Below are positions 1 through 40,634 of a DNA stretch of 40,634 bases, piece after piece. The notes below the pieces were generated by a model that was not told where the DNA came from, ran no database searches, and saw nothing but the letters and a program-made list of their open reading frames with translations. Both the position numbers and the translations under genes were made by a program. This DNA comes from an uncultured Prevotellaceae bacterium (lineage in GTDB: Bacteria > Bacteroidota > Bacteroidia > Bacteroidales > Bacteroidaceae), in NCBI GenBank assembly GCA_902786665.1, contig CADADN010000036.1, forward strand, positions 31,599 to 72,232, in the 5' to 3' direction. The stretch's first letter is position 1. Each line of letters starts with the position of its first letter.

Positions 1-173
1 TCCTTTTTCTTCCTTTTTCATCTTGTTTATTGCAATCTTCTACAATCAATAATGTCTTGTTGACCAAATGCTTAGAGATTTGTGTATAAAGATCAGCCCC
101 TCAAGGGGAGGGGAGATGCGCACCGCCCCCGCCTATGATTTTGGAGGAATGCACAGGCGGGGAAATCGTCACA
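1..173. other. Intergenic flank at window start, no gene seen
   Basis: No credible coding frame is visible. The stretch lies downstream of the carboxylesterase stop codon, which is read on the minus strand. It contains a G/C-rich patch with an inverted repeat (ccccgcct at 127-134 and aggcgggg at 155-162, 20-nt loop). That could be a weak terminator for the minus-strand operon, but no T-tract follows it. A second small palindrome (cccctcaagggg) lies near 98-109. Function is not established. Confidence 0.4.
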
Positions 174-1745
174 CTATTTCCAGGGGTGAGTCTTTCGGAA
201 CTCGTCAAGCTGCTTGAAACAATGCTTGTCGATCAGCTGCTCAAGCGCCCTGTCAGGGTTGTGGCGTATCTTGCACTTGTGGTCGAAAATCATGAGGTTG
301 CCGTTTTTCGCCGTATAAGGTTTCCATTTGGGGAGACCTTTGGTGTTGGGGTCACCGGTATGGGCGAAAGCCGCCCATGAACTGCTCATGAGGTCGGCGA
401 GTTTCAAGTCCTCCTCCGTGGGCGAAGGGAGTTCGTTTTGTGAATGATGAAGGGTGTTGAAGCAGAACTTCAACTCATGTCCGTGAACCGACCCGTTGTT
501 GACAGGCGACCTCCAAGTGAACATATAAGCGTAGGTTTTGGCATTACGGTTCTCCGCAATGTAATCGGCCGTGATGATGGTCTTTGGTCGGAAGAGCCAG
601 TCGATGCTCACGAGGTCCTGCGGGGTGTATTCGGGATAAGCCTTTGCAAAGGCTCTAATGTATGCCTCGGTGTCCTCTTCAAACACCGGGCGCAAGGTTT
701 CCTTGGCCTGCTCCAACGTCATCGGCTGTCCGTAAGCCAGACGTTGCAGTTCGTTGAAGGTGGTGCCGATGACGATGGGTATGTCTGAGGCGATGTCAGC
801 AAATCCCGGTTGGAAAGGCTGTTGCAGCAAGGTCACCCCGTCGGGAGACGGTCCGAATCCCCACATCATGGGCGTCCCCGGCTTGCGCGTACCGATGCTC
901 GCCGCCATCGCCCTTTGCCCTGCAGCATAGAGGTCCTTGTAGGGCACATCCTTGATTTGGTCCACATGGTCCTTGTCGATGCCCAGTTCCTTGAGAACGG
1001 CGAGGCCCAGTTGGCGAGACATCTCCTTCGTGTTGACGTTGAGAATCGTACCGCTGAGTATGATGGCCTTGTGAAACAATCCCTTCGCCGGCGGCATGCA
1101 GAGCAGGGTGCCCACTTTTCCTCCCCCACCCGACTCACCGAAGATGGTGACATTGTCCGGGTCTCCACCAAACCTCTCGATATTGTCCCTGACCCATTTC
1201 AGTGCCGCTACGACATCGAGCATCCCCACGTTGGCGGAGTACTTGTATTTCTCGCCACAATCGGAGAGGTCGAGGAAGCCGAGGATGTTGAGCCTGTGGT
1301 TGACACTCACCACCACGACATCCTTTTTCGCCAGCGCCATGCCCGGGTTCCAAGCCGAGGTCCCGGAGTCGAATCCCCCGCCGTGAAGCCACACCATCAC
1401 CGGCTTCTTCCTTTCGATGTCGGTGGTCCACACATTGAGCACGCAAGAGTTCTTCTCCGACATCTCCTCCTCGGAGAGCTCGCGGCCATGTGTGGGTTGC
1501 ATGGCCTGCGGCCCCCAATGGTTGCATTCCCTCGTGTCCTCCCATTTGTCGACAGGCATGGGCGGCATGAAACGCTCCACCTTGGCATAGGGGATGCCCA
1601 AGAAGGCGACAACGTTTTCTTGATTGAAGCCTCTCACCCATCCCGACCGGGTGTTGATGTAATAAGGATTCTTCGGTTGGGCGAAAATGGACCCTGCATG
1701 AGCCATCATCAAGGCCAGCAGGAGCAGGACATATCTTGATTTCAT
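174..1745 (-). CDS. Secreted type B carboxylesterase
   Basis: This is a 523-residue alpha/beta-hydrolase of the carboxylesterase type B (COesterase) family, which cleaves carboxylic esters. The start is placed at the internal ATG at 1745, because it begins a clean signal peptide (MKSRYVLLLLALMMAHAGS...FAQ). The longer frame to 1823 would run back across the end of the GH97 gene. Visible family hallmarks are the oxyanion region HGGGFDSG (about residues 121-128), the nucleophile elbow FGESGGG with Ser205, and a His in the segment SVHGHELKF near the C-terminus. Its length is normal for the family. It is the last gene of a four-gene minus-strand operon and starts 35 nt after the GH97 stop. Next to glycosidases it probably removes acyl groups from plant polysaccharide fragments; that is inference, and the substrate cannot be read from sequence. 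Confidence 0.9.
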   Translation of the reverse strand: MKSRYVLLLLALMMAHAGSIFAQPKNPYYINTRSGWVRGFNQENVVAFLGIPYAKVERFMPPMPVDKWEDTRECNHWGPQAMQPTHGRELSEEEMSEKNSCVLNVWTTDIERKKPVMVWLHGGGFDSGTSAWNPGMALAKKDVVVVSVNHRLNILGFLDLSDCGEKYKYSANVGMLDVVAALKWVRDNIERFGGDPDNVTIFGESGGGGKVGTLLCMPPAKGLFHKAIILSGTILNVNTKEMSRQLGLAVLKELGIDKDHVDQIKDVPYKDLYAAGQRAMAASIGTRKPGTPMMWGFGPSPDGVTLLQQPFQPGFADIASDIPIVIGTTFNELQRLAYGQPMTLEQAKETLRPVFEEDTEAYIRAFAKAYPEYTPQDLVSIDWLFRPKTIITADYIAENRNAKTYAYMFTWRSPVNNGSVHGHELKFCFNTLHHSQNELPSPTEEDLKLADLMSSSWAAFAHTGDPNTKGLPKWKPYTAKNGNLMIFDHKCKIRHNPDRALEQLIDKHCFKQLDEFRKTHPWK

Positions 1746-1780
1746 GATTTTGATAAGAGGTGATAGGAGGAAACAGGAAA

Positions 1781-3637
1781 CTATTGTTTTGTCACGAAGA
1801 CGAAGCCTCCGCGAGGCTTGCATACCATCTTGTCAGGGAATCGGTCGGTGGAATAGATTTTCCACCCGCCTTGCCGACCACTGTCGTCGGTGAAGACGGT
1901 GACGCTTCTGTAGGTGGTGACGCTCCGGGCATCAATGAAAGAGAAGTCGAGCGGGATGGTCATCTCCTCGTCGGTGCCGTTGATGCCGGCAACATACCAT
2001 GTTGTCGTGCCGGTACGCCTTGCCATCACAGCGAACTTCCCCGGATAGCCGCCGACGAGACGGGTCTCATCCCACGCCACGGGAAGGTGTGAGAGGAAGT
2101 CCTGCACCTCCTGTGGTTGTGCAAGATAACTCTCCGGTTTGTCGGCGAGGTGCTGGAGCCCCGACTCATAAAGCACGGTGAGTGCGAGTTCGTGCCCCTT
2201 CGATGTGATGTGAGGGTGCTGCGAGTCGCTGAAGGTGCAGGGGGTGTAGTCCATCGGTCCGATGACATTCCTTGTGAAGGGGAGAGTGGCATTGTGGCAA
2301 GCCGCCTTGTCGGTGAACGTCGGTACGTTGTTATACCACTCCGCGCCATAGACGGCCTCCGTCGTCAACAAGTTGGGATAGGTGCGCTGCCATCCCCTTG
2401 GTATGGGTGCCCCGTGGAAATTGACGAGGAGGTGGTGCTTGGCAGCCGCTTCGATGAGGTCGAGGCAATAGTCCATGTTCATCTGGTTGTCGCCGGAGAA
2501 GAAGTCGATTTTCACCCCAGCCACACCGATTCTCTCACACCATGCGAACTCCCTTTCCCTGTCCTCGGGTTTGTTGAGACGGTACTTGGGTCCTGGAGCG
2601 CCGTTCACCCATCCCACGCTGGAGTTGTACCATATCAAGGGTTTCACCCCTTGCGCCTTGGCATAGGCGACGGCATCCTCGATGGTCTTTCCGTCCTTCA
2701 TCTCATCCCATTCCGCATCGATGAGGACATAGGGTAGTTTGAGGACTACCGCCATATCGACATACTTCTTGATGATGTTGTAGTCGTTGCTCCCGTGGTT
2801 GTATGCCCAATATATCCAAGACACCACACCCGGCTTGATCCAAGCGACGTCCTCCAGTTTGCAATCCTCGCAGACATCGGTGACCAAGGTGGATTCCACC
2901 ACGTCGGCGAGTTGTCCGATGATGGCCACCCTCCATGGTGAATGCCATTCGCCGGAGACGAGGAGTTTGTTCTCATCGGGCGTGACATGGAAATCCTCCC
3001 CGTCGTTGCAGAGGAAGGCTGCACTCTGCCGCCGCTCGATGTTCGCCTCAGACAGCAGCACGAAGACACCATCTGAAGGTTCCAACAAAGCGGGGAAGCC
3101 CCATTTGGTGACATAGCCTCCGGCATTGGCAGAGAAGGGACGTCTCGGCGCCTTCACCTTTGCCGTGGTGGAAAGAGGGAAGAATCCCTCGTAGGCGTCG
3201 CTCCATTCCATCATCCACCTTTTCGTCCCTTCGGGGATGTGATAGACGGTCTGCTCCTTGGGTAAGGAATCGTTGTTCAGCCCTGAGAGTTCATACCTGA
3301 ATGCCAAGCCGTCATCATAGAGTCTGACAACAAGTTGCCGTCCATTGCCAAGTCTTGCCACATACTCATTGGCCTGGTTGGTGCAATGGAGTCTTTTGCC
3401 GGCCAGCATCTTGTAGTCTGCCTTGACCTTTCCCGACTTCTTCAGTTTCAGGGGCTTCCCGGGCGTTCCCATGGCCATCACGGGGATGTCCAACACCTTT
3501 TGCTGTCTATGAAAGACCACCATGCCCTGCCTTGTGGTCTCTATTGACAATTTACCATTAGGCGACACGGGGCGCTTGGCCTGAAGGGTCAAGGCCATGA
3601 AGGAGAGAAGGAGGAGTGATAGGCAAAATCTATTCAT
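1781..3637 (-). CDS. Glycoside hydrolase family 97, retaining type (probable alpha-galactosidase)
   Basis: This is a 618-residue secreted glycosidase. The ATG at 3637 is chosen because it opens the signal peptide MNRFCLSLLLLSFMALTLQA; the frame extends upstream without a credible start. GH97 layout is visible: an N-terminal beta-sandwich (about 21-260), a TIM barrel with YVLIDAEWD (303-311) and GVKIDFF (374-380), and a small C-terminal beta domain. GH97 has inverting alpha-glucosidases (SusB) and retaining alpha-galactosidases. Retaining members use an Asp nucleophile on the barrel, matched here by Asp378 in KIDFF. Glu433 lies 55 residues on, the spacing I recall for the Asp415/Glu470 pair of the characterised Bacteroides enzyme. 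I therefore infer an alpha-galactosidase-like enzyme. It follows the double esterase gene by 14 nt, in the same operon. Confidence 0.88.
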   Translation of the reverse strand: MNRFCLSLLLLSFMALTLQAKRPVSPNGKLSIETTRQGMVVFHRQQKVLDIPVMAMGTPGKPLKLKKSGKVKADYKMLAGKRLHCTNQANEYVARLGNGRQLVVRLYDDGLAFRYELSGLNNDSLPKEQTVYHIPEGTKRWMMEWSDAYEGFFPLSTTAKVKAPRRPFSANAGGYVTKWGFPALLEPSDGVFVLLSEANIERRQSAAFLCNDGEDFHVTPDENKLLVSGEWHSPWRVAIIGQLADVVESTLVTDVCEDCKLEDVAWIKPGVVSWIYWAYNHGSNDYNIIKKYVDMAVVLKLPYVLIDAEWDEMKDGKTIEDAVAYAKAQGVKPLIWYNSSVGWVNGAPGPKYRLNKPEDREREFAWCERIGVAGVKIDFFSGDNQMNMDYCLDLIEAAAKHHLLVNFHGAPIPRGWQRTYPNLLTTEAVYGAEWYNNVPTFTDKAACHNATLPFTRNVIGPMDYTPCTFSDSQHPHITSKGHELALTVLYESGLQHLADKPESYLAQPQEVQDFLSHLPVAWDETRLVGGYPGKFAVMARRTGTTTWYVAGINGTDEEMTIPLDFSFIDARSVTTYRSVTVFTDDSGRQGGWKIYSTDRFPDKMVCKPRGGFVFVTKQ

Positions 3638-3651
3638 AATGGGTAGATTTT

Positions 3652-5439
3652 TTATTTCATCTTGTCGAGCAAGGCGTTTTTTTCGAGGGTCCAATCCTTT
3701 CTCTGGGAGAGTTCGGAGACCTTTCCTTGGAACATTTTGGCGGCCTTCTTGTCGCCTTTCAATTGCCAGTTGAGCCATGCCAAAGCAACGACGGAGAACT
3801 CGCCTCCATGAGCCTCGCGGTAGGTGCCACCGTGTCCCACGGGGAAATTGGCCGCACATGCCGGCACGTGGGTGATGCGGTGGAAGTCGTCCATGCCGTT
3901 GCCGTAGGCGATGTCCTTCTCGCCACCGAGGATGTAGATGATGGAGGAGTGAATCTCATTGAGTTTCGACTTCGGCGGCATCGGCATCCCCCCCACAGCG
4001 CTTCCGGCATTCTCTTGGTTGAAGAGTCCGCTGTTGCATATCATGAGGGTCTTGATACGTGGGTCGGCACAGTTGTAGAGTGTCTGCAACCCGCCGCATG
4101 ACATACCCGCCACGCAGATGTTCTTCACATCGATTTTCTGATAATAGGGAGAGTTGGGGTCGGCATTCTGTGCAATCACCCAGTCAATGGACTCTATTTG
4201 TTGCTCCGTCCTTGACATCGGTCCTCTGAAAGGCTGGTCATCCATGGGAATGAATCCCGTAGCCACGACGATGTATCCATAAGAAGCAATCTCGTTGAGG
4301 AACTTGTAGTGCTCCCACGGAGAGTTGGTGCAGGCGCCGTTGCCCCATACGAGCACGGGCATCTGCTTTTTGGCATTGAACACCGAGAGGTCTTGCGGCA
4401 CGAAAATGGTATGCTCGCTGAGGGAAGCCTCCTCTTTCATCACAGCCTTGAACGGTCCGGTGCCGCCATCCTCCACGACGCGCGACTTGCCTCCCCTTGC
4501 CGCATTGAGGAAGTTGACCATCTTCTGGAGGTTCTCTTCTGCATACATGCCCATGCCATGTCCACCCTCGGGCACGAAAGTGGCCTCCGTCTTCACCCCG
4601 GCAGCCGTCAAGGTCTCGAAGAACTCCTTTCCCTGGCAGCAAGGCACCACGTTGTCTTTCTCCCCATGGAAGATGATGATGGGCGGGTCGTTCTTGTCGA
4701 CATAGGTGGTGGCGCTAAGGCTACGATATTTGTCGGGCTCTTGAGACAGCTTTGACTTGAGCAACATGTCCTCCGGACTGTTTTCACCCATCTGCATGTG
4801 GTCGCCACAATCCATGTTGGTGAGGTCGATGGGTCCCGACCAGTCACATGCTGCGTTGACGGCACTGCTCTCCCGTGTGTAGTTGCCGATTTGTCCTTCC
4901 AAGTCGATGTTGACGGTTCCCACGGCAGCCGTCTTCTGTCCGCTTGTGGTGGCGGTGACAGACGAGAGATGTCCACCCGACGAGAAACCGCTGGTGGCGA
5001 TGAATGACGTGTCGAACTTGTATTTCGCCGCCTCACCGCGTACGAAACGCACAACAGCCTTGATGTCATGGAGTTGGGCGGGCCATTGTGCATCCATGCT
5101 TGAGCGGTGGTTGGGGCACACCACGGCGTATCCTGCATCAAGCAGAGCCTTGACGATGGTGCCGAGGTCGGCCATCTTCTTGCTGTTGTTGCTGAACCAT
5201 GCACTGCCATAGATGTGTATGACCACGGGATAGGCGGCCTTCTCCACTTTTGGCAGGTAGATGTCGCAGGTATGGTATGCCTGGTCGTCGCCGGCATAGT
5301 TGACATCCTCCCATTTCTGCGAGGTTTCAAGTTTCACCTCTTGCTGGAAGCCACCGAAGCCTCCGAAGCCGCCTTGCGGCTGTGCCACCATCGCTGTCGT
5401 GGCACACAGCATCAATGCTGAAAGCAAATACTTTCTCAT
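3652..5439 (-). CDS. Secreted protein with two tandem alpha/beta-hydrolase (esterase) domains
   Basis: This 595-residue protein has a signal peptide (MRKYLLSALMLCATTAMVAQ) and a Gly/Phe-rich linker (GGFGGFGGF). Two separate alpha/beta-hydrolase domains follow. Domain 1 (about 45-320) resembles BD-FAE/acetyl-xylan-type esterases, with nucleophile elbow GFSSGG (Ser153), Asp262 in HGEKDNVVP and His294 in PEGGHGMGM. Domain 2 (about 345-560) has its own elbow GMSCGG (Ser447), an Asp in GGEKDIAYG and a His in PVGHGG. Both triads look intact, so the two halves may hydrolyse different ester linkages. It sits 19 nt after the SGNH-CBM6 gene and 14 nt before GH97. The substrate is likely an acetylated or feruloylated polysaccharide, inferred from context only. 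Confidence 0.87.
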   Translation of the reverse strand: MRKYLLSALMLCATTAMVAQPQGGFGGFGGFQQEVKLETSQKWEDVNYAGDDQAYHTCDIYLPKVEKAAYPVVIHIYGSAWFSNNSKKMADLGTIVKALLDAGYAVVCPNHRSSMDAQWPAQLHDIKAVVRFVRGEAAKYKFDTSFIATSGFSSGGHLSSVTATTSGQKTAAVGTVNIDLEGQIGNYTRESSAVNAACDWSGPIDLTNMDCGDHMQMGENSPEDMLLKSKLSQEPDKYRSLSATTYVDKNDPPIIIFHGEKDNVVPCCQGKEFFETLTAAGVKTEATFVPEGGHGMGMYAEENLQKMVNFLNAARGGKSRVVEDGGTGPFKAVMKEEASLSEHTIFVPQDLSVFNAKKQMPVLVWGNGACTNSPWEHYKFLNEIASYGYIVVATGFIPMDDQPFRGPMSRTEQQIESIDWVIAQNADPNSPYYQKIDVKNICVAGMSCGGLQTLYNCADPRIKTLMICNSGLFNQENAGSAVGGMPMPPKSKLNEIHSSIIYILGGEKDIAYGNGMDDFHRITHVPACAANFPVGHGGTYREAHGGEFSVVALAWLNWQLKGDKKAAKMFQGKVSELSQRKDWTLEKNALLDKMK

Positions 5440-5458
5440 GTTTTTTAGGTTTTATGTA

Positions 5459-7240
5459 TTATTTGGTTATCATTTTCCGTCCATTCTTGACAACGATGCC
5501 TTTGTAGTTGGCATCGACCTTCTGCCCTGCGAGGTTGTAAAGGTTGTGGGACGATTCTGACGGGTCATTCAAAATCACTGTCTCAATGCCATCCTCCGAC
5601 GTGCAAGTCAGCACGATTTTGTCGATGTTGCAGCTGCCCCCTGTGAATTGCAGGTGCAGAGTCTGTTTCCCTTCCTGGAGAGGTTTGAGGAAATTCCCGC
5701 TAACGACCTGGTAATTATTCCAATCGTTGTCTCCCGTCTTGGGGACACTGATCCTGGCCAATGTCTCGATACGTCCATTGGACTTGGGCAGGCCGAGATT
5801 GAAGCTGGAGCCGGTCGTGCCAGAAGAGACGTACGCCTCATAGGAATACTCCCCAGCCTTGGTCACGTTGATGGTGTATTGAAGCCATTCCCCTACGGCA
5901 GTGTAGCCGACGGCATACCCACCGTTGCACTTGATGATGTCCACACCCCCTCCATCGGTGCGATAGGAAGCCCCGTCGCCCTCATTGGTGTTGTCTGTAT
6001 CATGGAAAGCCAAGCCTTCTCCACCCATGTCGTAATCTTCAGCCTCTATGGTTCCCGGTATGTCCTTGAGTCCATGATAAGGTGTTCCATGGTTGGAAAC
6101 CACCACATTGATGTCCACGGTGTGTATCGTACCTGTGAAATCCAAATAGGAAGCCTTGACCACACCTTCCTTCTCATCCTTGCCAGCCTTCACCACTCCG
6201 TCGGCGACAGTGAAGTCGTCACTGGTGAAGACAACCTCGTTGGTGAGGTCCTCACGATGTCCGTCAGAGAACTTGCCCCACAAGGTCAAGGTGCTGGTGC
6301 CATTGGTTTTCATGACGATGTCGTAGGTTTCCAGCTGGGTGGCCGTGTAAAAGACCTTCAGGTTGTTGGGCAGGGTGTATTCCGGGTCAGCCTTCGGCTC
6401 CATCCCCATCACCTTGAGTGCCTCGATGGCGTATCTCTTGCCCATGGTGCGGTAACCCGATGCGTTGAAGTGCCAGGGGTCCTGTCCGTTGCCCGGGCAT
6501 CCGTTGGAATGTATGACATGCGAGGTAGGAATCACCTGCGGCAATCTGTTGACGACGGTGTTGTGTGCATAGCAAGCCCCCCCTTGGTCCTGTTGCAATG
6601 TCTCCCCTGCGAAGAGCGGCACGTCCTCGGCGTTGAGTCCGAGGTCGGCAAGCATGTCGTTGTATATTTTCTTCACCATGTTGGGCCAGTTGGGGTCGCC
6701 GTTGTTGGAGCATCCCTGATGGAGCAGTATGCCCTTGATGACACCCACCTCCTGGGCTTTCTTGCCCATGTCGATGAGTCGCTGGTATGGATTGCCGCCA
6801 TAATAGTTTCTTGCAATCTGCGCCCACCACTCATTGGGGTTGGCATCCATCTTTGCCTTGTATTTGTCCTTGTCGAACATCTCAATGGGACTGCCTCCCA
6901 TGGCCACTGCCACCACGCCGACTTTCACGTTGGCAGGCAGCGCGGCCACCATGGAGCGACCGAAATAGTCGGTCGGGCCGAGTTTGCCCACCGGACTGAC
7001 AATGGGGCAGGTTGCGGTGTACCACTGTCCCTGGTTGCGCCTGGGATTGGAGAAATTGGTTGTTGCCAGCATCTGGAATCGCGGGTCGACATATTGGTTG
7101 TCGATGTTCTCCCATTGGGCGTTTCCTTCCATATTGGACTGCCCGAAACAAAGGTAAATGTAAAAGTTGGGGTCAGCCTCTGCATAAGCCATCGACGACA
7201 AGCCGCAAAGGAGGATGATGGAAAGTAGTTTTCTCTTCAT
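5459..7240 (-). CDS. Secreted SGNH acetylesterase (SASA/CE6-like) with CBM6 and C-terminal tail
   Basis: This is a 593-residue modular protein and the first gene of the operon. After a signal peptide (to about residue 20) comes a sialate-O-acetylesterase/CE6-type SGNH domain (about 25-275), with the Ser block CFGQSNMEG (Ser35) and the terminal block DPWHFN (Asp254, His257). The middle (about 290-385) looks like a bacterial Ig-like domain. Residues about 395-530 are a carbohydrate-binding module of family 6 type, starting GTIEAEDYDMGG. The end (YNLAGQKV...VVKNGRKM) resembles the Por/type IX secretion tail common in Prevotella exoproteins, so surface attachment or export is plausible. Role: deacetylation of a plant glycan, with CBM6 anchoring the enzyme to it. 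No SusC/SusD pair is visible beside it. Confidence 0.88.
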   Translation of the reverse strand: MKRKLLSIILLCGLSSMAYAEADPNFYIYLCFGQSNMEGNAQWENIDNQYVDPRFQMLATTNFSNPRRNQGQWYTATCPIVSPVGKLGPTDYFGRSMVAALPANVKVGVVAVAMGGSPIEMFDKDKYKAKMDANPNEWWAQIARNYYGGNPYQRLIDMGKKAQEVGVIKGILLHQGCSNNGDPNWPNMVKKIYNDMLADLGLNAEDVPLFAGETLQQDQGGACYAHNTVVNRLPQVIPTSHVIHSNGCPGNGQDPWHFNASGYRTMGKRYAIEALKVMGMEPKADPEYTLPNNLKVFYTATQLETYDIVMKTNGTSTLTLWGKFSDGHREDLTNEVVFTSDDFTVADGVVKAGKDEKEGVVKASYLDFTGTIHTVDINVVVSNHGTPYHGLKDIPGTIEAEDYDMGGEGLAFHDTDNTNEGDGASYRTDGGGVDIIKCNGGYAVGYTAVGEWLQYTINVTKAGEYSYEAYVSSGTTGSSFNLGLPKSNGRIETLARISVPKTGDNDWNNYQVVSGNFLKPLQEGKQTLHLQFTGGSCNIDKIVLTCTSEDGIETVILNDPSESSHNLYNLAGQKVDANYKGIVVKNGRKMITK

Positions 7241-7277
7241 TATTTCTTAAAATAGTTAGTAATTGTGAGTTATTATG

Positions 7278-7309
7278 CAAAGGTACGAATAATCGAGAGC
7301 AGAACAAAA
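7278..7309 (-). promoter_or_regulatory. Promoter of the esterase/GH97 operon
   Basis: On the minus strand there is a perfect Bacteroidetes -7 element, TACCTTTG (7278-7285). It is preceded by TTTTG (7305-7309) with a 19-nt spacer, the usual distance for the -33 box. The predicted transcript start near 7272 leaves a leader of roughly 30 nt before the ATG at 7240. Confidence 0.75.
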
Positions 7310-7450
7310 GAAGAAACTTCTTTTTCATGCCGAGATGGAGTACCTTCGCCACGAGTGGCAAAGGTACCAAGAAATTCCAACACCCACTTTGATTTTTGCA
7401 ACAAAAACTATTGGTGGTGTATCATTCGAGAGTATGGCTTTAGGAGAGAA

Positions 7451-7520
7451 CAGGTAGTTTTAGGTAGATTTAGGTGGTTTTAGGTAGATTTAGGTGGTTT
7501 TAAGTTGATATAGGTCGTTG
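7451..7520. repeat. Tandem decamer array (taggtggttt-type), 7 units
   Basis: Seven consecutive units of exactly 10 nt run from 7451 to 7520. The first five are near identical (consensus taggtNgNtt, alternating taggtagatt and taggtggttt). The last two (taagttgata, taggtcgttg) are decayed. The array lies in a 454-nt gap (7241-7694) that otherwise holds the operon promoter and one hairpin, with no visible gene. Confidence 0.85.
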
Positions 7521-7529
7521 TAGAAAGAA

Positions 7530-7581
7530 TAGAAATCCTAGGAGGCTCCATACACATATTGGAACCACCTAGGACTTTCTA
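7530..7581 (-). terminator. Hairpin with CCTAGG arms, possible terminator of the 7695-8378 gene
   Basis: Arms cctaggaggctcc (7537-7549) and ggaaccacctagg (7561-7573) pair at 11 of 13 positions around an 11-nt loop. The stem can extend outward through tagaaat and actttcta with one bulge. Read on the minus strand it lies 114 nt past the upstream gene's stop and is followed by a modest T-rich run. The arm ccacctagg shares its core with the adjacent decamers, so the hairpin may derive from the same repeat. Confidence 0.45.
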
Positions 7582-7694
7582 TGATTGTTTGGTTGCTATT
7601 ACTTGACTACTGTTTTCTTGTCATTCAATAAAGTATCAAAATGGATCATATCATCCAAGAGTCACACCAAATCCTCTTCTTTAATCAGGCATTA

Positions 7695-8378
7695 TCATAA
7701 AGCAGCCTTCATAAGGGAGAATCCATAAAATGCAATCAGCGATGGAACAATGACAACAATTGCTAAAAGTCCCCATTCCATCAGTGTGACCTTTCGAAAC
7801 TCAGGAGGTATTGTTTCTTGTACAGATACAGAGACACTAAGAAAAGTGATCCAGATACCAAACCAGACGATACATCTAATAAGATTCATGGGGGTTGTAG
7901 AAACATCCTCTGCTGAATTTACAAATGTTCCCAATAAACCAATCACAAAGAAAATGATGATAATAGCCCGTGCCCAAAAGACAGCATTAGGCATTCTTCT
8001 AACAAAAGCATAAATAGTATAACAGGCCATTCCTAACAACACGACATCCAAAAAAATCAGCCCACCAAAAAACATAGAAATGCCTGGTACCTCCATTGAT
8101 TTCACTGAATCATACGAAGAATAGGTAGAAAACAGATCGATTAAAGGATTGATGAGGATGACGAAAAAGAAAAACTTATGCCATCCACCTATTGTGGTGT
8201 TTTCACGAAGCCATTCACTCGTATAAACGACTTCACCGTCAACCATCTCCAGACCGTCTTCAGTTTTCACGACGTCCGTTTGAGCAACATTAGAATCACC
8301 TGTTTCTTGGTTCTCCAAACTCTTCATATTGTCCGAATCAAGAATCTCATTTCTTCCATTTTCAATATTTTCATTCAT
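7695..8378 (-). CDS. Multi-pass membrane protein, DUF2569-like
   Basis: This 227-residue protein has a hydrophilic, acidic N-terminus (1-62) followed by five hydrophobic segments at about 67-87, 100-126, 133-153, 165-187 and 201-223. The opening of the membrane region, GGWHKFFFFVILINPL, resembles the start of DUF2569 proteins; this is pattern recognition, not a search result. No catalytic motif is visible. The coding sequence is clearly more AT-rich than the neighbouring carbohydrate genes, which may reflect recent acquisition or simply membrane-protein composition. The ATG at 8378 is the first in frame and gives a sensible start. It lies 85 nt downstream of the C10 protease gene. Function unknown. 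Confidence 0.75.
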   Translation of the reverse strand: MNENIENGRNEILDSDNMKSLENQETGDSNVAQTDVVKTEDGLEMVDGEVVYTSEWLRENTTIGGWHKFFFFVILINPLIDLFSTYSSYDSVKSMEVPGISMFFGGLIFLDVVLLGMACYTIYAFVRRMPNAVFWARAIIIIFFVIGLLGTFVNSAEDVSTTPMNLIRCIVWFGIWITFLSVSVSVQETIPPEFRKVTLMEWGLLAIVVIVPSLIAFYGFSLMKAAL

Positions 8379-8463
8379 AGCGTTATGTTTTTATGTGAAA
8401 AAATGAATTGCAGATAGCTAATCTTATCATACATATACAACTTCATAGGTCGATTCAAGTATT

Positions 8464-10752
8464 TTACCTGACGACCCTTTTCTTTCCATCGACGATGTAG
8501 ACGCCCTTTGGCAGGCCTTCGAGAGAAGAAGCCTTTCTCTTGACCAAGACCCCGGACGGTGTGTAGACATCGAAACAAGCAGGCTCATCGGCCACTATCA
8601 AATCAATGCCTACGGGATTTGCCTGTGCATTGACGGTGAACGAGTAGTTGTCGCTGATCCATTCCGTCGTTGTGGAACTGTGATAGGGATAGCCTTTCAA
8701 TGCAACCGTATAGGAATGTCCCATCTGCAAACCCTCAAAGCGGAATTCAAGGTCGACGGTCTTCTTCGCGCCGATATTCAGATATTGCGTCTTGTCGTAG
8801 GAGATGTTGTAGGTTTTCCCATCCTCGAAGATGTAGCAGACGATGGGCATGTAATATCCTTCCGTGTTGTTGTTCTTCACTTTCACCTTGAAGACAGCAT
8901 CCGTCTCGGGAACGATGCTGGCGGAGACCACCGAGAGATTGGATTTCGACGTCGGTGCGCTGACGATGTCGACCTCCCAAGGCCCGACGTTATTGGAGCC
9001 ATCCTCCTCGATGTCAATCCACAGCTTCCATTTTCCTGTGGATTTAGGTGTGAAGTACAGGGAGCTTTTCTCCTCACCTCCCACTTCCACGGGCAGGCAG
9101 ATTTGGTCGACGGCCTCTCCCTTGTCGTTGGTTTTGGAAGCGAAGAGATAGAACTCGTCACTGTACTCTTCCCCATTGTTGCTGATGGTGACAGCCACCT
9201 CCTGAGGTTGGTTAACAATTTTGTTGCCCACGCATTCCAACGAGTTGATAAGGAGCGACGCCCTTGGATGGTAGGTGATGCTTTTCACCTGCTTCCCGGA
9301 AAACTCCACTTGGTAGTATTTCTTTCTGTCGCCCATGACCCGGTACCAACTGCATCCTTCAAGGATGGAATATGGGTAGAAATTGTAAACGCCGTCATCG
9401 AGCGACATTGCGTCGAGGTCGAGAGAGTAGGTGATGGAATAGAATGGCTCCAAGAAGACACTCTCCTTTCTCACCTTGTAACTGTTGCTGTTGGCATCGG
9501 CCAACTGATATGCAAACCCATACAAGAAAGTACCGTCCAAACCCGTACGGTTGACATATTTTGCATTGAGGGTATGTCCCTCGCAAGAGAGGTCGGAGAG
9601 GGAGAGCGTGCGTCTCTCATCGGTCTGGCCCGTAGGCTTTTGAATCCCCACGACGGCGCCCTGGCTCATGGAGTACCCGCAGTTGGAGGTGCTGCTTCCG
9701 GTTCCGCCCCCCTTGGGGTTGAGCACTCCGAGTTTGAAGTAGCCATTGCAATAGCCACCCCATCCCCAGTTGATGTGGTAATATCCCTGACCGTCATAAC
9801 CATCACAGACGAAACAATGTCCACCACCCGGATTGGAGCCAGCATACACCACCGCCCGTCCGTTCTTGAGTTCGTTGTAGATGAGGTTGTCCCATCCCTC
9901 AGCAGAATAGTCGCTCCTTTTCTCAAACCGTGTGTTGACATCGTATCCGAAATAGTTGCGCAAAGCCATTGCCACATTATTAGTATATGCCGCAGAGCCA
10001 TCGAGAGCATAGTCCATCATCACGCCCTGGCCACAATAGCGCAACAGTTGCGCCACGGCCTTGCGCTGCCGTTCGGTCTGCCCTTCGTCGTAACGGTCAA
10101 CCATATTGTTCCAGTCGAATTTCACCTTGGAAAGTCCAGCCAATTGACCCAAAGTCTCATTCGCCTCATAAGCAGGGATTGACGTGGTGTAGTCTGTGGG
10201 CCACTTGTTGTAGCGCATCACCATCGCCATGGCCGTTGCCACACATCCTGCGACGCAATGCTTGCCATCGACGGTGGGACAAAGGTAGTTGTAGGCATCG
10301 CCGCTGCTGGTGGTCTCCCCTTGGTCCCACATCGCAGTGACCAGGTTGCCCAGCACGGGATGTACGTTCACCTTTGCAGGTTGTGCGCCTTCCTCCTGTC
10401 CCAGGACGGCGATTTCCTCAGAGTAACTTTTCAGCCAACTCTTCATGGTCTCCGGGATGAGGGCCTCGTCGAACTCGCAATCCATGCCATAGCCGAGGAT
10501 TTCCTCCGTGCGCTCGTCGCTGGATACGATGACGAATCCCTTCCCCTCCTTGGAATTGAACACATAAAGGGGAGCTTTTTCTGCGATGTTGGATGACAGG
10601 GACACCCTGGCTATACCCTTTTCCATAGGGATGCCCTTGTCTGCCATAAACATTTTTGCCTTCTGTTGCGCCGTCTGCAGAGAAACCTTTTGTGCAAAGG
10701 CATCAGCAGCGGTCACGAAAAGCAATAAAATCAACAAGTACTTGAATTTCAT
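8464..10752 (-). CDS. Secreted C10-family cysteine protease (streptopain/interpain-like)
   Basis: This is a 762-residue exoprotease. A signal peptide (MKFKYLLILLLFVTAADAFA) is followed by an inhibitory prodomain (about 22-130, with LYVFNSKEGKGFVIVSSDER typical of C10 proforms). The papain-fold catalytic domain (about 131-375) carries the nucleophile in GCVATAMAMVMRY (Cys170) and the catalytic His in GGGHCFVCDGYDG (His312), followed by YHINWGWGG. The remainder consists of beta-rich domains and a C-terminal tail (DVYTPSG...GVYIVDGKKRVV) like those of type IX-secreted or Por-tail proteins. Relatives include streptococcal SpeB and Prevotella intermedia interpain A. The natural target is unknown. 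The gene lies directly downstream of dense tandem repeats, and no clear TAnnTTTG promoter is visible within them. Confidence 0.93.
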   Translation of the reverse strand: MKFKYLLILLLFVTAADAFAQKVSLQTAQQKAKMFMADKGIPMEKGIARVSLSSNIAEKAPLYVFNSKEGKGFVIVSSDERTEEILGYGMDCEFDEALIPETMKSWLKSYSEEIAVLGQEEGAQPAKVNVHPVLGNLVTAMWDQGETTSSGDAYNYLCPTVDGKHCVAGCVATAMAMVMRYNKWPTDYTTSIPAYEANETLGQLAGLSKVKFDWNNMVDRYDEGQTERQRKAVAQLLRYCGQGVMMDYALDGSAAYTNNVAMALRNYFGYDVNTRFEKRSDYSAEGWDNLIYNELKNGRAVVYAGSNPGGGHCFVCDGYDGQGYYHINWGWGGYCNGYFKLGVLNPKGGGTGSSTSNCGYSMSQGAVVGIQKPTGQTDERRTLSLSDLSCEGHTLNAKYVNRTGLDGTFLYGFAYQLADANSNSYKVRKESVFLEPFYSITYSLDLDAMSLDDGVYNFYPYSILEGCSWYRVMGDRKKYYQVEFSGKQVKSITYHPRASLLINSLECVGNKIVNQPQEVAVTISNNGEEYSDEFYLFASKTNDKGEAVDQICLPVEVGGEEKSSLYFTPKSTGKWKLWIDIEEDGSNNVGPWEVDIVSAPTSKSNLSVVSASIVPETDAVFKVKVKNNNTEGYYMPIVCYIFEDGKTYNISYDKTQYLNIGAKKTVDLEFRFEGLQMGHSYTVALKGYPYHSSTTTEWISDNYSFTVNAQANPVGIDLIVADEPACFDVYTPSGVLVKRKASSLEGLPKGVYIVDGKKRVVR

Positions 10753-10775
10753 ATTTTTCAGGTTTTTGGTTATTA

Positions 10776-10953
10776 CAAGAGTTAAAGGGGAGGATTTTTT
10801 CAGGAGTTAAAGAGGAGTTCTTTTCAGGAGTTAAAGAGGAGTTCTTTTCAGGAGTTAAAGAGGAGTTCTTTTCAGGAGTTAAAGAGGAGTATTTTTTCAG
10901 GAGTTAAAGAGGAGTTAAAGAGGAGTTAAAGAGGAGTTAAAAGGGAGTTAAAG
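10776..10953. repeat. Tandem array: 24/25-mers then 11-mers (aggagttaaag core)
   Basis: Five copies of a 24-25-nt unit occupy 10776-10800, 10801-10824, 10825-10848, 10849-10872 and 10873-10897; the middle three are identical. From 10899 to 10953 the array changes to five 11-nt units, aggagttaaag, with the last two slightly changed. The 24-mer is one 11-mer aggagttaaag joined to a 13-mer variant, aggagttcttttc, so both share one ancestral unit. The array starts 24 nt upstream of the C10 protease ATG. Confidence 0.92.
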
Positions 10954-10964
10954 GGACATATGTT

Positions 10965-11089
10965 CACTTTTACCATACACTTTTACCATATTTACCATAC
11001 ACTTTTACCATACACTTTTACCATACACTTTTACCATACACTTTTACGGTCCACTTTACTGCCCACTTTTACGATTCACTTTTAGGTCC
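10965..11089. repeat. Tandem 13-mer array (cacttttaccata), 9 units plus a partial
   Basis: Near-identical 13-nt units cacttttaccata start at 10965, 10978, 11000, 11013 and 11026. A 9-nt partial lies at 10991-10999. Four decayed units (cacttttacggtc, cactttactgcc, cacttttacgatt, cacttttaggtcc) run to 11089. It abuts the previous array with an 11-nt separator and ends 22 nt before the stop codon of the next gene. Together the two arrays fill almost the whole 359-nt gap at 10753-11111, and no gene is seen there. Confidence 0.92.
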
Positions 11090-11111
11090 GGAGCTTGTGA
11101 TGGAGGCATTG

Positions 11112-11777
11112 TCATTGCTTCACTTTCGGGCACCGGGTGCGGATGTAATCATAGACGAAATCGAAATCCTCATCTTCCATATATACTTGGTTGTGATACA
11201 AAAGCCCGTTCACCTTGATGAGGTTGCGTTTCCTGTAGGGTTTCACCTTCCTCACTCTCGAGAAAGAGGAATAGATCGACGAATGGGTGGCGACGAGCAG
11301 CCCCTGTCCCACCCTTCCGGGACTGCCAGCCAGTAGTCCAGCCAGTATCATCACATTGCTCATGGCCTTGGCCTTTTCAAATTGCTTATCCAACTGGCGA
11401 TGCAGCACCCCTTCTTCGTCCATCTCGAAAATGACGCAATACTTTCCACCATATTTGTTCGCCACGATGTAATAGCCGATGAAGACACAGAGGAAAAAGA
11501 GTCCAAACATGAACAAAGCATATTTGCTTTTGTCCCACACATACTCCAACGACTTGCCTTCGAAGAGGGGAAGGAGCATCAACAAGCACGGAATCGCAAA
11601 GAGAACACCAAAAATCTTGAGTACAAGGAACAAGATGGTCGGGTTCTTATACATATCAAGTTCGTACACCCACCTGTATTTCCCATCAGGACAAAACTTG
11701 ATGTTCTCGGAGGTGTAAATCATCGAAGAATAAGCGGGTTTCGAATACTGACGACTTGTTGGATTTTTTTCTTTCAT
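11112..11777 (-). CDS. Conserved-looking membrane protein of unknown function
   Basis: This 221-residue protein has two membrane segments (about 48-70 and 87-106) that divide it into a short N-terminal part, starting with a Tyr/Arg-rich stretch (DGKYRWVYELDMYKNPT), and a larger cytosolic C-terminal part. The layout (short soluble strand, TM hairpin, then a beta-rich domain with VIFEMDEEGVLHRQL) recalls bacterial PH-like/YcxB-type membrane proteins, but I cannot assign a family. I chose the ATG at 11777; an in-frame TTG at 11795 would add six residues. The promoter at 11825-11856 would give a leader of about 40 nt to the ATG. The stop is followed directly by the 13-mer array. Confidence 0.7.
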   Translation of the reverse strand: MKEKNPTSRQYSKPAYSSMIYTSENIKFCPDGKYRWVYELDMYKNPTILFLVLKIFGVLFAIPCLLMLLPLFEGKSLEYVWDKSKYALFMFGLFFLCVFIGYYIVANKYGGKYCVIFEMDEEGVLHRQLDKQFEKAKAMSNVMILAGLLAGSPGRVGQGLLVATHSSIYSSFSRVRKVKPYRKRNLIKVNGLLYHNQVYMEDEDFDFVYDYIRTRCPKVKQ

Positions 11778-11824
11778 TTCAAGCTGATTACTCAAAGTGG
11801 ATTCAAGGTGTCACAATGACGCTA

Positions 11825-11856
11825 CAAATATAGGGAAAGATAAGCAAAATGCAAAA
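11825..11856 (-). promoter_or_regulatory. Promoter of the 11112-11777 membrane protein gene
   Basis: The minus strand carries -7 TATATTTG (11825-11832) and TTTTG (11852-11856) with a 19-nt spacer, matching the Bacteroidetes consensus. It is back-to-back with the GH36 promoter. Confidence 0.72.
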
Positions 11857-11872
11857 TAAATCGTATTCTTTT

Positions 11873-11903
11873 TTTGCGTTTTGCCTGGCTTTAGTTAATT
11901 TTG
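11873..11903 (+). promoter_or_regulatory. Promoter of the GH36 gene
   Basis: TTTG (11873-11876) and -7 TAATTTTG (11896-11903) are separated by 19 nt. The predicted start near 11909 excludes the upstream in-frame ATG at 11849 and supports translation from 11936. Confidence 0.75.
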
Positions 11904-11935
11904 CAAAGAAAACCGCTACATTAGAAAACCTACCA

Positions 11936-14125
11936 ATGAAAAGAAGCACCCTAGTATCCATCCTTGCAGCAGGCGCAAGCCTGTTGCACGCCGGTCCTGT
12001 CACCGTAGAGACCCGCAACATCTCACTTGTCATCAACGTCGAGAACGGCAGTTCACCCGAATATGTCTATTTCGGCCCCAAGCTCCAAGCCGGCGACATC
12101 GACCGCCTGCAAAAGCCCACCAACGGCCGCATGGACGCCTACCCCGCCTATGGGCTGAACCTCCCTTCCGAGGCCGCCCTCGCCATGCGCCATTCCGACG
12201 GCAACCTCTCAACCGCCCTTCAAGTCACCGGTGTGAGCACCGACAGCGAGGCACATGGCACACTGACCACCATCACCATGGCCGACCCCGCCTACCCCGT
12301 CGAAGTGAAGTTGCACTATCGGGCCTACAACGACGTGGACATGATAGAGACATGGACCGACATCACCAACAACGAGAAGGGCACGGTGACCCTCACCACC
12401 TTCGCCTCCGGCATGCTCCCCATCCGTCGCGGCGATGTATGGGTGAGCCACCTCCACGGTTCGTGGGGCAACGAGGGCCAGTTGACAGAAGAGCCCCTCC
12501 ACCCCGGCGTGCTGATGCTGAAGAACAAGGACGGTGTGCGCAACTCCCACACCGACCATGCCGAGGTGATGCTCTCCCTCGACGGCAAGGGTCGTGAGAA
12601 CGACGGTGCCGTCATCGGCGCCGCCCTTTGCTATTCCGGCAACTTCCGCATCAAGATAGACACCGACGACACCGACTATCACTACCTCTTCGCAGGCATC
12701 AACGAGGACAACTCAGAATACCACCTGAGAATGGGAGAGACCTTCACCACCCCACCCCTCGCCCTGACCTACAGCGAAGAAGGCCTCAGCGGCGCCTCAC
12801 GCAATTTCCACAAATGGGGTCGCAAATACAAGTTGCAGCATGGCAACAGGGAGCGCAAAATCCTGCTGAACAGCTGGGAGGGCGTCTATTTCGACATCAA
12901 CCAAGCCGGCATGGACCAGATGATGGCCGACATCGCCGGCATGGGTGGCGAACTTTTCGTGATGGACGACGGTTGGTTTGGCGACAAATACCCCCGCAAG
13001 ACCGACAACTCCTCGCTCGGCGACTGGGTAGTGGACAAGAACAAGCTTCCCGACGGCATAGAGGGGTTGTTGCGCGACGCCAAGAAGAACGGTGTGAAAT
13101 TCGGCATCTGGATTGAACCGGAGATGAGCAACACCGTAAGCGAACTCTATGAGAAGCACCCCGACTGGATAGTGAAAGCCCCTCGTCGCGACGCCGTGTT
13201 AGGTCGTGGCGGCACCCAGGTGGTGCTCGACCTCGCCAACCCGAAGGTGCAGGACTACGTCTTCAGCATCGTAGACAACCTACTCGCCAACTATCCAGAG
13301 ATTGACTACATCAAATGGGACGCCAACATGGCGTTGATGAACCACGGCAGCCAATATCTGAAAGCCGAGGACCAGAGCCACATGCATATAGAATACCACA
13401 AAGGTTTCGAGAAGGTATGCCAGCGTGTCCGTGCCAAATACCCCGACGTCACCATCCAGGCCTGCGCTAGCGGCGGCGGCCGTGCCAACTGGGGTGTCCT
13501 GCCGTATTTCGACGAGTTCTGGGTGAGCGACAACACCGACGCCCTCCAGCGCATCTACATGCAATGGGGCACGAGCTACTTCTTCCCCGCCATCGCCATG
13601 GCCTGCCACATCAGCGCCGTTCCCAACCACACCGTTTTCCGCACGACCACACTCAAATACCGCATCGACGTGGCCATGAGCGGCCGTTTGGGCATGGAAA
13701 TCCAGCCCAAGAACATGACAGATGAAGAAAAGACGCTGTGCAGGAAAGCCATCGCCGAATACAAGCAGATACGCCCCATCGTGCAGTTCGGCGACCTTTA
13801 CCGCCTTGTGTCGCCCTACGACCGTAAAGGCGTTGCCTCGCTGATGTATGTTGACGAGCAAAAAGAGAAGTCCGTCTTCTTCTGGTGGAAGACCGAGTCG
13901 TTCCAAAACGAGCACCTGGCACGTGTGAAGATGACCGGCCTGAACCCCAATAAAATATATAAGGTGCATGAGCTCAACCGAATCGACCTCCAGCCCCTGC
14001 CCTTTGAAGGGAAGAGTTTCAGTGGCGCATACCTGATGAGCCATGGTCTTGAAATCCCCCGCAGCAACGATGTGGAATGGAGCAAGAAGAGCGACTGGAG
14101 CAGCAGAGTGTTGCTGCTGGAATGA
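11936..14125 (+). CDS. GH36 alpha-galactosidase
   Basis: This is a 729-residue alpha-galactosidase of the GH36 family, which removes terminal alpha-1,6-galactose from oligosaccharides such as raffinose-type sugars and galactomannan fragments. The start at 11936 begins a short signal-like peptide (MKRSTLVSILAAGASLLHAG), suggesting periplasmic location; an ATG at 11849 lies upstream of the promoter. The N-terminal beta-supersandwich (to about 300) is followed by a TIM barrel with MDDGWFGDK, FGIWIEPEM, the nucleophile motif IKWDAN (Asp462), CASGGGR and the acid/base motif SDNTDA (Asp532), all intact. The gene is noticeably GC-rich compared with the region just before it. It is a single gene, not in the esterase operon, but may act on the same galactosylated substrate. 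Confidence 0.95.
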   Translation: MKRSTLVSILAAGASLLHAGPVTVETRNISLVINVENGSSPEYVYFGPKLQAGDIDRLQKPTNGRMDAYPAYGLNLPSEAALAMRHSDGNLSTALQVTGVSTDSEAHGTLTTITMADPAYPVEVKLHYRAYNDVDMIETWTDITNNEKGTVTLTTFASGMLPIRRGDVWVSHLHGSWGNEGQLTEEPLHPGVLMLKNKDGVRNSHTDHAEVMLSLDGKGRENDGAVIGAALCYSGNFRIKIDTDDTDYHYLFAGINEDNSEYHLRMGETFTTPPLALTYSEEGLSGASRNFHKWGRKYKLQHGNRERKILLNSWEGVYFDINQAGMDQMMADIAGMGGELFVMDDGWFGDKYPRKTDNSSLGDWVVDKNKLPDGIEGLLRDAKKNGVKFGIWIEPEMSNTVSELYEKHPDWIVKAPRRDAVLGRGGTQVVLDLANPKVQDYVFSIVDNLLANYPEIDYIKWDANMALMNHGSQYLKAEDQSHMHIEYHKGFEKVCQRVRAKYPDVTIQACASGGGRANWGVLPYFDEFWVSDNTDALQRIYMQWGTSYFFPAIAMACHISAVPNHTVFRTTTLKYRIDVAMSGRLGMEIQPKNMTDEEKTLCRKAIAEYKQIRPIVQFGDLYRLVSPYDRKGVASLMYVDEQKEKSVFFWWKTESFQNEHLARVKMTGLNPNKIYKVHELNRIDLQPLPFEGKSFSGAYLMSHGLEIPRSNDVEWSKKSDWSSRVLLLE

Positions 14126-14165
14126 GGCCTGGTTCAAAAAAAAGAAAAAAAAAGAGAGATATTTT

Positions 14166-14196
14166 TTTGGTGATTGGCAGAAAAGTGTTACCTTTG
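14166..14196 (+). promoter_or_regulatory. Promoter of tRNA-Val
   Basis: TTTG ending at 14169 and -7 TACCTTTG (14189-14196) with a 19-nt spacer lie just upstream of the tRNA. The transcript start would be near 14202, about 12 nt before the mature 5' end. Confidence 0.75.
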
Positions 14197-14213
14197 CAGC
14201 GCAAAAACTAGAA

Positions 14214-14288
14214 AGGAGCATAGCTCAGTTGGTTTAGAGCGCTTCAGTCACATTGAAGAGGTCATCGGTTCGAGTCCGATTGTTCCTA
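14214..14288 (+). tRNA. tRNA-Val (anticodon CAC)
   Basis: The cloverleaf folds fully. The acceptor arms are AGGAGCA (14214-14220) and TGTTCCT (14281-14287) with one G-T wobble. The D stem is GCTC/GAGC, the anticodon stem CTTCA/TGAAG with loop GTCACAT, and the T arm ATCGG-TTCGAGT-CCGAT. U33 precedes the anticodon CAC (14249-14251), which reads the Val codon GUG. The discriminator is A and no CCA is encoded. The acceptor and D arm look like those of the Bacteroidetes tRNA-Val(UAC), supporting the identity. A G at position 32 facing T at 38 is slightly unusual. Confidence 0.93.
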
Positions 14289-14295
14289 CAGAGAG

Positions 14296-14321
14296 GCCAA
14301 GCAAGGATGCTTGGCTTTTTT
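14296..14321 (+). terminator. Rho-independent terminator of tRNA-Val
   Basis: Perfect 8-bp stem gccaagca/tgcttggc with a 4-nt loop (agga), followed by six T's, 7 nt after the tRNA end. Confidence 0.9.
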
Positions 14322-14347
14322 GTTTCAACGAGCAAAAGTTGGCAATA

Positions 14348-14878
14348 ATGAGCAGTGAGACATATATTCGACTACGAGCCTTTGCACGTTTGGACGGCTT
14401 TCGCCTGGGTTTGCTCTGGGTGGTGAGTTTTGCTTTGTTCATAGGCAATTTCACCTATCCCATCTGTGGCATCCTATGGATGGGCACGATGCTGTTCACT
14501 CCTTTTTACGTAGGCATGCGCACCCAGGCCTACAGCGAACAGACGGAAGAGCGCCATATCTCCTATGGCCATGCCTACGCCCATTCCTGCCTCACGGTGT
14601 TCTATGCCTCTCTCATCCTGGCCATCGCCCAATGGGCCTATTTCCAATATCTCGACAACGGTTTCCTCATCAACCAATACGCCTCCTTCCTCACCGACAA
14701 GGACAACAAGGTGATGATGGAAAGCATGGGTTACACGAACGAAATGGTGGACAAGGTGGTGGAATTGTTTCGCTCCATGCGCCCCATCGACATTACTCTT
14801 CAAATGATGTGGACCAACCTTGTGGCAGGCTTGATCATCAGCCTCACCACCGCCCTTTATGTTAGTTTCAGACATTAA
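14348..14878 (+). CDS. DUF4199 family membrane protein
   Basis: This is a 176-residue integral membrane protein of the Bacteroidetes DUF4199 family, recognised by layout: an N-terminal helix pair (about 18-58), a third helix near 80-100, a soluble loop containing MESMGYTNEMVDKVVELF, and a final helix near 153-172. The start at 14348 follows the tRNA terminator, whereas the longer frame would begin upstream of the tRNA. It ends 12 nt before the GT2 gene; this DUF4199-GT2 pairing is familiar in Bacteroidetes and suggests a shared, undefined envelope function. No promoter is evident between the terminator and the start. Confidence 0.8.
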   Translation: MSSETYIRLRAFARLDGFRLGLLWVVSFALFIGNFTYPICGILWMGTMLFTPFYVGMRTQAYSEQTEERHISYGHAYAHSCLTVFYASLILAIAQWAYFQYLDNGFLINQYASFLTDKDNKVMMESMGYTNEMVDKVVELFRSMRPIDITLQMMWTNLVAGLIISLTTALYVSFRH

Positions 14879-14890
14879 ACCAAGCACACC

Positions 14891-15853
14891 ATGGACATAT
14901 CAGTAGTCATCCCCCTCTTCAACGAGGCAGAGTCGCTTCCCGAGCTCAATGCGTGGATAGCCCGTGTGATGAACGAGCATGCGTTCAACTACGAAGTGAT
15001 TTACATCAACGACGGCTCCACCGACAATTCATGGGAAGTCATCGAGCAACTCACCAATGAGTCTGAGCATGTGCGCGGCATCAAGTTCCGCCGCAACTAT
15101 GGCAAGAGTCCCGCCCTGTATTGCGGTTTCAAGGAGGCCCAAGGCGACGTTGTCATCACGATGGACGCCGACCTTCAAGACTCGCCCGACGAGATACCCG
15201 AATTGTATCGCATGGTGATGGTTGAAGGTTACGACCTGGTGTCGGGCTACAAGCAAAAACGTTACGACCCGTTGTCGAAAACCATCCCCACGAAATTGTT
15301 CAATGCCACCGTGCGTCGCATCAGCGGCATCAAGAACCTTCACGATTTCAACTGCGGTCTGAAAGCCTACCGCAAGGATGTGGTGAAGAACATCGAGGTA
15401 TATGGCGAGATGCACCGTTTCATCCCCTACCTGGCGAAGAATGCCGGTTTTGACAAGATTGGCGAGAAGGTTGTCCACCACCAGGCACGCAAGTATGGCA
15501 AGTCGAAATTCGGTCTCAACCGTTTCGTCAACGGCTACCTCGACCTTCTCACGCTTTGGTTCCTCAGCAGTTTCGGTCGCAAGCCGATGCATGTCTTCGG
15601 TTTCCTTGGCACCATCGTGTTCTTCATCGGTTTCATCTCCGCAGCCATCATCGGAGCCGGCAAGCTCATCGCCTTGAGCCGCGGCATCCCGCAGCGCCTT
15701 GTGACCGACTCTCCATATTTCTACATCTCGCTGACAATGATGATGATAGGAACCCAATTGTTTCTTGCCGGTTTCCTTGGCGACCTCATCAGCCGTTCGT
15801 CGAGCACACGCAATGATTATCAAATAGAGAAGACCATCCGATGCGGAGAATAA
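14891..15853 (+). CDS. GT2 family glycosyltransferase with two C-terminal membrane helices
   Basis: This 320-residue protein is of the dolichyl-phosphate-mannose-synthase/GtrB/ArnC type. It probably transfers a sugar from a nucleotide sugar to polyprenyl phosphate at the cytoplasmic face of the inner membrane. Visible motifs are VVIPLFNEAESL at the start, INDGSTDNSW, the metal/nucleotide motif MDADLQD (about 97-103), and FNCGLKAYR with YGEMHRFIP. Two hydrophobic helices follow (about 233-257 and 275-300). The length is typical. It overlaps the next gene by 13 nt, so translation is coupled. The sugar cannot be predicted. Confidence 0.9.
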   Translation: MDISVVIPLFNEAESLPELNAWIARVMNEHAFNYEVIYINDGSTDNSWEVIEQLTNESEHVRGIKFRRNYGKSPALYCGFKEAQGDVVITMDADLQDSPDEIPELYRMVMVEGYDLVSGYKQKRYDPLSKTIPTKLFNATVRRISGIKNLHDFNCGLKAYRKDVVKNIEVYGEMHRFIPYLAKNAGFDKIGEKVVHHQARKYGKSKFGLNRFVNGYLDLLTLWFLSSFGRKPMHVFGFLGTIVFFIGFISAAIIGAGKLIALSRGIPQRLVTDSPYFYISLTMMMIGTQLFLAGFLGDLISRSSSTRNDYQIEKTIRCGE

Positions 15854-16314
15854 TCCCATTCATCATCGCGGCGTCGATAGTCACCGCCTGTTCGTCGATC
15901 GACTGCCCGCTCAACAACGTCGTCATGACAAAATACGTGTTTGGCGGCAATGTGGATGTCTTTGAAGACACCCTGTCCGTGAGCATCTATCGTCCCGAAC
16001 TGACAGACACCTTGTTGCTCGACCACCTCACCGATGCGAAAGACTTCCTGCTACCCGTCAGTTATCACCAGTCTACCGACGTGCTCTTCTTCACCTTCAC
16101 AGGCGACGGCGTCACCCAAACCGACACGGTGACCATCGAAAAGACCAACACCCCTCATTTCGAGTCGGTGGACTGCGGTCCCGCCTTCTTCCACACCATC
16201 GACCATGTGAGTTGGACCAACAACGCCATCGACTCCATCGTCATCACCAAAGCCGAAGTAAACCATGACACGAGCAAAGGCCATCTTCTCCTATATCTCA
16301 AGCGTTACCGTTAG
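15841..16314 (+). CDS. DUF6452-like lipoprotein
   Basis: This 157-residue protein has a lipoprotein-type signal (MRRIIPFIIAASIVTACSS), with the lipobox Cys around residue 17, then a beta-rich body without catalytic motifs. The following gene encodes a DUF6048-like barrel, and in Bacteroidetes DUF6452 and DUF6048 genes are commonly paired, which supports the call. It overlaps the GT2 gene by 13 nt and the next gene by 50 nt. Function is unknown; a surface- or periplasm-facing lipoprotein working with the neighbouring outer-membrane protein is a reasonable inference. Confidence 0.75.
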   Translation: MRRIIPFIIAASIVTACSSIDCPLNNVVMTKYVFGGNVDVFEDTLSVSIYRPELTDTLLLDHLTDAKDFLLPVSYHQSTDVLFFTFTGDGVTQTDTVTIEKTNTPHFESVDCGPAFFHTIDHVSWTNNAIDSIVITKAEVNHDTSKGHLLLYLKRYR

Positions 16315-16951
16315 CCTGCTGTTTGCGCTGTCATCCCACGCTCAACAGCCCTCCGTCCCCGAGATGGAGCCAGGCGACAGCATACCGCTGTTCAACGGCT
16401 TCGCCATTTCCGTGGACTTGGTAGGTCCCATCCAACGCTTGGTGAGCGACTACGGGCAGTTCGAGGCCGCGTTGCGCGTCAACCTCCGCGACCGTTATTT
16501 CCCCATCGTCGAAGTAGGCTTAGGCAACGCCAAGCACGATGACGTCGTGACCCAGTTCTCTTACAAGTCTACAGCACCCTATTTCCGCCTTGGCATGGAC
16601 TACAATCTATTAAAAGACAAGCACGACATCTATCGCATCTATGGTGGCGGCCGTTATGCCCTATCCTATTTCAAATATGACGTCTCCCACCCCGGCGTCC
16701 TCGACCCGATATGGAAGACAGTAGCCCCCATTGAAGCCAACGGAGAGAAAGGCCATTACCACTGGCTGGAGTTCTCCATCGGTGTCGACGCCAAGATATG
16801 GGGACCGTTCCACATGGGTTGGAGCGTGAGATACCGCAGACGCCTCTTCTACGACACCGGTTCAACAGGCAACGTGTGGTATGTCCCTGGCTATGGAGAA
16901 AGCGGGAACACCCGCTTAGGAGGCACCTTCAACGTAGGCATCGACCTTTAA
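16265..16951 (+). CDS. DUF6048-like outer-membrane beta-barrel protein
   Basis: This 228-residue protein has a signal peptide (MTRAKAIFSYISSVTVSLL...SHAQ) followed by alternating hydrophobic/polar strands ending in an aromatic-rich terminal strand (GGTFNVGIDL), as in small outer-membrane barrels. It matches what I know of DUF6048. The ATG at 16265 lies inside the preceding gene, a 50-nt overlap in another frame. No later Met would keep the signal peptide, so the overlap appears real. Probably translationally coupled to the lipoprotein gene. Function unknown. Confidence 0.78.
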   Translation: MTRAKAIFSYISSVTVSLLFALSSHAQQPSVPEMEPGDSIPLFNGFAISVDLVGPIQRLVSDYGQFEAALRVNLRDRYFPIVEVGLGNAKHDDVVTQFSYKSTAPYFRLGMDYNLLKDKHDIYRIYGGGRYALSYFKYDVSHPGVLDPIWKTVAPIEANGEKGHYHWLEFSIGVDAKIWGPFHMGWSVRYRRRLFYDTGSTGNVWYVPGYGESGNTRLGGTFNVGIDL

Positions 16952-16964
16952 AGACCCCATTCTT

Positions 16965-17990
16965 ATGAAAAAAAGCAAGCACCTCATCTGGCAACTCCCG
17001 TTTCTCGCCTTTCTGGTAGTGGGCACGGTGCTCATCATCATCAAGCAGCGCGACCTGCCCTACCGCACCACCTCGGGTCCCATCTTCGGAACCGAATACC
17101 ACATCACCTACCAGAACGACTACGACCTGCAAAAGGAGATCATGGAAGAGTTGGAAAAGGTGGACCAGTCGCTCTCCCCCTTCAACCCCAAGTCAATCAT
17201 AACCAAAGTCAATGAGAACCAATCGGTCAAGGTGAACGAGATGTTCACCGAGGTGTTCAACCTCTCCCTCAAGATATCCAAGGAAACCGAAGGCGCCTTC
17301 GACATCACCGTCGCCCCGCTTGTCAACCTCTGGGGATTCGGCTTCAAGGAAGGGTCCGACCCCGATGCCCACAGCATAGACAGCCTCCTGCAATTCGTAG
17401 GTTTTGAGAAAGTGTCACTCGGTTCCGACCATCATGTGAGCAAGAAGGACCCCCGCGTGACTCTCGACTGCAGTGCAGTGGCCAAAGGCTACGGGTGCGA
17501 CGTGGTGGCCAGGGTTTTCAAGCGCCACAACGTGGCCAATTACATGGTGGAGATTGGTGGAGAGATAGTGACGAAAGGTGTGAACGAGAAACGCCTTCCC
17601 TGGCGCATCGGCGTCAACCGTCCCACCGACGACCCCCTCCAGCAGTCTCAAGAGCTGCAGACCGTGCTCAACGTCACCGACATGGCCATGGCCACCAGCG
17701 GCAACTACCGCAATTTCTATTATAAAGACGGCAAGAAATACGCCCACACCATCGACCCCAAGACGGGCCGTCCGGTGCAACACAGCCTGCTGTCGGCCAC
17801 CGTCCTCGCCCATGACTGTGCCACCGCCGATGCCTACGCCACCTCGTTCATGGTGATGGGCATGGAGCGTGCCCGTTCGGTGCTGGAGAAACACCCCGAG
17901 TTGATGGCCTACTTCATCTATGCGGGAGCCAACGGCGACATGGAAGTGTGGTATTCCCCTTCATTAAGAGACAAGATCGTGGGTGACTGA
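16965..17990 (+). CDS. apbE: FAD:protein FMN transferase (ApbE family)
   Basis: This 341-residue protein attaches FMN covalently to target proteins, typically the NQR and RNF complexes in Bacteroidetes. A single N-terminal membrane anchor (about 10-27, LPFLAFLVVGTVLIII) places it on the periplasmic side. Family motifs are GTEYHITY near residue 41, LDCSAVAKGYGCD (about 166-178), YMVEIGGEI (about 190-198), and ATSGNYRNF followed by TIDPKTGRPV and ATADAYAT, the Mg/FAD-binding part. Its stop overlaps the start of the Crp/Fnr gene (TGATG). No target flavoprotein gene is in the window. Confidence 0.93.
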   Translation: MKKSKHLIWQLPFLAFLVVGTVLIIIKQRDLPYRTTSGPIFGTEYHITYQNDYDLQKEIMEELEKVDQSLSPFNPKSIITKVNENQSVKVNEMFTEVFNLSLKISKETEGAFDITVAPLVNLWGFGFKEGSDPDAHSIDSLLQFVGFEKVSLGSDHHVSKKDPRVTLDCSAVAKGYGCDVVARVFKRHNVANYMVEIGGEIVTKGVNEKRLPWRIGVNRPTDDPLQQSQELQTVLNVTDMAMATSGNYRNFYYKDGKKYAHTIDPKTGRPVQHSLLSATVLAHDCATADAYATSFMVMGMERARSVLEKHPELMAYFIYAGANGDMEVWYSPSLRDKIVGD

Positions 17991-18688
17991 TGGACATCGC
18001 CGGTCTCAACATGTATGACACGCTGCTCCGGCTTCCCCTTTTCCAAGGCATGGGGCAGGACGACCTAGCCCAAGTGGTGGGCCACACCCGGTTTGAGTTC
18101 TCACGCTACAAGCGTCACGACATCCTCATCCAAGAAGGCGAAATGTGCCGTGGCCTGACGTTCCTCACCAAAGGGCTACTCACCACCATCCACACCTCAG
18201 ACAACCGCCAGTTGGAAGTGCGCGAACAATTGCCTGCCCCCACCGTCCTGCAACCAGAAAGCCTGTTCGGTCTGACTCAGAGATACAGCATGACCTTCAT
18301 CGCCTCATCCGAGCACTGCGACACCCTTTCCATCAGCAAGGAAGAGGTCAACCGTCTGCTCTGCACCTTCGAACTATTCCGCACAAGCCTGCTCAACATC
18401 ATCAGCACCCAGGCCCAGCGTCGGTCCCACCTCCCCTGGCGCACCCGCCCCCACTCCATCCGTGAGAAAATCGTGCGCTTCATCATCGACCACTGCCAAT
18501 ATCCGGCAGGCGCGAAAGACATCCGTATAAGAATGCAGTCGCTTGCCACGGAGATTGGCGAGAGTCGGTTGAACGTGTCGAGGGCGCTGCACGCCATGGC
18601 GTCGGAAAGCCTCTTGGAAATGAGCAGGGAACACATCCATATTCCTCGCCTTGAAGACATGTTTGGAAATACAAGCGCGAATAGTTAA
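17990..18688 (+). CDS. Crp/Fnr family transcriptional regulator
   Basis: This 232-residue DNA-binding regulator has an N-terminal cyclic-nucleotide-binding-type beta-roll (about 15-130, with LPLFQGMGQDDL at its start), a long dimer helix, and a C-terminal winged helix containing LATEIGESRLNVSRALHAM as the recognition region. No Fnr-type N-terminal Cys cluster is visible, so direct oxygen sensing via Fe-S is unlikely. Start choice: the ATG at 17990 overlaps the apbE stop; an ATG seven codons later (18011) is equally plausible. Coupling to apbE suggests control of redox or envelope electron-transport genes; the effector is unknown. Confidence 0.88.
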   Translation: MDIAGLNMYDTLLRLPLFQGMGQDDLAQVVGHTRFEFSRYKRHDILIQEGEMCRGLTFLTKGLLTTIHTSDNRQLEVREQLPAPTVLQPESLFGLTQRYSMTFIASSEHCDTLSISKEEVNRLLCTFELFRTSLLNIISTQAQRRSHLPWRTRPHSIREKIVRFIIDHCQYPAGAKDIRIRMQSLATEIGESRLNVSRALHAMASESLLEMSREHIHIPRLEDMFGNTSANS

Positions 18689-18744
18689 AATAAAAGAATA
18701 AGGCGAATGAAATAGCACACAAAAGATAATCTTTGTTTAATTAT

Positions 18745-18776
18745 TTTGCTTATTTGATGGGATTTCATTACTTTTG
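18745..18776 (+). promoter_or_regulatory. Promoter of the M3 peptidase operon
   Basis: TTTG (18745-18748) and -7 TACTTTTG (18769-18776) are separated by 20 nt. The predicted start near 18782 rules out the in-frame TTG at 18774, which lies inside the -7 box, and leaves about 13 nt before the ATG at 18795. Confidence 0.75.
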
Positions 18777-18794
18777 CATAAAAATGTGCACATC

Positions 18795-20882
18795 ATGACA
18801 GAATCAAACATAGACAACAACCATCGAGAAAACCCCTTCTTCGTTCCTTACGACACCCCACATCATACCATTCCCTTCGACCGCATCACCTTGAAAGATA
18901 TTGAAGAAGCTTTCATTGAAGGCATACGCCGGGACAAGGAACAGGTGGAGAAGACCATTGACAATCCAGAGAAGCCCACGTTTGAGAACACCATCCTCAA
19001 CACCGACGACGACCCGTTTTATTATGGTTTGCTCGACCGTGTCTCCAACGCTTTCTTCAATCTTCTGAGTGCAGAGACAAACGACGAAATGGACGCCCTT
19101 GCCCAGAAGATGGAGCCCCTCCTGACACAACACCACAACGACGTCATGCTCAACACGAAGCTTTTCGAGCGCATCAAGGCCGTTCACCGTCATCATCGCC
19201 GCCTCACCCCTGAAGAGAAGCGTCTGTTGGACAACATCTACGAGAGTTTCTGCCGCAACGGCGCCCTGCTCGACGATGAAGGCAAGAACCGCCTGCGCCA
19301 AATCAACGAAGAAGCCAGCATGCTGTCGCTGCAGTTCTCGCAAAACCTCCTCAACGAGCGCAAGGCATACATGCTGCACCTCACCGAGGAAGCCGACCTC
19401 GAGGGGTTGCCAGAACGTGTGCGCGAAGCCGCCGCCCAGGAAGCCAAGGAACGTGGGTTGGAAGGCTGGGTGTTCACACTCGACTCCCCAAGCATGGGGC
19501 CTTTCATGAAATACTCCAACCGTCGAGACCTTCGCAAGAAGCTTTACATGGCCAGCAACACCTTATGCACGCATGAGAACTCCACCAACAACGTGGACAT
19601 CTGCAAGCGACTCGTCAACCTGCGCAGCGAATCGGCCCGCCTTCTCGGATTCAAGTCGTTCGCCCACTACATCATGAAGCACCGCATGGCCACCAACACC
19701 CGCAACGTGTACCGACTCTTCGACCAACTGATCGACGCATACAAACCCACGGCCCTCAAGGAGGTGGCTGAGATAGCCAAGACCGCCCGCAAGATCGAGG
19801 GGCGCTCGTTCACGATGGAGCCATGGGACTTGAGCCACTACTCCTACCAGCTGAAGATGTCGAAATACGACATCGACTCCGAGATGCTTCGCCCCTATTT
19901 CGAATTGTCTCGCGTGATCGACGGTGTCTTCGGCCTTGCCAACCGCCTTTACGGCATCACATTCAAAGAAAACAAATCCATCCCTGTATACCATCCGGAT
20001 GTGAAGGCCTATGAGGTGTTTGACAAGGACGGCAGCTACCTTGCCGTGTTCTATGCCGACTTCCATCCCCGCAAGGGCAAGCGCGGTGGCGCATGGATGA
20101 CCAGTTTCCAGGGCCAGTACATCAATCGCAAGGGAGAGAACGTGCGTCCTCACGTGAGCGTGGTGATGAACCTGACGAAACCCACGGAGAGCAAGCCATC
20201 CCTGCTGAGCCTCGGAGAGGTGGAAACCTTCCTTCACGAATTCGGCCATTCGCTCCACGGCATGTTTGCCAACACGCGCTTCGAAAGCATGTCGGGCACC
20301 AATGTCTGGTGGGACTTCGTGGAGCTTCCCTCACAGTTCATGGAGAATTACTCCATAGAAAAAGAGTTCCTCCGCACATTCGCCTTCCATTACGAAACCG
20401 GCGAGCCCCTTCCCGACGACCTCATCGACCGCATCGTGCGCAGTCGCAATTTCATGGTGGCATACGGCTGCCTCCGCCAAGTGAGTTTCGGTCTCCTCGA
20501 CATGGCTTACTACACCATGCGAGAGCCTTTCACCGGCGACCTTATGGAATTCGAGAAGAAAGCATGGGAGAAAGCCTTGGTGTTCAAGCAACAGCCAGGA
20601 ACCTGCATGACGGTGCAATTCTCCCACATCATGGCTGGCGGCTATGCTGCCGGATACTACAGTTACAAATGGGCGGAAGTGTTGGAAGCCGACGCCTTCA
20701 GCGTGTTCAAGAAGAACGGCATCTTCGACCCCGCCACCGCCCAGCGTTTCCGCGACTGCATCCTTTCGCGCGGCGGCACCGAGCATCCGATGACGCTCTA
20801 CAAGCGCTTCAAGGGCAGCGAGCCCACCATCGACGCCCTTCTCCGTCGCAACGGCATCAGGAGAAGAAAGAAAAAGGAATAA
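18795..20882 (+). CDS. M3 family zinc metallopeptidase (peptidyl-dipeptidase Dcp / oligopeptidase A type)
   Basis: This 695-residue cytoplasmic-type peptidase degrades short peptides. The thimet-oligopeptidase zinc motif HEFGHSLHGMF is intact (His481, Glu482, His485), and the third zinc ligand is expected in the following segment (SMSGTNVWWDFVELPSQ). The all-helical fold and length match Dcp-type M3 enzymes, and no signal peptide is present. The ATG at 18795 is supported by the promoter position. The gene is followed 23 nt later by dCMP deaminase and then an S41 protease, an arrangement familiar from Bacteroidales. Dcp and OpdA activity cannot be separated from sequence alone. Confidence 0.92.
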   Translation: MTESNIDNNHRENPFFVPYDTPHHTIPFDRITLKDIEEAFIEGIRRDKEQVEKTIDNPEKPTFENTILNTDDDPFYYGLLDRVSNAFFNLLSAETNDEMDALAQKMEPLLTQHHNDVMLNTKLFERIKAVHRHHRRLTPEEKRLLDNIYESFCRNGALLDDEGKNRLRQINEEASMLSLQFSQNLLNERKAYMLHLTEEADLEGLPERVREAAAQEAKERGLEGWVFTLDSPSMGPFMKYSNRRDLRKKLYMASNTLCTHENSTNNVDICKRLVNLRSESARLLGFKSFAHYIMKHRMATNTRNVYRLFDQLIDAYKPTALKEVAEIAKTARKIEGRSFTMEPWDLSHYSYQLKMSKYDIDSEMLRPYFELSRVIDGVFGLANRLYGITFKENKSIPVYHPDVKAYEVFDKDGSYLAVFYADFHPRKGKRGGAWMTSFQGQYINRKGENVRPHVSVVMNLTKPTESKPSLLSLGEVETFLHEFGHSLHGMFANTRFESMSGTNVWWDFVELPSQFMENYSIEKEFLRTFAFHYETGEPLPDDLIDRIVRSRNFMVAYGCLRQVSFGLLDMAYYTMREPFTGDLMEFEKKAWEKALVFKQQPGTCMTVQFSHIMAGGYAAGYYSYKWAEVLEADAFSVFKKNGIFDPATAQRFRDCILSRGGTEHPMTLYKRFKGSEPTIDALLRRNGIRRRKKKE

Positions 20883-20905
20883 GCCCCCCCACAACGATTG
20901 AAGCA

Positions 20906-21346
20906 ATGACCCGAGAAGAGAAACAGCACCGCCTCGACCAACGATACCTTCGCATGGCGCGCATCTGGTCGGAAAACAGCTATTGCGTCCGCCGGCAGGT
21001 AGGCGCACTGGTGGTGAAAGACAAGATGGTGATCAGCGACGGCTACAACGGGACTCCCAGCGGTTTCGAGAACGTGTGCGAAGACGAGCACAACGTGACC
21101 AAGCCCTATGTGCTGCACGCCGAGGCCAACGCCATCACCAAACTGGCCCGTAGCAACAACAACAGCGAAGGCTCCACGCTCTACGTGACGGCCTCCCCCT
21201 GCCTGGAATGCGCGAAGCTCATCATCCAAGCCGGCATCAAGCGTGTGGTCTATGGCGAGGAATACCGTCTTTCCGACGGCCTGAACCTTTTGCGCCGTGC
21301 AAACATAGAAGTCAAATACATCAACATAAAAGAGAATGAATCTTAA
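20906..21346 (+). CDS. dCMP deaminase family protein
   Basis: This 146-residue zinc deaminase converts dCMP to dUMP and so feeds dTMP synthesis. The zinc and catalytic motifs are HAEANAI (His71, Glu73) and ASPCLECAK (Cys99, Cys102), with the substrate-side motif SDGYNGTPSGF upstream. The ATG at 20906 gives the normal family length; the open frame continues 5' into the M3 gene but that part is antisense-like noise in another frame. The stop overlaps the next start by 11 nt. A ComEB-type competence role is an alternative label for the same family, but the chemistry is clear. Confidence 0.92.
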   Translation: MTREEKQHRLDQRYLRMARIWSENSYCVRRQVGALVVKDKMVISDGYNGTPSGFENVCEDEHNVTKPYVLHAEANAITKLARSNNNSEGSTLYVTASPCLECAKLIIQAGIKRVVYGEEYRLSDGLNLLRRANIEVKYINIKENES

Positions 21347-22955
21347 CAAATCAAGCCACTTCATGCCCTTGGCACTTGCAGGATGCGTGGTGCTGGGCAT
21401 TCTCCTCGGCACCTTTTTCTCCTACCATTTCTCAGGCAACCGCCTAAGCATCATCGGTTCGGGCAGCAACCGCCTGAACGACTTGCTGCAGCTCATCGAC
21501 AACCAATATGTCGACAGCGTGAACATGGAAGAATTGGTGGAGAACGCCCTACCGCAAATCCTCAGCGAACTGGACCCCCACTCCGTCTACATCAGTGCGA
21601 AGGATGTGCAGTCAGCCCAGGACGAGCTACAAGGTTCCTTTTCCGGCGTGGGCATCGAATTCGTCATCCGCAAGGACACCATCCACGTGCAAAACGTGAT
21701 TGCCGGCGGACCAGCTGAGAATGCAGGCCTGATAGCCGGTGACAAGATCATCAGCGTGGACGACAAGCCCTTCGTAGGCAAGGAGGTGACCAACGAAGAA
21801 GCCATGCGCCGCCTTAAGGGACCACGTGGCACCAAGGTGAAGATTGGTGTGGTCCGCAGTCACCAAAGCAAGCCGAAATATTTCACGGTCACCCGTGACA
21901 ACATCACGACTAAAAGCATCAGCAGCACCTACATGCTTGACAACACCACCGGTTACGTCCGCATCAAGAATTTCGGTGAGACCACCTACCAAGAATTGAT
22001 AAGTTCCTTGAGCCTCTTGTCAAGGAAAGGCTTCAAGAACCTTGTCATCGACCTTCGCGACAATTCCGGTGGTTTAATGCAGACAGCCATCCAGATAGCC
22101 GATGAATTCCTGCCCAAGGGCCGGCTCATCGTATATACAGAAGGACGCAAACAGCCACGCCAGGACTTCTACAGCTCCGGCCACGGCTCTTTCCAAGACA
22201 TCCCCCTCGTGATACTCATCAACGAAGGGTCCGCCTCCGCCTCGGAAATCCTTGCCGGCGCCATCCAGGACAACGACCGCGGCACTGTCATCGGCCGTCG
22301 CTCCTTCGGCAAGGGCCTTGTGCAGCAGCAAATCGGCCTTCGCGACGGCAGTATGGTGCGTCTGACCATTGCCCGTTATTACTCTCCCTCCGGCCGCTGC
22401 ATCCAGAAACCCTATGAAACCGGCAAGGACAAGGAATATGAGGAAGACCTTCTGACCCGTTACAACCGTGGCGAATATTTCTCTCAAGACAGCATCAAAC
22501 ACACCGGTCCCGAATTCCACACGCTCCTGGGCCGCACCGTGTATGGCGGCGGCGGCATCACCCCCGACCTCTTTGTACCCGAGGACACCACAGGTATCAC
22601 CTCCTACTACAAGGAAGCAGCCATGAGCGGGCTCATCATTCAATTCGCGTTCGAGTACACAGACGAGCACCGCGATGAATTGAAGACCAAGAAGACGGTC
22701 AGTGAACTACTGGCACACCTGAAGCGCCAGAACCTGTTGGAGAAATTCGCTGATTACGGTGAAAAGAATGGATTGCAACGCCGCAACCTGATGCTACAGA
22801 AGTCTCAAAACCTGTTTGAGAAATACATTTACAGCCGCATCATCTACAACATGCTCGACGAAGAAGCTTGGATGGAATATCTCAATGAAGACGACCCCAC
22901 CATCCGCTCCACTCTGGACGTGTTCAAGAAAAATGCAGCTTTTCCCAAGAAATAA
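21336..22955 (+). CDS. S41 C-terminal processing protease (CtpA/Prc family)
   Basis: This 539-residue periplasmic serine protease is anchored by an N-terminal hydrophobic segment (about 10-30). A PDZ domain (about 95-175, GSFSGVGIEF then VIAGGPAENAGL) precedes the catalytic domain. The Ser/Lys dyad lies in GSASASEILAGA (Ser301) and RRSFGKGLVQ (Lys326), with the family's 25-residue spacing. A C-terminal helical extension (about 430-539) is typical of Bacteroidetes homologues. It processes or degrades periplasmic proteins from their C-termini. It overlaps the deaminase gene by 11 nt, and its stop abuts the stop of the convergent dciA-like gene with no gap. Confidence 0.93.
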   Translation: MNLNKSSHFMPLALAGCVVLGILLGTFFSYHFSGNRLSIIGSGSNRLNDLLQLIDNQYVDSVNMEELVENALPQILSELDPHSVYISAKDVQSAQDELQGSFSGVGIEFVIRKDTIHVQNVIAGGPAENAGLIAGDKIISVDDKPFVGKEVTNEEAMRRLKGPRGTKVKIGVVRSHQSKPKYFTVTRDNITTKSISSTYMLDNTTGYVRIKNFGETTYQELISSLSLLSRKGFKNLVIDLRDNSGGLMQTAIQIADEFLPKGRLIVYTEGRKQPRQDFYSSGHGSFQDIPLVILINEGSASASEILAGAIQDNDRGTVIGRRSFGKGLVQQQIGLRDGSMVRLTIARYYSPSGRCIQKPYETGKDKEYEEDLLTRYNRGEYFSQDSIKHTGPEFHTLLGRTVYGGGGITPDLFVPEDTTGITSYYKEAAMSGLIIQFAFEYTDEHRDELKTKKTVSELLAHLKRQNLLEKFADYGEKNGLQRRNLMLQKSQNLFEKYIYSRIIYNMLDEEAWMEYLNEDDPTIRSTLDVFKKNAAFPKK

Positions 22956-23246
22956 TCAAAAGAAGATGACATCGGTCACGACATGCGCACCCACATGCCC
23001 GTTGAGTCTTTCCACGATGTCGTTCCGCCTCATCAACAATTCGGCTCTAAGGGCCGAATTGTTGATTTCCACATTCAGCGTCTGGTTCGACACATAAATC
23101 CTGCCGGTGTATTTCACCACCACGTCGTCCATCACTTCCGGCCACGCCTCTATCAGCCTCTTTTGCAGCAAAGGCGTCTGCAACCCGGTAGCCCTTAGAT
23201 ATTGAGCAAGCAGGTTGTCGAGTTGTCTTACATCGCGTTTGAACAT
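22956..23246 (-). CDS. DUF721/DciA family protein
   Basis: This 96-residue protein of the DUF721 (DciA) family; DciA proteins load or assist the replicative helicase at initiation in bacteria lacking DnaC. Visible family features are the early W-P motif (IEAWPEVM, about 33-40), the strand IYVSNQTLNVEI, and the conserved stretch NNSALRAELLMRR (about 62-74). It starts 6 nt after the recF stop, in the same orientation. Its last codon touches the convergent S41 gene. A perfect 14-bp inverted repeat lies inside the coding sequence at 23032-23066. Confidence 0.85.
   Translation of the reverse strand: MFKRDVRQLDNLLAQYLRATGLQTPLLQKRLIEAWPEVMDDVVVKYTGRIYVSNQTLNVEINNSALRAELLMRRNDIVERLNGHVGAHVVTDVIFF
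23032..23066. repeat. Perfect 14-bp inverted repeat inside the dciA-like gene
   Basis: Arms atcaacaattcggc (23032-23045) and gccgaattgttgat (23053-23066) are exactly complementary around a 7-nt loop. The palindrome spans the codons for the conserved INNSALRAEL segment, so the plus strand also encodes INNSALRAEL. It could fold in transcripts from either strand. No strong T-tract follows on either side. Confidence 0.9.
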
Positions 23247-23252
23247 GACTTG

Positions 23253-24356
23253 TTATTGTTTGAGGATGATATCTCCGTTGTCCACAGAAAAGATTCGATA
23301 ATCGAAAGAGAAATGGGTGAGAATCTTGTCAAGATGGTCGCGGTTGGTGTCAGTGATGAAAATTTGCCCGAAATCGTCGCCCCCTACAATCCTGACTATT
23401 TGCTCCACCCTTTGTGCATCCAACTTGTCGAAGATGTCATCGAGCAAGAGCAATGGCGTCGTCCGGCTGTTGGTGCGCCTTAGGAAGTCGAACTGAGCGA
23501 GTTTGAGTGCGATGGCAAACGATTTGTTCTGCCCCTGGCTTCCCTCTCTTTTCATAGGATAATCTCCCAACTTCAATTCAAGGTCGTCTCTATGGATTCC
23601 ATGTAGCGAGAATCCCATGATCCTGTCCTTAGCCCTGTCTCGGCGGATGACGTCAATCAAAGGTCCTCTTTTGCAATGAGATACATATTCCACCGACACG
23701 CTCTCCGATGCGTTGCAGATGCGCTGATAGATGTCCTGGAACACGGGTACGAACTCCTTGACGAAAGCATCGCGCGAAGCATGGATGCGCTCGCCCTCCT
23801 CCGCCATCTGATGTTCGAGAATGTCCATCAATTCGCTGTCGGGCTCCTCCTCCATCTTCAGCAGCACGTTTCTTTGCTGCAATGCCTTGTTGTAGTTGAG
23901 AAGCGCAGTAATGTATGACTTGTCGTATTGGGAGATGACCATGTCCATCAATTTGCGTCTCTCCTCACTGCCACCTTCGATGATGACAGAGTCGGAAGGT
24001 GAGACGAAAACGAGTGGCAGCAATCCAATGTGTTCAGACAAGCGCTTGTATTCCTTTTTGTTGCGCTTGACATGCTTTTTCTGCCCTTTTTTCATGGCAC
24101 AATAGATGTTCTCCACCTCTCCATTCTCGCTTTCAAAGACACCTTCAAGCATGAAAAACTCCTGTCCATGCAGAATCAGTTGTGAGTCAATGGCATTATG
24201 CGCACTTTTGCAGAAGGCGAGGAAATGTATGGCATCAAGGAAATTGGTCTTCCCCATGCCATTATGTCCAAGGAGACAATTCATCTTGGGCGAAAGGTTG
24301 ACATTCGCCGACTGGATGTTTTTGAAATTTACGATAGAAAGGTTGTTGAGTACCAT
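23253..24356 (-). CDS. recF: DNA replication/repair protein RecF
   Basis: This 367-residue SMC-like ATPase loads RecA at single-strand gaps together with RecO and RecR. Visible motifs are Walker A LGHNGMGKTNF (Gly30 to Thr37), a signature-like region EGSQGQNKSFAIAL, and Walker B/D-loop TPLLLLDDIFDKLD followed by FITDTNRDHL. The length is normal for the family. Downstream (6 nt) is the dciA-like gene, a pairing common in Bacteroidetes. It is divergent from the TPR-ribH operon. Confidence 0.96.
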   Translation of the reverse strand: MVLNNLSIVNFKNIQSANVNLSPKMNCLLGHNGMGKTNFLDAIHFLAFCKSAHNAIDSQLILHGQEFFMLEGVFESENGEVENIYCAMKKGQKKHVKRNKKEYKRLSEHIGLLPLVFVSPSDSVIIEGGSEERRKLMDMVISQYDKSYITALLNYNKALQQRNVLLKMEEEPDSELMDILEHQMAEEGERIHASRDAFVKEFVPVFQDIYQRICNASESVSVEYVSHCKRGPLIDVIRRDRAKDRIMGFSLHGIHRDDLELKLGDYPMKREGSQGQNKSFAIALKLAQFDFLRRTNSRTTPLLLLDDIFDKLDAQRVEQIVRIVGGDDFGQIFITDTNRDHLDKILTHFSFDYRIFSVDNGDIILKQ

Positions 24357-24388
24357 GGATCAGAGAGCACTTAGACACGTTATTTTTG

Positions 24389-24396
24389 CAAAGTTA
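24389..24396 (-). promoter_or_regulatory. -7 element for recF
   Basis: TAACTTTG on the minus strand, 33 nt upstream of the recF ATG. No good TTTG is seen at the usual -33 distance, so the promoter may be weak. Confidence 0.55.
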
Positions 24397-24460
24397 CGTC
24401 ATTTGTGGTTGAAAAACGAAAAAAGTCTATAATAAATTTTACGATATGAGATAAAATGAG

Positions 24461-24468
24461 TAATTTTG
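24461..24468 (+). promoter_or_regulatory. -7 element for the TPR-ribH operon
   Basis: TAATTTTG with a T-rich stretch (TTTTA) about 19 nt upstream instead of a perfect TTTG. The leader to the ATG at 24547 would be about 70 nt. It contains a short inverted pair (gcatacccat at 24480-24489, atgggtatggc at 24499-24509). Confidence 0.6.
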
Positions 24469-24546
24469 CGTCGCAAAAATGCATACCCATTCCAAAGATG
24501 GGTATGGCAACCCATGCAACAATAATCAAAATCAATCAAAACAATA

Positions 24547-25248
24547 ATGGCAAAGAAAAAAGAAACTCAGGGAAATCAGGAATTTTTGGAAACCCTGAAC
24601 AAGTCAGAGGCATTCGTTCACAAGTACAAGAAGCACATTTATGCCGCCCTCATCGCCCTTGTCGTCATCATCGGCGGTTTAATCTTTTGGAACAATTATT
24701 CAAAGTCACGCAACGAGAAGGCAAGCACAGCCCTTGCCAAAGGCCAGGAATGGTTTATGAATCAAGATTTTGAAAAAGCCCTCAATGGCGACAGCCTCGG
24801 CACCCCCGGTTTCAAAAAAATCATCAACGACTACAGTGGCACAAAAGCCGCCAACTTGGCCAATTTATATGCCGGTCTCTGCCTTGCCAAGCAGAACAAA
24901 TGGGAAGAGGCCGTGAAATATCTTGAAAGCTACAAGCCTGCCGATGACTTGGAGGTCAGCCCTGCCGCCGTCATGGCTCTTGGCGATTGCTATGCCAACC
25001 TGAAGCAATATGACAAAGCTGTAGAATCTTTCAAGGAAGCAGCAAATATAGCCGACAAGGCCAGCAAAGATGGCATCAACAATTCCATTGCTCCCGTTGC
25101 TCTTAAGAAGGCAGCCATCATCCTGTCCGAGCAACTGAAGAAAAAGGACGAAGCCCTTGAGATATTCAAGACTATCAAGGAGAAATACCTCAGCTCGGCT
25201 GTATATCAAGAAGCCGACAAATACATTGAATATTTGGAGAACAAATAA
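24547..25248 (+). CDS. Membrane-anchored TPR-repeat protein (YfgM-like)
   Basis: This 233-residue protein has a Lys/Glu-rich N-terminus, one membrane helix (about 34-54, [18 protein letters not shown]) and a periplasmic part made of tetratricopeptide-like helices (for example [20 protein letters not shown] and [19 protein letters not shown]). The layout matches YfgM-type proteins that associate with the Sec translocon and envelope chaperones; in Bacteroidetes the family is common but uncharacterised. The ribH start codon follows only 2 nt after its stop. Confidence 0.82.
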
Positions 25249-25250
25249 TA

Positions 25251-25727
25251 ATGGCAACAGCACTTCGTCAATTGTCAGAGCAAGACCTTCAGAAAGTACC
25301 TGATGCCAGCAACATGTGCTTTGGTATTGTTGTATCGGAATGGAACAGGGAAGTTACCAACGCACTCTTGGAAGGTGCCGTAGGCACTCTTGAGAAGCAT
25401 GGCGCCCTTCCAGAGAACATCCATGTGAAGACAGTGCCAGGCAGTTTCGAGTTGGTGTATGGCGCCCATCAGATGACCCTGAACGGCGGATACGACGCCA
25501 TCATCATCCTTGGCAGCGTAATACGTGGCGAGACACCACATTTCGACTACATCTGCCAGGGTGTGACCTACGGCATCGCCACTTTGAACTCCAAGAGCGA
25601 GATTCCCGTCGTCTATGGCCTTTTGACCACCGACACCTTGGAGCAAGCGAAAGAACGTGCCGGAGGAAAACTGGGAAACAAAGGTGACGAATGTGCAATA
25701 GTGGCCATCAAGATGGCTAAATTCTAA
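25251..25727 (+). CDS. ribH: 6,7-dimethyl-8-ribityllumazine synthase
   Basis: This 158-residue enzyme catalyses the penultimate step of riboflavin synthesis, condensing the ribitylaminouracil intermediate with 3,4-dihydroxybutanone phosphate. Recognisable segments are [52 protein letters not shown] (with the catalytic-site His) and [20 protein letters not shown]. Length and motif order are normal. It shares an operon with the TPR gene and is closed by the strong terminator at 25751-25778. No FMN riboswitch is visible upstream. Confidence 0.96.
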
Positions 25728-25750
25728 AGCTTTCTAGCTAGAAGATACAA

Positions 25751-25778
25751 GGAGAGGCTGCAGCCTCTCCTTTTTTTT
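25751..25778 (+). terminator. Rho-independent terminator of the TPR-ribH operon
   Basis: A 20-nt perfect palindrome (ggagaggctg/cagcctctcc) is followed by eight T's, 23 nt after the ribH stop. Confidence 0.92.
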
Positions 25779-25782
25779 GTAT

Positions 25783-25827
25783 TATAGTCTCTATAGTTTT
25801 TATAGTCTCTATAGTTTTTATAGACTC
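25783..25827. repeat. Tandem 9-mer array (tatagtctc/tatagtttt), 5 units
   Basis: Five units of exactly 9 nt alternate tatagtctc, tatagtttt, tatagtctc, tatagtttt, tatagactc. The array begins 4 nt after the T-tract of the ribH terminator. Confidence 0.9.
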
Positions 25828-25836
25828 CTTGAAGCT

Positions 25837-25939
25837 CCTATCCTCCTAGGCCCCCTATAGCTTCCTAGGCCTCCTATTTCCTCCCAGGCCTCCTATTTCC
25901 TCCTAGGCCTCCTATTTCCTCCCAGGCCTCCTATAATTC
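25837..25939. repeat. Tandem 19-mer array with cctagg/cctat half-units
   Basis: A 19-nt period (aggcctcctatttcctccc) repeats with unit starts at 25867, 25886, 25905 and 25924. Each unit is two half-units of about 9 and 10 nt that begin CCT (cctaggcct or cccaggcct, then cctatttcct). Decayed half-units extend left to about 25837. The array ends just before the facing terminator of the MFS gene. Confidence 0.88.
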
Positions 25940-25950
25940 CCATAAACCAT

Positions 25951-25992
25951 AAAAATCCTGCCCTCTCCCATAATAGCAAGGGAAAGGGCAGG
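25951..25992 (-). terminator. Terminator of the MFS transporter gene
   Basis: On the minus strand an 8-bp outer stem (cctgccct/agggcagg) plus an inner ccc/ggg pair, with a 10-nt loop, is followed by ATTTTT. It lies about 35 nt after the MFS stop at 26027 and faces the ribH terminator. Confidence 0.75.
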
Positions 25993-26026
25993 AAAGATAT
26001 CTATTGATGTGATGCCAAGCGAGGTA

Positions 26027-27499
26027 TCAATCCTCGACGACCACAGGCTTGTACTTGGGCACGAGAGCTTTCATGATGACCCATCCGATGAGATAGGCGA
26101 CGGCACAGAAGCAGAACACCATCATATAGGCTGCCGGCTTGCCTTCGAATCCAAAGAAAGTGAAAGCAGAACCTTGTCCCTCTGCATAGTCGAAAAGGTT
26201 GCCAGAGATTTTGTTGATCAACATGGAGCCAAGTCCACCAGCCATGGCACCGATACCAGTGATGGTTGCAATTGTTGACTTGGGGAACATGTCACCAATG
26301 GTAGAGAAGATATTGGCCGACCAAGCCTGATGCCCTGCTCCAGCCAGACCGATGATGATGGCAGGCCACCATGCGGGGTCGATAGGACTCTCCTTCCACA
26401 TGGCCAGTGGCTGTGCGAAGAGAGCGAAGAGCGGGAAGAAGGCGAAGATGAGCATGGCGAGCATACGTCCGGCATAAGGATTCATCCCACGTTTTTCAAC
26501 AAAGAGCTTGGGAAGATATCCACCAAAGATAGAGATGACCGTGACGATGAGATAGAGCACGAAGATGAGCACCTGCCCCATAGAGGAACTTGATTTATAA
26601 CCAAATTGGTCAGAGAAATAAGCGGGAGCCCAGAACAAGTAGAACCACCACACGCCATCAGTCATGAACTTACCTACGATGAACGACCATGTCTGCTTGA
26701 AAGTGAAGCATTTTAAGAAATCGATAGCCGGTCCCTCGTCGTTGGCATCCTTGGGGTCATCCTCTGTTTCCACATCCTGATTGATATAGGTAAGCTCAGC
26801 TGCATTGACATGCTTGCTCTTATTGGGCTTGTCGTATACGAACACCCAGAGAGCCATCCATACGAAGCCCAGTCCACCGATGATGATAAAGGCCATCTCC
26901 CATCCGAAAGCCTCGGCCAACGGCGGTATGCTGATGGGTGCTGCAAGCGCTCCCACAGAAGCACCAGCGTTGAAGATGGAAGTAGCGAATGCGCGGTCTT
27001 TCTTCGGGAAATATTCTGCTGTCACCTTGATGGCAGCAGGGAAGTTGCCGCTCTCGCCAAGTGCAAGTATGGCACGGCAGAAGAGGAAGAGATATACGCT
27101 TACCGTTGCGATGCTCACGGCGATATTCGACCCGGCCTGCACCGCCCTGAGTGCCGTCACGTTCTCGAGTCCTACATATTTCATGGTAACCCATCCACAC
27201 GCTGCATGGAGGCATGCGCCAAGCGACCAAACGAAGATGGACCAAAGATAACCTTTCTTGGTGCCCATCCAGTCGATGAACTTTCCTGCGAAGAGGCAGA
27301 AAATCGCATAAAGGATAGAGAATGCCGCCGTGATGGTGCCATAATGGCTGTCGGTCCAATGGAATTCGGGGGCGATGAAATCTTTCCAAGTAAGAGACAG
27401 CACCTGCCGGTCCATATAGTTGACCGTAGTTGCGAAGAACAGCATTGCACAGATAATCCAACGATAGTTGGTCATTTTCGTAGTTTGTATGGGACTCAT
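26027..27499 (-). CDS. MFS transporter, hexuronate (ExuT)-like
   Basis: This 490-residue inner-membrane permease of the major facilitator superfamily has about 12 hydrophobic segments and a charged central loop (about 228-255, KPNKSKHVNAAELTYINQ then acidic residues). The opening MTNYRWIICAMLFFATTVNYMDRQVLSLTW is typical of the anion:cation symporter group that includes ExuT (glucuronate/galacturonate) and related sugar-acid transporters. The substrate is therefore probably a hexuronate or similar sugar acid, by family resemblance only. It is monocistronic, with a -7 element at 27536-27543 and a terminator at 25951-25992. An alternative start, ATG at 27475, is possible. No uronate catabolic genes are visible nearby. 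Confidence 0.88.
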   Translation of the reverse strand: MSPIQTTKMTNYRWIICAMLFFATTVNYMDRQVLSLTWKDFIAPEFHWTDSHYGTITAAFSILYAIFCLFAGKFIDWMGTKKGYLWSIFVWSLGACLHAACGWVTMKYVGLENVTALRAVQAGSNIAVSIATVSVYLFLFCRAILALGESGNFPAAIKVTAEYFPKKDRAFATSIFNAGASVGALAAPISIPPLAEAFGWEMAFIIIGGLGFVWMALWVFVYDKPNKSKHVNAAELTYINQDVETEDDPKDANDEGPAIDFLKCFTFKQTWSFIVGKFMTDGVWWFYLFWAPAYFSDQFGYKSSSSMGQVLIFVLYLIVTVISIFGGYLPKLFVEKRGMNPYAGRMLAMLIFAFFPLFALFAQPLAMWKESPIDPAWWPAIIIGLAGAGHQAWSANIFSTIGDMFPKSTIATITGIGAMAGGLGSMLINKISGNLFDYAEGQGSAFTFFGFEGKPAAYMMVFCFCAVAYLIGWVIMKALVPKYKPVVVED

Positions 27500-27535
27500 A
27501 TTATAAGTGATTAGTTAAAATCTTCTTTCAAAATG

Positions 27536-27543
27536 CAAAGATA
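27536..27543 (-). promoter_or_regulatory. -7 element for the MFS transporter gene
   Basis: TATCTTTG on the minus strand, 36 nt upstream of the ATG at 27499. No TTTG is visible at the expected -33 position. Confidence 0.55.
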
Positions 27544-27617
27544 CCTAAAAAAGGCGTCATTATTGCTTTTTTATTGCTTTTTTTTCGAAAAACGTATTTT
27601 TTGCCTTGAATAGAAGG

Positions 27618-27726
27618 CCAAGGACGCCAGGAAATACCAGGAATTGCTTGGAAAACTAGAAGCCCTAAGAAAACTAGGAAGACTAGAAATCCTAGGAAAA
27701 CTAGAAACCCTAACCCCCTAGCAACC
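27618..27726. repeat. Tandem 9-mer array (ctagRaNNN), about 12 units
   Basis: Seven consecutive exact 9-nt units run from 27647 to 27709 (cttggaaaa, ctagaagcc, ctaagaaaa, ctaggaaga, ctagaaatc, ctaggaaaa, ctagaaacc). They are flanked by looser 8-10-nt units on both sides (ccaggaaata and ccaaggacg on the left, ctagcaacc on the right). The array starts 13 nt after the stop of the murF-alr gene (which ends at 27740 on the minus strand) and stops before the MFS promoter. Confidence 0.85.
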
Positions 27727-27739
27727 CTGAATGCCTGGC

Positions 27740-30226
27740 TCAATCTTGGAAATAGACCCTCTTGACCCTGTTGCTGACCGCGGTGAGTATTTCATAAGGT
27801 ATGGTTTGCAGGGTGTCTGAGAGAACCGTCACGGGGAGGTGGTCGCCGAATATTTCCACAGAATCACCCTCCTTGCAATCGATGCCGGTGACATCTATCA
27901 TGGCAACGTCCATGCAGATGTTTCCCACATATGGCGCCTTTTTCCCATTGACGAGGCAATAGCACCTGCCTCTTCCCAATCCCCTGTTGAGTCCGTCAGC
28001 ATAGCCGATGGGGATTGCAGCGATGACACTGTCTCTTGTGAGCACGCCCTTCCTGCTATAACCTACGGTGTCCTCCTTGGGCACCTCCCTCATCTGCAGG
28101 ATGGTGGTTTTCAATGTACACACATTGTTCAAGATGCGGTTGTCGCGGCTGCTGATGCCATAAAGCCCCAATCCGAGCCTGCACATGTCGTGCTGCCTTT
28201 CCGGGAAATGCTCAATGCCGGCACTGTTGTCGATATGCCGTATGATTTTATGTTGGAAAGCAGCTTGCAGTTTGTCGCTTGCCTCGATGAAACGCTTGTA
28301 TTGCAAATCGGAGAATCGGTCGAAGTCGTCGCTGTCCGAGCCTACGAAATGGGAAAACACCGACCTTGGTATAACCGCATCTTGTTTGAGCAAGACCTCC
28401 AACAGCTTATCGATGTCCTTCTGCGGGTCAAAGCCAAGCCGATGCATACCCGTGTCGAGTTTGATGTGTACGGGATATTTTGAAATGCCTTCTTTCTCGG
28501 CTGCATTCACCAAAGCATCGAGCAAACGGAAGCTATACACTTCAGGTTCAAGTTTGTAGTCGAAAAGGGTTTTAAAAGACGACATCTCCGGATTCATCAC
28601 CATGATGTTTCCCGTGATGCCATTTCTTCTCAAAGTCACCCCCTCATCCACGACGGCGACGGCGAGGTAGTCCACCCTTTGGTCTTGCAATGTCTTTGCT
28701 ATTTCCACGGACCCGGCACCATATCCGTCGGCCTTGATCATACATGTGATTTTGGTGGAAGGCTTGAGGAAAGAGCGGTAGTAATTGAGGTTGTCCACCA
28801 AAGCATTGAGATTGACTTCCAAGATGGTTTCATGCACTTTCCTTACGAGCAGGTCTGTAAGGAGGTCGAAATTGAACTGTCTTGCCCCCTTGAGCAGGAT
28901 TACTTCGTCTCTCAGCGTAGTGAGCAAGCCGCTTTCCACAAACTCCTCCGTGCTTCGGAAGAAAGCCTTGTCGGTTATTTGTATGATGTCTTTCCAATTG
29001 GTTATCACAGGCCCTATGCCAATGAAACGCTCCACCCCCCTGCTGAGGGCAAGGTCGGAGACGGTAGTGTAGAGCACCTCTTCGGGCATCCCGCTTTGGT
29101 AGATGTCGCTAAGCACCAAAGTGCGTCGCCTTCCTTTATGGTCGGGCCTTCGGGTCATGAAATCGAGCGCAATGCCCAATGAGTTGATGTCGGAATTGTA
29201 TGAGTCGTTGATGAGCGTGCATCCATGCTGTCCCTCCTTCACCTCGAGCCTCATGGCCACCGGTTCGAGTTTTCGCATGCGTTGCTGCAGCTGTTGGACG
29301 GTTATCCCCAGTTGCATGGCGACCGCGGCAGCCGTGATGGAGTTCACCACTGAGGCATCGTCGATGAATGGTATTTTGTAATGGCCTTTTTGTTTTTTGA
29401 AAGAGAAAGAGATGGTGGTTTCATCGTTTTGTTTCTCAATTTTTTCCACATACATTGCCGCGTCGGGATTAGAATGCGAGCATTTGATGACACACACCTT
29501 GTAACCCTTTTCATCCACCATCTTGTCGACCATCCTTTCCACCAGAGGTTCCTCTGTGTTGATTACGACACACTTGGTGTTGTGGAAGAGTTTCATCTTT
29601 TCCTTACATTTCTGCTCCAACGACTCGAAATGCTCTTGGTGAGCCGTTCCGATGTATGTCAGCACTCCAATGGTGGGTTGTATGATGTCGCACAACCTTT
29701 CCATCTCTCCAGGCATGCTGATGCCCGCTTCGAAAAGAGCCACCTGTGAATGTTTGTCGAGCAGGAGCACAGAGAGAGGCACCCCCACCTGTGAGTTGTA
29801 GCTTTTAGGCGACCTGGTGACAGTCATGGAAGGTGAGAGGAGGTGATAAAGCCATTCTTTCACCACCGTTTTCCCATTACTTCCCGTAATTCCAACAACG
29901 GGTATGGAGAAAGCGTCACGATGTCGTTCAGCCAGTCTTTGGAGTGCCACAAGGGAGTTTTTCACTCTAAGGAAATTGGCATCTGGAAACCTTCCCTCCC
30001 ATCTCTCAGGCAATTGCTGGACGACAAAGTTTCTCACTCCCCTGTCATAAAGGTCTTCCACATACTTGTGCCCATCGTTCCTGTCAGTCTTGATGGCGAA
30101 GAAGAGTGTGCTTTCAGCGAAACATAGCGACCTGCTGTCGGTCAGCACCCACTGAATGTCTGCTTTGGCAGCACCGAATCGATGCGCTCCAATGAGCGTC
30201 ACCACTTGCTCTATGCTATAATTCAT
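27740..30226 (-). CDS. Bifunctional MurF - alanine racemase
   Basis: This 828-residue fusion supplies D-alanine and ligates D-Ala-D-Ala to the UDP-MurNAc-tripeptide in peptidoglycan synthesis. The N-terminal half (about 1-455) is a Mur ligase with the ATP motif GITGSNGKTVVKEW (about 113-126) and substrate motifs such as DSYNSD. The C-terminal half (about 460-828) is a fold-type III alanine racemase with PLP Lys498 in MIKADGYGAGS and the catalytic-Tyr/terminal-domain block VGYSRKGVLTRDSV...IPIGYADGLNRG. The same fusion is known throughout Bacteroidetes. It lies 25 nt after the 5'-nucleotidase gene, in one operon. Both halves look complete. Confidence 0.95.
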   Translation of the reverse strand: MNYSIEQVVTLIGAHRFGAAKADIQWVLTDSRSLCFAESTLFFAIKTDRNDGHKYVEDLYDRGVRNFVVQQLPERWEGRFPDANFLRVKNSLVALQRLAERHRDAFSIPVVGITGSNGKTVVKEWLYHLLSPSMTVTRSPKSYNSQVGVPLSVLLLDKHSQVALFEAGISMPGEMERLCDIIQPTIGVLTYIGTAHQEHFESLEQKCKEKMKLFHNTKCVVINTEEPLVERMVDKMVDEKGYKVCVIKCSHSNPDAAMYVEKIEKQNDETTISFSFKKQKGHYKIPFIDDASVVNSITAAAVAMQLGITVQQLQQRMRKLEPVAMRLEVKEGQHGCTLINDSYNSDINSLGIALDFMTRRPDHKGRRRTLVLSDIYQSGMPEEVLYTTVSDLALSRGVERFIGIGPVITNWKDIIQITDKAFFRSTEEFVESGLLTTLRDEVILLKGARQFNFDLLTDLLVRKVHETILEVNLNALVDNLNYYRSFLKPSTKITCMIKADGYGAGSVEIAKTLQDQRVDYLAVAVVDEGVTLRRNGITGNIMVMNPEMSSFKTLFDYKLEPEVYSFRLLDALVNAAEKEGISKYPVHIKLDTGMHRLGFDPQKDIDKLLEVLLKQDAVIPRSVFSHFVGSDSDDFDRFSDLQYKRFIEASDKLQAAFQHKIIRHIDNSAGIEHFPERQHDMCRLGLGLYGISSRDNRILNNVCTLKTTILQMREVPKEDTVGYSRKGVLTRDSVIAAIPIGYADGLNRGLGRGRCYCLVNGKKAPYVGNICMDVAMIDVTGIDCKEGDSVEIFGDHLPVTVLSDTLQTIPYEILTAVSNRVKRVYFQD

Positions 30227-30251
30227 TTTCCCTTGTTTGTAGTTATCTATG

Positions 30252-31676
30252 TCATTTGACGAACGTCACGCGTTTTGTCCCGAGATAGTCGACAAAACCT
30301 TTCTTCTCCAAGAAACGCATGAGCATATCTGAACAGACGAGCCCTGTGTCACGCCCCTGGTCAGAGCGAGGGGAATCACAAATGGCAGCCACGTAACTGT
30401 TTGTCACCACTTTGTATTTTTTCTTCATATTGAGTTTCTTGCCATCGAGTGTGAAGAGCTTGATGTCGGCAATCCGTGTGGTGTCGTTCTTGTCGAACCT
30501 CACCTCGCACTTTGCTCCTCCGATGAAAGGGAAGTAGCCCTCGCTTGTTTCATAGCATGAAACCAGCATTTTCTTGAACTCTTCTCCTGTGATGTTCATT
30601 TCTATGCAAGGGTTGCCAAAGGGGTCGAGTCTGAGCACGTCGGAAACGGTGAAAGGCCCGGCTTCCTTCTCAGAGATGCGCACACCTCCATAGTTTTGCA
30701 AGGAAAGGTCTGCCCCTGTCTCGCTGATGATGGCATCACACATCAGGCACCCCAATTCCTCCAGTTCCTTGAACTCATTGGCAGTGGCGAGTTGCCTATG
30801 AAACTCCGGGTTGTTGTTGAAGAAGTCAACCATGGCTTGTGCCACAGCGTTTTTCCGTGGATATCCTTCCACTTGTATGTTCTCGGCTTTCTTGTCCACC
30901 ACTTTGCCATTCTCCATCTTGACGGTGATGTGGGTGACACGCTTGAGTTTGTTGACATTTTGCGTGACAAGTACTCCGTTGTGCATTTCTCCCCCCTTGA
31001 GTTGTGTATGCGTATGCCCTCCGATGATGAGGTCGAAGTCAGGGAATTGCTGTGCCATCTTCACGTCATCCTCATATCCAATATGCGAGAGGAGGATGAA
31101 GAGGTCCACCTTGTCGCGCAGCCAAAGATATTGCTTGATGGTCTCTTCTACAGGTGAGAAGTGCATTCCCACCAAATAATCAGGATGAGCATCTGGAATG
31201 TCATGCGCTCCCAATTGCACCACGCCCAGCACCCCTATTTTCACACCTTCAATCTCAAAGATTTTATAAGGCAGCGGATGCACGTTGAGCTCATCATCTG
31301 CTTTCATATTGGCACAAATGTAAGGGAAGTTGGATGTGGCGAGCACGGTGGAGAGTCCTTTCTGCTTGTTGTCGAACTCATGGTTTCCGAAAGCCGAAGC
31401 ATCAAACCCGATGAAATTCATTAGTGCCGTCATGGGATAAGTGGGTATGGAATAAAGGTCGTTGACAGGGTTTCCCGTCCTGTTGTCCCCGGCGGAGAAG
31501 ACAAGTAGTTGGTTGTCGATGCCTCTCAAGCTATCAGCGATGGCAGCAAGCATGGGCATATTGTCGATGTTGGCGTGCAAGTCGTTCCCCGAGAGGATGT
31601 GTATCTCCCTGGTTTGTGCTTGCATGGTGGCAGCCATCATGACAACTGCCACCAATAAGGCGAAAGTCTTTCTCAT
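30252..31676 (-). CDS. Periplasmic 5'-nucleotidase (UshA-like metallophosphoesterase)
   Basis: This 474-residue secreted enzyme hydrolyses nucleotides, releasing nucleosides and phosphate. It has a signal peptide (MRKTFALLVAVVMMAATMQA), then a calcineurin-like metallophosphatase domain with metal ligands in SGNDLHANID (Asp32, His34), FSAGDNRTGN (Asp64), GNHEFDN (Asn98, His99), HIGYEDD and GGHTHTQL. A C-terminal 5'-nucleotidase domain follows (about 285-474, including SLQNYGGVRI and VVTNSYVAA). It overlaps the preceding small gene by 4 nt (ATGA) and precedes murF-alr by 25 nt. Confidence 0.92.
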   Translation of the reverse strand: MRKTFALLVAVVMMAATMQAQTREIHILSGNDLHANIDNMPMLAAIADSLRGIDNQLLVFSAGDNRTGNPVNDLYSIPTYPMTALMNFIGFDASAFGNHEFDNKQKGLSTVLATSNFPYICANMKADDELNVHPLPYKIFEIEGVKIGVLGVVQLGAHDIPDAHPDYLVGMHFSPVEETIKQYLWLRDKVDLFILLSHIGYEDDVKMAQQFPDFDLIIGGHTHTQLKGGEMHNGVLVTQNVNKLKRVTHITVKMENGKVVDKKAENIQVEGYPRKNAVAQAMVDFFNNNPEFHRQLATANEFKELEELGCLMCDAIISETGADLSLQNYGGVRISEKEAGPFTVSDVLRLDPFGNPCIEMNITGEEFKKMLVSCYETSEGYFPFIGGAKCEVRFDKNDTTRIADIKLFTLDGKKLNMKKKYKVVTNSYVAAICDSPRSDQGRDTGLVCSDMLMRFLEKKGFVDYLGTKRVTFVK

Positions 31677-31882
31677 GGTTGTTTGTTGATTTCGTAGGTG
31701 ATGGCTGCGTCTGCCGTGAGTGGTGCATCGAGGTCGATCTCATGTCCCCATTGGTCGTAGACGACCACCCATGACAAAATGTCTCTACTGATGCCGTTTT
31801 TGACAAAAAGTCTGTTCATGGCATCCCTGACTGTGGCGCCATGGAAGAGTACGACTTCCTGATTGTTTACCGTGATTCTCAT
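31673..31882 (-). CDS. Small beta-grasp-like protein of unknown function
   Basis: This 69-residue protein begins MRITVNNQEVVLFHGATVRDAM, which has the strand-turn-strand-helix look of ubiquitin-like (ThiS/MoaD) proteins, and ends with a strand (AAITYEINKQP). The C-terminal Gly-Gly needed for sulfur-carrier activity is absent, so thiocarboxylate chemistry is unlikely. Start and stop are supported by the promoter at 31968-31999 and by the 4-nt overlap with the nucleotidase gene. It is the first gene of the operon. Function unknown; a small regulator or partner of the nucleotidase is speculative. Confidence 0.75.
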   Translation of the reverse strand: MRITVNNQEVVLFHGATVRDAMNRLFVKNGISRDILSWVVVYDQWGHEIDLDAPLTADAAITYEINKQP

Positions 31883-31967
31883 AAGGATGGGTTGAATAGG
31901 TGTTGTTTTGCATTGGGCGGCACAAGAAAACCATACCCTTTTACTGGTGTCTCCTCATACCGATATG

Positions 31968-31999
31968 CAAAAGTAGTGATTTATTCGGAGGAGGCAAAA
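31968..31999 (-). promoter_or_regulatory. Promoter of the small protein/5'-nucleotidase/murF-alr operon
   Basis: TTTTG (31995-31999) and -7 TACTTTTG (31968-31975) on the minus strand have a 19-nt spacer. The leader to the ATG at 31882 would be about 80 nt and contains no obvious hairpin. The rest of the gap (32000-32130) holds no visible gene or repeat. Confidence 0.75.
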
Positions 32000-32130
32000 T
32001 AATTCATGAAAAACTTGCATTTCGCGTCTTGAAAAGGGATGCTGGCGGCTTATCTAAAAGGCAATGCAAACAAACAGCCAAACCCGCAACATGCATGAAG
32101 GCCATATATGCGAGTTTGGCTCTAGCATGA

Positions 32131-32230
32131 GGATATAGGAAGTGCTAGGAAGTGCTAGGAAGTGCTAGGAAATTCTAGGAAGTGCTAGGATATCCTAGGA
32201 CCTCCTAGAACTTCCTATTACGTCCTATAC
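32131..32230. repeat. Tandem decamer array (agtgctagga), 10 units with an orientation switch
   Basis: Ten units, each exactly 10 nt, run from 32131 to 32230. The first six or seven carry ctagga at their right end (agtgctagga four times). From about 32194 the units carry the reverse complement (tcctag, tcctag, tccta, tccta). The switch point is the 14-bp palindrome ctaggatatcctag (32185-32198), so a transcript can fold the two halves onto each other. The right-most unit contains the stop codon of the LutC-like gene. Confidence 0.92.
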
Positions 32231-32806
32231 CAGCACGACGGTGGCAGATCTGGCAGCTTGTGCTCCCATGACGAGTACTTGGGCGATGTCGGCGGTTTTT
32301 GAGGGTCCGCTGATGAAAGTGCCATAGCCATAGTCATTAAACTGAATACGCTTGTAAGCCTCGTGCATGTTGTTGACGATTTCCGTTTTCTTGAGAAGTA
32401 TGACGAGGTTTTCCGAGATGAAGCATACCGCCTTCTCCTCCATGGCCTGAGGCACCCACACGCAGGCATTCTCAGCCACTCCGAACACGCCCTTGATGAT
32501 GCCCACATCCGTGCCGTTGAGGGCTTGTGGCGACCCGATGGTGTCGGGATTCCTTGTGGCAATGGTCACCTCCTCAAGGTTGCTGGCTATTTCCTTGGCA
32601 TCAGGGAAGAGTTCCTTCACCAGCGTATTGATGTCTTGTCCTGGTTTCAATTCGACGACCTTTCCACCCACACTCTCCGTCATGGAAATGAATTGTGCGA
32701 GAGGGGCTGGATAGGTGATGCCCTTGATGTCGTCGAGCGAGGGCATGTCGAATTTCTCCTTCACGTTTTTCCTGAATCTTGACAGGATATCTTCTTTGTT
32801 GCTCAT
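32225..32806 (-). CDS. lutC: Lactate utilization protein LutC-like (LUD domain)
   Basis: This 193-residue single LUD-domain protein is the third component of the LutABC L-lactate oxidation complex. Segments typical of the domain are TIATRNPDTIGSPQALNGTD and GTFISGPSKTADI near the C-terminus, the latter matching the conserved SGPSRTADIE-like motif. The start lies 13 nt after the lutB stop. The stop codon TAG falls inside the decamer array, so the repeat contributes the last bases of the gene. Confidence 0.88.
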   Translation of the reverse strand: MSNKEDILSRFRKNVKEKFDMPSLDDIKGITYPAPLAQFISMTESVGGKVVELKPGQDINTLVKELFPDAKEIASNLEEVTIATRNPDTIGSPQALNGTDVGIIKGVFGVAENACVWVPQAMEEKAVCFISENLVILLKKTEIVNNMHEAYKRIQFNDYGYGTFISGPSKTADIAQVLVMGAQAARSATVVLV

Positions 32807-32819
32807 AATTTCCTTTTTT

Positions 32820-34190
32820 TCAGTTGACCTTGCCTTTCTTAAACAATTCCTGGAACGAGTTCTTGGGGAATCTCATCATCTTGTGTCCGTCAGCCCAGGG
32901 ATTGAGTCCACATTCCATAAGGAACGACGGCACCCAATTGGCCATGGGTGCGAATTTCATGGCAGTGTTGTAAAGTCCACTGCTTCCGAAGAGCATCTTC
33001 ATCCCCTTGCACATGCGTTTCTTGTCCTTGTTGGCAGTTCCGAAATCATCGAGTTGCTGTCTCCATTTGTACACTTGGTCACCGAGGTCTATTTTCACGG
33101 GGCATACCGTCTGGCAACTGAGACACAAGGTACAAGCCGAAACATTCCCGCTGTGCTGCTTGACATCCCTTAGCATGCCGAGGTTGATGCCCACGGGGCC
33201 CGGTATGAAGTAGGAATATGAATAACCTCCACTTCTCCTGTAGACAGGACATGTGTTCATGCACGAGCCGCATCTGATACACTTGAGCGTCTCCCAGTGC
33301 TCGGGATTGGCCACCCATTCACTTCTCCCATTGTCCACGAGGATGATGTGCATTTTCTGTGCGGTGGGCCTTGCCTTTCTGAAATGGCTGGTGTAAGTCG
33401 TGGTGGGTTGGCCTGTTCCAGCCCTGCAAAGCATTCTCTGGAATACGGCAAGGCAGTCGTAGTTGGGGATAACCTTCTCCAATCCTATGGCAGCGATGTG
33501 CAGTTTGGGGCACGAGGTGCTCATGTCGGCATTTCCCTCATTGGTGCACACGACGATGTCTCCCGTAGCAGCGATGCCGAAATTGGCCCCTGTCATGCCG
33601 GCGTCGGCCGTGAGGAACTCATTACGGAGGCTAAGTCTTGCCATATAAGTAAGGTATGTGGGGTCGTGATTTCCCTTTTCCGTACCTAACTTCTCTTCAA
33701 AAAGCTCACCGACGTCATCGTGGTTGAGGTGAATGGCCGGCATGACGATATGGCTTGGTTTCTGTCCCTTGAGCTGTATGATGCGCTCTCCCAAGTCGGT
33801 TTCCACCACCTCGATGCCGTTTTTCTCCAAATAGGGATTCATCTCGCACTCCTCTGTGAGCATGCTCTTGCTTTTGACCAATTTCTTGACCTTGTGCTCC
33901 CTGAGTATCTCAAGCACGATTTTGTTGAATTCCTCGGCATCCTTCGCCCAATGCACGATGCATCCATTCTTCTCTGCATTGGTTGAGAATTGCTCCAGGT
34001 ATTCATCCAAGTGTGAGATGGTATGCTTCTTGATGGCCGAGGCCTTTTCCCTCAGCTGTTCCCACTCGTCGAGTCCCAATGCCATTTTGTCACGCTTGGT
34101 GCGCACCCCCCAGAAGGTGGCGTCGTGCCAATGTGCATACTTCTGGTCTTTCAAGAACTCTTTTGCCTTTTTAGAATGTGCTGTGCTCAT
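32820..34190 (-). CDS. lutB: Lactate utilization iron-sulfur protein LutB-like
   Basis: This 456-residue protein has an N-terminal LUD domain (about 70-290) and a ferredoxin-like domain with two [4Fe-4S] motifs: CIRCGSCMNTCP (Cys304, 307, 310, 314) and CTLCLSCQTVCP (Cys353, 356, 359, 363). It carries electrons in LutABC-type oxidation of L-lactate to pyruvate in the cytoplasm. The ATG at 34190 overlaps the lutA stop by 4 nt (ATGA); the longer frame to 34277 would lie inside lutA and is rejected. C-terminal residues beyond about 380 form the helical tail seen in the family. Confidence 0.92.
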   Translation of the reverse strand: MSTAHSKKAKEFLKDQKYAHWHDATFWGVRTKRDKMALGLDEWEQLREKASAIKKHTISHLDEYLEQFSTNAEKNGCIVHWAKDAEEFNKIVLEILREHKVKKLVKSKSMLTEECEMNPYLEKNGIEVVETDLGERIIQLKGQKPSHIVMPAIHLNHDDVGELFEEKLGTEKGNHDPTYLTYMARLSLRNEFLTADAGMTGANFGIAATGDIVVCTNEGNADMSTSCPKLHIAAIGLEKVIPNYDCLAVFQRMLCRAGTGQPTTTYTSHFRKARPTAQKMHIILVDNGRSEWVANPEHWETLKCIRCGSCMNTCPVYRRSGGYSYSYFIPGPVGINLGMLRDVKQHSGNVSACTLCLSCQTVCPVKIDLGDQVYKWRQQLDDFGTANKDKKRMCKGMKMLFGSSGLYNTAMKFAPMANWVPSFLMECGLNPWADGHKMMRFPKNSFQELFKKGKVN

Positions 34191-34924
34191 AGTCCTGCTG
34201 CTAAAATTTCTACTGCGTGAATGAATTGGATTTCCAAGCCGCGTTTCTTTGCGACTCCGGCCATGTGCATGAGGCATGAGCAGTCGGGTCCTGTGACATA
34301 CTCCGCCCCGGTATCGATATGACGCTTCACCTTGTCTTCACCCATCTGTGCCGACACGGCAGTCTCCTCCACGGAGAACATGCCTCCAAATCCGCAACAC
34401 TCGTCCGCCCTTTCAGGCTCGACGACGGTGATGCCTTTCTTGAGTTCAAGCAAGTCCTTGATTTTATTGAACTTACTCACGTTCATCTCGCTTGGGGAAC
34501 TGAGTCCCAGTTCCCGCACGCCGTGACAAGAGTTGTGCAAGCTGACCTTGTGCTCGAAAGCTCCCGGCAAACTCTTCACCTTGACGACATCATGTAGGAA
34601 TTCCACGACATCCATCGCCTTCTCTGCCGTGACACATTTTTTCTTTCCTTCAAGCAAACGAGGGTAGTTGATTTTCACGAACGCGGTGCAACTGACAGAA
34701 GGAGCGACGACATAATCGAACTCTTTGAACATGTCCTCGAATTTCTCTGCGAGCGGCACCGCCATCTTCTCAAAGCCTGCATTGGCCATAGGCTGCCCGC
34801 AACAAGTCTGGTTGAGCGGATAAGTGACGTCCAACCCGAGATGCTTCAGCAGCTTGTATGTCGCGACGCCCACTTGTGGATAAACGGCATCGACATAACA
34901 GGGAATAAATAAACCGATTTTCAT
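34187..34924 (-). CDS. lutA: Lactate utilization protein LutA-like (CCG domains)
   Basis: This 245-residue protein has two cysteine-rich CCG domains, as in LutA/GlpC/heterodisulfide-reductase-type Fe-S proteins: NQTCCGQPMANAGF (Cys41, Cys42) and ADECCGFGGMFSV (Cys176, Cys177), with extra Cys at 9, 79 and 133. It is the first gene of the lutABC operon, which lets cells use L-lactate as an electron or carbon source. Length and motif spacing are normal. No lactate permease or LutR regulator is adjacent. Confidence 0.92.
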   Translation of the reverse strand: MKIGLFIPCYVDAVYPQVGVATYKLLKHLGLDVTYPLNQTCCGQPMANAGFEKMAVPLAEKFEDMFKEFDYVVAPSVSCTAFVKINYPRLLEGKKKCVTAEKAMDVVEFLHDVVKVKSLPGAFEHKVSLHNSCHGVRELGLSSPSEMNVSKFNKIKDLLELKKGITVVEPERADECCGFGGMFSVEETAVSAQMGEDKVKRHIDTGAEYVTGPDCSCLMHMAGVAKKRGLEIQFIHAVEILAAGL

Positions 34925-34961
34925 GTATTATAATGTTTAGGTGTGTTCGCTTTCAATTCTG

Positions 34962-34991
34962 CAAATATAGCGAATTATTTGGAGAAAGCAA
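34962..34991 (-). promoter_or_regulatory. Promoter of lutABC
   Basis: -7 TATATTTG (34962-34969) and TTG (34989-34991) on the minus strand, with a 19-nt spacer. The leader to the ATG at 34924 would be about 32 nt. Confidence 0.68.
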
Positions 34992-35063
34992 GTGTTTTTC
35001 CCGAAAACTTCAAAAAAAAGCGAAAAATGGGAGGTCTATAATAATGTTATAAGGAATTATTTG

Positions 35064-35071
35064 TACTTTTG
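35064..35071 (+). promoter_or_regulatory. -7 element for the DUF4105 gene (possibly leaderless)
   Basis: TACTTTTG ends 4 nt before the ATG at 35076. In Bacteroidetes the transcript start lies a few nucleotides after this element, so the mRNA would start at or next to the start codon. No clear TTTG is seen at -33. Confidence 0.55.
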
Positions 35072-35075
35072 CCCT

Positions 35076-36287
35076 ATGAAACACGACAAGATACGCCATT
35101 GGCTGCTATTTCTCCTGGCTTGTTGCCTGAGCTCGACACCCTGCAAGGGCATCACCCCGACAGACTCCGTAGACATCAGTTTGCTCACCTGCTCTCCCCA
35201 CGAAGAGGTGTATGCCCTCTACGGGCACTCCGCCCTGCGCCTTCTCGACCACACGACAGGTGAAGATTTCGCCATCAATTATGGTGTTTTCAGTTTCGAG
35301 CAACCTCATTTCGTAGCCCGTTTCGTTTTCGGTCTGACCGACTACCAGATGGGAGTCTGCCCCTTCAAACTCTTTTACGACGAGTACGCTTATGAAGGTC
35401 GCTCCGTCACCGAACAGGTCCTTCAACTCACCCCTGCGGAGAAAGAGCGTATCGTGGCGGCCATCATCGAGAACAGCCGTCCTGAAAACGTGGTTTACCG
35501 TTACAATTTCTTCTACGACAACTGCACCACCCGCGCCCGTGACATGGTTGTGAACCATCTCGACGGGGAGGTTCGCTATGCTGGCAGCGAGGACAGCACG
35601 GCCACCTTCCGCAGCATGACCCACGATTTCAACGTCGAGCAGGCATGGGCTCGTTTCGGCAACGACATATTGCTCGGCCTGCAAGCCGATCGCCCCACCA
35701 CACGCAGCGAGCGACAGTTCCTGCCTTCCAACCTGGAGTCAGACTTCTCCCGCGCCACTGTGTCACGTCCCGACGGCACCGTCACTCCCTTGGTGCGACA
35801 GACCACCATGGTATTGGAAGCCACACCCTCTGCCCCTTCAGCCGATTTCCCCTTGCGTCCCCGCACCTGTTTCTGGCTCTTGTTCGCCGTGACGGTCATC
35901 ATCACCGCCTTGGAAACCCTGCTCCACCGTTCGATGTGGTTCTACGATGCACTACTGTTGGTTGTCATCGGCCTTGCAGGCCTGGTGCTCTCGTTGATGC
36001 TCTTCTCTCAACATCCCACCGTCAGACTCAACCTTCAGATGCTGATGCTCAATCCCCTCCCCTTGCTACTGGCTTTCCCCGTCATCAGGAAGAAAATTCG
36101 CGGTGGTCGTCATTGGTGGTGGACGGTATGGGGCGTGTTGTGCATCTTGTTCCTTTTTGGAGCCTTCTTTCAGGATTATGCCGAGGGCATGCTTATTTTG
36201 GCATTATCTTTGCTGACAAGGTGTGTAGCCAATAGTCGTTTCCCGGCATCCGCCAACCCTCCAAAGACGACAAAAGCCGCCAAATAA
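35076..36287 (+). CDS. DUF4105 (Lnb-type N-terminal) membrane protein
   Basis: This 403-residue protein starts with a signal-type sequence (MKHDKIRHWLLFLLACCLSS). The periplasmic domain carries LLTCSPHEEVYALYGHSALRL (about 28-48) and FFYDNCTTRARD (about 145-156), both hallmarks of the DUF4105/Lnb-N family, where His and Cys are thought to form a papain-like site. After about residue 270 come several hydrophobic helices. The ATG at 35076 is chosen for the signal peptide; the upstream frame to 34992 would precede the promoter. The substrate is unknown; the fold suggests an amidase or peptidase acting on envelope components. Confidence 0.85.
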   Translation: MKHDKIRHWLLFLLACCLSSTPCKGITPTDSVDISLLTCSPHEEVYALYGHSALRLLDHTTGEDFAINYGVFSFEQPHFVARFVFGLTDYQMGVCPFKLFYDEYAYEGRSVTEQVLQLTPAEKERIVAAIIENSRPENVVYRYNFFYDNCTTRARDMVVNHLDGEVRYAGSEDSTATFRSMTHDFNVEQAWARFGNDILLGLQADRPTTRSERQFLPSNLESDFSRATVSRPDGTVTPLVRQTTMVLEATPSAPSADFPLRPRTCFWLLFAVTVIITALETLLHRSMWFYDALLLVVIGLAGLVLSLMLFSQHPTVRLNLQMLMLNPLPLLLAFPVIRKKIRGGRHWWWTVWGVLCILFLFGAFFQDYAEGMLILALSLLTRCVANSRFPASANPPKTTKAAK

Positions 36288-36317
36288 CACCATAGGAACA
36301 AAATGAGCGCAATAAAA

Positions 36318-36348
36318 TTGGCATTATGAAATAAAATGTGTAATTTTG
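36318..36348 (+). promoter_or_regulatory. Promoter of secA
   Basis: TTG (36318-36320) and -7 TAATTTTG (36341-36348) are separated by 20 nt; the leader would be about 35 nt to the ATG at 36389. The flanking sequence strongly resembles that of the TPR-ribH promoter (aaaatgNgtaattttgcg in both). Confidence 0.7.
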
Positions 36349-36388
36349 CGCGATTATTGGAAACAACCATCAAAACAAGATAAAAAAA

Positions 36389-39730
<3,342 letters not shown>

Positions 39731-39754
39731 CACATCACTTTCACCCTTTAGAGC

Positions 39755-40534
39755 ATGAGAATAGACATATCAAATCTCCGCAAGACTTTTGGCGAGAAAG
39801 TGGCGGTGGACATCGACGAATACCATATCGACCATGGCGAGATGATAGGCTTGGTGGGCAACAATGGTGCAGGAAAGACCACGCTTTTCCGCTTGATGCT
39901 CGACTTGCTCAAGGCAGACCAAGGCACGGTGGAGTTTGGCATCCCCGCCCCCTCGGATAATGAAGCCAATCCTTCATCACCGGAAACCGAACAAAAGGTT
40001 AATCCAGCGGTATCCGAAGTGTGGAAAGACCATACCGGAGCCTATGTCGATGACAGTTTCCTCATCGACTTCCTCACCCCCGAAGAGTATTTTGATTTCA
40101 TCGGCAAGGTGTGCGGAATGGACAAGGATGAGGTAAGCTCGCACGTGAAGGAGTTCGAGCACCTGATGGCGGGAGAGATCATGGACCAGAAAAAACTCAT
40201 CCGTGACTTCTCAGCTGGCAACAAGCAGAAAATCGGCATCATCGCCGCACTGCTCAACCGTCCCTCCTTGGTGATTCTTGACGAGCCTTTCAATTTTCTC
40301 GACCCGTCGAGCCAGAACATCCTGAAACACGTCCTGACGGAATACAACCGTAACACAGGCGCCACCATCATCATCAGCAGCCACAATCTGTCGCACACCA
40401 TCGACATCTGTCCGCGCATCACCCTGTTGGAGCATGGCCACATTGTGAAAGACCTGTCCAACATCGACCACAGCGCAGCTGACGAACTGAACCAATATTT
40501 CGACCAACAAGCGGAAAGGGGGGAAATTAATTAA
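39755..40534 (+). CDS. ABC transporter ATP-binding protein
   Basis: This 259-residue nucleotide-binding subunit has Walker A LVGNNGAGKTTLFRLML (Gly35-Thr42), a modified signature FSAGNKQKIGI in place of LSGGQ, Walker B LVILDEPFNFLDP and the H-loop ISSHNL. An acidic, Pro/Ser-rich insertion (about 63-100) separates Walker A from the Q-loop region. Its style matches ATPases of ABC-2 type exporters or lipoprotein/membrane-protein transporters, whose permease is usually downstream. No permease starts in the remaining 100 nt of the window, where a REP-like element is found instead. The transported substrate is unknown. Confidence 0.9.
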   Translation: MRIDISNLRKTFGEKVAVDIDEYHIDHGEMIGLVGNNGAGKTTLFRLMLDLLKADQGTVEFGIPAPSDNEANPSSPETEQKVNPAVSEVWKDHTGAYVDDSFLIDFLTPEEYFDFIGKVCGMDKDEVSSHVKEFEHLMAGEIMDQKKLIRDFSAGNKQKIGIIAALLNRPSLVILDEPFNFLDPSSQNILKHVLTEYNRNTGATIIISSHNLSHTIDICPRITLLEHGHIVKDLSNIDHSAADELNQYFDQQAERGEIN

Positions 40535-40568
40535 TAATTTAAATGATTATCCGCATCTTTCCGATAAC

Positions 40569-40613
40569 GCCCCGAAGGGGCAATAAGCCTCCAGCCCAGG
40601 GCAACGCCCTGGG
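40569..40613. repeat. REP-like palindromic element (two hairpins)
   Basis: Two GC-rich palindromes sit 13 nt apart: gccccgaaggggc (40569-40581) and cccagggc-aac-gccctggg (40595-40613). This two-hairpin arrangement is typical of the short, highly repeated extragenic palindromes scattered in Bacteroidetes genomes. It begins 34 nt after the ABC ATPase stop and may also act as a transcription or mRNA-stability boundary. The element may continue past the window edge. Confidence 0.65.
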
Positions 40614-40634
40614 AAATTGGGAAGGAGGCAATCG

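Follow-up and report, generated by a model that had tools for sequence, protein, structure and literature searches.

Prevotella genomes carry CTAG-palindrome arrays at 9- or 10-nt spacing that are candidate docking sites for a DNA-binding protein

Repeat arrays behind genes in the window

The window, a 40,634-nt stretch of DNA from an uncultured Prevotellaceae bacterium, holds short tandem arrays in four of its gaps between genes (Table 1). These arrays had been proposed from the letters of the sequence, and a tandem-repeat finder (TRF), from which their periods and borders are taken, recovered all four. Gene calls and Pfam domains agreed with the proposal that each lies 3′ of a gene: the genes 5′ of the arrays encode RibH (PF00885), a Mur ligase–alanine racemase fusion, a LUD-domain (LutC-like) protein and a DUF2569-like protein, the last of which matched DUF2569 below the Pfam cut-off (22.8 versus 26.5 bits). 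Rfam covariance models applied to the window at the gathering threshold detected a single tRNA (14214–14288) and matched none of the arrays.

Table 1 Repeat features of the window
Feature	Position	Strand	Description
Tandem array	7452–7523	.	Period 10/20/30 (TRF), TAGGT-based, AGGTAGTTTT/AGGTGGTTTT, CTAG absent; 3′ of DUF2569-like gene (7695–8378, minus), upstream of SASA/CBM6 esterase gene (5459–7240, minus)
Inverted repeat	7529–7582	-	CCTAGG in each arm; 21-bp minus-strand hairpin, terminator-like, behind DUF2569-like gene
Tandem array	25782–25827	.	Period 9/18, TATAGTCTC/TATAGTTTT; convergent gap between ribH and MFS gene
Tandem array	25841–25934	.	Period 19 (10+9), TCCTCCTAGGCCTCCTATT; same convergent ribH/MFS gap
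Tandem array	27650–27712	.	Period 9/18/27; 3′ of murF-alr gene (27740–30226, minus)
Tandem array	32136–32208	.	Period 10 (TRF 10/20/30), TAGGAAGTGC; 3′ of lutC-like gene
10-nt register prolonged	32209–32227	-	Reaches and includes stop codon of lutC-like gene
Long hairpin	32120–32235	-	Whole lutC 3′ region; exception among arrays

The four arrays had also been treated as one family with a CTAG core, a view that suits two of the gaps well. Runs of at least three exact CTAG at 9 or 10 nt occur in two of the four gaps, behind murF-alr (four CTAG, spacing 9, 27674–27704) and behind the lutC-like gene (seven CTAG, spacing 10, 32145–32208), and the gap at locus L009 that is orthologous to the former carries seven CTAG at 9 nt. 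The first TAG of this 10-nt register doubles as the stop codon of the lutC-like gene (the reverse complement of 32225–32227). The arrays at 7452 and 25782 are look-alikes; the ribH–MFS gap is composed of TATAG 9/18-mers followed by 19-mers that contain CCTAGG/CCTATT and three CTAG.

Abundance, spacing and placement of CTAG arrays

The original prediction had named two outcomes that would speak against it, gap arrays no commoner than composition predicts and identity with a known REP family, and neither was observed. In a sample of the source genome made up of the window and 40 fixed stretches of 20 kb (840,634 bp, of which 174,301 bp are gaps), 12 gap arrays were found, including two from the window; 100 first-order resamplings gave 0.01 on average and never more than 1. 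Across the whole source genome, the pattern CTAGN{5,6}CTAGN{5,6}CTAG matched 506 times, compared with 7 matches for a GATC control. When 2.37 Mb of DNA from this genome and named relatives was considered, CTAG formed 21 arrays from 588 sites, and the other 15 palindromic 4-mers formed 0–7 arrays from 3,278–11,881 sites; CTAG is otherwise avoided in the source genome (O/E 0.21). Distances to the next CTAG, drawn from its fixed stretches and from loci picked by pattern match, fell at 9 nt (n = 82) and 10 nt (n = 82) versus 8 nt (n = 2) and 11 nt (n = 1), in keeping with the predicted spacing constraint of about one helical turn; longer distances of 18 nt (n = 10) and 20 nt (n = 8) were also seen.

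The further idea that spacing rather than exact sequence is constrained did not hold, because CTAG itself is kept while the spacers change, as is apparent from triples, from an edge test and from MurF sites (below). At period 9 in the gaps of the source genome, 162 CTAG sites yielded 21 overlapping triples, 14 of which have dissimilar neighbouring spacers, and the runner-up 4-mer yielded 6 triples from 3,089 sites. The edge test, which asks whether the unit just past the end of an array is a three-of-four CTAG and is free of CTAG ascertainment, was positive in phase at 26 of 52 ends in the source genome, 10 of 28 in G147, 4 of 12 in G008, 3 of 8 in G515 and 6 of 18 in the named relatives, against 0–3% out of phase; it was negative in G466 (0/10) and weak in G402 (1/8). 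The invariant element of the arrays is CTAG at 9- or 10-nt spacing. Spacer identity in the source genome was 0.61 between adjacent units versus 0.40 between arrays (0.48 versus 0.29 in G147), as expected from the local homogeneity and divergence between loci that had been noticed in the window. Different arrays of the source genome have 84 distinct spacers in common against 26 expected, and either inter-locus copying or some longer consensus therefore plays a part; in G147 the count was 15 against 9.4 expected (s.d. 3.1). Local amplification or gene-conversion-like homogenization, the suggested origin, agrees with the homogeneity in the source genome but is not the whole story, as MurF states differ by substitution.

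All 26 arrays of the source genome lie outside called genes; 23 have a stop codon no more than 90 nt away, which bears out the predicted 3′ placement, and two are in divergent gaps. The description of the arrays as intergenic holds for this genome but not for G147, in which 10 of the 14 arrays examined are inside called genes. Relatives carry in-frame arrays within MurF, IspG, Tex, MutS2 and MazG, and in protein linkers such arrays mostly read as NCT-AGN-NNN codons. Because intragenic CTAG arrays stay out of the TAG frame, stop-codon traps were rejected as the general reason for the arrays. Four of the six G008 arrays lie between co-directional genes, 9–60 nt ahead of the next start, and all six hold more CCTAG than CTAGG on the sense strand. 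Flanks in the source genome are roughly mirror-like, since of 158 sites 98 have T at position −2 and 131 have A at position +2, and orientation relative to the gene is mixed by raw count (13 versus 8 arrays and 2 ties); 10-nt AGGA units near stops were antisense in nine cases versus sense in two (P = 0.065).

Within the genus, the triple pattern of CTAG at 9 or 10 nt was found in 175 of 299 genomes; across the order, a stricter form was found in 10 of 247, the source genome among them. Members of one genus can differ, as do G466 with 18 matches and G380 with none. No array was present in the fixed stretches taken from G147, G065 and G009 (270 kb in total), though these genomes have 214–225 matches; G147 arrays were studied at loci centred on pattern matches, not in fixed stretches. 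In G100, 20 of 22 arrays lie on one 708-kb contig (P = 4 × 10−10), and all 85 matches of G010 fall in C3:1.21–1.94 Mb, 73 of them within 1.5996–1.7032 Mb; clustering in one replicon or domain was absent from G281. The G010 cluster has a GC content slightly above the rest (0.42–0.44 versus 0.38–0.42), and a foreign island was rejected on its native tetranucleotide signature (0.856 and 0.816; all stretches, 0.75–0.91). As to the G010 origin and terminus, GC skew of the sampled stretches was noisy and dnaA was not found in them. A mobile element may have seeded the arrays: in G010 only 58 nt separate the longest array from a ParA-like gene, and in G008 an array of 13 CTAG adjoins an HU-HIG gene. 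A motif scan of eight other sets, however, found no ParA-like gene near any array, and its one hit near an array was a tyrosine-recombinase-like gene in G281, at a distance of 2 kb.

Gene association was assessed in a hand-picked sample of 17 array-rich and 18 array-free genomes, the array-rich ones being less complete. Y1_Tnp (E up to 0.001) showed no association with arrays (10/17 array-rich versus 9/18 array-free genomes), Vsr was weakly inverse (8/17 versus 15/18; P = 0.035), and no candidate binding protein was found in these two families. The prediction that the arrays are neither REP nor CRISPR elements agrees with the lack of Rfam matches in the window and with their build: they are phased 4-mers with no 20–40-nt palindromic element, and Y1_Tnp, whose gene would accompany REP elements with a RAYT transposase, is distributed as above. 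CRISPRs have long conserved repeats and spacers of approximately 30 nt; here the conserved part is 4 nt and the spacer 5–6 nt.

Synonymous sites in MurF and IspG

At the degenerate sites of NCN|AGN in MurF loops, the T that makes CTAG is present in 31 of 35 cases, against 0 of 26 at the same degenerate sites in the remainder of murF-alr and 21 of 188 in coding DNA of the same loci outside runs of three CTAG. The rows of MurF, like those of IspG, had been selected for containing two or more CTAG, and related rows cannot count as independent. Four-fold sites of murF-alr differ by 0.33–0.58 in 27 of 28 species pairs, that is, they are about half diverged. The MurF loop has the same length in L057, L072 and L082, which carry an array, and in L035, L050 and L053, which are array-less; substitutions, not extra copies, therefore separate the two states. 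In L057 and L072 the spacer codons TTA and GAT occupy matching positions, as though inherited. In the IspG linker, CTAG-array species and heptamer-array species use the identical site, and in TCAATTN species the linker length is unchanged relative to plain orthologues. Retention at synonymous sites and tolerant placement, the marks of a genome-wide selected motif of the Chi or DUS kind, were thus both found, with MurF and IspG rows picked by their CTAG content. We infer that selection acts on the arrays at the nucleic-acid level.

Viral contigs contain at least 120 stretches with the CTAG pattern. Among the viral matches listed, 80 loci hold 97 period-9 runs of at least four CTAG, whose neighbouring spacers are similar in 82 and dissimilar in 15, and the one run-rich viral contig read closely (L236 and L260) represents a TPSITR protein repeat; a viral origin of the arrays was rejected on these observations. 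A protein-level repeat (collagen-like or TPS) with free synonymous codons was also rejected: the arrays of the source genome are noncoding, and codon use at the degenerate site is mixed in the viral TPSITR repeats (T in 269 of 440).

Candidate docking sites and competing explanations

Prevotella genomes carry CTAG-palindrome arrays with fixed 9- or 10-nt spacing and variable spacers. We propose, at a probability of roughly 0.45, that these are candidate docking sites for a cooperative, palindrome-binding DNA protein with a role in handling chromosomal DNA. A sequence-specific, probably dimeric protein would bind each CTAG palindrome, and dimers would pack side by side along the helix, about one turn each, so that spacing and core would matter and spacers would not. 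The arrays occupy places that tolerate their letters, namely behind stops, in gaps and in in-frame linkers; they would grow partly by duplication, perhaps also by copying between loci, and would be maintained, or locally created or erased, through point substitution. The patchy distribution and the replicon or domain clustering in two genomes suggest a role in partition, architecture or self-marking of chromosomal DNA rather than in single-gene regulation. Should the arrays prove to be docking sites, this large genus of the gut and rumen, which is poorly understood, would have a DNA code running through the whole genome, and the sequence of essential enzymes would be bent so that a four-letter word stays at helical spacing; some Ser/Pro-rich linkers of their proteins would be explained, the reader protein would be traceable, and there would be a direct handle on nucleoid organization or segregation in Bacteroidetes.

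Chi, KOPS, matS, DNA uptake sequences and HIP1 are short single-word motifs maintained genome-wide; CTAG is likewise enriched genome-wide and put where coding and spacing tolerate it, but as phased tandem arrays rather than single words. MetJ (8-bp met boxes), the omega repressor (7-bp heptads) and the ParR/ParG centromeres rely on boxes bound by side-by-side dimers; CTAG arrays resemble them in having short boxes at roughly helical spacing, with side-by-side binding putative here, and differ in numbering dozens per genome rather than one or few sites per replicon. In the available text of MacGregor 2015 (PMC4679880), TAACTGA heptamer direct repeats are described from Beggiatoaceae, Cyanobacteria and five Bacteroidetes; like CTAG arrays, they are short direct repeats found at numerous loci of a genome, for the most part between genes and next to a start or stop codon but with some in ORFs, and sporadic, apparently horizontal, in distribution. 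According to the same text, TAACTGA is, however, an exact non-palindromic 7-mer without spacer, in 2–6 copies in the main genome and as many as 43 elsewhere, usually placed directly before starts, at the ORF periphery, whereas CTAG arrays are a 4-bp palindrome at 9 or 10 nt with variable spacers, occur in frame in conserved proteins and show signs of synonymous constraint; identity with TAACTGA was rejected on this array unit. Long simple sequence repeats (LSSRs) of prokaryotes (Mrazek et al. 2007, as summarized in the available text of PMC4679880) share with CTAG arrays short units (5–11 nt), phylogenetic scatter and units that inside genes are a multiple of three, but repeat the whole unit, whereas CTAG arrays conserve the core and vary the spacers, although spacers in the source genome are in part homogeneous. 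In the accessible parts of the open-access literature, including PMC4060949, no account of such phased arrays was found for Prevotella.

The selected feature might instead be a hairpin or cruciform, terminator-like or REP-like, and three window regions clearly out-fold shuffles: the lutC 3′ region (32120–32235; −54 kcal/mol, z −6.9), whose halves have opposite unit orientation and therefore fold back into one hairpin, segment 7440–7589 (−28.8 kcal/mol, z −4.45 against dinucleotide shuffles) and 27610–27730 (z −3.26; z −2.03 for 25783–25929). As CTAG is self-complementary, however, any CTAG array is expected to out-fold shuffles, and with random spacer flips as the control none of 56 arrays of at least four CTAG folded better than z −1.5. 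Mean z was positive in all six groups (+2.46 in the source genome), as expected of direct repeats, since flips make pairs out of like spacers; with spacers reordered, group means ranged from −0.43 to 1.35. RNA folding, one of the roles first suggested, thus lost its support, and hairpin selection was rejected for the array class, for which it is now highly improbable; compared with intrinsic terminators, in which a stable hairpin behind a gene precedes a U-run, the window arrays have hairpins, but this is not a property of the class, and a local terminator is possible at lutC and 7440–7589. A role in RNA without folding, in which CUAG repeats bind an RRM-, Csp- or ring-type protein that sets message stability or termination, is decidedly unlikely. 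It would fit the crowding behind stop codons and rarity in divergent gaps, the G008 arrays ahead of starts with their sense-strand CCTAG, the strand-specific heptamer arrays of the source genome and the post-transcriptional role proposed for TAACTGA in the available text of MacGregor (PMC4679880); moreover, the arrays lie mostly in transcribed DNA, which counts against docking sites on DNA. The perfect DNA palindrome of the core, the mirrored flanks and mixed orientation in the source genome, the folding controls and the arrays in coding sequences of housekeeping genes point the other way, and these features (the coding placement aside) lead us to favour the DNA over the RNA level.

Functionless LSSRs (minisatellites) born by slippage and copied between loci would be tolerated because DNA behind genes and in linkers is little constrained, and the local homogeneity and shared spacers of the source genome, its several array families and the occurrence of such repeats in bacteria (available text of PMC4679880) are all compatible with them. 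We nevertheless consider this explanation unlikely: CTAG is retained where spacers differ and at degenerate sites despite large divergence, MurF changes without a change in length, a single core motif recurs across the genus, and CTAG is avoided elsewhere. Alternatively, a CTAG-recognizing enzyme might cut the arrays and 9-bp cassettes be shuffled or converted between them, CTAG being kept because it is the site of the enzyme. Spacer sharing in the source genome and CTAG avoidance outside arrays would suit such self-copying, but spacers are hardly shared in G147, the TTA and GAT codons of L057 and L072 are placed as by descent and no such enzyme is known; cassette shuffling, unsupported in G147 and with some sharing in the source genome, was rejected, and self-copying appears very unlikely. 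Even a self-copying repeat would be unusual in preserving no more than a 4-bp core, in changing by substitution and in lying in frame.

Besides CTAG arrays, the source genome has several unrelated array families with periods from 7 to 12. Its heptamer arrays are stranded and anchored at stop codons (20 of 21 sense), and one DNA-level explanation therefore fails to cover all families. Of 299 genomes, 188 contain TCAATTN triples, and G208 has 234 TCAATTN matches and no CTAG array. A bolder reading, which we regard as doubtful, is that Bacteroidales lineages write their own phased-motif dialect (CTAG at 9/10, TCAATTN at 7, GTTCAAA at 7) into shared tolerant places; the arrays would then be where a putative chromosome-marking or partition system docks, one that evolves fast, is exchanged horizontally and re-codes genome sequence to suit the word it recognizes, and that in some species keeps to a single replicon or domain. 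GTTCAAA every 7 nt was seen in one linker only.

Tandem arrays in the window and its source genome

Reading and scanning of the four gaps of the window behind a DUF2569-like gene, ribH, murF-alr and a lutC-like gene revealed tandem arrays in all of them, at nearly the coordinates claimed in the original prediction and, as it had stated, always 3′ of a gene. It had described one family on a CTAG/CCTA core; two of the gaps hold strict CTAG arrays (runs of CTAG spaced 9 or 10 nt), and the other two are built on TAGGT and on TATAG plus CCTAGG/CCTATT. The stop codon of the lutC-like gene doubles as the opening TAG of the 10-nt register in its gap. The observation was largely right and its interpretation half right.

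Tandem arrays in the four gaps (window coordinates)
Position	Array	Spacing (nt)
7452-7523	TAGGT	
25782-25934	TATAG plus CCTAGG/CCTATT	
27650-27712	strict CTAG	9, exact
32136-32208	strict CTAG	10, exact

Another intergenic cluster, of GGAGTTAAAG 11/24-mers followed by CACTTTTACCATA 13-mers, lies at 10779-11084 of the window. In a locus of a relative (L010; 22 kb with a single CTAG), the ribH/MFS gap carries an unrelated CTATAGAGG 9-mer array where the window has 9/19-mers.

The window belongs to contig C36 of its source genome (G000), which comprises 197 contigs and 5.73 Mb versus mostly 2–4 Mb for genomes of the genus; given its 9.67% contamination, this assembly probably has more than one strain or species mixed in. 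Prevotella sp. bins of sheep omasum and buffalo rumen are the closest named relatives, at 93% and 92%, respectively, in MurF-Alr. In the window and the first 20 fixed stretches of the source genome (440,634 bp), CTAG pairs in gaps were virtually confined to distances of 9, 10 and their multiples; coding DNA of the same 440,634 bp contained no CTAG pairs up to 31 nt apart. The window plus 40 stretches (840,634 bp) contained 12 gap arrays of at least three CTAG, two of them inside the window, versus a mean of 0.01 expected from 100 first-order resamplings. CTAG was the scarcest palindromic 4-mer in 2.37 Mb of own and named-relative DNA (588 sites) and formed the most arrays there (21, versus 0–7 for the 15 others). 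Across the whole source genome, the pattern CTAGN{5,6}CTAGN{5,6}CTAG had 506 matches versus 7 for the control word GATC.

A position near stop codons was borne out beyond the window: of 26 own arrays, 12 of which came from the window and fixed stretches and 14 from hit-selected loci, 23 lay at most 90 nt from a stop codon, none was inside a called gene, and 2 were in divergent gaps, a class that accounts for 21% of gap length. Genes were called with a custom codon-usage method, which overlooked some of them, such as the DUF2569-like one, and trimmed starts.

Constraint on core and spacing

Both the spacing and the core of the arrays are conserved. At period 9 in own gaps, CTAG led all 4-mers by far in triples whose neighbouring spacers are dissimilar: from 162 sites it made 14 such cases among 21 overlapping triples, and AAAA, next in rank, made 6 from 3,089 sites. 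Distances to the next CTAG in own DNA, a sample that takes in loci chosen by hits, were 9 nt (82 cases), 10 (82), 8 (2), 11 (1), 18 (10) and 20 (8). One unit beyond the array end, which by definition is not CTAG, a 3-of-4 match was seen at 26 of 52 own ends and in genomes G147 (10 of 28), G008 (4 of 12), G515 (3 of 8) and the named relatives (6 of 18), versus 0–3% out of phase; this signal was absent in G402 (1 of 8) and G466 (0 of 10). Where the original prediction had placed the constraint on spacing rather than on exact sequence, the spacing is indeed held at 9 or 10 nt, but CTAG is constrained too.

The local homogeneity and divergence between loci that had been proposed were recovered: spacer likeness was 0.61 for adjacent spacers versus 0.40 for different arrays in own DNA, and 0.48 versus 0.29 in G147. 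Because adjacent spacers resemble each other more, local duplication contributes to some extent. Distinct spacers common to several arrays numbered 84 versus 26 expected in own DNA, and 15 versus 9.4 in G147. Local amplification is, however, not the whole account, since substitution shapes the arrays as well. In MurF-Alr of rumen relatives, 8 of 78 rows carry at least two CTAG at 9-nt phase in the same loop, and its length is equal in array-bearing (L057, L072, L082) and array-less (L035, L050, L053) rows, which argues for substitution and not amplification alone.

At NCN-AGN sites, the degenerate codon positions where T makes CTAG, T was present in 31 of 35 cases in the MurF loop, 0 of 26 in the rest of murF-alr and 21 of 188 in coding DNA outside runs of three CTAG of the same loci; the eight MurF rows were selected for at least two CTAG and are kin-related, so that a binomial p calls for caution. 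Four-fold sites elsewhere in the gene diverged by 0.33–0.58 in 27 of 28 species pairs (0.09 for L062/L069). The tree places L035 among array-bearing rows, a position of modest support, and in the alignment three of its four loop phases are one change short of CTAG. This divergence, together with the loss in L035, speaks for a long-term constraint that would act on the MurF-loop CTAGs. In the IspG linker region, 9 of 18 orthologues placed by motif (30 loci) had 2–6 CTAG, not all in one phase, and were mostly two residues longer than plain ones; T occupied 32 of 39 linker NCN-AGN sites versus 2 of 12 elsewhere in the gene, in rows chosen by CTAG. A constraint at the level of the nucleic acid itself is very probable.

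Distribution and genomic surroundings

The distribution of CTAG arrays is patchy, as would be expected of a trait that is passed on horizontally or lost with ease, since zero-match genomes recur in genus and order and G466 has a congener, G380, with zero matches to the four-CTAG pattern at 9 nt. The three-CTAG pattern was matched by 175 of the 299 genomes of the genus; many had zero matches and some more than 100. A stricter search of the order, for four CTAG at 9 nt, had 10 positives among 247 genomes, the own genome included: G515 had 68 matches, G402 22 and G466 18, three genomes of one genus 1–2 each, and three genomes 3–4, mostly homogeneous.

Within genomes, 20 of 22 arrays of G100 (two contigs, 99% complete; our grouping of 38 hits) lay on a 708-kb contig that is 26% of the genome. 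All 85 matches of G010 fell in C3:1.21-1.94 Mb, 73 of them within 104 kb; the initial 1.2 Mb and both remaining contigs had none; 20 kb sampled from the dense stretch had native tetranucleotide composition, slightly raised GC (0.42) and ordinary housekeeping genes. Arrays of G281 were scattered over the chromosome without domain clustering. The longest G010 array seen (L459:11480-11699; 17 CTAG in 165 bp) borders the densest array run and follows a ParA-like ATPase gene at a distance of 58 nt. Four of six G008 arrays lie between co-directional genes with the next start 9–60 nt downstream, and a 13-CTAG array (L347:11178-11301) lies immediately upstream of an HU-HIG DNA-binding protein gene, which adjoins DUF6371/AAA_25 genes. 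No ParA- or HU-like neighbour was found in the other sets scanned.

In G147, 10 of 14 arrays taken from the first matches listed were inside called genes; nine of these read NCT-AGN-NNN and the tenth CTA-GNN-NNN, the two frames in which CTAG gives no TAG stop. Pfam assigned the array-bearing proteins to GcpE/IspG, Tex, MutS2, MazG, SprA, GH43, GH25, a TPR protein and an MFS transporter; a further host is, by its sequence, a LysM-like protein. The encoded linkers follow (P/S/T/A)-(S/R)-x and lie outside or between Pfam matches or at splits of a match (Tex_YqgF, MazG, MFS), and that of IspG within the GcpE match. Another array, in L218, codes for a signal-peptide-like stretch.

A non-array CTAG observed/expected ratio below 0.05 was seen in 37 of 63 array-less loci (at least 12 kb) versus 1 of 9 array-bearing ones among named loci L009–L088. 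Vsr genes were scarcer in array-rich (8 of 17) than in array-free genomes (15 of 18).

Candidate function and other repeat families

Single regions of the window fold well (lutC 3′ region, −54 kcal/mol, z −6.9; 7440-7589, z −4.45; 27610-27730, −3.26; 25783-25929, −2.03). Spacer pairing was nevertheless ruled out as a kept feature of the class, because 56 arrays folded no better than their flipped or reordered controls: none was below z −1.5 against flipped-spacer versions (own mean +2.46), and reordering gave group mean z from −0.43 to 1.35.

The best explanation, to which we give a probability of about 0.45, is that CTAG arrays are putative docking arrays for a cooperative DNA-binding protein. 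With neither a clear strand preference nor clear folding, a palindrome at 9–10 nt points to a double-stranded DNA target that one dimer per palindrome would occupy. Orientation relative to the gene was mixed in own arrays (CTAGG-rich 13, CCTAG-rich 8, ties 2; counts only), the purine-rich strand was sense in 15 versus 7, and 10-nt AGGA units near stops were antisense in 9 versus 2 (p 0.065). Own flanks were roughly mirrored (T at −2 in 98 and A at +2 in 131 of 158 sites), the pooled flank table being symmetric by construction. That the arrays act at the RNA level is unlikely; in all six G008 arrays the sense strand is biased towards CCTAG, which shifts the balance slightly from the DNA reading towards such a role. 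MetJ, omega, ParG, Chi, KOPS, matS and HIP1 are functional parallels only, with no membership by binding implied.

The closest published match found is the TAACTGA repeats, which are short, sporadic, partly from Bacteroidetes and adjacent to starts or stops (PMC4679880, which also summarises LSSR work by Mrazek et al.). The parts of that study consulted contain neither the palindromic core with variable spacers seen in CTAG arrays nor a synonymous-constraint test as run here on MurF and IspG.

Depending on species, the IspG linker carries CTAG9, TCAATTN7 or GTTCAAA7 arrays (L367-L396; 18 of 30 loci readable). In the alignment, G270, G280 and G307 have TCAATTN-like heptamers at the same length as plain orthologues such as G020, and G233 has GTTCAAA heptamers. 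Triples of TCAATTN were present in 188 of the 299 genomes of the genus; TCAATTN versus CTAG matches were 234 versus 0 in G208, 192 versus 0 in G157 and 118 versus 1 in G270, G007 and G195 have both, and the reversed control was mostly 0, with up to 42 in one genome. In the own genome, 20 of 21 near-stop heptamer TTGA (ATTGAAN) arrays were sense, 15 of these 20 beginning −18 to +6 nt from the stop, and GGAGTTAAAGG 11-mers were sense in 11 of 13 cases near stops and antisense in 10 of 11 near starts. These stranded families may have a reason other than that of the CTAG arrays. ATTGAAN arrays that begin at or near the stop give TGA in rotating frames (for example, L118:13573, L136:18647 and L143:99).
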